Of a DNA stretch of 64,000 nt, positions 1 through 64,000 are shown in pieces. Location: contig JAGGHK010000001.1 in assembly GCA_024104275.1 (NCBI GenBank), positions 186,001 to 250,000 of the forward strand, written 5' to 3'. Origin of the DNA: Bifidobacterium sp. (GTDB lineage: Bacteria > Actinomycetota > Actinomycetes > Actinomycetales > Bifidobacteriaceae). The position numbers and the translations under genes were made by a program. Each line of letters begins with the position of its first letter. Within the stretch, counting starts at the first letter, position 1. The notes under the pieces were generated by a model. The model did not search any database and was not told the origin of the DNA. It was given only the letters and a program-made list of their open reading frames with translations.

Positions 1-100
1 CTAGGAATATCAGGACGAAAGCAAGGAAATGCACCAGCGTCCGTATGGCGGCCTGCCGTTTCCCGGTTTTCACGTCCTCGTGGTCTGGCGTCAGCATCAT
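1..100 (-). CDS. N-terminal fragment of a putative membrane protein (runs off the window)
   Basis: Reading leftward from the ATG at 100 (a second ATG lies at 97) gives about 33 residues: a hydrophilic start (MMLTPDHEDV...) followed by a hydrophobic stretch (residues about 21-33, ending LAFVLIFL) that looks like a first membrane helix. An AGGAG ribosome-binding site lies at 101-107, which favours the second ATG by spacing. The rest is outside the window, so no function can be given. The reading is supported only by the start signal and the hydrophobic segment. Confidence 0.5.
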   Translation of the reverse strand, partial: MMLTPDHEDVKTGKRQAAIRTLVHFLAFVLIFL

Positions 101-419
101 ACTCCTCTCGACAGAAACTCTTTCTCTGAATAAATACTACCGAGCGTGCTGGAATCTTCAGAAATCTCAGGGTTATCTGTGGCGTACCTGATTCAGATAT
201 CGCTTGCTGTTTTATGCATAACTGCCTACGTGACTTCCCGGTTTGGTTAAAACTTCGTAATGAGTATTGAAGGATGTACGGCTTGGTGCGTAGGAGCATG
301 ATTATCGAAAATCAGTCATAAGAGTGATGCAATATGCCGATTTTATTTGACTTGTATGTTATTGCCTTTTCTGGCAAAATGAATATTGCTTCACTCTGAA
401 AAGGGAGAGGCTCCAAGTC

Positions 420-447
420 GCCGGGGGTATTCCCCCGGCATTCTTTT
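420..447 (+). terminator. Rho-independent terminator hairpin
   Basis: GCCGGGGG and CCCCCGGC arms (420-427 and 432-439) close on a TATT loop and are followed by ATTCTTTT. No intact gene ends just upstream on the plus strand, so it may be left from a lost gene. Confidence 0.65.
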
Positions 448-473
448 ATCCGCTGCCGTATAAGGGGATTTTG

Positions 474-569
474 TTGAGCAAGTTGAGTATTAAGAAATGG
501 AAGAAGAGGTGTGTGGATTGGATTGAAGTTGCTTGTGGTGGGATTTGGGTCGCGCTTTGTTTATGCTGA
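474..569 (+). CDS. Possible 31-residue cationic, cysteine-containing peptide
   Basis: From a TTG at 474 the frame encodes a basic N-terminal half (SKLSIKKWKKR) and a hydrophobic half with Gly, Trp and four Cys in total, ending WVALCLC. An AAGGGGA-like ribosome-binding site lies about 7 nt upstream. It follows a terminator directly and has no neighbour that would modify or export a peptide. It could equally be chance. I do not recognise a family. Confidence 0.2.
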   Translation: MSKLSIKKWKKRCVDWIEVACGGIWVALCLC

Positions 570-743
570 TGCCGGGCGTAACGGTATCAATAAGGTCGGG
601 CTTCGGAACGAAACCAGTATTGGGCTTCCAATGCCGATTCTTGGCTTTACGCTCTCGGTGGCGCTGAATCGTTGCCGTTCATGAAGTCCTAAGATGGGTC
701 GATAGACGTATTTTTTACTGGATGGCCACAGGAGGCTTGCGCG

Positions 744-1630
744 ATGAGCGACACGACGACGTTGAGATTGGTGATACAGGAATGGCATGGTGGGGTCAAT
801 CCGGATTATGTGATGGGTGCGCGGCTGATGGATGTCATCGCCCCGGTTCCGCGGGATTGCCGGACGGCACATGTCGACGTGGACATGGATTTCGATGCCG
901 ATCTCAGGCTTGACGATGGCGTTCGTGCCGGCAGACAGCTTGTCGACCAGCTGGGCAGGACGAAAGCAATCCTCGGCGACCGGCGGCCCGAGCATGTGCT
1001 GACCATCGGGGGGGGGGAGGAGGAGACTGCTCGGTCTAGCAGGCCCCGTTCGATTATCTCTCCGGAAAGTATGACGATCTTGGGATCATCTGGCTGGACG
1101 CGCATCCAGACATCTCCGACACCAGCCAGTCCGAGCATCTGCATGAGATGGTGCTCGGCAACCTGCTTGGTCGCGGTGGTGAGGCCGGTTCGGCCACCCA
1201 TGTGGAGCATCCGGTCGATTCCGCACATGTGCTGATGGCCGGACTGATCGAGGAACGCCTGCGTGATATGGACAGTGCGTGCACCGAGCTTGGCCTTCCT
1301 ATCGTCTCTCCTGAGCAGATTGGCAGCGGTGACGGATTCGCCGTGATTGCCGACTGGCTCGGTCGCGAGCATATCGGCCATCTTGCCGTCCACTGGGACC
1401 TTGATTCGCTGAGCCCTGCCGGTTACCGGAGCATCCTTCCGGCGGAGCCGGGCACCGATCCGGCCAAGTTCCCCGCGGCTGTCGGCAGGCTCGATTTGGA
1501 TGACGTGTGCAGGCTGCTTGACTACGTTTCGGCACGGACCGAGCTGGTCGGGCTCACCATCGCCGAACACATGCCGTGGGACGCCCTGAACATGCGCCGC
1601 ACTCTCGAAGACCTTCCGTTCTTCGGCTAG
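744..1630 (+). pseudogene. Arginase/agmatinase-family protein, inactivated by frameshift and nonsense
   Basis: The family hydrolyses guanidino compounds with a Mn2 centre. The first frame (744 on, AGGAGG at 730-735) encodes the N-terminal half up to LTIGG. The second frame (about 1025-1630) carries the metal-site segments: GDCSV, WLDAHPD and a modified HWDLDS. Between them is a run of ten G (1008-1017) plus AGGAGGA, which adds roughly 11 nt relative to the expected IGGDCSV reading. A TAG at 1037-1039 lies in the downstream frame right after GDCSV. Two independent lesions make a simple sequencing error unlikely as the sole cause, although the G run itself is error-prone. Without them the product would be about 290 residues, normal for the family. 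Confidence 0.8.
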
Positions 1631-1790
1631 ATCTGGATTAGTCATGCACTGATTGGTTCGCGGTATCGTTTTGGCATGATGGCAGCCGATACCGGACAGT
1701 CGTCGTGTGTTTCAAATCATCGTTAAGACAGTTTCCGTAAAATATCTCTGTCCTATAAGGTTGTCATATCCGACATGGCAGCAATCCGGT

Positions 1791-1820
1791 TTGACTTCAA
1801 GTACATGAGGTCTTTAGGCT
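1791..1820 (+). promoter_or_regulatory. MerR-type promoter/operator, copy 1
   Basis: TTGACT (1791-1796), 18-bp spacer, TAGGCT (1815-1820). The spacer holds the dyad GACTTCAAG-TA-CATGAGGTC (7 of 9 bases symmetric). A dyad between the -35 and a slightly too distant -10 is the hallmark of MerR-activated promoters. It stands about 95 bp ahead of the NTF2-like gene at 1915 and would also serve the esterase at 2418. Confidence 0.7.
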
Positions 1821-1914
1821 TTCTCTCTAAAGACTGTTAAATCGTGAGATTATGGCTGAACATCATGTGTTTGGTTTCATTCATTCGTTGGATGAACGGT
1901 AAAGGAGTGTTGTC

Positions 1915-2328
1915 ATGGATATGGTTTCAAGGGATGATATCGATTTGGATTTCCCGCGTTCGCTGGCCGAGCGGACGGTGCAGCGGTATGCGAAGGCGAT
2001 GTCCGCCGTCGACGCCGAGATGGCGGCAGGGCTTTTCGCCTCCGACGCGGTGAGGATCGATCCGATCGGCGGGGACGTCTGCCGAGGCAGGAAGGAGATC
2101 CTTGCCGCCTTCAGGCAGGCGCTGCCGTCTCCTCCGGCGCGCGTGAGTTTCGTCGCGGGGTCGCTGCATGGCAGGGGGAATAGGTTCGCCTTTGAGTTCA
2201 AGCACACGGTCACCGGTGTCGGACCAGAGAAGTCGTTGTATGGCATAGACGTGTTCACGTTCGATAGAGACGGGCTTATAGAAAAGGTCGAGGCCTATTG
2301 GGGCGACGATGATTGGCGCGAGGAATAG
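1915..2328 (+). CDS. NTF2-like (SnoaL/steroid-isomerase-fold) protein
   Basis: The 137-residue protein has the look of the NTF2 superfamily: an N-terminal helix pair (RTVQRYAKAMSAVDAEMAAG), then LFASDAVRIDPIGG, a GRKEILAAF segment and C-terminal strands ending in VEAYW. The family includes small isomerases, hydrolases and ligand-binding proteins, so substrate and reaction cannot be read from sequence. The ATG at 1915 is chosen for AAAGGAG at 1901-1906. It is first in a probable operon with the esterase, behind a MerR-type promoter, which suggests induction by a reactive small molecule (inference). Confidence 0.75.
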   Translation: MDMVSRDDIDLDFPRSLAERTVQRYAKAMSAVDAEMAAGLFASDAVRIDPIGGDVCRGRKEILAAFRQALPSPPARVSFVAGSLHGRGNRFAFEFKHTVTGVGPEKSLYGIDVFTFDRDGLIEKVEAYWGDDDWREE

Positions 2329-2417
2329 ACCTCGGGAACGCTTTGTCGATTGTGGTTTCCGGAATATGAGCCCAATCGCCGGTGAGATGATTGCCGGAAA
2401 TGTGGAAAAGGAGCCAT

Positions 2418-3341
2418 ATGAAGCGACGCAAAGCGATAGTGGCGGCGTGTGCCGTGTTGGCAGTCGTGGCGATGGTGATAGGTGTCTGCTGGGTGGCGAG
2501 CCCGTTACGTAAAGGCCATAACGCCGGTGCTGCAAACCCGTCGGATTCGGCCAGCCGGCTGGAAACCGTGAGCTACGACATCACCTACCAGGGCAAACGC
2601 TATGCGAAGACCGCAAGCGTGTACGTTCCTTCCTCCTATCGGAAGGGCACGCCGATGAACATCCTGTATCTGCTGCATGGCTCGTGGACGAATGGGCCGA
2701 AGCTGGCCAGCCAGATGCAGACGTATATGGACGGCTGCCTTTCCGATAAGCCGATGCTCGTGGTGTTCCCCACCTATTACCCCGACAAGTCGTTCGTCGT
2801 CGCCGATTGGCCCAAGGACTACGCTCTCAACCGTTTCTTCGCTACCGATGAGGTCGAGCCCCTCATGCGCGTGGTGGAAAGCCGGTTCACCACCTATTCC
2901 GGCGGTGTCACGCAGGCGGATTTCATCAACAGCAGGACGCATAGGGCTTTCGGCGGCTATTCGATGGGAGGCCTCACCACTTGGGAGGTGCTTGCCGCCA
3001 AGCCCCAGTATTTCCATGATTTCATGCCGATGGCCGAGTACAGCTGGATCAACCAGAGCACGGGCGGCACCACGGATGGTGACACCGCCGAAAGCCTCCT
3101 CGCCGGCCTCAAGGCACGGCACTACGGTTCCGGCGACGTGACGGTGATTGCGATGGTGGGCGAGAAGGACGACACCAAGACCCGCATGATTCCCCAGATC
3201 GACGCCTTGCGCGCCGACAGCGGCGGCATCATGAACAAACGGAACCTCGTCTACTGGGAGAATCCCAGCGGCGGGCATGGCCGTGCCTCGTTCAAGGCCG
3301 AGGTCAAACACGGGCTGCCGTATCTGTTCGCCAAACAATGA
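2418..3341 (+). CDS. Membrane-anchored or secreted alpha/beta-hydrolase, putative esterase (esterase D/feruloyl-esterase type)
   Basis: A 307-residue alpha/beta hydrolase. Residues 1-4 are basic (MKRR) and 5-27 form one hydrophobic helix, so the enzyme is anchored to or exported across the membrane. The nucleophile motif is GYSMGG with Ser182; the oxyanion strand reads LYLLHGSW (83-90); the probable catalytic His is His287 in GGHGR. It resembles the putative-esterase family that includes feruloyl and S-formylglutathione esterases; the natural ester is unknown. An upstream in-frame start at 2391 exists, but AAAGGAG at 2407-2413 selects the ATG at 2418. It lies 89 bp after the NTF2-like gene with no terminator between. 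Confidence 0.8.
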   Translation: MKRRKAIVAACAVLAVVAMVIGVCWVASPLRKGHNAGAANPSDSASRLETVSYDITYQGKRYAKTASVYVPSSYRKGTPMNILYLLHGSWTNGPKLASQMQTYMDGCLSDKPMLVVFPTYYPDKSFVVADWPKDYALNRFFATDEVEPLMRVVESRFTTYSGGVTQADFINSRTHRAFGGYSMGGLTTWEVLAAKPQYFHDFMPMAEYSWINQSTGGTTDGDTAESLLAGLKARHYGSGDVTVIAMVGEKDDTKTRMIPQIDALRADSGGIMNKRNLVYWENPSGGHGRASFKAEVKHGLPYLFAKQ

Positions 3342-3401
3342 GACGCATGTCGGCAGGGAAATATCCTGCCATGCGACTTGGCATGCAAAGTGGATGAAGA
3401 A

Positions 3402-3441
3402 GAACGGCCATGAATGCTTCGATATGCATTTATGGCCGTTC
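3402..3441. terminator. Bidirectional terminator between convergent genes
   Basis: 16-nt arms with one mismatch (GAACGGCCATGAATGC and its partner at 3426-3441). It sits between the esterase (+) and the MalY-like gene (-). Confidence 0.65.
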
Positions 3442-3456
3442 GATAGTATACGGGCG

Positions 3457-4692
3457 TTAAAACCTTCTTGGCTTATACGGGCTTCTATCCGACTGTTTTA
3501 TATGTGTGGAACGGTAGGCTTCTGTTCCTGTTCCGAGTCGGTGAAGACCGTCGGCAAGCATGTTTGGGGGACAAGCGAAATTCAGCCGTATGAACCGGTT
3601 CCCGTCACCGCGATAGACGGATCCGGACGACAGCACCAGGCCCGTGCGGCGGCGTATCTCATCCGTGAAAGCGTCCGCGTCATCCGTGAGGGCCGAAACG
3701 TCTATCCACATCAGATAGGTGGCCTGTCCTCCGACGATGCTGAGGCCTTCGATGTTTCGGTCGATGAAATCTCGGGCGTTCTCGCGGTTGGAACGCAACT
3801 GTGCGATAAGCGCTTTGCGCCAGCCGCGTCCTTCGTTGTACGCGGCGATGGTGCCGTCAAGCGCGAGAAGATTGGGTTCGGCTACTTCGTCGGTGTTGAG
3901 CCCGCGTGCCACTTGGGCCCGCAGGTCCGGGTCGGGGACGATGGCCGTCGCGGCGTGCAGGGCGGCGAGGTTAAAGGTCTTGCTGGGGGAGACCAGGGAG
4001 ATGATCTGCCGGTTCAGCGGTGCTTTGAGGGAGAAGGCCGGCGTGTAGTCCGGTCCTGAGAGCACCAGGTCGCCGTGGATCTCATCGGAAAGCAATATGA
4101 CATGGTGCTTGAGGCACAGCCGTGCCGTATGCTCGAGTTCGTTTCGCGTCCACACTTTCCCGATCGGGTTGTGCGGGTTGCAGAGAATCATGAGCGTCGT
4201 CAGCGGGTTTGAGAGCTTGGCCTCCAGGTCGTCGAAATCGATGTTATAGGAGTCTCCGTCCCGTTTCAGGTCGCTGGAAAGCGCATGCCGTCCGTTGTTC
4301 TCGATGGAGTTGTAGAAGATGTTGTAGACCGGCGCCTCAACCACCACGTTGTCGCCGACATGGCCGATGCGGCGCACGATTGATGAGATCGCGGGCACGA
4401 CGCCGGTGGCGAAGACCATCCAGTCCGTTTGCGGGCGGGCGTCGTGCTGGGTGGCGTACCAATCCGCCACGGCCTGCCGGTAGTCGTCCCCGGGCTCCTC
4501 GTAGCCGAACGCGCCCAGATCCAGCTTCCGTCGCATGGCTTCGACGATTTCCGGAGCGGTTGCGAAATCCATGTCCGCGATCCACATCGGAAGCTCGCCT
4601 TCGCCGACGTCCCATTTGACCGAGGCCGTGCCTCGGCGGTCCGGGGCGTGGCGGAAATCGTATGTCTGCCCGTTGGCTGTTTCGCCGCTCAT
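3457..4692 (-). CDS. MalY/PatB-type PLP-dependent C-S lyase/aminotransferase
   Basis: A 411-residue fold-type I PLP enzyme of the MalY/PatB (cystathionine beta-lyase-like) group. Seen in order: MWIADMDF (36-43), FGYEEPG (62-68), PVYNIF (121-126), NPHNPIGKVW (172-181), SDEIHGDL (202-209) with the cofactor Asp203, the Schiff-base Lys238 in SPSKTFNLA, and a C-terminal IRLNFACP carrying the carboxylate-binding Arg. Members cleave cystathionine or cysteine conjugates and some act as aminotransferases; the choice is open. Its ATG overlaps the stop of the DUF3737 gene by 4 bp (ATGA), so the two are translationally coupled behind the MerR-type promoter at 5639-5668. Confidence 0.85.
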   Translation of the reverse strand: MSGETANGQTYDFRHAPDRRGTASVKWDVGEGELPMWIADMDFATAPEIVEAMRRKLDLGAFGYEEPGDDYRQAVADWYATQHDARPQTDWMVFATGVVPAISSIVRRIGHVGDNVVVEAPVYNIFYNSIENNGRHALSSDLKRDGDSYNIDFDDLEAKLSNPLTTLMILCNPHNPIGKVWTRNELEHTARLCLKHHVILLSDEIHGDLVLSGPDYTPAFSLKAPLNRQIISLVSPSKTFNLAALHAATAIVPDPDLRAQVARGLNTDEVAEPNLLALDGTIAAYNEGRGWRKALIAQLRSNRENARDFIDRNIEGLSIVGGQATYLMWIDVSALTDDADAFTDEIRRRTGLVLSSGSVYRGDGNRFIRLNFACPPNMLADGLHRLGTGTEAYRSTHIKQSDRSPYKPRRF

Positions 4693-5585
4693 GCCGCGGT
4701 CCCCGTATTGTTGGTGTCTGAGCTAGAGATCAGCCTGTCCGGTTCGATGGCGCTGCTGATGACGCTGCGTTTGGGGTCCACCTTGGTCGCATCGACGATG
4801 ACCTCGCCGATATGGCGGGCTTGGATGGAACCGCTCAGCGGGTTCTTGACGCTCATGATGTCCCCGTCGATTTTGGCGTCCACGTCGCTGCAGTATTCGA
4901 AGGCGAGGTCGGTGCGCAGCAGCCTGCACCCGCTCATTTTCAGATGGTCGGTGTAGCAAAGCCCCTGGTCGCTTTCGATGGTGCAGTTGACCAGCGTGAG
5001 GTTCTTGGTGTTCCATGCCAGGTATTCGCCGTCGAGAACGGAATCGTAGATGGTGACGTTCTCGCAGTTCCAGAAGGCGTCCTTGGAGACGAAAACGCAG
5101 TGGTGCGCCTCGATGTTGGAAGCGCCGTCGAAGCAGTAGTTGCCGACGATATGCACGTCGTCAAGCCGTATGCCGGAGCTGTCCTTGCCGAAGTAGTCGC
5201 CGACGGCCTGCACATGGTTCATGCTGATGTCCTTGCAGGTCCACATCGTCTCCCCGGCGTCGGCGAAATGCACCCTTTCCAGGCTCACGCCTTTGCATCG
5301 GCGGAAAAGCTTGGGCGCCTGCAAGTCGCAGTCTTTCATATGGATTTCGTCGGTGTACCAGATGCCGGAACGTGACATGGTCTCGAAGACGGTGTCGCTC
5401 ACCTCGACATTTTTGCAATACCACAGGGGGTATTTCCATGTGAAGATTGAACCGCGGACATTCAGGTTTCGCCCCTCCTTGAGCGGCGACTCGCCTTTCC
5501 CGAATGTCACGTTTTCCACATCGGCGTCATGCTGCCCGAACAGGGGCCTCTCGCCCTCGAAATAGCTGTTTTTGTACGTCGTCAT
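4689..5585 (-). CDS. DUF3737-family right-handed beta-helix protein
   Basis: The 298-residue protein is built of short repeats with regularly spaced N, C, W and hydrophobic residues (for example KYPLWYCKNVEVSD, DAFWNCENVTIYDS, EYLAWNTKNLTLVN), as expected for a right-handed beta-helix. The start MTTYKNSYFEGERPLFG is characteristic of DUF3737. No signal peptide, so probably cytoplasmic. The biochemical role of the family is not known to me. It is first in a two-gene operon with the MalY-like enzyme, about 55 bp after a MerR-type promoter, which suggests a job in coping with a toxic metabolite. Confidence 0.85.
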   Translation of the reverse strand: MTTYKNSYFEGERPLFGQHDADVENVTFGKGESPLKEGRNLNVRGSIFTWKYPLWYCKNVEVSDTVFETMSRSGIWYTDEIHMKDCDLQAPKLFRRCKGVSLERVHFADAGETMWTCKDISMNHVQAVGDYFGKDSSGIRLDDVHIVGNYCFDGASNIEAHHCVFVSKDAFWNCENVTIYDSVLDGEYLAWNTKNLTLVNCTIESDQGLCYTDHLKMSGCRLLRTDLAFEYCSDVDAKIDGDIMSVKNPLSGSIQARHIGEVIVDATKVDPKRSVISSAIEPDRLISSSDTNNTGTAA

Positions 5586-5638
5586 TGTCCTGGTTGTCGC
5601 CTTTCGACATTGTTGATTTCAGGAATGGTCTTCGCTAT

Positions 5639-5668
5639 ACCGTATTTATTTCAAGTCCTTGAAGTCAA
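5639..5668 (-). promoter_or_regulatory. MerR-type promoter/operator, copy 2 (minus strand)
   Basis: Minus strand TTGACT (5668-5663), 18-bp spacer, TACGGT (5644-5639). The dyad reads GACTTCAAG-GA-CTTGAAATA. It drives the DUF3737-MalY operon. It is back to back with copy 3, leaving about 120 bp between the two, so one spacer serves both directions. Confidence 0.7.
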
Positions 5669-5787
5669 AACGGGTCGTGTCGTGCCGGGTATGGAACCGG
5701 CGCTCGACACAGATGCCGCGTGAGGGTTTCCGGTCGCCGGCGCATAAACGGGAGGCAGGTGCCGGAGAAGCCGAAGGAAGCGGTGGT

Positions 5788-5817
5788 TTGACTTCAAGTG
5801 CTGGAGGTTTTTACGAT
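5788..5817 (+). promoter_or_regulatory. MerR-type promoter/operator, copy 3
   Basis: TTGACT (5788-5793), 18-bp spacer, TACGAT (5812-5817). Dyad GACTTCAAG-TG-CTGGAGGTT, the weakest symmetry with copy 2 (6 of 9). It precedes the broken alcohol dehydrogenase at 5884. Confidence 0.65.
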
Positions 5818-5883
5818 TTTAGATGGTGTATGAATCCGGACGATGGTCGCATTGTTGGGCGGACGGCGCCGGAAAGGAGACTC

Positions 5884-6937
5884 ATGAGTGAATCACAGAT
5901 GATGAAGGCCGCGATTTTCCGGGGACCTGGTGACATTGCCGCCGAATCGGTACCAAAGTCGTCGGTACAGCATGATGACGATATCGTCATCCGGGTCGTT
6001 CGCGCATGCGTGTGCGGGTCCGACCTCTGGTTCTATCGGGGGCTTGATGCCTTCAAAGCGGGAACGCCGGTGGGCCATGAGGCCATCGGCGTGGTCGAGC
6101 AGACCGGTTCCGCCGTGCAGAGCGTGCGGAAGGGCGATTTCGTCATCGTCCCGTTCCCGTACAGCTGCGGGAAATGCCCGGTGTGCAAGGCCGGTTTCGA
6201 ATCCTCCTGCCCCAACAGCGGATATATAGGTGCCGTGAGCGGCTGCCAGGCCGAATACCTACGCGTGCCGGAGGCCGACGGCACCGTCGTGAAGGTGGAC
6301 GAGCCGGAAGGCGGTTTCAGCGACACCATGCTGGCTGCGCTGGTCACGCTTTCTGATGTGATGGCGACCGGTTATCACGCGGCCGCCAGCGCCGAAGTGA
6401 AGCCGGGGGACACCGTGGTCGTGCTCGGTGACGGTGCTGTGGGCCTTTCGGCGTCATCGCGGCCGGATTGCGCGGTGCAAGTCGCGTCATCTCCATGAGC
6501 CGTCATGAGGACCGGGCGGCATTGGCCCGCAAATTCGGCGCGACCGATATCGTCGCCGAACGCGGGCAGGATGCGGTCGACAAGGTTCTGTCCATGACCG
6601 GCGGCTACGGTGCGGATGCGGTGCTCGAGTGCATGGGGTCGAAACTGTCGTTCGACACCGCGATGGGCCTGGTCATGCCGGGCGCGTTCATCGGACGTGT
6701 CGGCGTCCCCCACGGCGAGGAGCTCGACAGTGACGTACTGTTAACAAGAACATCGGCCTGCGCGGCGGTTCCGCTCCGGTGCGGACCTATGACAGGACGG
6801 TGTTGCTTGACAAGGTACTCGACGGCTCGATTCACCCCGAGCTGGTGTTCACCCAGGAATTCGACATCGACCACATCAACGATGCCTACGACGCCATGGA
6901 TAAGCGGCGTGCCATCAAGTCGCTGATCAGATTCTAG
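5884..6937 (+). pseudogene. Zinc-dependent alcohol dehydrogenase, two frameshifts
   Basis: A medium-chain zinc dehydrogenase paralogous to the intact gene at 13826. The start at 5884 has AAAGGAG (5873-5879). Present: CVCGSD catalytic zinc site, GHEA, the four-Cys structural zinc lobe (CGKCPVCKAGFESSC) and GDGAVGL. At about 6447 one base is missing relative to the paralog's GLCGVIAA reading; the frame resumes as RGASRVISMSRHED. At about 6742 another base is missing (expected LFNKN, seen CTGTTAACAAG), and a third frame carries the C-terminus ending SLIRF at 6937. Both lesions are single-base, so decay and sequencing error both need considering. The promoter, ribosome-binding site and terminator remain intact. 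Confidence 0.85.
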
Positions 6938-6959
6938 CCTTGTCCGATAGATGAAAACT

Positions 6960-7013
6960 CGGCGGGGTGCCGACGTAAGCCAGATGGTTGTGGCTTGCGT
7001 CGGCACCCCGCCG
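6960..7013. terminator. Strong bidirectional terminator
   Basis: 23-nt arms (6960-6982 and 6991-7013) with one mismatch around an 8-nt loop, very GC-rich. It lies between the convergent alcohol dehydrogenase remnant and the ferric-reductase-like gene. Confidence 0.75.
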
Positions 7014-7074
7014 TTTGTGATAGGAATTCTTTTTCATTCCTGTTGATTGGATGTATCTCTGTGCCCCGGAAGGT

Positions 7075-8373
7075 TCAGAACGAGAACGACTCATGGTAGA
7101 TGTCGCTTGCCGCCACACCCTCATGGCGCAGAATATGGCGGACCGAACGGTACATCGGGGTCGGGCCCGCGAGCAGATAGACGGCCTTCGGCGTCACCGC
7201 TGCGCGTAGCTCTTCATCGTTGAACCTTCCGACCTTGAGCATGATAGTGTTGCCAGTCCGTTCCGCCCATCGCCTCAGTTGCGACTGATGGATGAGTTCC
7301 GATTCGTTCTTCGCCGAATAGGCGAGCGTGATTCGTCTTCCGTTTGTTGCCGACCCGTAGGCGTCCAATACCGCCAACAGCGGGACGATTCCCGTGCCGC
7401 CGGCGTAGAGGACCAGGGGCCGGCCGCCTCCATGCTCCTTGATGAAGCGGTGGTATCGCCCGAACGGCCGTTGCAGGTCGACCCGCGCTCCGGGGGAGGC
7501 GAAGACCGGCAGCAGGATGGTGAAATCGCCGTCGCCGCGTATCACGAACGTCGCGTTGTCGTCCTTGTTGGGGGCGTCGGCCATCGAGAACGGGTGGTAT
7601 TCGCGCAGTTCCTTGAAGTCCGGCAGCCTTAGGAAAGCGAAATCGCCGGTTTCCCAATTTCTGTTGATGCCAGGGACGTGTATGGTGAGCTCGCAGATGT
7701 TGTCGGCCAGCATTTCCCGGGAGATGACTTGTCCTTGAAGTTCGGGGCGGTGTTCGCGAATTTTGAACAGGATATAGTATCCCAGCACGACTATCGTGGC
7801 CGCATCGCAAAGAATGATAAACGGCCAGACGGTGACGATGTAGCTGATGAGGTGGAAATGCACGCAGGTCACTCCCACCGTGATTAGGACGAGCCGGTGC
7901 AGCCATACGGCGATTTCATGCTTGATGAGCGGCCCATGGGCCATCAGAAAGCTTCTGATCGGTGCGATCAGGTCGGTGAGGCGGCGCGTCATGAACAGGA
8001 CGGAGAACACCACCATCGCCAGAAGCGACCAGAACGCGATCTCGCCGAATGTCTTGGCCAGGCCGAACGTCGGCAGCTCAAGACGGTGGATGATGGAAAT
8101 AGCGAATGCGAATACGGCCAGCAAACCATGTGCCAGATACATGTCCGGCAGACCGACCAGTCTGTCGAGCCAATGCGGCCGGCAGCTCAAATATACGGAT
8201 TCCAGCATCCAGATATAGGCAATGACGCCCAACGCGATTGGGAGCATCGATACCTCGCGGAAGATCGGATTGATGAAAACCGCCAGAACTGCCACGAAAG
8301 GCGCCGGCACGAGAACCAATATCGACAGCCAGAAAACCGGAAGCCGGAGAAGGGGGTTGCGTTTCTTAGTCAT
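7075..8373 (-). CDS. Ferric-reductase-like transmembrane flavohaem oxidoreductase
   Basis: A 432-residue integral membrane NAD(P)H oxidoreductase of the ferric reductase/NADPH-oxidase type. About six membrane helices fill residues 12-205 and carry spaced His (82, 96, 159, 172) that could hold haem. The FAD domain follows with the HPFSMAD signature (260-266), then a ferredoxin-reductase NAD domain with YAGGTGIVPLL (323-333) and a C-terminal LLAGPTPMYRSV. Electrons would pass from cytoplasmic NAD(P)H through FAD and haem across the membrane. The start at ATG 8373 is chosen because residues from there begin a normal basic N-terminus; an in-frame TTG at 8430 is possible. It shares orientation with the flavodoxin genes upstream. 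Confidence 0.8.
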   Translation of the reverse strand: MTKKRNPLLRLPVFWLSILVLVPAPFVAVLAVFINPIFREVSMLPIALGVIAYIWMLESVYLSCRPHWLDRLVGLPDMYLAHGLLAVFAFAISIIHRLELPTFGLAKTFGEIAFWSLLAMVVFSVLFMTRRLTDLIAPIRSFLMAHGPLIKHEIAVWLHRLVLITVGVTCVHFHLISYIVTVWPFIILCDAATIVVLGYYILFKIREHRPELQGQVISREMLADNICELTIHVPGINRNWETGDFAFLRLPDFKELREYHPFSMADAPNKDDNATFVIRGDGDFTILLPVFASPGARVDLQRPFGRYHRFIKEHGGGRPLVLYAGGTGIVPLLAVLDAYGSATNGRRITLAYSAKNESELIHQSQLRRWAERTGNTIMLKVGRFNDEELRAAVTPKAVYLLAGPTPMYRSVRHILRHEGVAASDIYHESFSF

Positions 8374-8466
8374 GGTTGACACTATCTTTATCTTTCTTTG
8401 CTGACCGTCATGGTCGGCGAATTTGCTCAAACCACCGGTGTTTGCTGAAACCAGTGGGAATAAGAT

Positions 8467-8511
8467 CGTGCCCGACTTCCTGCTTGCAGAAACGGCAGAA
8501 AAACGGGCACG
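8467..8511 (-). terminator. Weak terminator-like hairpin
   Basis: CGTGCCCG (8467-8474) pairs with CGGGCACG (8504-8511) across a 29-nt loop, just downstream of the lipoprotein flavodoxin. The long loop makes it a weak candidate. Confidence 0.35.
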
Positions 8512-8546
8512 AAGATTATATGGTCATCTGATTGGCGGCTTGGCGC

Positions 8547-9215
8547 TTAGGACAGTTTGTTGTCCTTGAGCCATTTGCCGGTCAGATTGTCGGCCTGGTC
8601 CTTTTGGGAGTGCTCGACGTGCAGCGCGTCCAGCACTTTGGCCTTGGGCTCGGCCGAGACGAGGTCATCGCGGAACTGGGAGCATCCCGATCCCCCTGAG
8701 GTGCAGAACGGTGCCACGGTCTTGCCGCCCAGGTCATAGCGGTCGAGGGAGGTCCTGATGATCATCGGCTCTTCGCCCCACCATATCGGCGTACCCAGGT
8801 AGATTAGGCTGTAGTCGTCGAGATTCTTGATCTCGCCGGAGATGGCGGGCCTGGCGTTGTCCTGGCCTTCCTTTTTCGCGACGGCGAGCAGCTCGTTGTA
8901 ATCGCTTGTGTACGGTTTCGCGGGCTCGATGCGGAAGACGTCGGCCTTGGTCTGCTTCTCGATTGAGTCTGCCACGGCCTTCGTCGTGTTGGTCTGGGAG
9001 AAGTAGACGATCAGCGACTTTCCGCCGCCTTTCTTCGGCTCCGTCGTTTTGGCGCCGTCGTCGTGTTTGATCTTCGTCTTGTCGCCCTTCTGCACTTGCA
9101 CAGAAGAGGATCCCGAGCCGGAGTTCGAGGACGGCTGGCCGCCTCCGCACGCCGTCAGCGAGGTGATTGAAGCCAGAAGCACCACGGCTGTCATGATTTT
9201 CTTCATTGTTCTCAT
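8547..9215 (-). CDS. Flavodoxin-domain lipoprotein
   Basis: A 222-residue lipoprotein: a basic start and hydrophobic core (residues 5-20), then lipobox L-T-A-C with Cys23, then a Gly/Ser/Lys linker (24-65). The flavodoxin domain starts at KSLIVYF, with the FMN phosphate loop SQTNTTK (73-79) and the flavin-contact segment GTPIWWGEEP. It would sit on the outer face of the cytoplasmic membrane, an unusual place for a flavodoxin. The ATG at 9215 has AGGAG about 11 nt upstream; 9206 is an alternative. It lies between a cytosolic flavodoxin and the ferric-reductase-like gene, which suggests a shared redox role. Confidence 0.85.
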   Translation of the reverse strand: MRTMKKIMTAVVLLASITSLTACGGGQPSSNSGSGSSSVQVQKGDKTKIKHDDGAKTTEPKKGGGKSLIVYFSQTNTTKAVADSIEKQTKADVFRIEPAKPYTSDYNELLAVAKKEGQDNARPAISGEIKNLDDYSLIYLGTPIWWGEEPMIIRTSLDRYDLGGKTVAPFCTSGGSGCSQFRDDLVSAEPKAKVLDALHVEHSQKDQADNLTGKWLKDNKLS

Positions 9216-9276
9216 ATCGATTGCGTCTCCTGTCTGTCGCATTCCATGCCGAGACTCGAAAATTACCTGCCTGAAA

Positions 9277-9756
9277 TCACAGATCGAGCCCATCGACCCA
9301 GCTGGCGAGGGTCTTCTCGTCCACGTGGGCATCGAAGCGGCGACCGGTCTTCCAGCTTGCCACAGAGGCGGAATCGTGCAGGCGACGGCCGTCTGCGCCG
9401 TTGGTGCTGGAGCTTGACGTCGCGAACGTCACGATGGTCTTGCCGGAGAAGTCCTGGCTTTCAAGGAAGGTGCGCACAATCAGGGGAGCGCGTTCCCACC
9501 AGAGCGGATAGCCGACGAACACCACGTCGTAATCGGCGACGCTGACGGGCTCGGCCATGTTCGGCCTGATGCTCTGGTCGCGGTGCTCGACGCTTGTTCG
9601 GCTTTTCTCGTCGTTCCAGTCGAGGTCGGCTGCCGTGTAGGTATTGGACGGGACGATCTGCTTGATGTCCGCGCCGATCGCGTGCGCGAGTTTTTTCGCT
9701 ACGCCTTCGGTGGTACCGGTTCCCGAGAAGTAGGTGACTAGTGTTTTCTTATCCAT
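9277..9756 (-). CDS. Flavodoxin
   Basis: A 159-residue cytosolic flavodoxin. The FMN phosphate loop SGTGTTE lies at residues 11-17, and GYPLWWERAP and FATSSSST form the flavin-stacking loops. The WW motif and length match the flavodoxin_4-type proteins found beside aldo/keto reductases and LysR regulators. The ATG at 9756 follows AAAGGAA. It is 72 bp downstream of the acetyltransferase and 61 bp upstream of the lipoprotein flavodoxin, so the three probably share a transcript. Confidence 0.85.
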   Translation of the reverse strand: MDKKTLVTYFSGTGTTEGVAKKLAHAIGADIKQIVPSNTYTAADLDWNDEKSRTSVEHRDQSIRPNMAEPVSVADYDVVFVGYPLWWERAPLIVRTFLESQDFSGKTIVTFATSSSSTNGADGRRLHDSASVASWKTGRRFDAHVDEKTLASWVDGLDL

Positions 9757-9828
9757 GATGTTCCTTTGATTGTTGTTGTTGAGTTTTTGCCATCGCATCC
9801 TGTTCGGGTGCGGCGGCGTGTCTGATGG

Positions 9829-10416
9829 TTATTTGTGAGCGATGACGTGTGCGGGATTGCCGACGACGACGGTGTTTGCCGCGACGTCCTTGGTGACCAC
9901 GGCGGCCGCGCCGATGACGGCGTTGTCGCCTACGGTGACTCCCGGCAGCACGGTGGCCCCGGTGCCTATCCACACATGGTCGCCGATGACGATCGGCTTG
10001 CACACCGTTGCCGTGAGGTTGTGAGGGTCGCTCACGTGGTTGAGGGTAATGAGATTGACTTTCGGCGCGATGAGGACGCCGTCGCCCAAGGTGATGCCGC
10101 CGCGGTCCATGAACAGGCAATCCCAGTTCACGTAGGAATCGCGGCCGACCTTGATGTTGTGCCCGAAATCGGTGCGGAACGGCGCGTTCAGGCGGAACGT
10201 GGGATCGACGGGATGGCCGACGAGTTCTTCGAACAGGTCATGGGTCTCTTCGCGGGTGTGGTAGCCGGAGTTCAGCTTGGCGCACACCCGCTTGGCGTGG
10301 TCGATGACCTCCACGATCGCCTCATAGCCTTCCTCGTCGGGCGATATCGGTTCCCCGGCGAGTTCCCGCTGCATGATATCGGGCAGTCCTTCGGCCTTCC
10401 CATCGCTTTCTGGCAT
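9829..10416 (-). CDS. Sugar O-acetyltransferase (LacA/Maa, hexapeptide-repeat type)
   Basis: A 195-residue left-handed beta-helix acetyltransferase. The N-terminal Maa/LacA helix region (residues about 28-70) is followed by hexapeptide repeats (IKVGRD, ITLGDG, VLIAPK, IVIGDH, ATVLPG, VTVGDN, AVIGAA). The likely catalytic His is His127 in ITLNHVSD. Transfers acetyl from acetyl-CoA to a sugar or glycoside hydroxyl; the acceptor is unknown. The start at 10416 has AAAGGAGG close upstream. First gene of the acetyltransferase-flavodoxin-lipoflavodoxin unit. Confidence 0.85.
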   Translation of the reverse strand: MPESDGKAEGLPDIMQRELAGEPISPDEEGYEAIVEVIDHAKRVCAKLNSGYHTREETHDLFEELVGHPVDPTFRLNAPFRTDFGHNIKVGRDSYVNWDCLFMDRGGITLGDGVLIAPKVNLITLNHVSDPHNLTATVCKPIVIGDHVWIGTGATVLPGVTVGDNAVIGAAAVVTKDVAANTVVVGNPAHVIAHK

Positions 10417-10480
10417 GACCCTCCTTTCATGTTATCGATTCGTATGGAATCATTACACGTCGGGAAAGCGTTATGTTCAA

Positions 10481-10495
10481 ATAGGTTTTCTCTAT
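10481..10495. promoter_or_regulatory. Candidate LysR-type box
   Basis: ATAG-N7-CTAT, which also satisfies T-N11-A (T10482 to A10494), the usual LysR-family half-site layout. It is 65 bp upstream of the acetyltransferase start, in the only spacer between the LysR gene and the operon below it. Confidence 0.35.
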
Positions 10496-10675
10496 GACTT
10501 GCCATGCGTTTTATGCATGGCAGCTGCGCATGACCAGAAGGGTTACACGTCGACGGGGTGGCTTTCTATTCCTGCGAGGACGGCAGGTCACAGGCTTATG
10601 CACAGGCATTGCCCTGTATTCGACGGTGTTCACGGGTCTCTGTCTTGTCGGCTGGACGGCGGTTCTTATGAAAAG

Positions 10676-11635
10676 TCACTCCGTTTTCGGGTTTTCGTTG
10701 TTGCGTGTCTGCAAAAAATCGATGAACCGCGCCGCAGCCATGGAATGCTCGCCGCTTCGTTTCCATGCGATCACGGATTCACCGGTCAGGCCTGGGCTCA
10801 ATGGCAGCGACCTGACATGCGGATGGATGATACCGGTATCGATGCACAGGAAGGCGCCAAGCCCGGCGGCGACCATCGTCGCGGCGTTGCCGGTGAGATT
10901 GCAATAGCCGATGACATCGACATCGTCCGCTTTCTGGGCAAACCAGCCCTTGAGCACGTTTTGCGCGGAATTCCTGGAGGGAAGCATGATGGGAATGCGG
11001 CACAGGTCGTCGACGGTGGCCACGTTTCCTGCCGACAACGGCCAGCCCTCGGGAAACAAAGCCACCCAGCGTTCCGCGACATTGGTCCGGATATGGTCAT
11101 AACGCCGGGTATCCACAGGTTTGAGGAGCAGACCGAGATCCAGAAGGCCCTGTTCCATTCGTTCCTGTATAAGGTCAGCCGCCGCACTGAAGATCGTGAA
11201 ACGAACTTTTGGATAATGTTCTCTGAATTCCCTAATGGCCTGTGTGAGATAACGCATGCCGCGCATCTCCCCGCAACCGATGGTGATCTCCCCGCTGAGC
11301 TCGGCATCGGCGTTCTTGAGCTCGTCTCTGGTCTTCTCCATCAGCGAAACCATGGTCCGCGCCCGGTCATAGAACAACCTGCCCGCTTCGGTCAGGGAGG
11401 TCTCGTCCTTGCGGTTGCCCCTGTTGACCAGTGTGGCCCCAAGGTCCCTCTCAAGATTCTTGATTCTGCGTGACAGGGAAGGTTGGGAGACGCGGAGCAG
11501 CTCGGCCGCTCCGGTGATGTTTCCCTCTTCCGCGACGGCCAGGAAGCAGTGGAGCGCTCGGATGCTCAGGTCGGACATCCGGTCATCGTCGGCCAGATAG
11601 TCGTTCGCGGCCTCATATTGTTCGTTCTCCGGCAT
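10676..11635 (-). CDS. LysR-family transcriptional regulator
   Basis: 319 residues. The winged helix-turn-helix spans about residues 22-82 (LHCFLAVAEEGNITGAAELL, VSQPSLSRRIKNLERDLG); a LysR substrate-binding domain follows (GEITIGCGEMRG onward). The start at 11635 gives about 20 extra residues before the usual MSDLSIRALH start; it has a GAGGGG-like ribosome-binding site, whereas the internal ATG (11578) has none. It points toward the flavodoxin operon on the same strand and is the obvious candidate controller. The aldo/keto reductase is divergent 390 bp away. The inducer is unknown. Confidence 0.85.
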   Translation of the reverse strand: MPENEQYEAANDYLADDDRMSDLSIRALHCFLAVAEEGNITGAAELLRVSQPSLSRRIKNLERDLGATLVNRGNRKDETSLTEAGRLFYDRARTMVSLMEKTRDELKNADAELSGEITIGCGEMRGMRYLTQAIREFREHYPKVRFTIFSAAADLIQERMEQGLLDLGLLLKPVDTRRYDHIRTNVAERWVALFPEGWPLSAGNVATVDDLCRIPIMLPSRNSAQNVLKGWFAQKADDVDVIGYCNLTGNAATMVAAGLGAFLCIDTGIIHPHVRSLPLSPGLTGESVIAWKRSGEHSMAAARFIDFLQTRNNENPKTE

Positions 11636-11860
11636 CTCTACCCCTCTGTATCAATATTCTTGCATCGTGTCCGGATCCGTGTCAGTCAGTTCAATGTTGT
11701 CGTATGCCCCATCCTTTCCGGCTGCTTCGGCCTGTGGATACGGCGTTTTACTTGTCACCGCCGTAAGCCGGGCAACGACGAAGCGGTGATCACGCGCATT
11801 GTGGACGTGAGGCCATGATACTCCTCCGTCAAAGGACGTCAGAAATTTGATTATTCGGAT

Positions 11861-11890
11861 TTGACTTCAAGTGCTTGAGGTCATTAGGCT
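11861..11890 (+). promoter_or_regulatory. MerR-type promoter/operator, copy 4
   Basis: TTGACT (11861-11866), 18-bp spacer, TAGGCT (11885-11890). Dyad GACTTCAAG-TG-CTTGAGGTC, 8 of 9 symmetric. It precedes the aldo/keto reductase by 135 bp and lies in the 390-bp spacer shared with the divergent LysR gene. Confidence 0.7.
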
Positions 11891-12024
11891 GTTCATTTGA
11901 AAACCGCCAGGTCTTGAGGTTGCTCGGAACCTGGCCGAACATCGTCCATCAGCCTGCGCGCTTGCCGATGCGGCAGTTGGCATATCGCAGGCGGGCGTTG
12001 TGCAAATCGGTAAGGAAGTTGGAT

Positions 12025-12888
12025 ATGACGATACTTGATCAGCATTACACATTGAACAACGGGATCGAGATTCCCAAGCTGGGGTTCGGCACCTGGCTGA
12101 TTGATGACGACAAGGCTGCGGCCGCCGTACAGACGGCGCTGAAAGTGGGCTACCGTTATATCGATACCGCGCAGGCCTACGAAAACGAGCGCGGGGTCGG
12201 CGAGGGCGTCCGCGCGTCCGGCCTGAAACGCGACGAGCTGTTCGTGAGCACGAAGGTGCAGGCCGAGTTCAAGGATTACCGGTCCGTCAAGGACTCCATC
12301 GAAGCTTCGCTCAAGGCCCTCGACATCGACTACATCGACCTGCTGCTCATCCACGCGCCCGAACCTTGGGCGCATTTCCATGAGGGCGACCATTGCTTCG
12401 AGGGCAATCTCGAGGCGTGGAAGGCGATGGAGGAGGAGCTGAAGGCCGGCAACGTCCGTGCGATCGGCGTCTCCAACTTCGAAAAGGTGGATCTCGACAA
12501 CATTTTGGAGCATGGCGAGGTCAGGCCGGCGGTCAACCAGCTGCTCACCCATGTCGGCAACACGCGTTTCGATCTGCTCGATCAGGCCAGGGAACACGAC
12601 ATCCTCGTCGAGGCGTATTCCCCGATCGCGCATGGTGAGATGAAAGGCAACGCGACACTCACGGCGATGGCCGCGAAATACGGTGTCTCCGTGCCGCAGC
12701 TGATGATTCGCTACTGTTTGGAACTTGGCACGCTGCCGCTGCCCAAGGCGTCTTCCGAGGCTCACATCAAAGCCAATGCTGAAGTCGATTTCAGGATCGG
12801 CGCCGAGGACATGAAGACGTTGCGTGATATGCCGAAAGTCAGCGATTATGGCGATTCGAGCTATTTCCCCGTGTTCAGTGGAAAGTAA
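12025..12888 (+). CDS. Aldo/keto reductase (AKR5-like)
   Basis: A 287-residue NADPH-dependent carbonyl reductase. The catalytic tetrad is complete: Asp47, Tyr52, Lys77 and His110. GFGTW (20-24), the LLLIHAPEPW strand, IGVSNF and the C-terminal LPLPKASS nucleotide-binding loop all fit. Members detoxify methylglyoxal and other aldehydes or reduce sugars and keto acids; the substrate is not readable. The ATG at 12025 has AAGGAAG upstream; an in-frame start at 11875 would be a long unlikely extension. It is controlled by the MerR-type promoter at 11861. A paralog lies at 29992. Confidence 0.88.
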   Translation: MTILDQHYTLNNGIEIPKLGFGTWLIDDDKAAAAVQTALKVGYRYIDTAQAYENERGVGEGVRASGLKRDELFVSTKVQAEFKDYRSVKDSIEASLKALDIDYIDLLLIHAPEPWAHFHEGDHCFEGNLEAWKAMEEELKAGNVRAIGVSNFEKVDLDNILEHGEVRPAVNQLLTHVGNTRFDLLDQAREHDILVEAYSPIAHGEMKGNATLTAMAAKYGVSVPQLMIRYCLELGTLPLPKASSEAHIKANAEVDFRIGAEDMKTLRDMPKVSDYGDSSYFPVFSGK

Positions 12889-13120
12889 TTAACGGGCGTA
12901 TACGTGATTTTGGATGATATATCGAAGGTCAGTGATTACGGCGATGCTGGTGATTCCCAGTATGTGGCGGCAGATAATCACTGTACCTGCTTTGTCCTGT
13001 TACTTTTGCCGTGTTCGTCTTGGATGATGTTTTTACATTTTCGTAATACCTAGATTTATGTGTGATTACGATGAACCCGCAAACGATCCACAGATTCAAT
13101 CAACAACAAGAAGATTCACT

Positions 13121-13531
13121 ATGACAACGACATTCACCAACCCCAGCCCGTTCACGATGGGCCATCCGAACGACGCCTACGCGCAGTATTTCGAGGGACA
13201 AAGCTATCTTGCACCGCTTGGCGGCAACGACAATGTGTCCATCAGCAACGTGACCTTCGAGGCCGGTTGCACCAACCACTGGCACATCCATCACAACGCC
13301 ACGCAGATTCTTATCGCCGTCGGCGGCCGCGGCTACTGCCAGCTCGAAGGCGAACCCGTTCGCGAGCTGCGCCCCGGCGATGTGGTGGTCGTGCCGCCTG
13401 AGACCAAGCATTGGCACGGCGCCAGCCCCAATGAGCCGTTCTCGCACTTGGCGGTGATGGTGCCCAAGGAAAACGCCAGCAACGAGTGGCTCGAGCCGGT
13501 CGACCAGGAGGAATACGCCAAGCTGAACTGA
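13121..13531 (+). CDS. Cupin-domain protein
   Basis: A 136-residue single-domain cupin. Motif 1 has HWHIHHN (His53, His55, His57/58) and motif 2 has PPETKHWHGA (His97, His99), enough to bind a metal. The composition fits the small cupins found beside aldo/keto reductases and flavodoxins, which often act as dioxygenase- or isomerase-like enzymes. An alternative in-frame start at 13058 adds 21 residues with no fold value. ATG 13121 is preferred, with an AAGAAG-like ribosome-binding site. No MerR-type operator precedes it. Confidence 0.8.
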   Translation: MTTTFTNPSPFTMGHPNDAYAQYFEGQSYLAPLGGNDNVSISNVTFEAGCTNHWHIHHNATQILIAVGGRGYCQLEGEPVRELRPGDVVVVPPETKHWHGASPNEPFSHLAVMVPKENASNEWLEPVDQEEYAKLN

Positions 13532-13573
13532 TTGTCGTGAGCCATGGCGCGCGGGGCAGACAAGGGACATGCA

Positions 13574-13693
13574 AATCAGTGAGAAAAGCGCTATTTTGGG
13601 GTCAAATGGTGCTTTTCTCACTGATTCGTGGTTTTCCACGGTGAAAAGCACCATTTAAGGCCTATTTTGTTGCTTTTCTCACTGATTCGTGGT
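13574..13693. repeat. Alternating-orientation short repeats forming hairpins
   Basis: The sequence GCTTTTCTCACTGATT occurs at 13611 and 13672 on the plus strand and in inverse at 13574-13589. A second inverted pair, AAATGGTGCTTTTC and GAAAAGCACCATTT, overlaps the first. The block fills the spacer between the cupin and the second alcohol dehydrogenase; it may end cupin transcripts but lacks a clear T tract. Confidence 0.6.
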
Positions 13694-13724
13694 CTGCGTG
13701 TGATGTACGCCAGAAAGCGATGTT

Positions 13725-13754
13725 TTGACTTCAAGGACTTGAAGTCTTTAGGAT
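13725..13754 (+). promoter_or_regulatory. MerR-type promoter/operator, copy 5 (perfect dyad)
   Basis: TTGACT (13725-13730), 18-bp spacer, TAGGAT (13749-13754). The dyad GACTTCAAG-GA-CTTGAAGTC is perfectly symmetric (9+2+9). It drives the intact alcohol dehydrogenase at 13826. Confidence 0.75.
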
Positions 13755-13825
13755 TCGAAATCAGCGACTGATGTTGGCAAACCCAGCTGTGCAAACAGCG
13801 GTCTGCCTGGCGAAAGGAAACCAAT

Positions 13826-14869
13826 ATGAAAGCTGGAATGTTTGTGAAACCGGGCAGGGTGGTCGTTACGGATGCGCCCATGCCGGTGATCGAAAAGCCG
13901 AGTGATGCGGTTATCCGTATTCTGCGGGCGTGCGTCTGCGGGTCTGATCTGTGGTGGTACCGCGGCATCTCGAAACGTGAGCAGGGGTCGTTGACCGGTC
14001 ATGAGGCCATCGGCATCGTCGAAGAGGTCGGCGATGAGGTCACACACATCCGCCCGGGCGATTTCGTCATCGTCCCGTTCACACATGGTTGCGGAAAGTG
14101 CGCCGCCTGCCGTGCCGGTTTCGACGGCAACTGCATGAATCAGGAGCCGGGTGGCAATGCCGGCTACCAAGGCGAATACCTGCGGTTCACCAATGCCGAC
14201 TGGGCGTTGATCAGGATTCCCGGCAAACCCGGCGACTATTCCGACGACACCCTCAACTCGCTGCTCGCCCTTTCTGACGTGATGGCCACGGGTTACCACG
14301 CTGTCGCCAGTGCCGAGGTGAAAGAAGGCGACACCGCAGTGGTCATGGGTGATGGGGCCGTCGGGCTTTGCGGGGTCATTGCGGCCAAACTGCGTGGTGC
14401 CGAACGCATTATCGCGATGAGCCGGCATGCCGACAGGCAACGTCTCGCCCGCCAGTTTGGTGCCACCGATATCGTGCCCGAACGCGGTGCGGATGCTGTC
14501 AAGCATGTCATGGACATGACGGATGGCGACGGGGCGGATTCCGTGCTCGAATGTGTGGGCACGCAGGAATCCACCGCGACGGCGCTTCAGATTGTGCGTC
14601 CGGGGGCTGTCGTTGGTCGCGTCGGCGTTCCGCATGGCAAAGAGATAGACACGACGAAACTCTTCTGGAACAACAATGGGCTTCGTGGTGGTGCCGCTTC
14701 GGTGACTACGTATGACAAAAATATCCTGCTCAAGGCCGTTCTTGACGGTCGCATCAAGCCCGGCCGCGTGTTCACCAAGCGTTTCGACCTCGACCATATC
14801 CAGCAGGCCTATGAGGCCATGGACCAGCGCGAGGCCATCAAGTCCCTCATCATCGTGAGCGAAGCGTGA
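13826..14869 (+). CDS. Zinc-dependent medium-chain alcohol dehydrogenase
   Basis: 347 residues, intact. The catalytic zinc site has Cys38 in CVCGSD and His59-Glu60 in GHEA. The structural zinc lobe has Cys89, 92, 95 and 103. The Rossmann segment reads GDGAVGLCGVIAAKLRGA, followed by MSRHADR. The closest gene here is the broken copy at 5884, which shares most motifs. The GAAAGGAAACC before the ATG at 13826 is a good ribosome-binding site. Probably reduces aldehydes or oxidises alcohols under MerR-type control; substrate unknown. Confidence 0.88.
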   Translation: MKAGMFVKPGRVVVTDAPMPVIEKPSDAVIRILRACVCGSDLWWYRGISKREQGSLTGHEAIGIVEEVGDEVTHIRPGDFVIVPFTHGCGKCAACRAGFDGNCMNQEPGGNAGYQGEYLRFTNADWALIRIPGKPGDYSDDTLNSLLALSDVMATGYHAVASAEVKEGDTAVVMGDGAVGLCGVIAAKLRGAERIIAMSRHADRQRLARQFGATDIVPERGADAVKHVMDMTDGDGADSVLECVGTQESTATALQIVRPGAVVGRVGVPHGKEIDTTKLFWNNNGLRGGAASVTTYDKNILLKAVLDGRIKPGRVFTKRFDLDHIQQAYEAMDQREAIKSLIIVSEA

Positions 14870-14915
14870 AAATCTCATAGCTTAGGTGGACTTTGAGTTG
14901 GGCTCGCGCATCCTT

Positions 14916-14952
14916 TGCCTTGGAACCGCCTGTTTTGGATGGTTCCAAGGCA
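14916..14952 (+). terminator. Rho-independent terminator
   Basis: 12-bp perfect arms TGCCTTGGAACC (14916-14927) and GGTTCCAAGGCA (14941-14952), followed by TTTGTGTCTTTTT. It ends the alcohol dehydrogenase transcript. Confidence 0.75.
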
Positions 14953-15037
14953 TTTGTGTCTTTTTGGAACTGGCCCTGAAGCTGGGAAGGGAATTAGCTA
15001 TTCGAAATCATGAAATGGAACGATTGCTTTTATTCCA

Positions 15038-15463
15038 TTATTGATCTAAAGCTGTGTTGATGGCATCTGCGACTTGGCGGGGGTCGGCAACGCCCAACAC
15101 AAGGCGATTGAACTTTTCGTCATGTAGCTGGATAACCAGCGGTTGTTCGGGTTGGGTGATGTTCCAGAATTCGATATCGCCGTCGGGGAATTTGAAGGTC
15201 CCTGCCTTTTTGCCCGGGGTGGCGAGGCCTGGATCGCGCAACGCCCGGCGTCCGGACATGTTGAATCCGGGGTCGAGTGTCGCTCCCGCGACGTGGGTCA
15301 GCGGAATCTCAAGATTGCCTTTGAACGACCAGAGTTTGTTGAGACCGTTGGGCACGACTTTGAGAATCCTTCCTTCGAGGGTTACGGTGTTGCTGCCGGT
15401 ATTTCCGGAATCGTGGCGGCTTGCGTCTTCGTTGTTTTCCTGATTATTTTGCGTTTCGGACAT
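15038..15463 (-). CDS. Small conserved-looking protein, possibly PH-like fold
   Basis: 141 residues. A polar, Asn/Asp/Ser-rich start (1-27) leads into a beta-rich domain: VTLEGRILKVVP, LWSFKGNLEIPLTHV, GTFKFPDGDIEFWNIT and LVIQLHDEKFNRLVLGV, closing with a helix (DPRQVADAINTAL). That strand pattern plus final helix resembles bacterial PH-like domains, but I do not recognise the family. No signal or membrane segment. An AAAGAAAG-like site precedes the ATG. It lies downstream of the TetR gene on the same strand and may be its target. Confidence 0.6.
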   Translation of the reverse strand: MSETQNNQENNEDASRHDSGNTGSNTVTLEGRILKVVPNGLNKLWSFKGNLEIPLTHVAGATLDPGFNMSGRRALRDPGLATPGKKAGTFKFPDGDIEFWNITQPEQPLVIQLHDEKFNRLVLGVADPRQVADAINTALDQ

Positions 15464-15535
15464 CGTGATACTTTCTTTTATGATGGTTGATTTTTAAAAG
15501 TCCGGTAGGTTCGAATAAATGGAAATTGGGTTGAT

Positions 15536-16102
15536 TTAGTCGGTCATTGGCTTCGTAGCAATTCCAGCACGATTCAGCAGATTGTCTCCGAGAGCTTGTG
15601 GCAGCAACGCCGCTTGTTCGGGTGGAATCAGAGATCTCCACTGTGCGATGATGTCGCGGACCTTTGCGTCATGGGGTGCAAGTTCCAGACAGGCGATAGC
15701 CGCTAGAGTCAAGACGTTATTCGGAAACGGGTCGTTTTCGAAAAATGTCGATTCAGGTCGTGTCGTCTTCTGATGAGGTGGTGTTTGATTCGCCGGGGAA
15801 GTGGTTTCGGCCGGAACGCTTCTTCCCTCTTGAGATTCGGGTTTATCGGCAGCAATGCTGCTGTTTTCACGAGATTCGGGTCTGTTCGCCGACTTGCTCC
15901 CGATCGTAGCGTTCAGTGTACCTTGCAACACCTTCAGAAATACACCGCGTTTGCTGCCGAACGCCTGGTAGAGGCTGCCGCGCTTTAACTCCGTCGCGGC
16001 CACGAGGTCATCGATCGAAGTGGCATCGTAGCCGTGCGTGCAGAAAACCTCGCGACATTGTTCCAGTACTAGTTGCTCGTCAAAACTTCTCGGTCTTGCC
16101 AT
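15536..16102 (-). CDS. TetR-family regulator with an inserted Ser/Pro/Glu linker
   Basis: 188 residues. The N-terminal helix-turn-helix is clear: ARPRSFDEQLVLEQC, THGYDATSIDDLV, LKRGSLYQAFGSKRGVFLKVL. The C-terminal helical part (LTLAAIACLELAPHDAKVRDII onward) is normal, but between them residues about 68-120 are a Ser, Pro, Thr and Glu-rich low-complexity stretch not usual for the family. Start chosen at ATG 16102. A promoter with -10 TATAGT only 7 bp away leaves almost no leader, so the mRNA is probably leaderless. The likely target is itself and the gene at 15038. Confidence 0.8.
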   Translation of the reverse strand: MARPRSFDEQLVLEQCREVFCTHGYDATSIDDLVAATELKRGSLYQAFGSKRGVFLKVLQGTLNATIGSKSANRPESRENSSIAADKPESQEGRSVPAETTSPANQTPPHQKTTRPESTFFENDPFPNNVLTLAAIACLELAPHDAKVRDIIAQWRSLIPPEQAALLPQALGDNLLNRAGIATKPMTD

Positions 16103-16109
16103 ACCTGGC

Positions 16110-16138
16110 ACTATACGAGTTTTTGAACGAATAGTCAA
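16110..16138 (-). promoter_or_regulatory. Promoter with overlapping dyad for the TetR gene
   Basis: Minus strand TTGACT (16138-16133), 17-bp spacer, TATAGT (16115-16110). An imperfect dyad ACTATTCG...CGTATAGT spans both hexamers, a natural place for an autorepressing TetR protein. Transcription would start at about the ATG (16102). Confidence 0.6.
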
Positions 16139-16256
16139 AAATGAAAACTGTGCTTCATGAAATCAGATACGCATTTGCATTGCAGTTCAGGACCAACCAC
16201 ATCGTTTGACGTATCAAAATAAAAAGAACAGCCTTGCTCGGTTTTAGAACCAGCGA

Positions 16257-16607
16257 TTACTTGATGTCGTCGAGATTCAGCCCGAGCGCCTCGGCGACGC
16301 GGGTGCCGTAATCGGGGTCGTCCTGGTAGAACTGGCGCGTCTCGAGGGTCTTGATCTCCTCGGCGTGCTCGCCCTCGACCTGGCCCAGGTTGGAGGCGAT
16401 GGTGGTGACAAGACGCCGCTTCTCCTCTTCGCTCAGCACGTTGTAGAGCGCGCCGGCGGCGGAGAAGTTGTCAGGCACGTAGGCGGTGTAGTTGCCGGTC
16501 TTGCCTTCCAGCTGGTCGCCGTGGTTGCGCTCGGAGGTGTCCTCGGTCGGGCCGTCGAAGCTGTTCGGCTCGTAGTCGACAGCGCCGTCCTGCGCATTAT
16601 TCGACAT
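16257..16607 (-). pseudogene. Catalase C-terminal remnant
   Basis: The frame encodes the extreme C-terminus of a monofunctional haem catalase: the family's YEPNSF segment (here VDYEPNSFDGPTED), then ALYNVLSEEEKRRLVTTIASNLG, and DPDYGTRVAEALGL at the end. About 116 residues remain of an expected 480 or so. The haem-binding and catalytic parts are missing, so it cannot decompose peroxide. No catalase-like coding is seen upstream. The frame is open and could still be translated from 16607 or a TTG at 16646, but there is no good ribosome-binding site. Confidence 0.8.
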
Positions 16608-16934
16608 AAAGCCGTCGCGCTTATCGATGTATGAAGAAGATAACAATTCCGTTGGCCGGAGACAAGAGTTTCGTATCGTTTTGTGGGCTTTGCGACATTT
16701 GGTCCTTAAACTATTGACATCGCGGGTTGCTTTGGTTTGAAGCGGTTTTTATAGCAGGAAGAGCCGGATTGCATTTGCGACTGGCGAACGTTTGAGAATG
16801 GTTCGCGCCGTTTGTGGGCTCGGTTTTGAGGTCGCAAAAGCCGGATTGATGAGGTTAGGTGAGAAATACCATATTTGCGTTGATGGTTTGTTCGTCGTCA
16901 CGTTTTCACCTATTGGTTCGGTAGAATGATGATC

Positions 16935-17720
16935 ATGCATCTTCTCTTACCGCCGTCTGAAGGCAAGTCCGCACAGACCGAAGGCCCGACGTTTGATCTG
17001 GATGGTCTTTCATTTCCGGAGTTGAACGATGCCAGAAAAACGGTTTTGTCGACGCTGATTGAGGTATCGAATCGCGACGACTCGGCAAAGATTCTGAAGG
17101 TTGGTGCGAAAGGTTCGCAAGAGATCATCGCGCAACGTGACATTTTAAACGCGCCTTGCGCTCCAGCCCGTGAGGTGTATACGGGAGTGCTATACGAAAC
17201 AGCGCAATTGCACCAAAATGATGATGTAATGATTTTATCCGGTTTGTTCGGCGTAACGAAAGGCGAGGACCTGATACCGTCCTATCGTCTTTCGATGAAC
17301 GTCTCGCTTCCCGGCATCGGCCCGCTGAAATCGTTCTGGCGTAAGCAACTTACTGGATGGACACCAGACGGCGGCTTTGTGAAAACCAACGATTCGGTCA
17401 ACGATAAGGCAGCGCACGAATCTGTGATAGGTGGTTGCGTCGATTGCGCCGATGTTACGGTCGACCTGCGTTCCGAACTGTACCGTGTCACCAAGCCGGA
17501 TCCGTCAAATGACGGCGGCGAATGGTGGGATGTTCGTATCGCCGATTCCCGGAACAAGACCGTCTCCCACATGGCCAAGCATTACCGAGGGCTGTTGGCA
17601 CGAGCTTTGTTAGACTCGCCAACGCAACCCATAGAAGAAGTCGCTGGTATGCTCGGCTCAGTGAGTGTCGAAGCAGAAGATAATATCCGTTATCTCACGT
17701 TGGTCCCGACCGGGCTCTGA
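16935..17720 (+). CDS. yaaA: YaaA-family peroxide-stress protein
   Basis: About 262 residues of the YaaA (DUF328) family, which limits free iron and DNA damage during peroxide stress in E. coli. The N-terminal LLPPSEGKS signature is exact. Further family segments are VYTGVLYETAQL, LSGLFGVTKGEDLIPSYRLSM and a late MAKHYRGLLARALL. Three ATGs lie close together (16926, 16929, 16935); the last gives the family's usual start MHLLLPPSEG. TAGAAT at 16922-16927 could be a -10 box, which would make the message leaderless. It lies next to the catalase remnant. Confidence 0.85.
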   Translation: MHLLLPPSEGKSAQTEGPTFDLDGLSFPELNDARKTVLSTLIEVSNRDDSAKILKVGAKGSQEIIAQRDILNAPCAPAREVYTGVLYETAQLHQNDDVMILSGLFGVTKGEDLIPSYRLSMNVSLPGIGPLKSFWRKQLTGWTPDGGFVKTNDSVNDKAAHESVIGGCVDCADVTVDLRSELYRVTKPDPSNDGGEWWDVRIADSRNKTVSHMAKHYRGLLARALLDSPTQPIEEVAGMLGSVSVEAEDNIRYLTLVPTGL

Positions 17721-17771
17721 TACCGTCCGTTTAGGTTTACGGCGAGGAAATTCATAAGATCTTCAAGTTTT

Positions 17772-18035
17772 TTAATGAACAAGCCTGTGCTGTTTGTCTT
17801 CATCGTCGATGCGTTCGGCCAGCCAGACGTTGATTAAAGCATTCCGGCTTATCGCGATGTTGCCGGCTTCGCTGTCCAATCGTTCCACCATCCATCCTGG
17901 CAAAGTCAGGTTCACTTTACGATTTACCTGTTCACCGGAATTGTAGGTGGGATGTTCCATATCGAAATATTCGCGAACGTCTTCACCGTTGTCGAATTTA
18001 CGGTCAATGTCAGTAGCTTTGTATGAGCTTGTCAT
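17772..18035 (-). CDS. brnA: BrnA-type antitoxin (CopG-like)
   Basis: 87 residues. The C-terminal half RKVNLTLPGWMVERLDSEAG and ISRNALINVWLAERI is a ribbon-helix-helix domain, as in antitoxins paired with BrnT. The N-terminal half (YKATDIDRKFDNGEDVREYFD) is the toxin-contact region of this type. Its start at 18035 overlaps the BrnT gene by 26 bp, the usual toxin-first order for this pair. The antitoxin binds the toxin and represses the shared promoter (family knowledge). Confidence 0.8.
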   Translation of the reverse strand: MTSSYKATDIDRKFDNGEDVREYFDMEHPTYNSGEQVNRKVNLTLPGWMVERLDSEAGNIAISRNALINVWLAERIDDEDKQHRLVH

Positions 18036-18285
18036 AAGTTTCCTCCTCATAGTCACGTGAGCGGCGTACCGAAATGATTCTTGTAGCTTCATTTCGTTTT
18101 GTAGTTATTGCTGTCCAGTGTTTCTTATCAATGATGCCGAGCACCAGCTGTCTCGATTCGTCATTTCCCGGTTTCGCTTCAAAAGTGAACGTCGGCCCAT
18201 CCCAAAGCCGTTGTGCTTCATCAAAATTGATGCCATGCTTTTTAAGGTTAGAGGCACTCTTATTTGGATCGTATTCAAATTCCAC
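18010..18285 (-). CDS. brnT: BrnT-family RNase toxin
   Basis: 91 residues. Family features in order: FEYDPNKSASNLKKHGINFDEAQRLW near the start (DPxKxxxNxxKHGxxFxxA), REATRIISVRRS-like core (seen NEATRIISVRRSRDYEEE). BrnT is a small mRNA-cleaving toxin. The start is a GTG at 18285: AGGAGG sits 6 nt upstream (within 18286-18300), while the longer frame from 18318 has none. It forms a type II toxin-antitoxin unit with BrnA and lies in the plastic region. Confidence 0.83.
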   Translation of the reverse strand: MEFEYDPNKSASNLKKHGINFDEAQRLWDGPTFTFEAKPGNDESRQLVLGIIDKKHWTAITTKRNEATRIISVRRSRDYEEETYDKLIQSY

Positions 18286-18491
18286 AAGCCACCTCCTTAG
18301 GTGTGTACTATACATCAAATAGATATGTTATCAATATCTTAACAGAATTGTCCCAGTGCTCAAACTTTATTATCTGTGAGAGTTTTCCTTGTAGGGAGTC
18401 ACAAACTTAGTTGTTTGGGTGTGAGGCTATTGATTGTGCATGATGTCATTTAGGGATAAAAGTGTCTTAATTTGAAGGCATACTTGCATAT

Positions 18492-19169
18492 ATGGATAAG
18501 GAAGTCGATATTATAAAACTAATTGGCCGTGCTTTTGATAAAGCGTTGGAAAGCCAATACCCAGTGGCTCGTCATATGGTTGAATCTCGGCATGCGAAGA
18601 GACAAAACGAGAGCCCTGCTGAGGCAATTGCATATCTTAAGAAGCTATATCGAGGATCAATCGGTGTTTCAGGTTTTGCAGCTGGTGCTGCTGCCGCTGT
18701 ACCAAATGGGGCAGGGCAGGTGACCGTTGCTGTGGGTGATATATGTAATTTTCTTGAGTCGTCGGTTTTATATGTGTTCTCTGTAGCAACGGTGTATGGG
18801 ATGGATTTAAGCAGCGAAGACCTGCGACGTTTTTTGGCACTCATCGTATTGGTTGGGGACAGCGGTTCTTCTACTGTTACCAAAGCCTTAGGAGGGAGAA
18901 CGGTGCATTATTGGAGCAAAAAAGTAATCGAGAAGATCCCGATGTCCTCTATACAAGCTGTGAATAAAGTGCTTGGCTCGAGATTTTTGACGAAATATGG
19001 GACCAAACAGGGCATAGCTACTTTAGGCAAGCAATTGCCATTTATGATTGGTGCCGGTGTTGGAGCTATGAGTAATGAAGCATTCGGTGAATTGTCGATT
19101 AAAGCCATAGAAAAGTTTCTTGGGCCAGTTCCTGAAACGTGGTCTGATTCGGATAGTTCCAAAGACTGA
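18492..19169 (+). CDS. EcsC-like hydrophobic protein
   Basis: 225 residues. After a polar start (1-50), glycine/alanine-rich hydrophobic segments appear: GVSGFAAGAAAAVPNGAG (residues 58-75), VLYVFSVATVYGMD, LALIVLVGDSGS and a last FMIGAGVGAMSNEAFG. The layout matches EcsC-family proteins, whose role is poorly known. The gene is clearly more AT-rich than its neighbours and uses A/T-ending codons, which suggests transfer. A GAAGG at about 18474 is rather far from the ATG at 18492. It follows the BrnTA unit on the opposite strand. Confidence 0.6.
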   Translation: MDKEVDIIKLIGRAFDKALESQYPVARHMVESRHAKRQNESPAEAIAYLKKLYRGSIGVSGFAAGAAAAVPNGAGQVTVAVGDICNFLESSVLYVFSVATVYGMDLSSEDLRRFLALIVLVGDSGSSTVTKALGGRTVHYWSKKVIEKIPMSSIQAVNKVLGSRFLTKYGTKQGIATLGKQLPFMIGAGVGAMSNEAFGELSIKAIEKFLGPVPETWSDSDSSKD

Positions 19170-19228
19170 AACTAATTTCTAAAAATGGTGGTGTGTGTTT
19201 ATGTTTTGCACACGTAGCCATTTATTAA

Positions 19229-19706
19229 CTACTCGCATAGTACGTTGTTGAGGTCGATGCCTTGGGCCTTGGCATTGGCTTCGATGATGTTGTGGAGTCA
19301 TTGAGCCAGACCGGGTTCGATGCCATCGTAGTGCTTCTTGAAGCGTCGGTTGGCGATGTACATACGACCCAAGCGGACCTGCATGGACGGGGCTACTTCG
19401 TAATAGTAGAGCGATGTGCAGTGTTGTTCGGCGAGTTCGTTGGTCTCGTCACTGCCGGGCTTGATGCCGCGACGCTTGGCGTCGGCAAGTTTCGCCTCGA
19501 GGCCGCTCATGCGTTGTCTCTCCTGAGTTTTCATCTTTTCGTCGGTAGTGGTCTGGCGTTCGGCGAATTCCATCCATTGTTTGGTTTCATCCCCAGCGGT
19601 CCTTGGTCTCGCTTTGCTGTGGATTGGCGGTTTCTGTATTTGCCATGGTTGTTCCTACCTCTGCCATGTCGATGAGCCGATTGGTGTCGTCAAGGGTTTT
19701 CTGAAG
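19229..19706 (-). pseudogene. Decayed MerR-family regulator, TipA type (TipAS domain remnant)
   Basis: Reading leftward, LQKTLDDTNRLIDM is the dimer-helix end of a MerR protein. Then ETKDRWG, LADAKRRGIKPGSDETNELAEQH, MQVRLGRMYIANRRFKKHYD and GIEPGLAQ match the TipAS drug-recognition domain. The DNA-binding domain is gone. Near 19587 two bases appear lost (frame changes between DRWG and DETKQW). Near 19298 a Trp codon has become TGA (GLAQ-stop-LHNIIEANAKAQG), after which the frame runs to TAG at 19229. Thus truncation, frameshift and nonsense together. TipA-type proteins bind thiopeptide-like drugs and activate efflux genes. Confidence 0.75.
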
Positions 19707-19761
19707 ATGTCGTGGGCACAATGAGGACGTTGTGTAGGGGAGTTCCTCTAAAATTTTGACT

Positions 19762-21342
19762 ATGACAAGCGTTGAAGCCTTTGATAGCAGCCGTGATGCG
19801 AAGAAAAATGACAACCCGATCGGATTTGTTTATTCTGATAAAAATCAGCTAAATGGAAATACCTGTTTGGCTTCCTCTCAAACAGAATCTTCTGATTATC
19901 CTGATCCTTGGCCTGCGCCTGTGGCCGAACGGCCATTAAACGCGACAATTGTGATTCCCGGTAGCAAGTCGCTTTCGAACCGGTACCTGATTCTGGCGGC
20001 CTTGGGAAACCGACCGGTCACGATTGCCGGCATGCTGCGCTCGCGTGACACTGAACTGATGGCCGGTGCCTTGCGAACGCTTGGGGTCAGTGTCGAATTC
20101 GACAAGAACGAAGAAACCCGTGTGACGGTGACACCACCGGTCAATGGCCGATTCAAGGGTAATGTCACCGTCTTCTGTGGGCTTGCCGGAACGGTGATGC
20201 GCTTCGTTCCTGGTCTGGCGCTGTTTGCTGATGGTCCTGTGCGTTTCGACGGTGATCGACAGGCTTATGCGCGGCCGATGCATCCTTTGCTTGACGGCCT
20301 TGAGCAGTTGGGAGCGCATATTGATTACGAAGGCAAGCCGGGCTTCCTGCCGTTTACTGTCACTGCGGCGAAGTCGAAAGATTCCAATGAACCGGCGAGG
20401 AGCGATGCGGACTCGGATTCCTCGGATGGTCTCTCTGATTCTGCGGCTTCCGGGCCTGCGGAGGTTCGAATTGATTCGTCTTCATCTTCGCAGTTCATCT
20501 CCAGCCTGTTGTTGATTGGTTCGCGCCTGCCGCATGGTTTGGATTTGAAGCATACGGGCAGCAAACTTCCGAGTATGCCGCATATCCGCATGACCATGGC
20601 CGATGTTAACGGTGCAGGCGGGAATGTTACGATGCCCCAACTTGGCCACTGGCAAGTAGCACATCGGGAACTACAGCTGCCTGATGGGGTAGTGGTGGAG
20701 CCGGATCTGTCGAACGCCGCCCCGTTCCTTGGTGCCGCGATGATTGCCGGAGGAACAGTCAGCGTGCCGAACTGGCCGACTTCCACTACCCAGCCAGGTG
20801 GTTTGCTTCCCGATATTCTGCAGAAAATGGGTGCAAATGTCACTTTGAATGGCAGACCGTTCGATGAGATCATGGCGGATACGCGCAACCCTCGAACATT
20901 GGCTTCGGTGCCCAGAAACGGAACATTGACGGTTTCCATGAACGGCCCGATTCGTGGGCTTGGCAAGGCTTTCGATATGTCTGCGGCAGGGGAGATAGCC
21001 CCGAGCATCGCTGCATTGGCGACGTTGGCCGACGCTCCCAGCGAGCTTGTCGGCATCGGTCATCTTCGAGGGCATGAAACGAACCGGCTGGCCGCACTTG
21101 TCGCGGAAATCACCAGAATCGGCGCCAAAGCCGAGGAACTCGCGGATGGACTGGCCATCACGCCGGTGCCGCGTAATCAGCTGCATGGCGAAACCATGGA
21201 AACCTACGCCGACCACCGCATGGCTACGTTCGCCGCGATGATTGGCTTGGCCGTCCCCGATACCCGCATCCGCAACATCGCCACAACCCGTAAGACCATC
21301 CCCGATTTTCCGGGTATGTGGCGCAAGATGCTCGAAAGCTAG
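19762..21342 (+). CDS. aroA: 5-enolpyruvylshikimate-3-phosphate synthase
   Basis: About 526 residues; the sixth enzyme of the shikimate route, joining shikimate-3-phosphate and PEP. Motifs: PGSKSLSNRYLILAALG, the GLAGTVMRF loop (family GNAGTAxR-like, here with L for N), DGDRQAYARPMHPLLDGL, SSSSQFISSLLL, EPDLSNAAPFLGAA and ETYADHRMATFAAMIG. The family is usually 430-450 long. The extra length is a 50-residue N-terminal extension and an Asp/Ser-rich insert at about residues 203-236. ATG 19762 is chosen over a TTG at 19756; TAAAAT at 19749-19754 suggests a leaderless or very short leader. The other aro genes lie far away at 51-55 kb. Confidence 0.92.
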   Translation: MTSVEAFDSSRDAKKNDNPIGFVYSDKNQLNGNTCLASSQTESSDYPDPWPAPVAERPLNATIVIPGSKSLSNRYLILAALGNRPVTIAGMLRSRDTELMAGALRTLGVSVEFDKNEETRVTVTPPVNGRFKGNVTVFCGLAGTVMRFVPGLALFADGPVRFDGDRQAYARPMHPLLDGLEQLGAHIDYEGKPGFLPFTVTAAKSKDSNEPARSDADSDSSDGLSDSAASGPAEVRIDSSSSSQFISSLLLIGSRLPHGLDLKHTGSKLPSMPHIRMTMADVNGAGGNVTMPQLGHWQVAHRELQLPDGVVVEPDLSNAAPFLGAAMIAGGTVSVPNWPTSTTQPGGLLPDILQKMGANVTLNGRPFDEIMADTRNPRTLASVPRNGTLTVSMNGPIRGLGKAFDMSAAGEIAPSIAALATLADAPSELVGIGHLRGHETNRLAALVAEITRIGAKAEELADGLAITPVPRNQLHGETMETYADHRMATFAAMIGLAVPDTRIRNIATTRKTIPDFPGMWRKMLES

Positions 21343-21448
21343 CAGATAACATCCATTCATAAAGCAGTGGCGAGAGGTAGAAACGTTACACCGTCAAGGT
21401 GCCACGACCGGTAATCTCCCACGCAGCCATGTTCGTAAACAGATATGA

Positions 21449-21487
21449 AAAGGCCGGAACCGAATATTTCAATCGGTTCCGGCCTTT
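21449..21487. terminator. Bidirectional terminator
   Basis: 15-bp perfect arms AAAGGCCGGAACCGA and TCGGTTCCGGCCTTT (21449-21463, 21473-21487) between the convergent aroA and ackA. Confidence 0.8.
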
Positions 21488-21546
21488 CGTCTCATATGTT
21501 ATTTTCGCAGGGTTTCAGAATCTAGCGAAAACAAAACGAAGCAAAA

Positions 21547-22776
21547 TCACTTCTTGAAGACGTTACCGTAGGAATCCTTGCCCTCGGTAGCGATCTTGTC
21601 GGCCTTGTGGGCGATTGCCAGTTCCTCGTTGGTGGGGATGACGGCGATGATCACGGAGCTGTCGGGGGTGGAGATGACGCGCGGTTCCTTGGAACGGGCA
21701 TCGTTCTTGGCCTTGTCGAGCTTTACGCCGAACGGTGCAAGACGCTCGCAGACGCGGGCACGCACGTTGTTGTCGTTCTCGCCGACGCCGGCGGTGAAGG
21801 TGATGACATCCACGCCGCCCATCTGAGCGGTGTAGTTGCCAATGTAGCCGACGATGCGGTGGATGTATATATCCATGGCGAGAATGGCGTCCTCGTTGCC
21901 TTCGCTGATGAGGCGATCGACCTCGCGCATATCGCCATAGCCGGTCATGCCGGTCATACCGGACTTCTTGTTGAAGAGCTCGTCGATTTCGTCCACGTTC
22001 ATGTGGGCGTTGCGAATGAGGTGGAAGACGGCCGCCGGGTCGATGTCACCGGTACGTCCGCCCATCACCAAGCCTTCGAGCGGGGTCAAGCCCATGGAGG
22101 TGTCGATCGGGCGTCCGGAGATCTGTGCGGAGGCGGAAGCGCCATTGCCGATGTGCAGCACGATCTGCTTCAGGCCTTCGGCAGGCTTGCCGACGACGCC
22201 GGGAACGACGGAGCCGATGTACTCGTGGCTGGTGCCGTGGGCGCCATAACGGCGGATCTTGTACTTCTCGGCGACTTCCTTGTTCAGGGCGTAGGTGCTT
22301 GCTTCCTTGGGAAGCTGGAAGAAGAAGGAGGAATCGAAGACGAAAATCTGCGGGACGTCGGGCAGCAGTTGCTCCATGACCTCGGCTCCGGTGGCCTCAG
22401 GGCCGTTGTGCAGCGGGGCGAGCACGGCAAGATCCTTGACCTGCTGAATGGTCTTGGCGTTGACAAGCGCCGGCTGCGGGAAGACGGAGCCACCCTGCAC
22501 CACGCGGTGGCCAACGGCGACGATGCCGGATTCCTGAAGATCGGGGCCGTATTCCTTGAAGAAGCCAAGGACGCGCTTCAAACCGTCGGCATGGGTCTTG
22601 ATCGGCTCTTCGAGCTCGTGCTTCTCACCCTTGTATTCGTGCTTGTAATGGCCATCGATGGGTTCACCGATCTTCTCCACGAGGCCGCTTGCGAGAGCAT
22701 CCCCGCTTCCCAGATCCACCAGCTGATACTTGATCGAGCTGGAACCGGCATTGATGACAAGGACGGTTTTCGCCAT
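21547..22776 (-). CDS. ackA: Acetate kinase
   Basis: 409 residues. Converts acetyl phosphate and ADP to acetate and ATP, the energy-yielding last step of the bifid shunt. Motifs: VLVINAGSSSIKYQ at the start, GHRVVQGG, RRYGAHGTSHEY, HIGNGASASA, MGLTPLEGLVMGGRTGDIDP and FTAGVGEN. The ATG at 22776 has GGAGG 9 nt upstream; a start three codons earlier is less likely. It is the last of three co-oriented genes xfp, pta, ackA, separated from pta by a 304-bp spacer that holds a long-hairpin element. Confidence 0.96.
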   Translation of the reverse strand: MAKTVLVINAGSSSIKYQLVDLGSGDALASGLVEKIGEPIDGHYKHEYKGEKHELEEPIKTHADGLKRVLGFFKEYGPDLQESGIVAVGHRVVQGGSVFPQPALVNAKTIQQVKDLAVLAPLHNGPEATGAEVMEQLLPDVPQIFVFDSSFFFQLPKEASTYALNKEVAEKYKIRRYGAHGTSHEYIGSVVPGVVGKPAEGLKQIVLHIGNGASASAQISGRPIDTSMGLTPLEGLVMGGRTGDIDPAAVFHLIRNAHMNVDEIDELFNKKSGMTGMTGYGDMREVDRLISEGNEDAILAMDIYIHRIVGYIGNYTAQMGGVDVITFTAGVGENDNNVRARVCERLAPFGVKLDKAKNDARSKEPRVISTPDSSVIIAVIPTNEELAIAHKADKIATEGKDSYGNVFKK

Positions 22777-22919
22777 TGTTTGCATCCTCCATATAGATTA
22801 ATTGACCCGTGGATGTTACCACGGCTACCAAGCTTCCAGCTTACTCACGAGCTGTTACAAAGAGACTTTCGGAATCCTGCTTTTTAATTGCTTGCTTTTT
22901 GGAGTACAGCGTCGTTTTC

Positions 22920-23026
22920 GTGGTTGGTCGTGGGGGTCTGGGGTAAACTTTCTCGGGACGCTCCGGGCCGCTCGGCCAAGTCATACGCCCGAGAAAGTTT
23001 ACCCCAGACCCCCACTCATGTTGCGT
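22920..23026 (-). repeat. Long-hairpin element, copy 1
   Basis: Two perfectly complementary 27-nt arms (22931-22957 and 22988-23014) enclose a 30-nt loop. On the minus strand the loop contains CGTATGACTTGGCC and GGCCCGGAGCGT, the family core. The ends also match the family: CAACATGAGTGG on one side and GGTTGGTCGTG (as read on the plus strand) on the other. It lies in the pta-ackA spacer, sense with both genes. Confidence 0.8.
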
Positions 23027-23080
23027 TGCTCAACTTACAATAATTAATCTAAACTCGATAAGCTGGAATGTACTACGTTA

Positions 23081-24763
23081 TTACTGCTGAGCCTCTACGG
23101 CGGTCAAAGCGACCGTGTTGATGATGTCTTCGACCAGGGCACCACGAGAGAGGTCGTTGACGGGCTTGTTGAGGCCTTGGAGCACCGGACCGATGGCGAT
23201 GGCGCCGGACGTGCGTTGCACGGCTTTGTAGGCGATGTTGCCGGCAGCAAGCGACGGGAAGACGAAGACATTGACGTGACCTGCCACGTCGTTGCCCTTG
23301 GCCTTCGTGGCGGCCACGGTGGGCGACCAGGCAGCGTCGAACTGGATGGAGCCGACGGCCGGCAGATCCGGGGCCTTCTCGTGGACGAGCTTGGTGGCTT
23401 CCTCGACCAGGTCGACATCCGGGCCCTTGCCGCTGCCGAGGGTGGAGTAGCAGAGCATACCCACCTTCGGGTCGATACCGAAGGACTTGGCGGTCTGGGC
23501 GGACTGGATGGCGATGTCGGTCAGCTGTTCGGCATTCGGGTTAAGGTTGATGGCGCAGTCAGCAAAGACGGCCACATGATCCTTGAAGCACATCAGGAAC
23601 GCGCCCGAAACCAGCGAGGCACCGGGCTTGGTCTTGATGACCTGCAACGCGGGACGCACGGTGTTGGCGGTGGAATTGATGGAGCCGGAAACGAGGCCGT
23701 CGGCCTTGCCGAGTACGACGAGCATGGTGCCGAAGTAGCTTGGATCGGTCAGTTGCTTGCGGGCCTGCTCAGGAGTCATACCCTTCTTGGCGCGCAGTTC
23801 GCAGAGCTTGGTGACCATGGGGTCCAAGACTTCCTCATCATCCATCGGCTGGTAGGCGGCCTTGTCGAGCGAATTGAGGCCGAGTTCCTTGCCGCGGGCC
23901 AGAATCGCATCCTTGTCGCCGACGATGATGAGCTTGACGATGTCACGTTGCAGCAGGTAATCCGCGGCTTTGATGATACGGTCTTCCGAGCCTTCTGGCA
24001 GCACGATGGTCTTCTTGCCGGCCTTTGCCTTGGCCAACAGCTCGTTCTGGAAAGCATAAGGAGTGGTCGGGGCATCGAACGGCGTGCGGGCGGCGGCTAC
24101 GACCTCATCGGCCGGAGCATTATCGGCAAAGGCCTTGGCGGCCTTGTCGGCGGCATCCGGATCGGTGTCGGAGGGGAAGTCGACGGCCGGAATAGTCCAG
24201 ACCGGCACGGGGAAATCCTCCAGTGCTTCCTTGGCGTCTGCGGCCTTCTCTTCGGTGCAGCCGGTAACAAAGATGCCGGCGACCTTGCCGCCAGCCTGTT
24301 CGATTTCGGCCGTGCAGGTTTCGACGCTGGCCTTCACCTGTTCGCCGTTGCGCGGGATGGTGCAGATGGCGAGGAAGGTCTTCGCCTTGAGGTCAGAAGC
24401 GATATTCGCATTGAAAGTGAATGCTTCCGGATCAAAGACCGCGGAACCGTCGCTGCCAACGATGACCATGGAGTCGGGATTCGTGCGTTCAAGTTCGGCG
24501 CTGTAGGCGGCGACGATATCGCCGCGTGCCGAGGCCTTGTCGCGGCGGGCGCACTTGGGGCATACACCACGCACCTGGTCAATGGACTGACCGGCATTGG
24601 CGGCTTTGAGCAACTCGGCAGTGAACGTTTCCTTCTTGCAGGCAACCGGACGGAATACGGCCGTCTTTCCTTTCGCAGCGAGGGCTTTTACCACGCCGTA
24701 GGCCACGACATTACGGCCGTTCTTGCCTTCTGGACTTGCGATATAAATGACTTCGTTTGTCAC
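23081..24763 (-). CDS. pta: Phosphate acetyltransferase (long form)
   Basis: 560 residues. Interconverts acetyl-CoA and acetyl phosphate. The C-terminal PTA/PTB domain (about 235-555) has VLPEGSEDRI, GLVSGSINSTANTVRPALQ, SSCFLM-like (seen GAFLMCFKDHVAVFADCAIN), GMLCYSTLGSG and VFVFPSLAAGNIAYKAVQR. The N-terminal part resembles the P-loop/DRTGG region of long Pta, but its loop reads SPEGKNGRNV rather than a GKS/GKT loop, so nucleotide binding there is doubtful. Start is the GTG at 24763, 7 nt after AAAGGAG; the ATG-free extension upstream has no such site. Confidence 0.94.
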   Translation of the reverse strand: MTNEVIYIASPEGKNGRNVVAYGVVKALAAKGKTAVFRPVACKKETFTAELLKAANAGQSIDQVRGVCPKCARRDKASARGDIVAAYSAELERTNPDSMVIVGSDGSAVFDPEAFTFNANIASDLKAKTFLAICTIPRNGEQVKASVETCTAEIEQAGGKVAGIFVTGCTEEKAADAKEALEDFPVPVWTIPAVDFPSDTDPDAADKAAKAFADNAPADEVVAAARTPFDAPTTPYAFQNELLAKAKAGKKTIVLPEGSEDRIIKAADYLLQRDIVKLIIVGDKDAILARGKELGLNSLDKAAYQPMDDEEVLDPMVTKLCELRAKKGMTPEQARKQLTDPSYFGTMLVVLGKADGLVSGSINSTANTVRPALQVIKTKPGASLVSGAFLMCFKDHVAVFADCAINLNPNAEQLTDIAIQSAQTAKSFGIDPKVGMLCYSTLGSGKGPDVDLVEEATKLVHEKAPDLPAVGSIQFDAAWSPTVAATKAKGNDVAGHVNVFVFPSLAAGNIAYKAVQRTSGAIAIGPVLQGLNKPVNDLSRGALVEDIINTVALTAVEAQQ

Positions 24764-24888
24764 GATGTAACTCCTTTGTGCATGTTGCGCACGATCTTTT
24801 CGATTAACTACGATATCGATCCCTTCCATTTTATGCGAAGGTGTGACGTAGACGACGTTCGTGAAGTTCAAAGGAAACGTCGAATACG

Positions 24889-24924
24889 AAAAGGGACATC
24901 AGGTCGAAACCCGATGTCCCTTTT
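24889..24924 (-). terminator. Terminator of xfp
   Basis: 12-bp perfect arms AAAAGGGACATC and GATGTCCCTTTT between xfp and pta on the minus strand. The T-rich end on the minus strand fits termination after xfp, so pta probably has its own promoter. Confidence 0.75.
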
Positions 24925-24964
24925 ACTGGATGGCTACTTGAAACGTAGCCGAATGTCAATCAGC

Positions 24965-27445
24965 TCATTCGTTGTCGCTGCCGGTGCTCATGGCGGCTTT
25001 GGCGGTGGCCTTGACGTCCTGGTTCTTCACGTCGGAGTATACGAAGCCGGTGTAATCCGGGTGATCGTAGCCCTCGTCGACGGCGAACTGGAAGGCATCC
25101 TTGCGGAACTGTTCCAGCTTGTCGATCTCGTGGCTGTACTTGTCGGCGTCGAGCGTGCGCAGCGCCTCGGCGGTCAGCTCGTAGCGATCCATGTCGTTGA
25201 CGCGCACCATGTCGTACGGCGTGGTGGTGGAGCCCTGTTCCTTGTAGCCGTGAACGTTGAAGTTGTCGTGGTTCGGACGGTTGAAGATGATGGACTGGAT
25301 GTCGTGGGCATAGGAATGATACGCGAAGAGGACCGGCTTGTCGGCGGTGAAGAGTTCGGTGAACTCGTCGTCGGTCAAAGCCTCGTCGTTGTCCTTGGGG
25401 CTCTGCAATTTCAGGATGTCAACGACGTTGACGACCTTGAACTTGATGCCGAACTCCTTGAGCTTCTCGCTGGCGGCCATGGTCTCCAGAGTGGGGACGT
25501 CGCCGACGCAGGCGAGCACGATCTGCGCTTCGTCATTGTTCTTGGCGGTGGAGGCCCACTTCCACTCGGCTGCGCCCTTCTTCAGCTCTTCACGAGCCTC
25601 GTCGAGGGTGAGCCAGGTGGCGGCGGGCTGCTTGCCGGCGAAGATGGCGTTGATCTTGTTGGTGGACTTGAAGGCCTTCTCGGCGACGGCCAGCAGCATG
25701 TTGGCGTCGGCGGGGAAGTACTCGGCCACAACGTGATCGTTGTTGAAGGTCTTGTTCAGCAGAACGGAGCTCACGCCCGGGTCCTGGTGGGAGAAGCCGT
25801 TGTGGTCCTGGCGCCACACGTGCGAGGAGATCAGCATGTTGATCGAAGCGACGGGCTTGCGCCACGGAATGTGACGGACCGTGGCCTCAAGCCACTTGGC
25901 GTGCTGGTTCAACATGGAATCGATCACGTGGGCGAAGGACTCGTAAGTGCTCCAGATGCCGTGACGGCCGGTGAGGACGTAGCCCTCGAGGAAGCCTTCC
26001 ATCTGGTGCTCGGAAAGCTGCTCGATGACCTGGCCGGTGACGGCCAGGTGCTCATCGGTCTGTTCGGAGAGATAGCCGTTGTCCCACTGCTTGTTGGTGA
26101 CCTCATAGGCCGCCTGCAGACGGTTGGACGCGGTCTCGTCAGGTCCGAAGATACGGAACGAATCCGGGTTCATCTTGATGATGTCGCGGGTGTAGTTGCC
26201 CAGCTGACGGGTGGCTTCGAGCTGACCCCAGCCGTGGCCGTACTCCTTGACACCCTTGACTTCGTAAGCGTCCAGGTCGGGGAGCTTCAGATCCTCGCGG
26301 ATGCGGCCGCCGTTGGCGTTCGGGTTCTGGCCTATACGCAGTTCGCCCTTGGGCATGAAGTTGGTGACCTCGGGACGGATCGCACCCTTCTCGTCGAAGA
26401 GCTCTTCCGGCTTGTAGGATTCCATCCAGCCTTTAAGGACCTGGAAATGAGCCTCGGTGTCACGGGCGCTGGCCAGCGGCACCTGGTGGGCGCGCCAGGA
26501 ACCTTCGGTCTTCTTGCCGTCGATGTACTTCGGGCAGGTCCAGCCCTTCGGCGTGCGGAAGATGATCATCGGATAGGTCGGACGATCCATATCGTCGGTC
26601 TGCGCCTTGGCCTTGATGTCGCAGATCTTGTCGAAGACTTCTTCGAGCATGTCGGCGAAGCGACGGTGGATGGACATGTGGTCCTCATCGTCGAAGCCGG
26701 CAACGAACTCGTAGGGCTCGTAGCCCATGCCCTCGAAGAACTCGTGGAGCTCCTCATCGGGGATACGGGAAAGAATGGACGGGTTGGCGATCTTGTAGCC
26801 GTTCAAATGCAGGATCGGCAGCACGATGCCGTCGGTGCGCGGGTTGACGAGCTTGTTGGACTGCCAGCTGGTGGCCAGCGGGCCGGTCTCGGCCTCGCCG
26901 TCGCCCACAACCGCGGGCACGAAGAGGCTCGGGTTGTTCATGATGGCGCCGTAGGCGTGGCTCAGCGCGTAGCCGAGCTCGCCGCCCTCATGGATCGAGC
27001 CCGGGGTCTCCGGCGCGAAGTGCGAGGGAATGCCGCCCGGATAGGAGAACTGGCGGAAGAACTTCTGCAGCCCCGCCTCATCCCTGGTGATGTTCGGATA
27101 ATACTCGGTGTAGGTACCGTCGAGATAGGACTGCGAGGTGCCTGCGGGGCCGCCGTGGCCGGGGCCCATGATGAACACGGTGTTCTGCTGATGATCCGCG
27201 ATGAGGCGGTTGATATGGCCGAACAGGAAGTTCAGGCCAGGGGTGGTGCCCCAGTGGCCGACGAGACGGTACTTGACGTCCTTGCGGGTGAAGGGTTCCT
27301 TCATCAGAGGATTGCTACGAAGATAGATCTGACCGATGGAAAGATAGTTGGCGGTGCGCCAATACTTGTCGACTCCCTCAAGAGCCTCATCAGAAACCGG
27401 CTTGCCGAGCTTCTTCCACGGGGTGCCAATAACAGGACTAGTCAT
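24965..27445 (-). CDS. xfp: D-xylulose 5-phosphate/D-fructose 6-phosphate phosphoketolase
   Basis: 826 residues, the usual length. The thiamine-diphosphate enzyme splits fructose 6-phosphate or xylulose 5-phosphate into acetyl phosphate plus a sugar phosphate and defines the bifid shunt. Motifs: [52 protein letters not shown], the cofactor-binding [14 protein letters not shown], and [16 protein letters not shown]. The acetyl phosphate is used by ackA next door, with pta giving acetyl-CoA. Divergent from guaA across a 445-bp AT-rich spacer. Confidence 0.97.
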
Positions 27446-27890
27446 TTATGCTCCTGTACTCCTGTACACATTGTGTGCAATTGATTATTTTCTTCGGGCC
27501 CAAACCTTTGTTACTATTGATGTTCAGGGTTCGTGCCCAATCGATGTTCACTTTACGTGGCGACTCAGACTTTTGGACGTTTTTTTGCATCTATGTGCAT
27601 ATTTGAGATGTTTTTGTTAAATAATGTTGTATTATACCAAAAATATGTGAGGTTTTCGAACGTGAAAAAACAACTTGCAAACGTTGAAATTGAGCCACAA
27701 ACTCCCAAGTACCAACGCTTAGCGATGTTCGATTCACAGAAAATTCACGCGGCGTGTTGCCTTTTGTGATGTTGTTTTTTGTTTGTTCCGAACCCACCGC
27801 GTAAACACTTGATTTTGTCGCCTTGAACCACGAGAATGGACACTACTTTATATCTGTTTCATACCGACAATATATATATAGGGAGAATCC
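27446..27890. other. AT-rich divergent promoter region between xfp and guaA
   Basis: 445 bp with no credible gene in either direction; short frames here lack start signals. Both strong genes start outward from it. I could not pick a unique -10/-35 pair. No riboswitch or hairpin was recognised. Confidence 0.5.
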
Positions 27891-29453
27891 ATGGCAAAAG
27901 GTCCAGTGCTTGTCGTTGACTTCGGCGCGCAATACGCCCAGCTGATCGCGCGGCGCGTGCGCGAGGCGCATGTCTATTCCGAATTGGTGCCGCATTCCAT
28001 GCCGGTGGACGAGATGTTGGCCAAGGATCCGAAGGCCATCATTCTTTCCGGTGGTCCCGCTTCTGTCTATGAGCCGGGCGCACCCGACATTGACAAGAAG
28101 ATTTTTGAGGCCGGGGTGCCGGTGCTGGGCATCTGCTATGGCTTCCAGGTCATGGCCAATGAGCTGGGTGGCAAGGTCGACAAGGCGGCACTTGGCGAAT
28201 ACGGCAAGACCGAGGCCGTGATCGACGATGCCGAAGGCGTGCTTGCCGGTTCGCCGAACGAACAGACCACGTGGATGAGCCATGGTGTGGCGGTTGAGAA
28301 AGCTCCGAAAGGCTTCAAAGTGCTCGCGCATACCGAAGGTGCCCCGGTGGCAGCGATGGAGGATGAATCCCGCAAGCTTTACGGCGTGCAGTGGCACCCT
28401 GAGGTGAAGCACACCCCGCTTGGCAACGAATTGTTCTCTACATTCCTTCACAAGTGTGCAGGCTTGCCCAGCGATTGGGACGCCGACAATATCATTGACA
28501 CACAGGTGAAGAAGATTCGCGAGGAGGTCGGCGATGCCGAGGTCATCTGCGGGCTTTCCGGCGGCGTTGATTCCGCAGTTGCGGCGACCCTGGTGCACAA
28601 GGCCATCGGCGACCAGCTCACCTGCGTCTTCGTCGACCACGGCATGCTGCGCAAGGGGGAGGCCGAGCAGGTCCGTCACGATTTCGTCAAGGCCACCGGC
28701 ATTCGCCTCGTTGAAGTCGATGCTTCCGAGGAGTTCCTGACAGCTCTGAAGGGCGTCACCGAGCCGGAACGCAAGCGCAAGATCATCGGCGAGAAGTTCA
28801 TACGCACCTTCGAGAAGGCCCAGAGGCAGGTCTTGGAAGAAGCCGGGGCCCGAGGCAAGGAAGTCAAGTTCCTCGTGCAGGGCACGCTTTACCCGGACGT
28901 CGTCGAATCCGGCGGCGGCGACGGCGCGGCCAACATCAAGTCGCACCACAACGTGGGCGGACTGCCCAAGGACGTCAAGTTCAAGCTCATTGAGCCGCTG
29001 CGCAGCCTGTTCAAGGACGAGGTGCGCGCCATCGGCACCAAGCTCGGCCTGCCCGACAACATCGTGTGGCGCCAGCCGTTCCCGGGCCCGGGTCTGGGCA
29101 TCCGTATCATCGGTGAGGTCACCCGCGAACGTCTCGACCTGCTGCGCGAGGCCGATGCCATCGCCCGCGAAGAGATGACCAGAGCCGGGCTCGACCGCGA
29201 CATCTGGCAGTGCCCGGTGGTCCTGCTCGCCAACGTCCATTCCGTGGGCGTGCAGGGCGATGAACGCACCTACGGCTCGCCGATTGTGCTGCGCCCGATC
29301 TCCTCGGACGATGCGATGACCGCTGACTGGTACCGTCTCCCGTACAACGTCTTGGCCACAATCTCCACGCGCATCACTAACGAATGCCGCGGCATCAACC
29401 GCGTGGTGCTCGACTGCACCTCCAAGCCGCCGGCCACCATCGAGTGGGAGTGA
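27891..29453 (+). CDS. guaA: GMP synthase (glutamine-hydrolysing)
   Basis: 520 residues. Makes GMP from XMP, glutamine and ATP. The N-terminal class I amidotransferase has [10 protein letters not shown] (nucleophile Cys) and the WHPEV His-Glu pair. The ATP pyrophosphatase domain has [11 protein letters not shown], and the C-terminal dimer domain ends KPPATIEWE. The GGGAGAA before the ATG at 27891 is the ribosome-binding site. The xpt-pbuX purine salvage genes lie 5 kb downstream. Confidence 0.96.
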
Positions 29454-29500
29454 CACAGTGACATTGGCCGCGCTCATCGCATGATTATTAAGTGTTGACG

Positions 29501-29533
29501 ATGGTGCCCCTCGTTTCGGCGTAAGGGCACCAT
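29501..29533 (+). terminator. Terminator of guaA
   Basis: ATGGTGCCC (29501-29509) and GGGCACCAT (29525-29533), perfect 9-bp arms followed by TGCTTTGT. Confidence 0.65.
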
Positions 29534-29589
29534 TGCTTTGTAAAATATAGAAATGAGAGTATCAAAAAAGATTTGAGACAGGGAAACAG

Positions 29590-29953
29590 TGAAGTAAGCG
29601 CAAACGCCACCTGGTTGGTGGTGTCCGGCTTGGTATTGGTCGGCGCGAACCTGCCGCTCAACGTGATTTCGGCGATAAGTATGGGACTGGCGACCGCTGC
29701 GTCGTTCAGCATCTGCATCGTGTTCTTCCAGAAGCGCACCACTTCGGCGGCCGACACCGCGCGCCTGTCCGGAATGGCACAGTCCAGTGGCTATCTTTTC
29801 GCCGCCATCGGCCCGGTCGCGCTGGGCGCTCTGAACGGCCTGCTCCATTCGTGGACGCCCATCATCGTCCTCGTCCTCATTGTCATCGTCACGATGTTCG
29901 TTGCCGGTTTGGTCATTATCAATCATCGCGATATCTACGAGGGGCTAGACTGA
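29590..29953 (+). pseudogene. C-terminal remnant of a major-facilitator (CynX/NimT-like) transporter
   Basis: The frame encodes about 120 residues with four membrane segments: NATWLVVSGLVLVGANL, a second ending SFSICIVFFQ, the family-typical RLSGMAQSSGYLFAAIGPVALGALNGLLHSW stretch (split here only by length), and LVLIVIVTMFVAGLVII. These are the last helices of a 12-helix transporter. There is no start with a ribosome-binding site, and the first two-thirds is absent, so it is a deletion remnant. It abuts the guaA terminator and the aldo/keto reductase. Confidence 0.7.
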
Positions 29954-29991
29954 ATACTATTAGTGCAAAAGTAACCTGGAAGGCAGAAGCA

Positions 29992-30840
29992 ATGACGATT
30001 CTTACTGACACCTATACGCTCAACAACGGCGTGAAGATTCCCAAGATCGGGTTCGGCACCTGGCAGATTCCCGATGGGGAAGTGGCTTACGATTCGGTGC
30101 GTATGGCGCTGGACGCCGGCTACCGCCATATCGACACCGCCTACGTCTACGGCAACGAATGCAGCGTCGGGCGTGCCATCCGCGAATCGGGGATCGACCG
30201 CGACGAGATTTTCGTGACCTCGAAACTTCCGGCAGAGGTCAAAAAGGCCGATGAGGTATTGCCGCATTTCGAAAAGACCATGGAAAACCTTGGTCTCGAC
30301 CGGCTTGACCTCTATCTGATTCACGCGCCTTGGCCCTGGGCCCACGCCGGAATGATGCGCATGGATGAGGAGAACCTGGCCGTTTGGAACGAAATGGAGA
30401 AGATTTATCATTCCGGACGTGTGCGTGCGATTGGGGTATCGAACTTCGATAATCTTGATTTGAAGAACATCCTTCATCGTGCGGAGGTGACCCCTGCCGT
30501 CAACCAGATTCAGTATTACGTTGGTGCCACCGAACCGCGGAACAGGACGTGCGCGCAATCCCACGGACTGCTTATCGAGGCCTATTCGCCGCTGGCCACC
30601 GGCGGGTTGCTTGACTCGCCGAAACTCAAGGCGATGGCCGAAAAGTACGGGGTTTCGACGGTTCAGCTGGCGATTCGTTTCTGTCTGCAGAACGGCGTGT
30701 TGCCGTTGCCTAAGGCCACTCATCGCGAGCACATCGAGGCCAACGCACAGGTCGATTTCACCATCAGCGACGCGGACATGGATAAGCTGAATGCGTTCGA
30801 TGACCCGAATCCGGACAACCACAATCCCAGCCAGCGTTGA
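29992..30840 (+). CDS. Aldo/keto reductase (second copy)
   Basis: 282 residues, paralogous to the one at 12025. The tetrad is intact: Asp48, Tyr53, Lys78, His111. GFGTWQIPDGE, IGVSNF and LPLPKATHREHI are present. The ATG at 29992 follows GGAAGG; a longer frame starting at 29851 overlaps the MFS remnant and is not used. Unlike the first copy it lacks the MerR-type operator. Probably a broad aldehyde or keto-sugar reductase. Confidence 0.88.
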   Translation: MTILTDTYTLNNGVKIPKIGFGTWQIPDGEVAYDSVRMALDAGYRHIDTAYVYGNECSVGRAIRESGIDRDEIFVTSKLPAEVKKADEVLPHFEKTMENLGLDRLDLYLIHAPWPWAHAGMMRMDEENLAVWNEMEKIYHSGRVRAIGVSNFDNLDLKNILHRAEVTPAVNQIQYYVGATEPRNRTCAQSHGLLIEAYSPLATGGLLDSPKLKAMAEKYGVSTVQLAIRFCLQNGVLPLPKATHREHIEANAQVDFTISDADMDKLNAFDDPNPDNHNPSQR

Positions 30841-30874
30841 GCGTCTACTGGTACGAGTGATCCTGAAAATTCAG

Positions 30875-30920
30875 ACAAAAGCCGTGATTCCATTTTGATT
30901 ACTGGAATCACGGCTTTTGT
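30875..30920. terminator. Bidirectional terminator
   Basis: 18-bp perfect arms (ACAAAAGCCGTGATTCCA and its complement at 30903-30920) around a 10-nt loop, between the aldo/keto reductase and the small minus-strand gene. Confidence 0.8.
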
Positions 30921-30993
30921 GAATCACTGTAACCGATACTGGTCCTATTGATCGGTTTCCGACATATCCCCGTAAATCTGTAATAGAAGAAGT

Positions 30994-31338
30994 CTACGGA
31001 CGGATGGTATCGAGTAAGGCTTCGATTTCGCGGTTTCGCCGCTCGACATTCCCGTTATCGGTATTGAACAGGTCGAGCATCTGACGGGCGACATTCAACG
31101 TTTCTTTGTCACGCTCGCTGGCATCGGTGAGCGTGGAGATGTTGACGAACGTCTCCAATGATTTCTGATCGTTATCGGCTATCGCGCGTTTCACGATTCC
31201 CTGCAGCATGATTTTGAGGTTTCTTGTGCTTTTGCGGTTCTCCCGACGGCGTTCGAAATAGGGCAGGAACAGGGCGACCAGCACTGCTGCGGTCTCGGCG
31301 ACGGCGGTGGCCCATTCTGCAAGCGATCCGATTTCCAT
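30994..31338 (-). CDS. Small membrane-anchored protein of unknown function
   Basis: 114 residues. One hydrophobic segment at about residues 8-25 (EWATAVAETAAVLVALFLPYF) followed by a basic stretch (ERRRENRKSTRN) predicts an N-terminal anchor with a cytoplasmic, mostly helical tail. The tail is charged (DASERDKETLNVARQMLDLF). No motif recognised. It is alone between a terminator and the divergent peptidase gene. Similar short anchored proteins occur in phage and mobile regions, but nothing here proves that origin. Confidence 0.55.
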   Translation of the reverse strand: MEIGSLAEWATAVAETAAVLVALFLPYFERRRENRKSTRNLKIMLQGIVKRAIADNDQKSLETFVNISTLTDASERDKETLNVARQMLDLFNTDNGNVERRNREIEALLDTIRP

Positions 31339-31526
31339 GATATATCACCAACTTTTCCTCAAATATGCAACAACTTATGAAGTGTACACCTTAAGGAAAA
31401 GGTAGGTGTAAAGCGAATTCTGCCTTCGGCGTGATATAGGTGATAATTTTTTGATGGCAGATTCGGGAAAACATGGTTTAATGTAGTCGGAATATTTCTT
31501 TCATGTTGAAAGGAAACAAGGAAAAT

Positions 31527-32699
31527 ATGAACGAAAACGAAGCCATGGACCTGTTGAAGAAATTCGTCAGGCTGCATACCGAGAACGGCAACGAGAAAGT
31601 CGTCGCCGACGAGATCAAGGTGATTTTCGATCGTGCCGGCGTGCCCTGCAAGGTCCTTCCGTTGGAAGAGGACCCGGCCCGCGCAAACCTGGTCGCCGAA
31701 CTCGGCCACGGCGAACCGGTTCTTGGCATCACCGGACATATGGACACCGTCTCGGCACAACAGGAAGGCTGGAAAACCGACCCGTTCAAGGTCACCGAAG
31801 ACGGGGATCTGATTTACGGCCGCGGTGTAACCGACATGAAGGCCGGTCTTGCAGCCATGGTTTTCGCCATGCTCGACTTGAAGAAGCACGAAGATCAGAT
31901 TCATGGCACCGTGCGTTTCCTGGCCACCGCCGGCGAGGAGGTCGGTATGCCTGGTGCCGCGGCGCTCGAAAAGCAAGACTATATGAAAGGCGTCGAGGCA
32001 TTGCTCGTGGGCGAGCCATCCGGCTACAACATCGTCTATGCCAGCAAAGGCGAGCTCAACCTCGACATCGCCATGAAGGGCAAGGCCGCGCACAGCTCGA
32101 CACCCGCACTCGGCATCAACGCCGTCGAGAACCTGCTCGAGTTCCTCGATGCTGTTTCCAAGCGTATCAAGGCGGCGGCCTCCGGTAAGAGCAATCCCGA
32201 CCTCGGCGACACTGTCTACAACATCGACGTCATCCGCGGCGGCCAGCAGGTCAACGCGATCCCAGAATCGGCCAGCGCAGAGATTAACATCCGCGTCATC
32301 CCGGAATTCGATAATAAGCAAATTCTGACGATTCTCGACGACGAGGTTGCAAAATTCAACGCAAGCCACAAAGCGACCGTCTCCTACACCGTGGGTATGG
32401 ATATCATCCCGGTAATCGGGCCGAAGGACGCCAAGCTCGTCGACATCGTCAAGTCCGTGGGGGAGCGTCATCTGAAGGAGCAGGGCAAGTCGGCCGAGAT
32501 CCCGATGTTCGGCGTTTCCGGAGGTACCGATGGCAGCGTGCTCTTGCTCGACAGTCCCAAGGACACCGCCTACGTGATGTTCGGGCCGGGCAATGAAACG
32601 ATGCACTGCGTTAACGAAAGCCTGCCCAAGGCGATGTACTTCGACTTCATCGGTATCTATGAAGACATCATCAACGAATACATGGGTATCGAAAAATAG
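31527..32699 (+). CDS. M20-family metallopeptidase/deacylase (ArgE/DapE type)
   Basis: 390 residues. Two-zinc amidohydrolase: His71 and Asp73 in GHMDT, Asp103 in GRGVTDMKAG, Glu137-Glu138 in AGEEVG, and a late MHCVNE His. The lid domain has KAAHSSTPALGINAVENLL and NAIPESASAEINIRV. The ArgE/DapE group releases acyl groups from amino acids or cleaves dipeptides; specificity is not evident. The ATG at 31527 follows AAGGAAAAT; the frame upstream to 31503 contains another AAGGAAA site, less well placed. Confidence 0.88.
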   Translation: MNENEAMDLLKKFVRLHTENGNEKVVADEIKVIFDRAGVPCKVLPLEEDPARANLVAELGHGEPVLGITGHMDTVSAQQEGWKTDPFKVTEDGDLIYGRGVTDMKAGLAAMVFAMLDLKKHEDQIHGTVRFLATAGEEVGMPGAAALEKQDYMKGVEALLVGEPSGYNIVYASKGELNLDIAMKGKAAHSSTPALGINAVENLLEFLDAVSKRIKAAASGKSNPDLGDTVYNIDVIRGGQQVNAIPESASAEINIRVIPEFDNKQILTILDDEVAKFNASHKATVSYTVGMDIIPVIGPKDAKLVDIVKSVGERHLKEQGKSAEIPMFGVSGGTDGSVLLLDSPKDTAYVMFGPGNETMHCVNESLPKAMYFDFIGIYEDIINEYMGIEK

Positions 32700-32780
32700 T
32701 GAAACAATAAATGGCTTATTGTGTTTGAGCATTGGTCAGTAATATTCGTTGACTTGTTGATAAGCTGAAGCGGTGTACAT

Positions 32781-32823
32781 GAATGGGTCTCATCGAATAG
32801 TTGAATTTCGGTGAGACCCATTC
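32781..32823. terminator. Terminator between convergent genes
   Basis: GAATGGGTCTCA (32781-32792) and TGAGACCCATTC (32812-32823), 12-bp perfect arms, then ATTATTAATTATT. It separates the M20 gene from pbuX. Confidence 0.75.
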
Positions 32824-32879
32824 ATTATTAATTATTGCTAATCGTTATTATCAGAGATTTCACGCAGAAATTTCCTGTT

Positions 32880-34436
32880 TCAGTCTTTGGCTTCTTTCTT
32901 ATCACTGTTCGTATTAACCAGGAAATGTTCTTCGCTGGGCAGCACGGCGTTGAGGATCACCGCGACCACGAACGAGACCGCGATGCAGTTGGTGGCGAAG
33001 ATCGACTGGAAAAGCTGCGGGAACTGGGCGAAGATGCCGCCGACCTGTGTGAAGCCGATGCCGATGGTCAGCGAGAGCGCCGCGATGGTGGTGTTGCGCT
33101 GGCTGAAGCCCGCCTCGGCGATCATCTGGAAGCCGGAGAGGATGATGTTGCCGAACATCATGATGGTGCAGCCGCCGAGCACCGCCTGCGGCATCGAGTT
33201 GAAGAGCTGAGCGACGGCCGGCACGAAGCTGGCGAGGATCAAAATGAGTCCGCCGGAAAGGATGACCTTGCGGTTGACGACCTTGGTGACTGCCACGAGC
33301 CCGATGTTCTGGGCGAACGAGGTGAGCGGCAGGCAGCCGAACAGACCGGAAACCGTTGAAATGAGGCCGTCCCCGGCGATGGCTCCGGAAGTTTCCTGAT
33401 CGGTGGGCAGACGGTTCAGGCCGACATTCGAAAGCGCTGCCGTATCGCCCAGAACCTCGACGGAGGAGACCACATAAAGAAGGGCGAAGGAGATGATGGA
33501 GCCTACATCGAACGTCGGGGCGAACGGCATGAAATGCGGAACGCTGACGACCTGCAGATGCTGGAAACCAGAGAAATCGACCTTGCCGAAGAAAATGGCG
33601 ACGATATAACCGACCACCAGACCGAAGAGGATGGAAAGCTGCTTGACGGTGCCCTTCATCAAAAGCTGGAAAGCGAGACAGGCGACCAGCGAAATGAGCC
33701 CCAGCGTAAGGTTCTGCCAGCTGCCGAAATCCTTGGCTCCCGTGCCGCCGCCGAACGAGGAAGCACCGGTGGAAAGCAATGAAAAACCGATGGAAGTAAC
33801 GACGATGGCGGAGACGATCGGCGGCACGTATTTCTTCCAGAATTGGGCGGTGAGGCCGAGAACCAGTTCGAGCAGACCGCCGACAATCACGGCTCCGACA
33901 AGTGCCCCATACCCCTGTTTGCCCACGATGGCGGTGGCTGCGGCGACGTAGGTGAAGGAGATGCCGGTGACCATGGGCAGGCGGCTGCCGACGCGCCAAA
34001 GCGGATAGAGCTGCAGACAGGTGCCGAGGCCGGCTACCAAGAGGCCGTTCTGGATGATCATCGCCGATTGCGACGGCGTCAGATGCGCGGCGGCGGTGAC
34101 CAGGAAAATCGGGGCTAGGTTGGCGACAAACATCGCCATGACGTGCTGCAGGCCGAAGGGGATGCCGCGCCAGAAGGAAATCTGGCCGTTCAGGCTTCTC
34201 AAGGCCTCTTCAGTGCTGGGTTTTGGTTGTTTGGAACCGTTTGCTGCTGCGTCGCTGCCGGTGCGTTTGCGCCATGGCAGATGAGAGGTCAATCCTGAAA
34301 CCGCTTTGTTCTCGGATTCCGGATTGGCGGTTGACGAAGCAGATGCCGATTTATCGGCTGTCTTGTTTACATCATGTGATGAATTGATATTCGATGGTTC
34401 GGTCTCACTGTGGGTGCCGTGCTGATCAGTGCTCAA
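32880..34436 (-). CDS. pbuX: Xanthine/uracil permease (NCS2 family)
   Basis: 518 residues. After an unusual polar, Ser/Asn-rich extension (1-90), about 12-14 membrane segments follow, starting at PFGLQHVMAMFVANLAPIFLV. Family marks include the QxP-like GGLLELVLGL region, and GDGLISTVSGLFGCLPLTSFAQNIGL, the NCS2 signature region. It imports xanthine or uracil with protons. Downstream of xpt by 93 bp on the same strand, so the pair takes up and phosphoribosylates xanthine. The extension has no recognisable domain. Confidence 0.88.
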   Translation of the reverse strand: MSTDQHGTHSETEPSNINSSHDVNKTADKSASASSTANPESENKAVSGLTSHLPWRKRTGSDAAANGSKQPKPSTEEALRSLNGQISFWRGIPFGLQHVMAMFVANLAPIFLVTAAAHLTPSQSAMIIQNGLLVAGLGTCLQLYPLWRVGSRLPMVTGISFTYVAAATAIVGKQGYGALVGAVIVGGLLELVLGLTAQFWKKYVPPIVSAIVVTSIGFSLLSTGASSFGGGTGAKDFGSWQNLTLGLISLVACLAFQLLMKGTVKQLSILFGLVVGYIVAIFFGKVDFSGFQHLQVVSVPHFMPFAPTFDVGSIISFALLYVVSSVEVLGDTAALSNVGLNRLPTDQETSGAIAGDGLISTVSGLFGCLPLTSFAQNIGLVAVTKVVNRKVILSGGLILILASFVPAVAQLFNSMPQAVLGGCTIMMFGNIILSGFQMIAEAGFSQRNTTIAALSLTIGIGFTQVGGIFAQFPQLFQSIFATNCIAVSFVVAVILNAVLPSEEHFLVNTNSDKKEAKD

Positions 34437-34529
34437 AGGGTCTCTTTTCCTGATGAAATTGAGATAGTGCTGACAGCCAAAAAGTGTACGCCCGGCAGTG
34501 GGCAGTTTGGTTTTATCGCGTTTCCCAGA

Positions 34530-35108
34530 CTATGCGAACTCGATGGTGCCTTTGTCTCCATCCATCGCCTTGACAATGGCTAGGGAAGCGACGTTGTAAC
34601 CGGCTTCACGCAGTTCCTTGCCGCCGCGCTGGAAGCCTTTTTCGATGGCGATGCCGATGCCTTCGATGACGACGCCCGCTTCGTTGCAGATGTCGATGAG
34701 GCCGTGCATGGCCTTGCCGTTGGCGAGGAAGTCGTCGATGAGCAGCACGTGCTCGCCTTCGGTGAGGAAGCGCTTGGAGACGATGACAGGGAATTCCTTC
34801 TGCTTCGTATAGGAATAGACTTTGGCGGAGTACTGGTCGCCGTCAAGGTTGATGGACTGCGATTTCTTCGCGAACACGACCGGAACATTGCCGAAATGCT
34901 GGGCCGCGATACATGCGATGCCGATGCCGCTGGCCTCGATGGTCAGGATCTTGTCGATTTTCTTGCCGGCAAAGATGCGTGCCCATTCGGCACCCATGTC
35001 GTTGAAAAGCGTCACGTCGCACTGGTGGTTGAGGAAGGCATCGACCTTGAGCACGTCTCCCGGCTTGACGGTTCCGTCCCGACGAATCCTGTCTTCAAGT
35101 TCCTTCAT
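34530..35108 (-). CDS. xpt: Xanthine phosphoribosyltransferase
   Basis: 192 residues. Converts xanthine and PRPP to XMP, feeding GuaA. The PRPP-binding motif [14 protein letters not shown] and the hood segment [18 protein letters not shown] mark the Xpt group of purine transferases. GAGAGGATG overlaps the start at 35108. First gene of xpt-pbuX. The 130-bp leader was searched by eye for the conserved purine-riboswitch core and none was seen. Confidence 0.9.
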
Positions 35109-35241
35109 GTCATCCTCTCGTTTCCGTCGTTCAAAGGTTGCGGCGATGCCCCTGCAACGCGCATATATGGTCTACGAGCATAATCTCGGGAGGTGACGTT
35201 CATAAGCCGGATTTGGCGGTGATAATATGTTTCATTTATAT

Positions 35242-35361
35242 TCATCGTTTCTTAATAATTTCGTAAAAGGTATCGAAACGCCGTGGACTGCTACTTAAAG
35301 CTTTAAATAGCCTCAATATTTCGGTAATTTTCTTGCTGGCGTTTACATGAATGTTTGTCAT
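35242..35361 (-). CDS. Possible 39-residue basic peptide
   Basis: From ATG 35361 (AAGGA 7-8 nt upstream) a short frame encodes a Lys/Arg-rich peptide ending FYEIIKKR. It lies in the 380-bp spacer between xpt (-) and pcrA (+). No family, AT-rich; it may be chance. Confidence 0.25.
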   Translation of the reverse strand: MTNIHVNASKKITEILRLFKALSSSPRRFDTFYEIIKKR

Positions 35362-35492
35362 AAGAGGTTCCTTGATTTTGCTTTTAATGAGCGGTTCGAT
35401 GACAACTGTGTGTGATAGAAATGAAGTCCAATGGCAGGTGGGTGAGCCCGTGTTGAGGGCGCTTACGAAACGGTTTTTCGAAGGGAATGGGT

Positions 35493-38243
35493 GTGGCACA
35501 GGATCCGGATTTGATTGCACGAAGCGCCGAGGAACTGGTCGGCGACCTCAACGAGCAGCAGGCCAAGGCGGTGCAGTATCGCGGGCCGGCGCTGCTGATT
35601 GGCGCAGGCGCCGGATCGGGCAAAACACGCGTGCTCACCCGTCGTGTGGCATGGGTTCTTTCGCAGTTCGGTGCGTGGCCCAGCCAGATTCTGGCCATCA
35701 CCTTCACCAATAAGGCCGCCGCCGAAATGCGCGAGCGTTTGGAAACGCTGATCGGTCCGGTGGCGCAACGCATGTGGATTTCGACGTTCCATTCCGCCTG
35801 CGTGCGCATCCTGCGACGTGACGGCAAGACCATCGGTCTCAATTCCGGTTTTTCCATCTATGACACCGCCGATAGCCAGCGGTTGGTCAAACTTATCGGT
35901 ACCGGCCTCAACATTGATCTGAAGCGCTATACGCCGCGTGCCATCTTGTCCCAGATTTCCGATTACAAGAACAAACTGGTCGGGTGGAAGCAACTGCTCA
36001 ATACCTACGCACCCGATTATACACCCGGCCAGCAAGGTTATCAGATGGGCCGCGCCGACAACGCAGATGCGGTGTATGCCGTAATCTACGCGGAATATCA
36101 GCATCGGCTGGCCGCCGCGAACGCCGTGGATTTCGACGATCTGATCGTGCGGACCGTCGAGCTGCTGCACGAACATCCCGAAGTCGCGGACTACTACCAT
36201 CACAAGTTCCGTTACATTCTGGTCGACGAATACCAGGACACCAACCACGCCCAATACCAGCTGGTGCGCGAGCTTTCCGGCATCGACAGCACCAATCGTC
36301 CGGCCATGGGGTCGGCGGCAGGAAACCAGCCGACCGCAGGACGCGAAGGCCCGGCATGGGTGACCGTCGTGGGCGATTCCGACCAGTCCATCTATGCGTT
36401 CCGTGGAGCGGATATCAGTAATATCCAGGACTTCGAGAAGGACTTCCCGGGAGCCCTGACCATCATGCTCGAGCAGAACTACCGCTCCACGCAGACCATT
36501 CTCGATGCCGCCAATGCCGTCATTTCCAAGAACACCGGACGCAAGCCCAAGAAGCTCTGGACTTCGCTCGGCAAAGGGGAACCGATCGTCGGTTACGCGG
36601 CCGACAACGCTCAGCAGGAAGGCGGCTGGATCGCCAACGAAATCGCCAACCTGCGAAGCGAAAACGGTTATCGTTATTCCGATATCGCCATCATGTACCG
36701 CGCCAACGCACAGTCCCGCGCGCTTGAGGAGGCGCTGATCAACGCAGGTATTCCCTATCAGCTTGTCGGTGGCACGAAATTCTACGAACGCCGCGAGGTC
36801 AAGGACGCCATCGCCTACCTGCAGGCCATCACCAACCCGGCTGACAGCGTCAATATGCGCCGCATCATGAACACCCCGAAACGCGGACTCGGAGCTCGTG
36901 CGGAATCCATGGTCGCGAGTTTTGCCGAAGCGCACGACATGCCGTTCTGGGGCGGCATCGAGCACATGGATGAAATCCCGGATCTGCCCACGCGTACACG
37001 CACGAAGCTCGGCGAGTTCCGCGACCTGATGCATGGGTTGATGCAGTTCGCCTCAGACCACGATTCCAAGCCGTCTGAGATTGTCGCGGAAGTGCTCAAC
37101 CAATCCAAGCTGCTTGAGGAACTGCAGCGTTCCACGGATCCGCAGGACGAGTCGCGCGTGGAGAACCTTTCACAGTTGCAGTCCGTGGCCGCCGAATTCG
37201 AGCAGAAAACCCCGGACGCCACGCTTTCCGGATTCCTCGAGACCACGGCACTGGTGGCCGATTCCGACCAGCTTCCCGGCGAGGGGGAGGACACGGGCAA
37301 GGTCACACTGATGACCCTGCACACGGCCAAGGGCCTCGAATATCCGGTCGTCTTCCTCACCGGCATGGAGCAGGGCACGTTCCCGCACTCGCGCTCTCTT
37401 GAAGACGAGCAGGAGTTGAGTGAGGAACGTCGCCTGGCCTACGTGGGCATCACCCGCGCCAAGCAACGGCTTTACGTCACACGCGCGGCCGTGCGCTCGC
37501 AGTGGGGGCAGGCCAACGACATGATGCCCAGCCAGTTCCTTGACGAGATTCCGGACGAGCTCATCGAATGGAAACGCCGTGAGGCCGGCGTCGAACGCAT
37601 GCGTTCCGGCTGGAGTACGGGGAGTTCAGACAGCGATTTCGACGACGAATTCGGCGGTTGGGAAGATGACGACGGCTTCTCGTCAGGTTCCACATTCGGC
37701 GGTTCAAGCTCGTCCTCATATGGCGGTTCGCGTGCTTCCGGCCGTTCCGGTTATGGCGTTGGTCGTTCCGGATACGGTTCGCATTCAGGTTCTTCTTATG
37801 GTTCCGGCTCATCGTATGGTTCCCGTTCGAGCTACGGTTCCTCCAATGGCTCGCGTTCAGGAACCCATTCCCTCTATGGCAAGGGTTCCGGCCATCGCAG
37901 CTCGTCATCGCGCTCAGGATACGGTTCGCATTCCTCCGGAGGGTCCTCATACGGCTCATCGTCGTATGGCTCCGGCTCTCATACCCGCGGCGGCAAAGTG
38001 ACCACTCGCCGTACCGCTCCGAAGTCTGCGTCTCGTTCGGTGCCGGCGTCAAGCCTCAAAAAAGACAACAAGCTGGACATCTCCGATTTCAGCATCGGCG
38101 ACAAGATCACCCACGATCAGTACGGCCTAGGCACGGTCGTAGACACGCAGGACAAAGGCCGCAACTCGATCATCACCGTCGACTTCGGCTCCGACGGCGT
38201 CAAGCGCCTGATGCTCCGCGTCGCCCCGATCGAGAAGCTGTAG
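35493..38243 (+). CDS. pcrA: UvrD/PcrA-type superfamily 1 DNA helicase with a Ser-Tyr-Gly-rich segment
   Basis: 916 residues. A 3'-5' helicase for repair and for removing stalled polymerase. Motifs: LNEQQAKAV (Q motif), GAGAGSGKT (Walker A, about 37-45), ITFTNKAAAEM, VDEYQDTN (Walker B), GDSDQSIYAFRGA, QNYRST, LMTLHTAKGLEYPVVFL and EERRLAYVGITRAK. Between the motor and the C-terminal Tudor-like RNA-polymerase-binding domain (about 858-916, FSIGDKITHDQYGLGTVV) lies a low-complexity segment (about 730-840) with ten YG motifs among Ser, Gly and Arg. The GTG at 35493 is chosen over the ATG at 35487 because GAAGGGA touches that ATG but stands 6-7 nt from the GTG. Confidence 0.93.
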   Translation: MAQDPDLIARSAEELVGDLNEQQAKAVQYRGPALLIGAGAGSGKTRVLTRRVAWVLSQFGAWPSQILAITFTNKAAAEMRERLETLIGPVAQRMWISTFHSACVRILRRDGKTIGLNSGFSIYDTADSQRLVKLIGTGLNIDLKRYTPRAILSQISDYKNKLVGWKQLLNTYAPDYTPGQQGYQMGRADNADAVYAVIYAEYQHRLAAANAVDFDDLIVRTVELLHEHPEVADYYHHKFRYILVDEYQDTNHAQYQLVRELSGIDSTNRPAMGSAAGNQPTAGREGPAWVTVVGDSDQSIYAFRGADISNIQDFEKDFPGALTIMLEQNYRSTQTILDAANAVISKNTGRKPKKLWTSLGKGEPIVGYAADNAQQEGGWIANEIANLRSENGYRYSDIAIMYRANAQSRALEEALINAGIPYQLVGGTKFYERREVKDAIAYLQAITNPADSVNMRRIMNTPKRGLGARAESMVASFAEAHDMPFWGGIEHMDEIPDLPTRTRTKLGEFRDLMHGLMQFASDHDSKPSEIVAEVLNQSKLLEELQRSTDPQDESRVENLSQLQSVAAEFEQKTPDATLSGFLETTALVADSDQLPGEGEDTGKVTLMTLHTAKGLEYPVVFLTGMEQGTFPHSRSLEDEQELSEERRLAYVGITRAKQRLYVTRAAVRSQWGQANDMMPSQFLDEIPDELIEWKRREAGVERMRSGWSTGSSDSDFDDEFGGWEDDDGFSSGSTFGGSSSSSYGGSRASGRSGYGVGRSGYGSHSGSSYGSGSSYGSRSSYGSSNGSRSGTHSLYGKGSGHRSSSSRSGYGSHSSGGSSYGSSSYGSGSHTRGGKVTTRRTAPKSASRSVPASSLKKDNKLDISDFSIGDKITHDQYGLGTVVDTQDKGRNSIITVDFGSDGVKRLMLRVAPIEKL

Positions 38244-38250
38244 ATAGCAC

Positions 38251-38420
38251 GTGGCTCACATTTTTTTGAGCACAAATAAAAAATGTGAGCCAAATGAACA
38301 TTGCCAAAATGCCGAAGGCTCATGGAACGTTGATGTTCCAACGGTTATCGCAATTTCACTGTAAGTGAATGTTCGATTGAGACTCACATTTTTTTAAAGG
38401 CTCGAAAAAATGTGAGTCTC
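38251..38420. repeat. Pair of CTCACATTTTTT hairpins downstream of pcrA
   Basis: Hairpin one has 15-bp perfect arms at 38251-38265 and 38277-38291; hairpin two has 16-bp perfect arms at 38379-38394 and 38405-38420. Both share CTCACATTTTTT with T runs inside the stem, so each can terminate in either direction. The outer bases differ but stay paired (GGCTCAC versus GAGACTCAC). The first probably terminates pcrA; the second stands before rpsD. Confidence 0.7.
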
Positions 38421-38638
38421 GTCCACAGCCTGAGAGTAAAATGTCGCTTTGTGTCTGCCATAAGGTGGGCATTATCTGGAGTCTTAGCCCATCAGTGGGT
38501 CGGCGGTTTCCTCGTGTAAGTGACGGGAATCGTTGGCGCTTGGCGCCTTGAAGCACTGGAGAGGCCCGGCTCAGCGCGGTATCGTTAAGATTCCGCGTTC
38601 CGTTCAGATAACGACAGAATATACAAAGGAACAACAGA

Positions 38639-39265
38639 ATGACCAACATTCAGCGTTCTCGCCGTCAGGTGCGCCTTTCGCGCGCCCTCGGCATCGCACT
38701 GACCCCCAAGGCTCAGCGCATCTTCGAGAAGCGTCCGTACGCTCCCGGTGAGCATGGCCGCACGCGTCGCCGCACCGAATCCGATTACGCGGTTCGTCTG
38801 CGCGAGAAGCAGCGTCTGCGCGCCCAGTACGGCGTCTCCGAGAAGCAGCTTCGTGCAGCTTATGAAAAAGGCACCCACACCAAGGGCCAGACCGGCGATG
38901 CAATGCTCGTCGATCTCGAGACCCGTCTCGACGCCCTGGTGCTTCGCGCAGGCTTCGCCCGCACGACCGCCCAGGCACGCCAGTATGTCGTGCACCGTCA
39001 CATCATGGTCGACGGCAACGTGGTGGACCGTCCGTCCTACCGCGTCAAGCCCGGCCAGACCATCCAGGTCAAGCCGAAGAGCCAGACCATGGTTCCCTTC
39101 CAGATCGCCGCTGAAGGCGTGCACCGCGATGTGCTGCCCGCAGTCCCCGGATACCTGGACGTCAACCTCGCCTCGCTCAAGGCGACTCTCACCCGCAAGC
39201 CGGAAACCAAAGAGATTCCGGTCGAGGTCAACATTCAGTACGTCGTCGAGTTCTACGCTCGCTGA
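38639..39265 (+). CDS. rpsD: 30S ribosomal protein S4
   Basis: 208 residues. Primary 16S rRNA binder. RRQVRLSRALGIALTPKAQ start, PGEHGRTRRR, LREKQRLRAQYGVSEKQLR and the S4 RNA-binding domain (LETRLDALVLRAGFARTTAQARQYV, HIMVDGNVVDRPSYRVKPG). There is no cysteine cluster, so this is the zinc-free form. AAAGGAA precedes the ATG. It stands alone rather than in the alpha operon, as is usual in actinobacteria. Confidence 0.96.
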   Translation: MTNIQRSRRQVRLSRALGIALTPKAQRIFEKRPYAPGEHGRTRRRTESDYAVRLREKQRLRAQYGVSEKQLRAAYEKGTHTKGQTGDAMLVDLETRLDALVLRAGFARTTAQARQYVVHRHIMVDGNVVDRPSYRVKPGQTIQVKPKSQTMVPFQIAAEGVHRDVLPAVPGYLDVNLASLKATLTRKPETKEIPVEVNIQYVVEFYAR

Positions 39266-39298
39266 TTTCTGAATCCCATTCCTTTAAAGGACATACCG

Positions 39299-39335
39299 CA
39301 AGGGCCCTGTGAGTTTGAAACTCACGGGGCCCTTG
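39299..39335. terminator. Bidirectional terminator between rpsD and the holin-like gene
   Basis: CAAGGGCCC (39299-39307) pairs with GGGCCCTTG (39327-39335), with an inner GTGAGTTTGAAACTCAC stem. Confidence 0.8.
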
Positions 39336-39364
39336 GCGTTGTTCGTTAAGTTATCGATGTTGTG

Positions 39365-39754
39365 TCACTCGCCAACGATGGCATCGACGATGGCGGAGAC
39401 GATCGACATGATGATGGTGCCGATGATCGAGGCGAAAAAGCCTGAAATATAAACACCCACGCCGAAAAGCGACACCGCCAGCCACGAGGCCAGGCGCATG
39501 CACAGCCAGTTGACAACCAAGAGCAGGATGATCGAGATCAATCCCAGCGACATGATGGACAACGGCAGAGCCAAAATCTGTGTCACCCAGTTGACTATCG
39601 GCTTGACGACGGCGTTGACCAGGGCCAGAAACAGCGCGAAGGCGGCGATGCCGAGAATCGGGGGAGCGCCGATCGGCTGCATGCTGGGGATGAGCAGCAC
39701 CATCACGGCCGCGGCAATGGTCAGGATGATCCAGCGGGTGAAAAATCGTGTCAT
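39365..39754 (-). CDS. Phage-holin-4/YvlD-like membrane protein
   Basis: 129 residues with four hydrophobic segments (about 7-24, 31-49, 58-83, 93-120). The FALFLALVNAVVKPIV and LPLSIMSLGL-LLVVNWL segments are typical of the YvlD/phage-holin-4-2 family (PF04020). In bacteria these are small chromosomal membrane proteins of unclear role, not lysis proteins. No phage genes are near. Convergent with rpsD. Confidence 0.8.
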   Translation of the reverse strand: MTRFFTRWIILTIAAAVMVLLIPSMQPIGAPPILGIAAFALFLALVNAVVKPIVNWVTQILALPLSIMSLGLISIILLLVVNWLCMRLASWLAVSLFGVGVYISGFFASIIGTIIMSIVSAIVDAIVGE

Positions 39755-39869
39755 GGAACCAGTATGGCAAACAAAGAAGGTTCAATGACCGTTGTTTTCA
39801 GAACATTTTCAAGTGCTTCGCCATAGGTTGAATAGATGTTCAAGGCCCGCAATAAAGCTGGAACAAAAC

Positions 39870-39930
39870 CGGCCTGCCGAATTCACGTTCTGATATTTGT
39901 TATCAATAGGAACGATTATTTGGCAGGCCG
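39870..39930 (-). terminator. Compound hairpin after the ABC operon
   Basis: CGGCCTGCC (39870-39878) pairs with GGCAGGCCG (39922-39930); an inner CGTTC...GAACG stem lies between. It follows the last gene (ATPase) of the minus-strand ABC operon. Confidence 0.55.
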
Positions 39931-39955
39931 ATTCATTTGAAACTGGATTTGGTCT

Positions 39956-40810
39956 TTAGAATCCGTCCTCGAAGAACTCGAGCAGATCGCTCATGGTCAG
40001 TTTCTTCTTCTCCTCGGCGTTCAGGTCGCGGACGATCTGGCCTTTCTGCAGTACGATGAGACGGTTACCGTATTTCAAGGCGTCATCAAGGCGATGCGTG
40101 ATCATCAGACAGGTCAGATGCTGCTCGTTGATGGTGCTCGCGGTGATGGCCATGAGCTGCTTGGAGGTCTTCGGGTCGAGAGCCGCGGTGTGCTCGTCGA
40201 GCAGCAGCAAGTCGGGCTTGGTGATGGTGGCCATGATAAGGCTCAACGCCTGACGCTGGCCGCCGGAAAGGTTACCGGCAGGGGTGTCGAGATGCTCTTC
40301 AAGTCCGTTGCCGATGCCTTTGCACAGTTCATAGAACCGTTCGTGGTTGGCCGCCATCTCGCGCATCTTGAAGCGTCGTGGCTGTCCGCGACGGGTGGCA
40401 AGCAGCAGGTTTTCGGCGACGGTCATACGCGGTGCTGTCCCCATCTTCGGATCCTGGAAGACGCGGGCGATGTACTTGGCGCGCGTCTCCTGTGAGGTCG
40501 AGGTAACGTCTTCACCGTTCATCAGCACGCGCCCCGTGGTGGGGCGGATACCGCCGGCGATGACGTTGAACAGGGTGCTTTTGCCCGCGCCGTTGCCGCC
40601 GAGCACGGTGATGAAATCTCCGGGTTTCACCGCGAGGTTGGCATCGGTCAGGATTTCCTTGGTATCGTCCATCCCGTTGTCAACCCTCACCGAGCAGTGT
40701 TCGACCGCAAGGCGAATATCCTTCAGGTCGCTGATATCCTGCATCTCTGACTCACTGGCGGTCAACGCGGCATCGGTTTCGTTGGATTTTCTCAAGGTCT
40801 CGTCTTTCAT
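39956..40810 (-). CDS. ABC transporter ATP-binding protein
   Basis: 284 residues. Walker A GGNGAGKST, signature LSGGQRQALSL, Walker B LLLLDEHTAALDP and the H-loop in MITHRLDDAL are complete. There is a 30-residue polar N-terminal extension. It overlaps the permease gene by 4 bp. With the permease and two PF04392-type binding proteins it forms a small-molecule importer; relatives take up tryptophan, tyrosine or purine-like compounds, but the ligand is not readable here. Confidence 0.9.
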   Translation of the reverse strand: MKDETLRKSNETDAALTASESEMQDISDLKDIRLAVEHCSVRVDNGMDDTKEILTDANLAVKPGDFITVLGGNGAGKSTLFNVIAGGIRPTTGRVLMNGEDVTSTSQETRAKYIARVFQDPKMGTAPRMTVAENLLLATRRGQPRRFKMREMAANHERFYELCKGIGNGLEEHLDTPAGNLSGGQRQALSLIMATITKPDLLLLDEHTAALDPKTSKQLMAITASTINEQHLTCLMITHRLDDALKYGNRLIVLQKGQIVRDLNAEEKKKLTMSDLLEFFEDGF

Positions 40811-41730
40811 GCGTTTGCCTTTCCGCTGGACATTACGGTGTCATCCTTCTTGAAGTATTTCTCGAACCCTGTGGTCAGGTGCAACGCCCGCTTGAACTGT
40901 GGGATGAGCATGCACAGCGAGAGCACGACGGCCGAGAAGAACTTCAGATACGTGGTGTCGAAGCCGAGCCGGATGACCAGCAGGATCAGGAGCTGGTAGA
41001 TGATGCTGCCGACCACGGTGGCGAGCATGCGCTGGAAGAAGGAGAGCTCGCCGAAGAGGACCTCGCCGATGATGATGGAGGAGAGACCGATGACGATGGT
41101 GCCCACGCCCTTGCTCACATCGGCGTATCCGTCGTGCTGGGAGATAAGCGCTCCGGAAAGTGCGATCAGCCCGTTGGAGAGCATGAGCCCGACGTTTGTC
41201 ATACGTTCAGTGTGGATGCCGAGAGACTTGGCCATCGATTCGTTGTCACCGGTGGCGATGTAGGCCTGGCCGAATTCGGTGTTGAAGAACAGCGACATCA
41301 GGCCGATGACGATGGTCACAGCCAAAAGCCCGATGAAGACGGTGTCGTAGTTTTCCGGCAGGTTCAGCGGCAGGAACACGTCCTGAATTTTCGGAAGGTT
41401 CAGCAGGGAGAGATTCGGCGATTTCATGACGAAGAGCATCACGGAATTCAACGCGGACATCACCAGAATGCCGGCAAGGACCACCGGAATCTTGCCTTTC
41501 GTGTAGAGCAGGCCGGTCACCAGTCCCGCGCACATACCGGTCAGGACGCCGAGCAGGGTGGCGAGGAACGGGTTGACGCCCATGGTGATGGCCGCAACGC
41601 ACACCGCGCCTCCGAGCGGGAACGAACCTTCCGTGGTCATATCGGGGAAGCCCAGGATACGGTAGGTCATGAAGATGCCGAGGCCGAGCATGCTCCAGAG
41701 CATGCCTTGGCCAATGGATGAGATAATCAT
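40807..41730 (-). CDS. ABC transporter permease
   Basis: 307 residues with about eight to nine membrane segments and the branched-chain-amino-acid-permease-like pattern of TrpY-type permeases: LGIFMTYRILGFPDMTTEGSF near the start, GLVTGLLYTKGKIPVVLAGI, and IVIGLSSIIIGEVLFG as the coupling region. It overlaps the ATPase gene by 4 bp and the binding-protein gene by 4 bp, so the three are translationally coupled. Confidence 0.88.
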   Translation of the reverse strand: MIISSIGQGMLWSMLGLGIFMTYRILGFPDMTTEGSFPLGGAVCVAAITMGVNPFLATLLGVLTGMCAGLVTGLLYTKGKIPVVLAGILVMSALNSVMLFVMKSPNLSLLNLPKIQDVFLPLNLPENYDTVFIGLLAVTIVIGLMSLFFNTEFGQAYIATGDNESMAKSLGIHTERMTNVGLMLSNGLIALSGALISQHDGYADVSKGVGTIVIGLSSIIIGEVLFGELSFFQRMLATVVGSIIYQLLILLVIRLGFDTTYLKFFSAVVLSLCMLIPQFKRALHLTTGFEKYFKKDDTVMSSGKANA

Positions 41731-42791
41731 TTGTTGCTGCCTTCCTCGCCGACGACCTTCGCGTTCTTCATCACCGAATCGGGTACGGTGATGCCGTTGA
41801 GGTCCGCTTCCTTCTTGTTGATATAGACGTCGCCGCCATTGAACACGTAAACGGGTGTGGTTGCGGTCTTGGACTTGCCGCTCAACACGTCGGCCATCAT
41901 TTCCCCCGTTTTCAAGCCGAAGTCGTACTGACTGGGGGCGATGGTGGCGAGGGCGCCCTGCTTGACCATGGTGTCGGCGGCCACGATGACGGGTTCATGC
42001 TTCTTGTTGGCCTCTTGGGTGACGGTAGGCATCGCGTTGGCGATGGCATTGTCGTTGGGAATGAAGATGAAATCGACCTGATCGCTCATGATCTGCACGG
42101 TCTGGGCGATCTCATTGCTGGTAGGAACCGCGAAGCGCTTGGTCTCAAGTCCCATTTTCTTGGCGATGGCGTCGGCGTGTTTGACCTGCGATTTGGCGTT
42201 GACCTCGTCGGAGTTATAAAGGAAGCCGACCGACTTGGCTTTCGGCAGGAGTTTGCGGGCCAGTTCCAGCTGTGCCTTGAGCGGCGGGACGTTGGAAACC
42301 CCGGTGATGTTGCCGCCTGGGTGCTTGAGGTCTTTGACCACGCCTGCGGCGACCGGGTCGGTGACCGCTCCGAGCATGATCGGGATGTCCTTGGTGGTGT
42401 TGGCCAGCGCCTGCGTGGCGCCGGTGGCGATGCCGCACAAGGCGTCGGGCTTCTTGTTGACGAGCTGTTGGCTCATGGTGGCGAGCTTGCTCTGGTCGCC
42501 TTCGCCGTTCATGCTGGTGACCTCAAGATTCTTGCCTTCGACGTAGCCGCCTTTCTTGAGGCCGTCGATGACGCCTTGATGGATCTGGTCGAGCGCCGGG
42601 TGGCTCATGGTCTGCAGGATGCCGACCTTCTTGACTGTTTGTGTCTGTGCGGTCGTGGCCGTTTGGCCAGTGGTCTTTTTCACGCTGTGCTCACCCACGA
42701 AATACATGGCGACACCGACGACGAGAACGGCCACCGCGGTAACTGCAGCGGTTATCAGCGTGCTTGGTGAACGATGTTCTTTTTCGGACAT
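41727..42791 (-). CDS. ABC transporter substrate-binding protein 1
   Basis: 354 residues. A membrane-anchored start (helix about 10-31, LITAAVTAVAVLVVGVAMYFV; no lipobox Cys seen) precedes a two-lobed PF04392-type binding domain: VGILQTMSHPALDQIHQGV, KNLEVTSMNGEGDQSKL, PIMLGAVTDPVAAG, GNITGVSNVPPLKAQLELA and FIFIPNDNAIANAMPTV. It lies directly upstream of the permease with overlap. A close paralog stands 87 bp upstream. The missing lipobox implies anchoring by an uncleaved helix. Confidence 0.88.
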   Translation of the reverse strand: MSEKEHRSPSTLITAAVTAVAVLVVGVAMYFVGEHSVKKTTGQTATTAQTQTVKKVGILQTMSHPALDQIHQGVIDGLKKGGYVEGKNLEVTSMNGEGDQSKLATMSQQLVNKKPDALCGIATGATQALANTTKDIPIMLGAVTDPVAAGVVKDLKHPGGNITGVSNVPPLKAQLELARKLLPKAKSVGFLYNSDEVNAKSQVKHADAIAKKMGLETKRFAVPTSNEIAQTVQIMSDQVDFIFIPNDNAIANAMPTVTQEANKKHEPVIVAADTMVKQGALATIAPSQYDFGLKTGEMMADVLSGKSKTATTPVYVFNGGDVYINKKEADLNGITVPDSVMKNAKVVGEEGSNK

Positions 42792-42878
42792 GGTGTTTTC
42801 TCTGTTCTTTTTAAAAGTTGATTCATTTTAAGGAGTATCGATAATATTTACTTCTATCGATAGATAGCTGCAAAGCCG

Positions 42879-43943
42879 TCATCTACTTTTGCCGACGTCA
42901 GTGGTGACGAGCTTGGCGTTCTTCATGAGCTTCTCCGGCACGTTGATGCCGAGGCGCTGCGCCTGCTCCTTGTTGATGATGGTGTCGCCGGTGGAGAAAG
43001 TGTAGACGGGCGTAGTGGCAGGTTTGCTTTTGCCTTTGAGGATGTTCGCCGCCATCTTGCCGGTCTGGATTCCGAGCTGGTACTGGTTGACGCCAATGGT
43101 GGCGAGTCCTCCTTGGGTGACCATGGTGTCGACCGAGGTAATGACCGGCTTGTTCTGTTTGTTGGCCTCTTCGGTGACGGTGGGCATGGCGTTGGCGATG
43201 GTGTTGTCCAATGGGATATAGATGAAATCGACCTGTCCGCTCATCACCTGGACGGTCTGCGCGATCTCGTTGCTGGAAGGCACCGCGAATTTCTTGACCT
43301 GCAACCCGAGTTTTGTCGCAGCTTTCGTGGCCGTATCGACCTGCGACTTGGAATTGTCTTCGGTGGAAGAGTAGAGCATGCCCACCGTCTTGGCCTGCGG
43401 CATCAATTCCTTGCCGAGCTTGATTTCCGAGGCGACCGGCGGCTGGTCAGAAACGCCGGTGATGTTCTTGCCGGGCGTTTTCATGTCGCGAACCAATCCT
43501 GCGGCGACGGGGTCGGTGACCGCGCCGAGCACGATCGGGGTGGTGCTGGTGGCGTTGGCCAGCGCCTGTGCGGCAGGGGTGGCGATGCCGACCAGTACGT
43601 CGGCCTTCTTATTGACCAGCTGTTCGCTCATGGTGGCAAGTTTGCTCTGATCGGCCTGCCCGTTCTGGTCGATGATCTGGATGTTCTTGCCGTCGATGAA
43701 ACCTTCTTTTTCCAGCTCGTCGACCACACCCTTGTGGATCTGGTTCAATGCCGGGTGGCTGACATATTGGAGGATGCCGACGCGCTTCAGCGCATGCTGC
43801 GAGGTCGACGCGGTGTTGTCGTTCCCCAGCGCATGTCGCCGGCCGAGTTGATAAGTGAAGCCGCCGACAAGGATAAGGACGATGACGATGATGGTCGCCG
43901 TCAATGCCCTTCCATGCGAGGCTTGGTGGTTTTCGTTGCTCAT
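42879..43943 (-). CDS. ABC transporter substrate-binding protein 2
   Basis: 354 residues, same architecture as the neighbour: a membrane helix at about 12-33 (TATIIVIVLILVGGFTYQL), then VGILQYVSHPALNQIHKGV, IDQNGQADQSKL, PIVLGAVTDPVAAG and GKNITGVSDQPPVASEI. It is first in the four-gene operon, so two binding proteins share one permease and one ATPase. The start at 43943 avoids 14 residues of a longer frame that has no ribosome-binding site; the site used is also weak. Confidence 0.85.
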   Translation of the reverse strand: MSNENHQASHGRALTATIIVIVLILVGGFTYQLGRRHALGNDNTASTSQHALKRVGILQYVSHPALNQIHKGVVDELEKEGFIDGKNIQIIDQNGQADQSKLATMSEQLVNKKADVLVGIATPAAQALANATSTTPIVLGAVTDPVAAGLVRDMKTPGKNITGVSDQPPVASEIKLGKELMPQAKTVGMLYSSTEDNSKSQVDTATKAATKLGLQVKKFAVPSSNEIAQTVQVMSGQVDFIYIPLDNTIANAMPTVTEEANKQNKPVITSVDTMVTQGGLATIGVNQYQLGIQTGKMAANILKGKSKPATTPVYTFSTGDTIINKEQAQRLGINVPEKLMKNAKLVTTDVGKSR

Positions 43944-44312
43944 AATGTTTTTGTTGCTCTTTCGATTGGTTCTGGCCCACGCCAATCGAAATTGTCATCG
44001 ATATCCGAAATCGAGAAATCACCGGATAAAACGCAGCAATGGCTCAGATTTCCAATACAGAATCACGATGGAAATCCGATACAGACAAATGACACCTTGG
44101 CGAAGGCACGATATTAAATTCTGGGTTACTGAACAGATTGTGTTAGCTACGCCAGCCACGCCAAACGAAATGCAACGGGAGTCGAGATGTCGAAATCATG
44201 TCGGCTGCTCCTTTCATTGCATTTTCAAACTGCTTCAAAGATAGAGGAAGGCCAGTAAAGTGCAAAACCGTCGTTCATATAATGAGACATGGCACTGTGC
44301 GATAATGGAGCC
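43944..44312. other. Divergent spacer between the ABC operon and the histidine-phosphatase gene
   Basis: 369 bp without a gene. TATAAT at 44278-44283 is a perfect -10 for the plus-strand gene, though no good -35 is seen. On the minus side GGATTTCC...GGAAATCT could fold. A T-box (its conserved GGTGGNACCGCG-like segment) was looked for and not found. Confidence 0.45.
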
Positions 44313-44987
44313 ATGTTGTTGCATCTTCATCTGGTCCGTCATGGGCAGACCTATTTCAATCGCTATAACCGCTTGCAGGGCTGGTCGAATTCACCGTTGA
44401 CCGAATCCGGCATCGCCGACGCTGACAAAGCTGGCGTGAAACTCAAGGATTTCGATTTCGCCGCCGCCTATTGCTCCGACACCACTCGCGCCGAGCAAAC
44501 CGCCGCCCGGATTCTCGATATCAATGAGCGGAACGGACACACGCGCCCGAAGTTGGTCGCCGACATGCATTTCCGCGAGCAGTTCTATGGCTATTTCGAA
44601 GGTCAGGATATGAATATGGCATGGTGGGCTGCCGGCGCCCCGCACGGTGCCAAGACCTATAACCAGATCGTCGAGCAATATGGTCTGAAAGGTACGAGGG
44701 ATTTTCTGAAGGAAGCCGACCCGTTCCACGACGCCGAAAGTGATGATGAATACTGGGCGCGTGTCGAAGGCGGGTTTGCGCTGATTGCCGCGAACGCCCG
44801 GCTCAAGAATGGCGACGACGTGCTTCAGATTTCTCACGGCAACACGCTCTTGAGCCTGATGCACCGCTTCGCAGACCCGGGCTACGACCTTTCCGAGCGT
44901 CCGGCCAATGGCAGTGTCACCACGCTGGATTTCGACACCGAAAAGCCAATTGGGGACGCCGTGACGGTCGTCGCCTATAATCAATGA
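44313..44987 (+). CDS. Histidine phosphatase (phosphoglycerate-mutase-like)
   Basis: 224 residues. The catalytic LVRHGQTYFNRYNRLQGW motif carries the phospho-acceptor His; Glu in FREQFYGYFEG is the probable acid; the second His lies in QISHGNTL. The branch is that of broad-specificity phosphatases and GpmB-like enzymes, not metabolic cofactor-dependent mutase. The ATG at 44313 is 6 nt after TGGAG; a longer frame from 44289 has no support. Transcribed from the TATAAT at 44278. Confidence 0.85.
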   Translation: MLLHLHLVRHGQTYFNRYNRLQGWSNSPLTESGIADADKAGVKLKDFDFAAAYCSDTTRAEQTAARILDINERNGHTRPKLVADMHFREQFYGYFEGQDMNMAWWAAGAPHGAKTYNQIVEQYGLKGTRDFLKEADPFHDAESDDEYWARVEGGFALIAANARLKNGDDVLQISHGNTLLSLMHRFADPGYDLSERPANGSVTTLDFDTEKPIGDAVTVVAYNQ

Positions 44988-45074
44988 TTTTTCGCTTCAG
45001 CGTCGCTGGCGTTGGGTAATCTTGTGTTCTATTATGGCTGAAATGTCGAGGAACCGTATCGGAAAGAGGCTTAC

Positions 45075-45497
45075 ATGAGTATTGGGGACATCGCAGGGCT
45101 TATCGCCGCCATAGCATTTGCTGTGCTGGCAGGGTTCCTGATCTATCCGCTCATCAGGCTGGGCAAGCTGTTCGACCAGCTCGCGCAGACCGTCAAGGAT
45201 TCCGGCGACCATGCCATCCCGGCGCTTGATGAAGGCGTGACCACGGTGCGCCAGGTTAACAAGTCGCTTGAGGACGTCAATAAGATTTCCTCGGCAGCTT
45301 CCACGACCGCCGGCAACATTGGTGCTCTGACCGATCTCTATGGTTCATTCCTCGGCAAGCCGGTCATCAAACTGGCCTCGTCCTTCTACGCCCTGAAATC
45401 AACCGCGCAGAGCTTCGTGCATCAGAAAGGTGCAGGCTCGGCAGGTGATACCGTAGCGAAAGCAACGTCTGCCAAGGTGAAAGGCGGCAAGGAGTAA
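45075..45497 (+). CDS. DUF948-family protein
   Basis: 140 residues: an N-terminal membrane helix (about 5-26, IAGLIAAIAFAVLAGFLIYPLI), then a coiled-coil-like helix (LGKLFDQLAQTVKDSGDHAIPALDEGVTTVRQVNKSLEDV) typical of DUF948, ending in a basic tail. The gene is just before alaS together with the next small gene, an arrangement common in actinobacteria; function unknown. Confidence 0.8.
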   Translation: MSIGDIAGLIAAIAFAVLAGFLIYPLIRLGKLFDQLAQTVKDSGDHAIPALDEGVTTVRQVNKSLEDVNKISSAASTTAGNIGALTDLYGSFLGKPVIKLASSFYALKSTAQSFVHQKGAGSAGDTVAKATSAKVKGGKE

Positions 45498-45499
45498 CG

Positions 45500-45736
45500 A
45501 TGGTCAAACGAATTTTCTGGGTGTCGCTTGGCGTGGCCATCGGCGTTGTCGCCGTTTCGAAAGCCGAAGCCTACGTGCGTGCCAACACCCCTGACAAGGC
45601 TCGCCAGTTCGTGCTCGGTCCCGACCAGGATCATGTAATGCAACGTTCTCTTCGCGGTCTGTTCGACGAGTTCAATGCCACACGTCTCGCACGCGAACAG
45701 GAGCTGAATTCGCAATATGCCGACAAGCTCCGGTAG
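45500..45736 (+). CDS. Small conserved membrane-associated protein
   Basis: 78 residues, two bases after the DUF948 stop, so co-translated. A short hydrophobic start (VKRIFWVSLGVAIGVVAVSKA) and a polar helix (QRSLRGLFDEFNATRLAREQELN). Small proteins of this design commonly sit between a DUF948 gene and alaS in actinobacteria. Function unknown. GGCAAGGAG precedes the ATG inside the upstream gene. Confidence 0.75.
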   Translation: MVKRIFWVSLGVAIGVVAVSKAEAYVRANTPDKARQFVLGPDQDHVMQRSLRGLFDEFNATRLAREQELNSQYADKLR

Positions 45737-45952
45737 GCGGTTCGCCTTTCGTAACGGATTCGGACGCTGACATCTACATCATCGATGGGAAATGATTGGC
45801 ATCATAAAATCCGAAAAAATATGTTCGTGAACAACAAGCTTTGGGCATCATCAGGAATCGATTGAACGATTCCGACAATTATATTTTTAGTTTGATTTGA
45901 TAAGTAGAATCGCAACAATTTCGTTGCGAACAAGCAAGGAGCAGCAGCAAGT

Positions 45953-48634
45953 ATGCGCACCTCTGAAATCGCCAGCCGGTTCCAAACCTATTTCGAGAAG
46001 CAAGGGCACCTGGTCCTTCCCTCGGCATCACTGATTTCGCCGAACCCGACGACACTCTTCACCATCGCCGGCATGGTTCCGTTCATTCCTTATCTTCTGG
46101 GCGAACAGACGCCTCCCAGCAAGCGTGTGACCTCCAACCAGAAGTGCGTGCGCACCCTCGACATCGACGAGGTCGGCAAGACCACCCGCCACGGCACCTT
46201 CTTCCAGATGCTCGGCAACTTCTCCTTCGGCGACTACTTCAAGGCCGAAGCCATCCATTATGCATGGCAACTCCTGACCACTCCGCAGAGCAAGGGCGGC
46301 CTGGGCTTCGATCCCGAGACTCTGTGGGTCACCACTTATACTGACGACGATGAGGCGCGCTCCCTGTGGGTCAACGAGGGCATGGACCCGGAACATATGG
46401 AAATACTCGGTATGGAAGACAACTTCTGGACCACCGGCGGCCCCGGACCCGGCGGCCCCTGCTCCGAGATCTACGTCGACCGCGGCCCGAAGTACGGCAA
46501 GGAAGGCGGCCCCAGCGCCGACGACAACCGCTACATCGAAATCTGGGATCTGGTCTTCGAAAACTACGCCGTAGACAACGTCAAGTCAAAGACCGACCTG
46601 CACATCGTCGGCGAGCTTGAACACAAGAACATCGATACCGGCGCCGGCCTCGAGCGCGTGGCCTACCTGCTGCAGGGCAAGCAGAATATTTACGAAACCG
46701 ATGAGATCTATCCGGTCATCGAGGCCGCAGAGAAGATCTCCGGCCACAAGTACGGCGAGGACCAGGAATCCGACGTCCGTTTCCGCGTCGTGGCTGACCA
46801 CGTGCGCAGCGCTTTGATGATCATGAGCGACGGCGTGCGCCCTAGCAACGTCGGCCGCGGTTATGTGCTGCGTCGCCTGCTGCGCCGCACTGTCCGCTCG
46901 ATGAAGATGCTCGGCGTCAATGAACCCGTGCTGCCCACCCTGTTCCCTGTTTCCAAGGACGCGATGGTGCCCAGCTATCCGGAGCTTAACGACACGTTCC
47001 ACGACGTTTCCGAAGCCGCCTACGGCGAGGAAGATGCGTTCCGCCGTACTCTTGAGAATGGCACGACCATCCTTGACACGGCCGTCAAGAAGGCCAAGAA
47101 GTCCGGCAATGACGAGGTATCCGGCAAGGACGCCTTCACGCTGCACGACACCTACGGCTTCCCGATTGAGCTGACCCGTGAGATGGCCGGCGAGCAGGGT
47201 GTCAAGGTCGACGACAAGGGCTTTGAGGCGCTGATGGACGAGCAGAAGTCACGCGCCCGCGCCGACGCCCTCAAGAAGCGTCACAACGTGGACGTCAGCG
47301 TTTACGACGACTTCAAGAAGACACTCAAGCAGCCGATTCAATTCCTCGGCTACAAGGATCGTTCCAGCCGTTCTACCATTCTTGGTATTTTCGAGGAAGG
47401 CAAGGGCAGCGTTGAGAGCGTCGAAGGCCCGGCCAACGTTGAGATTGTGCTCGACCGCACCCCGTTCTATGCGGAGCAGGGCGGACAGCTGGCCGACGAA
47501 GGCGAGATGATTTCGGATGACGGCGCCGTGCTCGAGGTCGACGACGTGCAGAAGCCGATCAAGGACCTGATTGTGCACAGCTGCCGTTTGACAGAAGGCA
47601 AACTGCGCATCGGTGAAAAGGTCAACGCCACCATCGACGAGGAACGTCGACGCGGACTGGCCCGTTCCCATACGGCCACCCACATGCTGCACAAGGCCCT
47701 GCGCGAGGTGCTCGGCGAGCAGGCCACCCAGCGTGGCTCACTGGTTGCTCCGGATTATCTGCATTTTGACTTCCAGTGGCCCACGGCCATGACCCGTGAA
47801 CAGATTGATCAGGTCGAGGCTCGCGTTGTCGAGCGCGCCTGTGACGATTTGCCAGTCACCATGGTCGAGATGGACTACAAGAAGGCCCTCGACCTGGGTT
47901 CCATGCACTTGTTCGGCGAGAAATACGGCGACCGCGTGCGTGTGGTGACCATCGGCGAGGACGCGTGGAGCCGTGAGCTTTGCGGCGGCACCCATCTCGA
48001 TGCCACCGGCAAGATCGGTGAATTCGTCATCACCTCCGAATCTTCCGTGGGTTCCGGTGTCCGCCGAATCGAGGCGTTCATGGGCAAGAAGGCCTATGAA
48101 TTCAATGACAAGCAGCACAAGACCGTCTCTGGTTTGGCCGATGAGCTTAAGGTCCGCCCCGAAGAGCTGCGCGACCGCGTGCTCGCTCTCGAAACCAAGG
48201 TCAAGGAGGCCGACCAGCACCTGAACTCGCTCTATGAATCGCAGCTTGAGGCCGCGGTGCCGGCATTAATCGCGCAGGCGGAAGCCGAGGACAATGCTCC
48301 CGTCGAGCTGGTCGCCTCGAATGTCGGTCACTTCGGCTCGTTCGACGCGCTGCGCAAGACCGTGATGGACATCCGTGCCAAGATCGGCGACAAGAAGTCC
48401 GCGGTCATCGCGCTTTCCGGCGTCAACGAACAAGGCAAGCCGATGGTCGCGGTCGCCACCAACGACGACGCACGCAAGGCCGGCTTCAAGGCCGGTGACC
48501 TCGTGCGTGTGGCCTCCAAGGTGCTCGGCGGCGGTGGCGGTGGCAAGCCGGACTTTGCCCAAGGCGGTGGAGCCGATGCCTCCAAGATCGACGAGGCGTT
48601 GAAGGCCTTGCGCCAGGCTGTTCGCAAGGACTGA
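45953..48634 (+). CDS. alaS: Alanyl-tRNA synthetase
   Basis: 893 residues. The class II catalytic core covers about 1-250 ([61 protein letters not shown]). The editing domain has the zinc-binding HTATHMLH and [13 protein letters not shown], and the C-terminal DHHA1-like domain carries the [15 protein letters not shown] motif. AAGCAAGGAG lies before the ATG. Starts the alaS-ruvX-mltG run. Confidence 0.97.
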
Positions 48635-48642
48635 AACCTTCT

Positions 48643-49131
48643 ATGACATGGCTGGGCGTGGATTTGGGAGACGCCAGGGTCGGCTTGGCTCTAAGCGACC
48701 CTGAGCTCTCCTTCGCCCACCCAGAAGGTAATATCCAGGCCTATGGCGATTCGTTTCGCGCGTTGGATGAAGTCGTGGATTTCATTGATGACCATACCGA
48801 TATCGATAAAGTCGTTGTTGGTCTTCCGCTGCTTCTGAGCGGAGAAGCCGGGAAAAGCGCCAAAAAAGCTAAACGCTGGGCCTCGAACCTCGCGAAACGT
48901 CTTGAAGCGGCCGTCCAAAGCGAGGACTATAAAATAGACAATGTCCCTGAGATAGTACTTCAGGACGAGCGTCTCACCACGGTGAGCGCACACCACCAGT
49001 TGAGCCAAGCCAGCGTCCAGAGCAGAAATCACCGGCCGGTGGTCGACCAGCAGTCGGCGGTAGTCATCCTTCAGTCGGCTTTGGATGGACGCAACCGACA
49101 ATCCGAAAGCAGAGAGGGAATTCATGCCTGA
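48643..49131 (+). CDS. ruvX: RuvX/YqgF-type Holliday-junction resolvase-like nuclease
   Basis: 162 residues, RNase-H-like fold. Conserved acidic residues are visible in VDLGDARVGLALSD at the start, in the central KVVVGLPLLLSGEAGKSA strand, and in LQDERLTTVSAHHQL. The family processes junctions and, in some bacteria, pre-16S rRNA ends. The gene follows alaS by 8 bp and overlaps mltG by 8 bp; this order is conserved widely. Confidence 0.9.
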   Translation: MTWLGVDLGDARVGLALSDPELSFAHPEGNIQAYGDSFRALDEVVDFIDDHTDIDKVVVGLPLLLSGEAGKSAKKAKRWASNLAKRLEAAVQSEDYKIDNVPEIVLQDERLTTVSAHHQLSQASVQSRNHRPVVDQQSAVVILQSALDGRNRQSESREGIHA

Positions 49132-50299
49132 AGACTTCAACGAGCTTTTCGACACGAACGCCGAGTGGGTCGACCCTGAAGGTCAATCCGCTCAGCCTGA
49201 GCCGCCAAAGCCGCCGAAATCGCGTCATGAAATGCGTCTGCGCAAGCAGCAACAGCGTCGCCGGCAGATGACCATTGCGGCCATTGTTGCAGTGGTCCTG
49301 CTTATCGTCGGTTGCGGAGGCTTCTTCGGCATCAGAGCTGTGACCCACCACGTCAATAATAATGCGCAGGAGGTTCCCTCGGATTATTCCGGTCCGGGAA
49401 CGGGGCAGGTGTGGTTCACCGTCGATACCGGCGAAAGTGTCGCTTCCGTAGCCAAACATCTGGTCAAGGCAGGTGTGGTCAAGAACGCGGATACGTTCGC
49501 GAGCACGGTGGCGGCCAATAATAGCACGCTTTATCCGGGCATGTACGAGCTCAAAAAACACATGTCATCCGTGGATGCCGTCAAGATTCTTTCCGACAGG
49601 ACCAAGGCCACCGGATTCCTTGAAGTGAAAGCCGGGGAGCGCAGCTCGGACGTCATTGCACAGGCCGCGCAGCTTTCCGGTATTGATAAATCTCAGTTCG
49701 ATACGATAGTTAATGGCGGTGGGCAAGGGATTCTCCCCGCCGAAGCCGGAGGCAAATTCGAGGGCTGGTTTGAACCGGGCGTCTACGATGTCAAGAAGAA
49801 GGGCAGTACGGCGGCCTCGATTTTAAAGTCGATCGTCGATAAGCGTGTGGCCAGGCTCAACGATCTGAAAGTGCCGACCGGCGCCGAACGCGAGACCATC
49901 CTTAATATGGCCTCCATCGCCGAATCAGAAGTGAATCGTTCCGAATACTACGGCAAAGTCGTGCGTGTCATCATGAATCGGCTCAACCAAGGCATGGCGC
50001 TGGGCATGGATTCAACGGTCGCCTACGGAGCGAACGTCAAACCGAGCGAGCTCACCGATGCGATGCTGGGTGATGCTTCCGACCCTTACAACACACGCAT
50101 CAACAAGGGTCTGCCGCCCACACCGATCAGTTCACCCGGCGACGAAGCCATCAAAGCCGCGATGAACCCCACTTCGGGCGACTGGCTCTATTTCGTTACC
50201 ACGAACCTGCAGACGGGCGAGACCAAGTTCGTCTCCACCCAAGAAGAATTCAACCAGATTCGCGATGAATACAAGGCCCAAAATCCCAACGCCAACTAG
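49124..50299 (+). CDS. mltG: Endolytic murein transglycosylase MltG
   Basis: 391 residues. A Pro/Gln/Arg-rich cytoplasmic start (1-56), one membrane helix (about 57-78), a LysM-like domain, then the YceG catalytic domain: NMASIAESEVNRSEYYGKVVRVIMNRL (catalytic Glu in AESEV), LGMDSTVAYG, YNTRINKGLPPTPISSPG and LYFVTTN. It cleaves nascent glycan chains and sets their length. The start at 49124 has AGAGGGA upstream; a frame from 49085 overlaps ruvX without need. Confidence 0.92.
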   Translation: MPEDFNELFDTNAEWVDPEGQSAQPEPPKPPKSRHEMRLRKQQQRRRQMTIAAIVAVVLLIVGCGGFFGIRAVTHHVNNNAQEVPSDYSGPGTGQVWFTVDTGESVASVAKHLVKAGVVKNADTFASTVAANNSTLYPGMYELKKHMSSVDAVKILSDRTKATGFLEVKAGERSSDVIAQAAQLSGIDKSQFDTIVNGGGQGILPAEAGGKFEGWFEPGVYDVKKKGSTAASILKSIVDKRVARLNDLKVPTGAERETILNMASIAESEVNRSEYYGKVVRVIMNRLNQGMALGMDSTVAYGANVKPSELTDAMLGDASDPYNTRINKGLPPTPISSPGDEAIKAAMNPTSGDWLYFVTTNLQTGETKFVSTQEEFNQIRDEYKAQNPNAN

Positions 50300-50359
50300 T
50301 TTTTATTTTATTTAATTATTTTTAATTCGGTTTGGATTTGTTTATACCGTTACTTTTGA

Positions 50360-50468
50360 GCGGTTGGTCGCGCTTTTGGCGGGATATACAATGTTCTGGA
50401 CACTCAAGGCCGTTCGGCCAAGCCTACGCCAGAACATCGCATATCCCGCCAAAACCGCTTATGTTGTG
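50360..50468 (-). repeat. Long-hairpin element, copy 2
   Basis: 30-nt arms (50370-50399, 50429-50458) with 27 pairs plus two positions that are G-U wobbles when read as minus-strand RNA. Loop core CGTAGGCTTGGCC...GGCCTTGAGTGT on the minus strand. Ends: CAACATAAGCGG (minus sense) and GCGGTTGGTCGCG (plus strand). Confidence 0.8.
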
Positions 50469-50511
50469 ATTAAAAGAAAGCGACTTCGCTGAATTTCGTA
50501 AGATAACTAAC

Positions 50512-50622
50512 CAACATGAGTGGATTTGGGGGAATATGCGATGCTGAGGCGTAAAGCTTGGCCTACCGGCCTGGAGGGTGCCGAAGCATTGTATATTCCC
50601 CCAAATCCGCGACCGACCGCGA
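50512..50622 (+). repeat. Long-hairpin element, copy 3
   Basis: 24-nt arms (50522-50545, 50585-50608), two G-U wobbles in plus-strand RNA, otherwise paired. Loop core GCGTAAAGCTTGGCC...GGCCTGGAGGGT. Ends CAACATGAGTGG and CGCGACCGACCGC. Faces copy 2 in opposite orientation in the mltG/prepilin-peptidase spacer. Confidence 0.8.
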
Positions 50623-50658
50623 AATGTAACTAATTAAGCAAAATTGTAACGAACCCAA

Positions 50659-51141
50659 CTATAACGCGGCCAATAATACTGCGATGATAGATGAGAACAC
50701 GATTACAGGGACGAACGGGGCCTTGCGTGAGTTGGCGGGTGAGCGTTGAGTCAGCTTGGGATAAAGGGGAATCCAGAGGAGACCCAGGACGCCCATAGCG
50801 AGCCACCAATAGAGGTAGGGCATCAGACCGAACGAGCCTACGGCGAGGCCAACCAAGAACGATGTGGTGACGTCTCCGAATCCCAAAGCGCCCGGTTTGA
50901 GGCGGGAGAGCAGGAATTGGATGGCGGCTGATAGGGTTGCGTATCCAAGCGGTAGCAGAACTTTCGCTGGATTGCGTTCGATAATGGAGAGCGCGAGAAA
51001 GACTGCCAGCTGCGTCAAAACTCCGATGGCCACCCACATTCTGGGCACGAGAAAACGGCGGATGTCTTCGATGACAAGCGCCAGTCCGCAGATCAGACTC
51101 GGGAGTGCTGCAATGTAGGCCATATCGGTAAGATAGTGCAT
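50659..51141 (-). CDS. A24-family prepilin-peptidase-like protein (short form)
   Basis: About 160 residues with some five to six membrane segments. Both aspartate motifs of A24 aspartic proteases are present: EDIRRFLVPR near the start and GFGDV in the middle. There is no methyltransferase domain, as in short archaeal and actinobacterial forms. It would cleave leader peptides of pilin-like proteins, but no pilus genes are in the window. ATG 51141 is preferred; a TTG at 51189 would extend it by 16 residues. Confidence 0.75.
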   Translation of the reverse strand: MHYLTDMAYIAALPSLICGLALVIEDIRRFLVPRMWVAIGVLTQLAVFLALSIIERNPAKVLLPLGYATLSAAIQFLLSRLKPGALGFGDVTTSFLVGLAVGSFGLMPYLYWWLAMGVLGLLWIPLYPKLTQRSPANSRKAPFVPVIVFSSIIAVLLAAL

Positions 51142-51238
51142 AAACCCATTGATTGACGAATGGAAAGCGCGAAAAAGCGGAAAATTCAAGGTTTATTTTT
51201 CTAAATCTTGATTCGTCAAGGTTCGGCAAGGAGTAAGT

Positions 51239-52423
51239 ATGTTGCGTTGGCAGACGGCAGGGGAGTCGCACGGTGAGGCGTTGGTCGCGATGATTGAGGG
51301 TCTTCCGGCCGGCGTCGAGGTGCGCTCGCAGGACGTCGTGGATGCGCTGGCTCGCAGGCGTCTCGGCTATGGCCGTGGGGCGCGCATGAAGTTCGAGCAG
51401 GATAAGGTGCGGTTGCTGACCGGCGTACGTCACGGCAAGACGTTGGGCTCGCCGGTGACCGTCGAAATCGCCAACACGGAATGGCCGAAGTGGACCGAAG
51501 TCATGAGTGCCGATCCGCTTGACCACGAGCTGCCGCCGACCGGCCGCAACGAGCCGCTGACCCGCCCGCGTCCCGGCCATGCCGACCTGACCGGCATGCG
51601 CAAATACGGTTTCGACGACGCGCGCAACGCGCTTGAACGTTCCAGCGCTCGCGAGACCGCCTCACGTGTGGCTTTGGGCGAGATTGCGGCCAAGTTCCTT
51701 GAGCAGGCCGTCGGCATCCGCACGGTTGCCCATGTTGTTTCTTTGGGTGGTGAAAAGGCGGATACGAGTACCTTGCCGACTCCGGCCGATGTCGAGGCGC
51801 TTGATGCTTCACCGGTGCGCACGCTCGACAAGGATGCCGAGAAACGCATGATGGCCAAAGTCGATGAGGCCAAGTCCCGTGCCGATACGCTCGGTGGTGT
51901 GGTTGAAGTCATCGCCTACGGTGTGCCCGCAGGGTTGGGCACGTATGTGGAAAGCGATCGCAGGCTTGATGCCACGCTCGCTGGCGCCCTGATGGGTATT
52001 CAGGCCATCAAAGGCGTCGAGGTCGGTGACGGTTTCCTTGAGGCCGACCGGTTTGGTTCCGAGGCCCACGATGAGATGTTCGTGGACGACAACGAGCACA
52101 TCCAACGCTATTCCAACCGTTCCGGTGGTACGGAAGGCGGCATGTCCGACGGCCAGCCGATTCGCGTGCGTGCCGCGATGAAGCCGATTCCTTCGATTCC
52201 GCGCGCGTTGCGCACCGTCGATGTCGCCAACGGCGAAGAGGCCAAGGCCATCAACCAGCGCTCCGACACCACTGCGGTACCGGCGGCTTCCGTGGTTGCC
52301 GAGGCTATGGTGCGGCTGACGCTGGCCAAGTTCGTCCTTGAGAAGTTCGGTGGCGACAGTGTCGAGGAAACGCGTCGCAACGCGCAGAACTATCTCGATT
52401 CCTGGCCGGAGCATATGCGCTGA
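51239..52423 (+). CDS. aroC: Chorismate synthase
   Basis: 394 residues. Last step to chorismate, flavin-dependent. Motifs: [65 protein letters not shown] (split by residue use), and [17 protein letters not shown] with the late [23 protein letters not shown] precedes the ATG. First of aroC, aroKB, aroQ. Confidence 0.95.
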
Positions 52424-52525
52424 TCGCGTTTCGGCTTCACGTGTAGGTGATTTCCCGTAGATGAAAGCCGATGAATTAGAGCGAAAACGTAGGATATAGA
52501 GATAGAGAGACAAGGTGCATCAATC

Positions 52526-54151
52526 ATGAGTGGTCATCGTCCGCTTGCTGTGGTCATCGGCATGCCCGGTGCCGGCAAGACGCGTGTGGGGCGTGAGGCG
52601 GCGCAAATGCTCGATGTCGATTTCGCCGACGCGGATATCGAGATCGAGCAGGAAGCGGGCATGAAGATTCCCCGGTATTTCGAAAAATACGGGGAACCCG
52701 CATTCCGTAAGCTGGAAGCTGATGTCATCGCGGACTTGCTGGAATCATTCGATGGGCTGCTGGCGTTGGGTGGCGGTGCCCCGATGACGGTATCGACTCG
52801 AGAGGCGCTGGCCGATTACATCGCCGACGGCGGCAAGCTCGTCTATCTGGAGGCCGACAAGCATGAAGCCAGGGAGCGCGCTTCCCGTAGCGGCAATAGG
52901 CCCATGCTCAACGGCGACGCCAACAAACGTTGGATGAAGCTCTACGAGGAGCGCGACCCCGTGTTCCGCGAAATCTCCAATCTGCATGTGCACACCCATG
53001 GTTCGACGCCGCGCGTGGCGGCAAGGAAGCTGAGCAATATGATTCAGGAACGCATCGTTCATGTCACCGGTTCGGGCATCGAGCCCTATGATGTCTGCAT
53101 CGGCGAAGGCACGTTGAACCGTCTGCCGGAAACGGTGGGTCCGGATGTGCTGCGGGTCGCGCTGATCCATACCCAACCAGTGCAGCGTCATTCCGATCAG
53201 GCTCGTGCCTTGTTGCGTCAGGCCGGTTACGAAGTCTACGACATGGTGATTCCCGATGCGGAAAAGGGCAAGACCGTCGACGTAGCGAAAACCATTTGGA
53301 AAAGGCTCGGAGAGATCGGCTTCACCCGTTCGGATGCCATCGTCGGCTTAGGTGGCGGAGCGGCGACCGATCTTGCCGGTTTCATCGCAGCCACATGGAT
53401 GCGTGGCATCCGCTACGTCAACTGCCCGACCTCACTGTTGGCCATGGTCGACGCCTCGACCGGCGGCAAAACCGGCATCAACACCGACGAAGGCAAGAAC
53501 CTGGTCGGCTCGTTCTATACGCCTGCCGGTGTGCTCGCTGATCTGCGCGCGCTCAAGACTTTGCCGCAGGACATTTTCACCGAGGGGCTTGGGGAGGTCA
53601 CCAAATCCGGATTTATTCGCGATACCAAGATTCTTGACATTCTGCAGGAGCACGCCGATGAACTGAAGAACTTCAACGGTGACGATTTCCTCGGAACGCC
53701 CCTTGAAGATGTGGTCGCTGAGCTCATCGAGCGTACGGTTCGCGTCAAGGCCTACCATGTCTCCAACGACCTCAAGGAAGCCGGTCTGCGCGAATTTCTC
53801 AACTACGGGCACACATTGGCACATGCCATCGAGAAGCTCGAGAACTTCCGCTGGCGTCACGGCAATGCCGTCGCTGTGGGTTGCGTCTACGCCGCCGAGC
53901 TCTCCCATATTCTTGGACATCTCGATCAGGGCAGCGTCGATCTGCACCGTTCGATCCTTTCCTCGCTCGGCCTACCGATTTCCTGGGACGGCGGCGATTG
54001 GGATTCGGTGCTCGCATTGATGCACAAGGACAAGAAGGCGCGTGGCAACACGCTGCGTTTCGTCATTCTCGACAGTATCGGCCATCCGCTGCACCTTGAA
54101 GACCCGCCGATGGATGCCTTGGTAGAAGCGTTCCAGCGGATTCGCCATTGA
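52526..54151 (+). CDS. aroKB: Bifunctional shikimate kinase/3-dehydroquinate synthase
   Basis: 541 residues, two enzymes in one chain. Residues about 1-170 are shikimate kinase: P-loop GMPGAGKT (12-19), [26 protein letters not shown]. Residues about 180-541 are dehydroquinate synthase: [65 protein letters not shown] with the zinc His and the late HGNAVAVG. The two catalyse steps 5 and 2 of the pathway, not adjacent ones. The fusion is typical of bifidobacteria. 102 bp after aroC, 118 bp before aroQ. Confidence 0.93.
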
Positions 54152-54269
54152 ACGATGACACAAGTTGCTAGATATGTTTTTAGGATTGGCGGAATATCAA
54201 GGTTCTTGAAAAGCCATCTGGCGACTTGTGCGGGGAAATCAGAACAAACCCAATAGAAGGACAAAGCAA

Positions 54270-54716
54270 ATGACCAAAGTAATCGTCGTCAACGGGCCAA
54301 ATCTCGGGCGTCTGGGAGTACGTGAGCCAGACGTGTACGGCCATCAGGACCTCAAAACCCTGCGCAAGGACTGCGCCGAATGGGGAAAGGCGCTCGGCCT
54401 TGAGGTCGAGGTTCGCCAGTCTGACGACGAGGCCGAGGTCATCGGCTGGATGCACCGGGCCGTCGATGAACAGACTCCCGTGGTAATGAACCCCGCCGCG
54501 TTCACCCATTACAGCTACGGCCTTTCCGACGCCGCCAAAATGGTCACCGACGCCGGACTGCCGCTGATGGAGGTTCACATCTCCAACCCATCGGCCCGCG
54601 ATTCGTTCCGCAAATACAGCGTCATCAGCCCAGTCGCCACCGGCACCATCACCGGCATGGGCTTTTACGGCTACAAGCTCGCCCTCGACGCCGTGGCCCA
54701 TCTGCTGGAGAAATAG
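54270..54716 (+). CDS. aroQ: Type II 3-dehydroquinate dehydratase
   Basis: 148 residues, a dodecamer-forming enzyme that dehydrates 3-dehydroquinate (step 3). VVNGPNLGRLGVREPDVYG at the start holds the catalytic loop; QSDDEAEVIGWMHRA binds substrate; MNPAAFTHYSYGLSDA carries the His region in the actinobacterial form; VHISNPSARDSFRKYSVIS follows. The ATG at 54270 has AAGGA upstream; the longer frame from 54228 has an unlikely Arg/Asn-rich start. Confidence 0.92.
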   Translation: MTKVIVVNGPNLGRLGVREPDVYGHQDLKTLRKDCAEWGKALGLEVEVRQSDDEAEVIGWMHRAVDEQTPVVMNPAAFTHYSYGLSDAAKMVTDAGLPLMEVHISNPSARDSFRKYSVISPVATGTITGMGFYGYKLALDAVAHLLEK

Positions 54717-54826
54717 ATCCAAAAATATATTACAAAAGTAATGCAGAGAATAGGGAAGTGTATATCAATTTTCCGCTCTGGCCTACGAACACGCCGAGTC
54801 AATAGAGGCTGATAGACTGAAGTTCC

Positions 54827-56506
54827 ATGGCAAGAGAAAATAATGATAATTCCCATGGACATGTCACCAAGCATATTTTCGTCACTGGTGGCGTTGTTTC
54901 TTCCCTTGGTAAGGGCCTGACAGCATCCTCTCTCGGTCGTCTTCTTCGCAGCCGTGGTCTCCGCGTATTGCAGCAAAAACTCGATCCTTATATCAACGTC
55001 GACCCGGGTACCATGAACCCGTTCCAGCACGGTGAGGTCTACGTCACCGAAGACGGCGCCGAAACCGATCTGGACATCGGTCACTACGAACGCTTCCTCG
55101 ACGTCTTCCTCTCCCAGAAAGCGAACGTCACCACCGGCCAGATCTACAAGTCCGTTCTCGAGAAGGAACGCGCCGGCAAGTACCTCGGTCAGTGCGTCCA
55201 GGTCATTCCGCACATCACCAACGAGATCAAGAGCCGCATGCGCGCTCAGGCCGCGGATGATGTCGATGTGATCATCACCGAAATCGGCGGCACCGTCGGC
55301 GACATCGAATCGCAGCCGTTCCTCGAGGCTGCACGTGAGGTCAAGCGTGAACTTGGCCCGCACAACTGCATGTTCGTGCACGTTTCGCTGGTACCGTACC
55401 TGCCGGCCGCCCACGAGCTGAAGACCAAGCCGACCCAGCACTCCGTGATGACCCTGCGCCAGCTTGGCATCACCCCTGACGCGCTCGTGTTGCGCAGCGA
55501 CCGCCCGCTCAACCAAGGCATCAAGGACAAGATCTCCCTGATGTGCGACGTCGACGAGGAAGGCGTGGTCAACTGCGTGGACGCCCCGAGCATCTACGAT
55601 GTGCCGAAGATCCTGCACAACGAGGGCCTCGACTCCTACGTGGTTCACTACCTTGAGCTGTCCGCCCACGACGTTGATTGGGCCGAATGGGACGACTTGC
55701 TCGAGCGCGTGCACCACCCGAAGGAAGAGGTCAATATCGCTATCGTCGGCAAGTACATCGATCTGCCCGACGCCTACCTTTCCGTCATCGAGGCCGTCAA
55801 GGCCGGCGGTTTCGGCAATTACGTGAAGGCAAATGTCAAGCTCGTCGCGGCCGATCTGTGCGAGACCGAGGCCGGTGCCGACGCAGAACTGCGCGACATG
55901 GACGGCATTATCGTTCCCGGTGGCTTCGGCATTCGTGGCATCGAAGGCAAGATCGGCGCTCTGCGTTATGCCCGTGAGCACAAGCTGCCTGCGCTCGGCC
56001 TGTGCCTCGGCCTGCAGTGCATGGTCATCGAGTATGCGCGCGACGTGCTGGAGCTTGAGGATGCGGATTCCTCGGAGTTCGAGCCCGGCTGCAAGAACCC
56101 GGTCATCGCCACGATGGAGGAGCAGAAGGATATTCTTGCCAATTCCGATATGGGCCACACCATGCGCCTCGGCGCTTATCCGGCAGTGCTCAAGGAGGGT
56201 TCGCTGGTCGAAAAGCTTTACGGCACCACCAACGTCAGCGAACGCCATCGCCATCGCTATGAGGTCAATGTGGCTTACAAGGATCGTCTGCGTGAGGGTG
56301 GCCTTGATATCTCCGGTGAAAGCCCCGACGGTGAGCTCACTGAGTTCGTCGAGCTGCCGCAGGACGTGCACCCGTTCTATGTCGGCACGCAGGCCCACCC
56401 TGAGTTCAAGTCCCGTCCGACCAAGCCGCATCCGCTCTTCCAAGGTCTGGTGAAGGCCGCGCTCGATCATCAGGAAGCCCGAAAAAGCCAGGCCGAAGAG
56501 GACTGA
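54827..56506 (+). CDS. pyrG: CTP synthase
   Basis: 559 residues. Aminates UTP to CTP with glutamine. Synthetase domain: [61 protein letters not shown]. Glutaminase domain: [28 protein letters not shown] (nucleophile Cys) and a late HPEF. The protein ends in an acidic, Gln/Ala-rich tail. It follows aroQ by 110 bp; it probably has its own promoter in that spacer. Confidence 0.96.
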
Positions 56507-56599
56507 GACTTTAAGTTGCGAACAGTATCGGTAGCGTATTTTTGCTGAGGTTCATCTTCAATCAGTGAAGTTGCTTCTGGCATTGTAAGAGCAAACGTA

Positions 56600-56627
56600 A
56601 GAAGACCCCGCTTCGGTGGGGTCTTCT
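56600..56627 (+). terminator. Terminator of pyrG
   Basis: AGAAGACCCC (56600-56609) and GGGGTCTTCT (56618-56627) with a GCTTCGGT loop, about 95 bp after the pyrG stop. The rest of the 346-bp spacer to sufB holds no gene. Confidence 0.8.
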
Positions 56628-56852
56628 GCTATATGCGGGGTTGTCAGAAACTGCTGGAATCGCAGAAAACAATCAAAAGCAAGAAACAGGTCGGCCGACT
56701 TCGAAAGCAAAAATTATAGGATTACGTCTATACGGAACACTTGTGAAGTAAATCACTTTCATTGTCAGCGTTCTTTTCTGTGCAACCCTAGTAATGAAAG
56801 GCCGATTCTGTTAGGTTTATAGAGTGCAATCAATGATGGGAGGCAGCGTACG

Positions 56853-58349
56853 GTGGCAGAAAAACCAACACCAAACGCCGCGTCTGATACGGAGATGAGC
56901 CAGTATGTGGCTGATCGTGAACGTGTCAACGAGGATAAGATCAAAAAGGATGACGAGATCATCGAGGAATTCGGCGAGTACAACTATGGCTGGCACGATT
57001 CCGATGCGGCCGGTGAAGCCGCGAAGAAGGGCATCGACGAGAACGTCGTTCGAGCCATTTCCGCCGACAAGGGCGAACCGCAGTGGATGCTCGATATAAG
57101 GTTGAAGGGTTATCGTGCCTTCATCGAGAAGCCCATGCCCAAGTGGGGTGTGGACCTCTCCGATTTCGATGCCGATGATTTCAAGTATTATGTAAAGCCG
57201 ATCGACAAGCCGGCCAAGAGCTGGGAAGACCTGCCCACGGATATTCGTACGACCTACGACAAGCTGGGCATTCCCGACGCCGAGAAGAAGCGTCTGGTTT
57301 CCGGCGTCGCCGCGCAGTACGAGTCCGAGGTCATCTACAACTCCATTCAGGAGGATTTGAAGAAGGAAGGCGTGATCTTCACCGATACGGACACCGCGTT
57401 GCGCGAGTACCCGGATCTGGTCAAGAAGTATTTCGCGACCGTCATTCCTTACGATGACAACAAATTCGCGGCGCTCAACACGGCGGCATGGTCCGGCGGC
57501 TCGTTCGTTTACGTCCCGAAGGGCGTCCACGTCGACATCCCGCTGCAGGCCTACTTCCGCATCAACACGCCGAACATGGGCCAGTTCGAGCGCACGCTGA
57601 TCATCGCCGAGGAAGGCTCCTACGTCCATTACGTCGAAGGCTGCACGGCACCGATCTACGCGACGGATTCGCTGCACGCGGCCAATGTCGAGATCATCGT
57701 CGGCAAGAACGCCCGGGTGCGCTACACGACCGTGCAGAACTGGTCGAACAACGTCTATAACTTGGTCACCCAGCGCGCCTACGTCAAAGAGGGCGGCACC
57801 ATGGAATGGGTCGACGGCAACATCGGCTCCAAGGCGAGTATGAAGTACCCGTCCTGCATCCTGGCCGAACCCTACGCGAAGGCCTCCACCATGTCGCTGA
57901 GCTTCGCCGGCAAGGGACAGTATCAGGATACCGGCGCCAAGATGATTCATCTGGCACCGCACACCAGCTCCACCATTGTCGCCAAGTCGATTTCGCGCGG
58001 CGGTGGACGTTGCGCCTACCGCGGTCTGGTCAAGGTGATCGACGGTGCCAAGGGTTCGAGCTCTTCGGTGGTCTGCGACACCCTGTTGGTCGATGACTAC
58101 TCGCGTTCCGACACCTATCCGCACGTCGACATCCGCGAGGACGATGTGACGATGGCGCACGAGGCGACTGTTTCCAAGGTCTCCGAGGACCAGCTCTTCT
58201 ACCTGATGAGCCGCGGCCTTGAGGAGAAGGAAGCCATGGGCATGATCGTGCGCGGTTTCGTCGAGCCGATCAGCCGCGAGCTGCCTATGGAATACGCGTT
58301 GGAGCTCAACAGGCTGGTCGAGTTGCAAATGGAAGGATCGGTGGGCTGA
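56853..58349 (+). CDS. sufB: Fe-S cluster scaffold protein SufB
   Basis: 498 residues. Core of the SufBCD scaffold that assembles Fe-S clusters. Family marks: [36 protein letters not shown], the beta-helix stretch [45 protein letters not shown] and [20 protein letters not shown]. Starts with GTG at 56853, 9 nt after GGGAGG. First gene of sufB-sufD-sufC. Confidence 0.95.
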
Positions 58350-58352
58350 TCG

Positions 58353-59576
58353 ATGACCGAACAAGAAGTGAATATTCCAGTAGCGGATCCCAATGATCCC
58401 TACGCGATGCCGGCAGCCATGCCGTCCAGCGCCGACAACGAGCGTCGCTCGTTTGAAGTGGACGACTTCAAGATGCCGACGCGCAAGCAGGAGGACTGGC
58501 GCTACACGCCGCTCGAGCGTATCGAGGAGTTCTTCAACGTCTTCACCCCCAGCGGCGAGACCAAGGTGACCGTCAGCAATATCGATGGTAGCCCTATCGA
58601 CGGTGACAAAGTGACCAAGTCGGTCGTTGACCGTGGCGAGTCGCCTTCCGGCAGCATCATGAAGCCGAACGATCGCGTCTCGGCCGTCGAATGGAACAGT
58701 GGGACTAAGACTGTCATCGTCTCCATTTCCGGAGAGCTTGACCAGCCGGTACTGGTTGACGTCGAAGGACATGGTGCGGATCTTGATTCCCTGCACCTCG
58801 TGCTCCAGGTTGCCGATCGCACGCATGGTGATATCGTCGTACGTCATCAGGGTTTAGCCCGTCTTGCCGAAGGCATCGAAATTATCACCGGCAAGGACTC
58901 CCATGTCTCCACGACCTTCGTGCAGGAGTGGGACAAGGGTTCCAAACATGTCGGCAACCAGCGCATCCACGTCGGTGACAACGCTTCGCTGCGTCACGCC
59001 GTGGTCACCCTCGGCGGCGACGTTGTGCGCTTGCGCATTGATCAGGAATTCGGCGGACCGCAGGGCGACCTCAACATGCTTGGCATCTACTTCGCCGAAG
59101 CAGGCCAGCACTTGGAGCATCGCACGATGGTGGTCCACAACTATCCGGAGTGCAAGTCCCGTGTGGTTTACAAGGGCGCGCTCGACGGCAAGGACGCGCA
59201 TTCTACTTGGGTGGGCAACGCGCTCATCAAGCCGCAGGCGCCGAACACCGACTCCTATGAGCTCAACCGCAACCTGGTGCTGACACCTGGCCCAGTGGCC
59301 GATTCCGAGCCGAATCTCGAAATCGAGAACGGCAACATCATCGGTGCCGGCCACGCCAGCTCCGTCGGCCATTTCGACGACGAGGAGCTCTTCTACCTGC
59401 AGTCGCGTGGCATCACGGAATCCGAGGCCCGCAAGCTCGTGGTCCGTGGCTTCTTCGCCGACCTCATCGAACAAACCGGTGTGCCCAGCATCGCCGAACA
59501 CCTTATGAATGTCATTGACCGTAGGCTCGCGCGCGGCGAAAGCGCCGACATGCAAGCGGTATTGGAGGATAAGTAA
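58353..59576 (+). CDS. sufD: Fe-S cluster assembly protein SufD
   Basis: 407 residues. Partner of SufB with the same beta-helix core: DDFKMPTRKQEDWRYTPLERI near the start, then LVLTPGPVADSEPNLEIENGNI and the shared HASSVGHFDDEELFYLQSRGITESEARKLVVRGFF region near the C-terminus. Begins 3 bp after sufB; its stop overlaps the sufC start (TAATG). Confidence 0.94.
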   Translation: MTEQEVNIPVADPNDPYAMPAAMPSSADNERRSFEVDDFKMPTRKQEDWRYTPLERIEEFFNVFTPSGETKVTVSNIDGSPIDGDKVTKSVVDRGESPSGSIMKPNDRVSAVEWNSGTKTVIVSISGELDQPVLVDVEGHGADLDSLHLVLQVADRTHGDIVVRHQGLARLAEGIEIITGKDSHVSTTFVQEWDKGSKHVGNQRIHVGDNASLRHAVVTLGGDVVRLRIDQEFGGPQGDLNMLGIYFAEAGQHLEHRTMVVHNYPECKSRVVYKGALDGKDAHSTWVGNALIKPQAPNTDSYELNRNLVLTPGPVADSEPNLEIENGNIIGAGHASSVGHFDDEELFYLQSRGITESEARKLVVRGFFADLIEQTGVPSIAEHLMNVIDRRLARGESADMQAVLEDK

Positions 59577-60352
59577 TGTCTACATTGGAAATCAAGGATC
59601 TCTACGCATCGGTGGAGACCAAAGAAGGTCGCAAGCAGATTCTCAAAGGCGCGACCCTGACCGTCAACTCCGGCGAGACGCACGCCATCATGGGCCCCAA
59701 TGGCTCTGGTAAGTCCACGCTGGCCTACACGCTGGCCGGCCATCCGAAGTACTTCGTCGATTCCGGCGAGGCGCTGCTTGACGGCAAGGACCTGCTGAAG
59801 ATGACTGCGGATGAGCGTGCGAAGGCCGGTCTGTTCTTGGCCATGCAGTATCCGGTCGAGGTGCCGGGCGTTTCGATGACCAACTTCCTGCGCACCGCCA
59901 AGACCGAGGTCGATGGCAAGGCTCCGGCCATCCGTACCTGGACCAAGGAACTGCAAGACGCCATGAAGAACCTGCGTATGGACAAGAAGTTCGCCTCCCG
60001 TTCCGTCAACGAAGGCTTCTCCGGCGGCGAGAAGAAGCGCGCCGAAGTGCTGCAGCTTGAGCTCTTGAAGCCCAAGTTCGCCATCATGGACGAGACCGAC
60101 TCCGGACTTGATGTCGATGCACTGCGCATCGTCTCCGAAGGCGTCAACCGTGCCAAGGAAAACACCGGACTCGGCATCATGCTCATTACGCATTACACTC
60201 GAATTCTCAAGTACATCAAGCCGGATATTGTGCATGTGTTTGCAGGCGGGCGCTTTGTCAAGACTGGAGGACCGGAGCTTGCGGATGAACTGGAAGAGAC
60301 TGGGTATGATCAGTATCTGCCTGAGGGATCGACCGAATCTGCTTTAGCATAG
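59576..60352 (+). CDS. sufC: Fe-S assembly ATPase SufC
   Basis: 258 residues. ABC-type ATPase of the SufBCD complex. Walker A GPNGSGKST, the signature FSGGEKKRAEVLQLE, Walker B FAIMDETDSGLD and LITHYTRIL with the H-loop; LAGHPKY is typical for SufC. The 1-bp overlap with sufD implies coupling. After it a 450-bp spacer with two long-hairpin elements separates sufBDC from sufSU. Confidence 0.95.
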   Translation: MSTLEIKDLYASVETKEGRKQILKGATLTVNSGETHAIMGPNGSGKSTLAYTLAGHPKYFVDSGEALLDGKDLLKMTADERAKAGLFLAMQYPVEVPGVSMTNFLRTAKTEVDGKAPAIRTWTKELQDAMKNLRMDKKFASRSVNEGFSGGEKKRAEVLQLELLKPKFAIMDETDSGLDVDALRIVSEGVNRAKENTGLGIMLITHYTRILKYIKPDIVHVFAGGRFVKTGGPELADELEETGYDQYLPEGSTESALA

Positions 60353-60391
60353 TTTAGTTTTTGCTTGTTTTCCGTAGGCAACTTGCTTTTT

Positions 60392-60498
60392 GCGGTTGGT
60401 TGCGGAGGGAAGGGGATATCATGCTTCGGCACCCTCAAGGCTGGTAGGCCAAGCTTTACGCCTCAGCATGACATCCCCTTCCCTCCGCTTATGTTGCG
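60392..60498 (-). repeat. Long-hairpin element, copy 4
   Basis: 24-nt arms (60402-60425, 60465-60488) with a single non-Watson-Crick position, a G-U wobble in minus-strand RNA. Minus-strand loop core GCGTAAAGCTTGGCC...GCCTTGAGGGT. Ends: CAACATAAGCGG and GCGGTTGGTTGCG (plus). Confidence 0.8.
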
Positions 60499-60660
60499 TT
60501 TAGCGGTCAGGTTATTTTTTAGGGCTTTGGAAGATTTCGATACATCGAGTATCGAAATCTTGCAGGCTCCGCCTGAATGGTTACTGCGGAGTTCGTAATT
60601 CCGATAGCTGAGGAATATTGGTACTTACCAATATTTATTGACTAATGTTGAGTTGGGTCA

Positions 60661-60756
60661 CGTTATGAGTGGGGGAGCGGGATATGCGATGATCAGACAT
60701 AAAGCTTGGCCTACCGGCCTGGAGGGTGTCTGAGCATTGTATATCCCGCTCCGCCA
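60661..60756 (+). repeat. Long-hairpin element, copy 5
   Basis: 29-nt arms (60670-60698, 60728-60756) with 25 Watson-Crick pairs and two G-U wobbles in plus-strand RNA. Loop core CATAAAGCTTGGCC...GGCCTGGAGGGT. The 5' end CGTTATGAGTGG fits the family; the 3' end has diverged. Opposite orientation to copy 4. Confidence 0.75.
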
Positions 60757-60804
60757 CGGGAGTTGAAACTTTATAGAGATTTGAATGATGATAAGAAGGC
60801 AATG

Positions 60805-62076
60805 ATGGTGGATTTTTGGGGGATTCGGGAGCAGTTTCCTATTTTGGGGCAGGAGATCCATGGGCATCCGCTGGTGTACTTCGATTCGGCGGCGACCGCG
60901 CAAAAGCCGCAGTGTGTGATTGATGCGGAGAGCAAGTTTTACGAGACCATCAATGCCGGAGTGCATCGCGGGGCACATGAATTGGCTGCACGCAGCACCG
61001 TCGCTTTTGAAGAGGCACGTGCCAAGGTCGCCAAGCTGGTCGGGGCTAATTCTGAGGAGGGGCAGGAAGAAATCGTTGTTACTGCTGGGGCCACTGCGGG
61101 GCTGAACCTCTTAGCCACTGCCTTCGGTAATGCTTCGTTGGGACGCGGTGGGGAAGCGGCCAAACGGTTTGCCTTGAAGCCGGGGGACGAGATCGTCGTT
61201 TCCAAGGCCGAGCATCATTCGGTATTGCTCCCGTTCCAGGAACTTGCTTACCGCACCGGTGCCACGCTGAAGTGGTTCGATCTGACTGATGACGGGCGTA
61301 TCCGTTCCGATACCGCCGACGAAGTCATCACCGATCGCACGAAGATCGTTGCCATTACGCATATCAGCAACGTCACGGGTGCCATCACCGACATCGACGC
61401 GATTATCAAGCGGGCGCATGAAGTCGGGGCCATCTTCATCCTCGACGCTTGCCAGTCGGTGCCGCATCTGAAGCTCGACTTCCACAAGATGGATGTGGAC
61501 TTTGCCGCTTGGAGTGCCCACAAGATGTATGGACCCACCGGTGTCGGATTCCTTTACGGTAAGCGCGAGCTGCTGGAAGCCTTGCCGCCAGCCAGTTTTG
61601 GCGGATCGATGGTCGAACTGGCGTGGATGGACAAGCCCGCGCAGTATATGGAGCCGCCGGCACGTTTCGAGGCCGGGACCCAGCCCGTCGCACAGGTCGT
61701 GGCCGCAGGGGTTGCCGCCGACTGGATGCGCAAGATTGGTATGGAAAACGTCGAAGCCCATGAAAAGACAATTACCGACGAACTCCTGAAATTGAATGAT
61801 GTACCCGGATTCCGCGTGCTGGGGCCGGTGGAAAACAAGGACCGTATCGGCACTGTGGCATTCGACGTTGAAGGCGTGCATCCGCACGATGTCGGTCAGT
61901 TCTTCGACGCCCAGGGCATCGCGGTGCGTGTCGGCCACCATTGCGCCCAGCCGGTTCATCGTCACTTCGGCCTGTTCGCCTCGTCCCGCGCTTCTACCGC
62001 CGTGTACAATACCGTCGAGGAAGCCAAACAGGTAGTCGAAACGGCCGGCAAGGTCCGTCCTTTCTTTGAGGTGTGA
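60805..62076 (+). CDS. sufS: Cysteine desulfurase SufS
   Basis: About 423 residues. PLP enzyme that removes sulphur from cysteine for the Suf system. YFDSAATAQKPQ, ITHISNVTGAI, the Schiff-base Lys in AWSAHKMYGPTGVGFLYG, and the active Cys region RVGHHCAQPVHRHFG. The longest frame starts at 60706 inside a hairpin element and is rejected; AAGAAGG at 60793-60799 points to the ATG at 60805 (60802 or GTG 60808 also possible). Confidence 0.93.
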   Translation: MVDFWGIREQFPILGQEIHGHPLVYFDSAATAQKPQCVIDAESKFYETINAGVHRGAHELAARSTVAFEEARAKVAKLVGANSEEGQEEIVVTAGATAGLNLLATAFGNASLGRGGEAAKRFALKPGDEIVVSKAEHHSVLLPFQELAYRTGATLKWFDLTDDGRIRSDTADEVITDRTKIVAITHISNVTGAITDIDAIIKRAHEVGAIFILDACQSVPHLKLDFHKMDVDFAAWSAHKMYGPTGVGFLYGKRELLEALPPASFGGSMVELAWMDKPAQYMEPPARFEAGTQPVAQVVAAGVAADWMRKIGMENVEAHEKTITDELLKLNDVPGFRVLGPVENKDRIGTVAFDVEGVHPHDVGQFFDAQGIAVRVGHHCAQPVHRHFGLFASSRASTAVYNTVEEAKQVVETAGKVRPFFEV

Positions 62077-62079
62077 GCA

Positions 62080-62637
62080 ATGAGCGATTTTGGTATGAGC
62101 GGTGACGATCTCGAGCAGATGTATCAGGAGGTCATCCTTGACGCGTCGAAGCATCCGCACGGCAAGGAGCATTTTGCCGCAGATGTGACGAAGGAGCCCA
62201 ACGGAGGCAGCGACACTGGCGAGACGACAGTGCGTGTCAGCCACGAATACTGCACGCCGGGGGAATCCCACCAGTTCAACCCGACGTGCGGAGACCAGGT
62301 GACCGTTCACGTCGAGGTTTCGCAGTCCGAGCCGCATAAGATCGAGCGCTTGGTGTGGGACGGCAGTGGTTGCTCCATCTCCACGGCGAGCCTGTCGATG
62401 ATGGTCGATCTGGTCGATGGCAAGACCGTCGACGAGGCCATGCAGCTTGAAGGTGTCTTCCAGAAGCTCATGAAGTCGCACGGAGCAGGGCTTGACGACG
62501 ATGCCGACGAAGAGGCGTTGGGCGATGCCGTGGTGTTCCAAGGTGTTTCGAAATATCCGATGCGTATCAAGTGCGCTTTGCTCGGTTGGGCCGGTCTCAA
62601 GGATTCGCTGGCCAAGGCGCTGGCGGCGGATAAGTAA
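62080..62637 (+). CDS. sufU: SufU-type Fe-S assembly/sulphur-transfer protein
   Basis: 185 residues. Zinc-containing sulphur acceptor of SufS. The three ligand Cys are visible in NPTCGDQ, GSGCSIS and RIKCALLGW, and the Asp of GDQ is kept. EQMYQEVILDASKHPHGKEHF is the typical start. It is longer than usual (about 150), partly from the segment around VTKEPNGGSDTGE. Starts 3 bp after sufS. Confidence 0.92.
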   Translation: MSDFGMSGDDLEQMYQEVILDASKHPHGKEHFAADVTKEPNGGSDTGETTVRVSHEYCTPGESHQFNPTCGDQVTVHVEVSQSEPHKIERLVWDGSGCSISTASLSMMVDLVDGKTVDEAMQLEGVFQKLMKSHGAGLDDDADEEALGDAVVFQGVSKYPMRIKCALLGWAGLKDSLAKALAADK

Positions 62638-62822
62638 AACAGCCGATTGGTACATTGAATGATACAGCGATAATCGATAGATGCCCGATGGATAAACGAA
62701 GTATAGCGGACATGTCGTTGTACCGTTAATCAGGCGGGTAACTTGATTATGCTGTCCGCTTGTATCAATCGCTTTTAATACATGACATAATGATTGGTGG
62801 ATTCACCACAGCAGGAGGCAAT

Positions 62823-63398
62823 ATGGAAAGCCAAGACAATCTCGTCCCGACACCGCAATCCTCGATTCTCGATTCTGCAACCAAGGCACTTGGCAGCGAG
62901 GAGAAGGCTGAGGTTGCCGTTGCCAACCCGCATGCGGTGGGTTCGCTTGATAGCTTCGACAAGCAGGATGAAGCGGACTCTGCAACAGCTGAGGCTTCGG
63001 ATGAGCAAGCCGGCAACACCGTCAAGGACGAAGAGACCGGCATTCCGCTGACCTCCTTCAACGATATCGGCAGGGCCACGGCCGCCGACGTGCGCGAGGC
63101 GCTGCACCAGGTCATCGACCCCGAGCTCGGCATCGATGTCGTTGACCTCGGCTTGGTTTACGGCATCGAAATCGATGAAAAAGGCCGTGCCATCATCACC
63201 ATGACGCTGACCACTCCGGCTTGTCCTCTCACCGACCTGCTTGAGGACGAATGTGCCTCCACGCTGGCGGGATTGGTCGAGGAATTCCGCATCGATTGGA
63301 CCTGGCAGCCGCGCTGGACGCTCGACATGATTCGTCCAGAGGGCCGCGAACAGCTGGAGGCCATTGGTTTCAATTTCGACAACATGCCGAAATACTGA
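62823..63398 (+). CDS. SufT/DUF59-type metal-sulphur cluster assembly factor
   Basis: 191 residues. A Ser/Ala/Asp/Glu-rich, disordered-looking N-terminal part (1-80) precedes the DUF59 (MIP18-like) domain: ADVREALHQVIDPELGIDVVDLGLVYG, MTLTTPACPLTDLLEDE with the conserved Cys, and VEEFRIDWTWQPRWTLDMI. Such proteins help mature Fe-S proteins. AGGAGG lies 6 nt before the ATG at 62823. It follows sufU by 185 bp and may have its own promoter. Confidence 0.88.
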   Translation: MESQDNLVPTPQSSILDSATKALGSEEKAEVAVANPHAVGSLDSFDKQDEADSATAEASDEQAGNTVKDEETGIPLTSFNDIGRATAADVREALHQVIDPELGIDVVDLGLVYGIEIDEKGRAIITMTLTTPACPLTDLLEDECASTLAGLVEEFRIDWTWQPRWTLDMIRPEGREQLEAIGFNFDNMPKY

Positions 63399-63417
63399 AA
63401 CTTACCATTACAACATA

Positions 63418-63458
63418 AAGAAACGCTGGACGGGAATCTTTCTGGTGCAGCGTTTCTT
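63418..63458. terminator. Bidirectional terminator
   Basis: AAGAAACGCTG (63418-63428) and CAGCGTTTCTT (63448-63458), perfect 11-bp arms between convergent genes. Confidence 0.75.
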
Positions 63459-63489
63459 CATACTTCAATTATAATTATTAAATTTTCTA

Positions 63490-64000
63490 TCAGTCCCTAA
63501 TCACCGTGCGCTTCGGGACAATGGTGATGCCGTCCTTGACAGTGAATCCGCGCGCCCGATCGTGCTCGTGATCGATGCCCACGGTCGCGTTCTCCTCCAA
63601 AATAACGCTTTTGTCCAAGATGGCCTTGCAGACTCGTGCACGACGTCCGACAATGACCCCGTCAAAGAGGATGGAATCGACGACCTGCGACCACGAATTG
63701 ATGTGCACGTTCGGCGAAAGCACGGAATGTTGCACGTCTCCGCCCGAGACGATGACGCTCGGGGAGATGATGGATTCGGTGGCCCTTCCGATGCGATTGG
63801 TCTTGGAACGCACGAACTTGGCCGGTGGCAGATTGCCGGAAAGCGTGTAGATCGGCCAATCCTGATTGTAAAGATTGAATGGGGGATTGTACTCGATCAA
63901 GTCCATATGGGCTTCATAGAACTGCTTGATGGTGCCCACGTCACGCCAATAGGCGCGGTCGTAGTCGGTGGCCCTAGGAATCTCGTTCTCGCTGAAATCA
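63490..64000 (-). CDS. glgC: Glucose-1-phosphate adenylyltransferase, C-terminal part
   Basis: The last 169 residues of ADP-glucose pyrophosphorylase, the first committed enzyme of glycogen synthesis; the gene continues past the window. [20 protein letters not shown] is the end of the nucleotidyl-transferase domain. The left-handed beta-helix follows: [47 protein letters not shown] and [25 protein letters not shown]. The stop is at 63490. Confidence 0.93.

Follow-up and report, generated by a model that had tools for sequence, protein, structure and literature searches.

The closest described counterparts of the hairpins reported here are the Rickettsia palindromic elements (RPE; Ogata et al. 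2000, 2002), dispersed palindromes of 105–146 bp (PMC2229807, PMC10969869), and the parts of this literature available to us describe in-frame palindromes in conserved genes of both Rickettsia and Wolbachia (PMC2229807). According to the available portion of a study of repetitive extragenic palindromes (REP), two RPE families belong to the CGTC class of REPs, without a transposase; REPs of the GTAG and CGTC classes and BIMEs are palindromes that end in a short unpaired tag and frequently form opposite-facing dimers, with stems of 5–13 bp and units of 20–40 bp (PMC3733652). Bacterial MITEs are described, in the excerpts available, as short, non-autonomous and palindromic, some of them making in-frame fusions (PMC10969869).

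The window, a 64,000-nt stretch of Bifidobacterium DNA analysed as a whole, contains five hairpins of 96–111 nt with one tip common to all, each given here with the strand that bears CTTGGCC. The first (h1, 22920..23026, minus strand) lies between ackA (21547–22785, minus) and pta (23081–24871, minus); its tip is of the GAGC/GAGCGT type, with the core CTTGGCC-GAGC-GGCC-CG-GAGCGT at 22958..22980 (minus). The next two form a pair between convergent genes, a mltG-like gene (49085–50299, plus) and an open reading frame without an assigned family (50630–51580, minus), with h2 on the left (50360..50468, minus; tip type GAAC/GAGTGT, core at 50400..50422, minus) and h3 on the right (50512..50622, plus; tip type TACC/GAGGGT, core at 50557..50579, plus). 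The last two occupy the gap between sufC (59576–60352, plus) and sufS (plus, frame ending at 62076, start not settled). The left one, h4 (60392..60498, minus), is matched by an orthologue in each of 12 close genomes and has its core at 60431..60453 (minus), where the 3' tip stem reads AGCC as a variant, and the right one, h5 (60661..60756, plus; core at 60705..60727, plus), has diverged ends and varies in presence among close genomes. The five cores were placed by the tip-pattern search of the genome, and pta, ackA, the mltG-like gene, sufC and sufS were assigned with NCBIfam.

All five copies listed in a preliminary description of this DNA were recovered, and the family that it proposed, with a conserved tip and ends, is real: in DNA folding each hairpin scored better than all 200 dinucleotide shuffles (z of -8.45, -7.25, -6.19, -6.22 and -7.90 for h1–h5), and the tip is common to all. 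Its statement that the arms differ and yet pair was borne out by RNAalifold, which gave 36 pairs for h1–h5, 16 of them with a kept two-sided change. The count of five was too low, since this genome holds at least 19 hairpins plus three expanded-tip copies. The exact tip pattern has 12 matches, and model R1 gave 35 rows, comprising 19 distinct hairpin places, 15 rows in which these hairpins were hit again on the reverse strand, and one weak row (E 0.41); the expanded-tip copies were found by eye and are absent from the R1 list. A known RNA family was rejected: Rfam gave no family in the window at the gathering score, and at E<=1, in sets of 11 and 9 loci, nothing beyond microRNA-type matches and a single L31 leader, all of them sub-threshold. 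The earlier remark that no named family matches holds for the searches, but a known kind does fit, namely in-frame palindromic elements as in Rickettsia.

Beyond this genome, the genus-wide search that had been proposed as a check found R1 matches in 71 of 112 Bifidobacterium genomes, an upper estimate for the weak genomes because R1 also scores its own hairpins when they are read on the reverse strand, at up to 57.5 bits. Among 29 inspected loci, each from a different genome, the tip was found by pattern in 28 and by eye in the other (L074). Sampled genomes of other Actinomycetota had no tip (0/395). Bifidobacterium hairpins are about 107 nt long, and their ends are conserved (GAG...CGG) and are not inverted repeats of one another; the 5' tag GAG is not invariant, with GTAG or GGAG in some copies. 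The conserved ends put forward earlier are supported, although h5 deviates from the consensus at both ends. Since these ends are conserved, the Bifidobacterium arms resemble a component of the element more than sequence of the host, which counts against the mobile-palindrome reading given below. The arms do differ from site to site as had been claimed, but not arbitrarily, the inner arm in 12 copies of this genome following a consensus near GGGATATGCGATG; over 95 copies from the genus, stem conservation is lowest at scattered positions, about 7, 11, 22–23 and 27 nt outward along the 5' arm. The idea that the arms are captured foreign spacers was rejected, because inner arms follow this consensus and arms remain alignable at orthologous sites.

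The apical module spans about 35 nt, roughly GGAC-CGTARG-CTT-GG[CG]C-NNNC-G[GC]CC-TTGAGNGT-GTCC, and combines a tip stem of 4 bp and a loop of 4 nt with an internal loop that is asymmetric. The third loop base is paired with the nucleotide that follows GAG, a tertiary pair with three-way covariation that fits in 166 of 169 copies, against a mean of 101.8 and a maximum of 116 in 2000 shuffles; the count excludes copies with a 5-nt loop, an expanded tip or a weak outer stem. With wobbles allowed the first loop base could pair as well as the third (165/169), and the third is favoured because of the TACC/G class and strict pairing.

The tip is conserved across two phyla, being also present in Candidatus Saccharibacteria, where the exact pattern occurs in 19 of 392 genomes of an order sample. 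The tip stem there is GGCC/GGCC in 37 of 71 copies and GGGC/GCCC in 33 of 71. Of 77 Saccharibacteria copies, 33 lie within genes in open frame, in several reading frames on both strands; the host genes include TopA, TsaD, LigA and TGT, with Pfam domains around or beside the insert. The module is sense to the gene in 11 of these copies and antisense in 22, so it is not needed in the mRNA. Net inserts in LigA and TGT measure 60–78 nt and add about 20–26 residues, and in this way the element shapes protein evolution too. Of 13 LigA/TGT genes with an insert, 11 have a palindrome longer than their net insert, a comparison that missed the arms of two inserts (TGT of G439 and LigA of G455). One Saccharibacteria genome carries near-identical copies in different flanks (L287, L318 and L319). 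Bifidobacterium provided one convincing in-gene, in-frame case among 63 (L211).

Taken from these sequence patterns, the hairpins are probably copies of a non-autonomous mobile palindrome, in which a conserved apical module sits on a long, site-specific stem, and by analogy the best reading is that such palindromes would behave like RPE. They share with RPE a length of about 100–150 bp and dispersal within one genome (here about 107 nt at 19 places), as well as positions both between genes and in frame within conserved genes (here the 33 of 77 Saccharibacteria copies). The two belong to different phyla and are likened by description, not by sequence; the conserved tip with its tertiary pair, the exchangeable tips and the use of several frames on both strands are differences. 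With MITEs the hairpins would share small size, a non-autonomous nature, palindromic form and some in-frame fusions, but no constant terminal inverted repeat was seen in the aligned copies, and the arms differ per site. In integron attC sites the structure of the stem rather than its sequence seems to matter, which is a likeness, but there the end boxes are conserved, whereas here it is the tip. The module might spread as folded single-stranded DNA or via an RNA copy, with an enzyme supplied in trans, or alternatively by template switching alone. Template switching that copies one arm onto the other would be the main reason why the arms stay complementary, and it could also flip the tip and extend the palindrome into host sequence; purifying selection would keep the mobility fold and remove gene-breaking copies. 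Neither a transposition event nor a mobilising enzyme was found, which counts against this reading.

Presence and absence at orthologous sites vary among the 13 close Bifidobacterium genomes. By eye, the pta-ackA hairpin occurs in 5 of 13, the right suf hairpin in 8 of 13, and the convergent-gene pair in 8 of 13 with one further remnant. The left sufC-sufS hairpin is present in all 13 with co-varying arms, so the family passes the comparison with related genomes suggested earlier. In its stem 97.5% of cells are paired, and 16 of 38 pairs have two-sided changes; of five covariation measures one was not above shuffles (further pair types, 25 vs 27.4). The pairing and the two-sided changes would suit selection for compensation within an RNA or DNA fold as the sole cause of arm covariation, but we regard this as rather doubtful. 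Two-sided cells (57) far outnumber one-sided ones (12), which calls for caution in reading arm covariation as selection; together with the turned tips, this is the footprint expected of template switching, which in the available parts of two studies makes arms identical and inverts the spacer (PMC8604942, PMC8794818). The two processes can act together, and template switching probably does as much as selection to keep the stems complementary. Because template switching also equalises arms, the covarying arms from which selection on the fold had been argued are no proof of it by themselves; better evidence comes from the conservation of the tip and the covariation of its tertiary pair.

Tips are swapped, expanded or turned at shared sites, and unlike tips at one site were seen among close Bifidobacterium genomes as well. 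The stem is alignable under unlike tips at LigA (G123/G114), RecX (G113/G116) and L296/L432, with arms of about 25–30 nt and compensating changes, and the tip is turned round on alignable outer arms at ValRS (G116/G439) and at the convergent site (G082/G089). These alignable arms speak against the possibility, which we consider unlikely though worth weighing, that each site is a hotspot hit independently by different palindromic elements, so that tip swapping is repeated insertion. The TGT and LigA sites, with several unrelated tips and some genomes without any, and the PriA site, with different elements in two genomes, are in its favour, and alignable arms could still arise under repeated insertion if arms were copied from the host flank.

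Flank copying belongs to a fuller version of the mobile-palindrome reading, which we hold only tentatively: the module would insert by inverted copying of one host flank onto the far side, giving a site-specific hairpin at each insertion, its tip would later be exchanged, expanded or flipped, and it would move within, and perhaps between, two distant phyla by replication template switching, or by exploiting it, without a dedicated transposase. A host-derived arm score was clear at one of six sites (L316), where the empty site agrees with the left arm (z 2.5 to 3.3) but not with the right one (z -0.3 to 0.7). Of the other five, L282 was high on both sides, L314 mixed, and L313, L295 and L312 weak, and the proposal that all Saccharibacteria arms are host-derived was dropped. 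These cross-genome comparisons with empty sites had flank identities of 68–89%. Six of ten genomes are clearly empty at ValRS and four of ten at TatD, where two more are without the searched motif. ValRS G113 and TatD G116, the latter from the closest pair with nearly identical flanks, were rejected as empty sites since they retain arm sequence missing from true ones; they are deletion derivatives and so lend no support to flank copying.

It is less probable still that the hairpins are immobile cis-acting RNA elements, bidirectional terminators or mRNA stabilisers kept by selection at each site. The presence of the left suf hairpin in all 13 genomes in one orientation is also expected of a functional cis element and counts against mobility. 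Among 47 Bifidobacterium copies with two called neighbours (>> 20, << 17, >< 3, divergent 7), 40 follow the end of one gene or more. In five of the eight genomes whose pta-ackA gap is without the element (G082, G085, G086, G087, G091) an ordinary terminator-like hairpin follows pta; by eye, these hairpins are missing from element-bearing genomes, and the remaining three have other sequence upstream of ackA. Against a cis role stand the seven copies between divergent genes, the reading-frame copies of Saccharibacteria, antisense twice as often as sense, and the differing presence among close genomes. An intrinsic terminator was rejected on the divergent gaps, the use of both orientations and the lack, by eye, of a T-run in aligned copies, and the earlier view that this is more than a simple terminator is upheld by the lack of an Rfam family in the window at the gathering score, the orientations, the divergent gaps and the many copies within Saccharibacteria genes. 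Under the mobile-palindrome reading, some Bifidobacterium copies may have taken on a role as bidirectional terminators or mRNA 3' ends.

REP/BIME repeats moved by a Y1 (RAYT) transposase are very unlikely. Six hairpin pairs in this genome, in opposite orientation and 35–222 nt apart, resemble REP dimers, and the short 5' tag, though not invariant, is somewhat like REP tags, but hairpins of about 107 nt with stems of about 30 bp far exceed REP units (PMC3733652), the tip and not the tag alone is conserved, and Y1 transposase (PF01797) was found in 7 of 112 genomes of the genus, this one not among them. The terms bifidobact, actinobacter and saccharibact do not occur in the REP paper (PMC3733652). 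Contamination or chance as the source of the Saccharibacteria link, suggested by draft or metagenome-assembled records and by the choice of the 12 genomes for their copies, is scarcely credible given that a reversed-pattern control gave 0 in all 12 genomes and in all order-sample rows, and that copies lie in housekeeping genes with arms local to the site, at sites recurring in several related genomes.

Carriage by phages or plasmids was also rejected. The exact tip pattern has no match in the viral contig set or in plasmids, and the single phage-set record, MT837054, is probably a bacterial contig, since the open reading frame before its hairpin ends, by eye, like thioredoxin reductase. Searches of PMC, several of them directed at Bifidobacterium, Saccharibacteria or Patescibacteria, brought up no description of the family; subscription journals and preprints lie outside this scope.

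The family is a second system of in-frame palindromes besides that of Rickettsia and Wolbachia, apparently independent of it and common to a cultivable gut genus and the ultra-small Saccharibacteria. Its conserved folded tip offers a handle that can be searched for, used as protein bait and tracked by presence or absence at orthologous sites. As natural examples in which stem changes are mostly two-sided and tips are flipped, these hairpins also bear on the extent to which covariation indicates selection.

The five hairpins claimed in the preliminary description were all confirmed in the window: h1 (22920-23026, minus strand) lies between pta and ackA, h2 (50360-50468, minus) and h3 (50512-50622, plus) lie between convergent genes, one mltG-like and one an unassigned ORF, and h4 (60392-60498, minus) and h5 (60661-60756, plus) lie between sufC and sufS, with genes assigned by NCBIfam. 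Read on the CTTGGCC strand, each runs from a left end AACATRAGYGG through a stem of about 30 bp to the tip (CGTA..CTTGGCC-4 nt-GGCC-2 nt-GAG-N-GT) and then to a right end resembling CGCGACCRACCGC; this shared layout stood in the order of ends, stem and tip, except that both ends of h5 have diverged from those of the other hairpins. That the arms differ and still pair was borne out by the five-copy consensus fold, in which 16 of 36 pairs had kept two-sided change. On DNA folding, every copy beat 200 of 200 dinucleotide shuffles (z -6.19 to -8.45). In the inner stem of h3, GCG (50538-50540) stands opposite TGT (50590-50592) with two G-T wobbles, a conserved asymmetry kept in many copies of the window's Bifidobacterium clade. 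Between h4 and h5, at 60533-60575, there is a further hairpin, GATTTCGATACATCGAGTATCGAAATC, then GCAGGCTCCGCCTG, whose relatives in other genomes have altered arms that are complementary still (GATTTTGACACATCGAGTGTCAAAATC).

Position-wise information, computed from 95 Bifidobacterium copies with full flanks, peaked at the tip; along the stem it was moderate, dipping at scattered positions. Toward the 5' end it increased once more at a GAG lying 31-33 nt out, beyond which it did not exceed 0.2 bits; the 3' end was softer, with CCGG at 28-31 nt, and the element is therefore nearly fixed in length. Within the tip, loop base 3 and the base after GAG form a tertiary pair that changes with tip class: A-T in GAAC/GAGTGT, G-C in GAGC/GAGCGT and C-G in TACC/GAGGGT. 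Among the 169 copies whose loop was 4 nt long and whose outer stem formed at least 11 of 14 pairs (98 Bifidobacterium, 71 Saccharibacteria), 165 had a Watson-Crick pair here and one a wobble, against a mean of 101.8 and a maximum of 116 in 2000 shuffles; kin among these copies are not independent, yet each of the two phyla showed the change, as did comparisons within orthologous sites. The Saccharibacteria tip stem covaries too (GGCC/GGCC in 37/71, GGGC/GCCC in 33/71). In some copies the tip is expanded to about 110 nt and includes additional small hairpins; for 11 such sequences, one row being partly misaligned, 22 pairs were predicted and eight showed two-sided changes.

The left sufC-sufS hairpin was present in all 13 genomes (window plus 12) in constant orientation, with tip class changed in two. 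Stem and tertiary pair were paired in 97.5% of 483 cells, 16 of 38 pairs changed on both sides, and covariation was 0.355 against 0.152 when shuffled; none of 500 shuffles reached any of these three values, and a slid alignment paired at most 51.4% of cells. Further pair types showed no excess (25, against 27.4 in shuffles). Two-sided cells numbered 57 and one-sided cells 12, which fits template switching, a process that copies one hairpin arm onto the other (PMC8794818, PMC8604942). By eye, on the stretches inspected, the right suf hairpin was found in 8/13 genomes and the ack-pta hairpin in 5/13; the latter, also by eye, was wholly inverted in genome G083 and carried an expanded tip in G092 and G093. 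The convergent site of h2 and h3 held at least two hairpins in 8/13 genomes and an arm remnant in G085, while the 400 nt examined in each of G084, G090, G093 and G087 held no hairpin. Judged by eye, the tip in G082 is inverted relative to the hairpin's own ends, and the pair order in the window's genome (G000), G088 and G091 is the reverse of that in G092. G082 has a third hairpin here, and across loci L438-L449 the two-hairpin segment seems inverted as one unit between close Bifidobacterium genomes.

Exact tip-pattern matches in the window's genome numbered 12, and a covariance model built from them (33 pairs, 23 with two-sided changes) found further copies in that genome and the genus. At E<=1 its 35 rows in the own genome comprised 19 distinct hairpins, 15 rows for the reverse strand of those same hairpins and one weak row; three expanded-tip copies are additional to the 19. 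Across Bifidobacterium, 71/112 genomes matched at E<=0.01, a count that may include too many weak genomes because the reverse strand of a hairpin alone can score 57.5 bits. Scanning assembled-genome contigs for the tip gave at least 118 stretches; among the 80 matches listed, 59 carried the name Bifidobacterium or Bifidobacteriaceae and 15 that of Candidatus Saccharibacteria, and the other six (four Paracoccus, Comamonas and Duganella) look like chance hits within genes. The exact pattern occurred in 19/392 genomes evenly sampled from the Saccharibacteria order, among 396 Actinomycetota genomes in the window's own alone, and in no viral contig or plasmid searched. Twelve Saccharibacteria genomes were picked through loci with copies, so copies there are by choice; the reversed pattern gave no match in them. 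A Bifidobacterium-type copy also stands in a record labelled bacteriophage (MT837054.1, 9058-9152), 3' of an ORF whose end resembles thioredoxin reductase; the record is probably a bacterial contig.

Of 77 distinct Saccharibacteria copies, 33 lay in genes (11 on the gene's strand, 22 opposite), 42 were intergenic and two were at locus ends, as called by a simple purpose-made caller that needs an open frame and would count gene-breaking copies as intergenic. One common frame served 10 of the 11 same-strand copies; the antisense copies fell 11 and 10 times into two frames and once into the remaining one, which is likewise open in the consensus. Pfam placed inserts in or next to conserved proteins: MnmA, TopA, TsaD, AlaRS, an FtsJ-type methyltransferase, UvrB, LigA, TGT, MurB, GyrA, RecX, class I tRNA synthetases and, in Bifidobacterium, an ECF ATPase. 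In that genus 4/63 copies fell within a called gene, and three of these four genes are likely shadow ORFs. Several intergenic Saccharibacteria copies (loci L263, L282, L295, L300, L311 and L313) are followed at once by a TATAAT-like box and an ATG, which looks like insertion at promoters.

At one TGT site, six of nine genomes carried an insert (two family tips antisense, two diverged tips in the gene's sense, two other palindromes) and three none; for LigA, seven of nine carried inserts, whose tips were of three or more kinds (one of them degenerate), and two carried none. Common arms with different tips were found in LigA of G123 and G114 (arms of about 30 nt), in RecX of G113 and G116, and between L296 and L432, and ValRS of G116 and G439 shared outer arms around tips in opposite orientations. 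In 11 of 13 LigA and TGT inserts the palindrome was 6-42 nt longer than the net insert, which suggests that it is partly made of host sequence. Of the two arms at L316, only the left matches the end of the host gene in the empty orthologue; by eye, a protein-level likeness (SEARKIIS versus KEARDIIGV) suggests the same at L313, where the DNA statistic gave no support. Deletion derivatives occurred in FemAB (G113), ValRS (G113) and TatD (G116), the last two rejected as empty sites for keeping arm sequence that true empty sites lack. Other palindromic families, whose tips are larger, GC-rich and built of several hairpins (CATTTCGGAGCGCGGCAGCGCGAGAATTAGCGC and related sequences), occur in Saccharibacteria genes (L432, L393, L363, L389, L355) at sites this family also uses.

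If the hairpins were regulatory RNA, their dispersal, loss, occurrence in both orientations, survival in open frames and conserved tips would be less well explained than by a mobile palindrome. A Y1 transposase is unlikely to be the general cause of movement, since it was found in 7/112 genus genomes and not in the window's own. In behaviour, though not necessarily in sequence kinship, the family resembles the Rickettsia palindromic elements (PMC2229807, PMC10969869), to which it is not assigned. A mobile palindrome in which the folded tip is the recognised part and the stem sequence is free accounts for the features named above better than a regulatory RNA.
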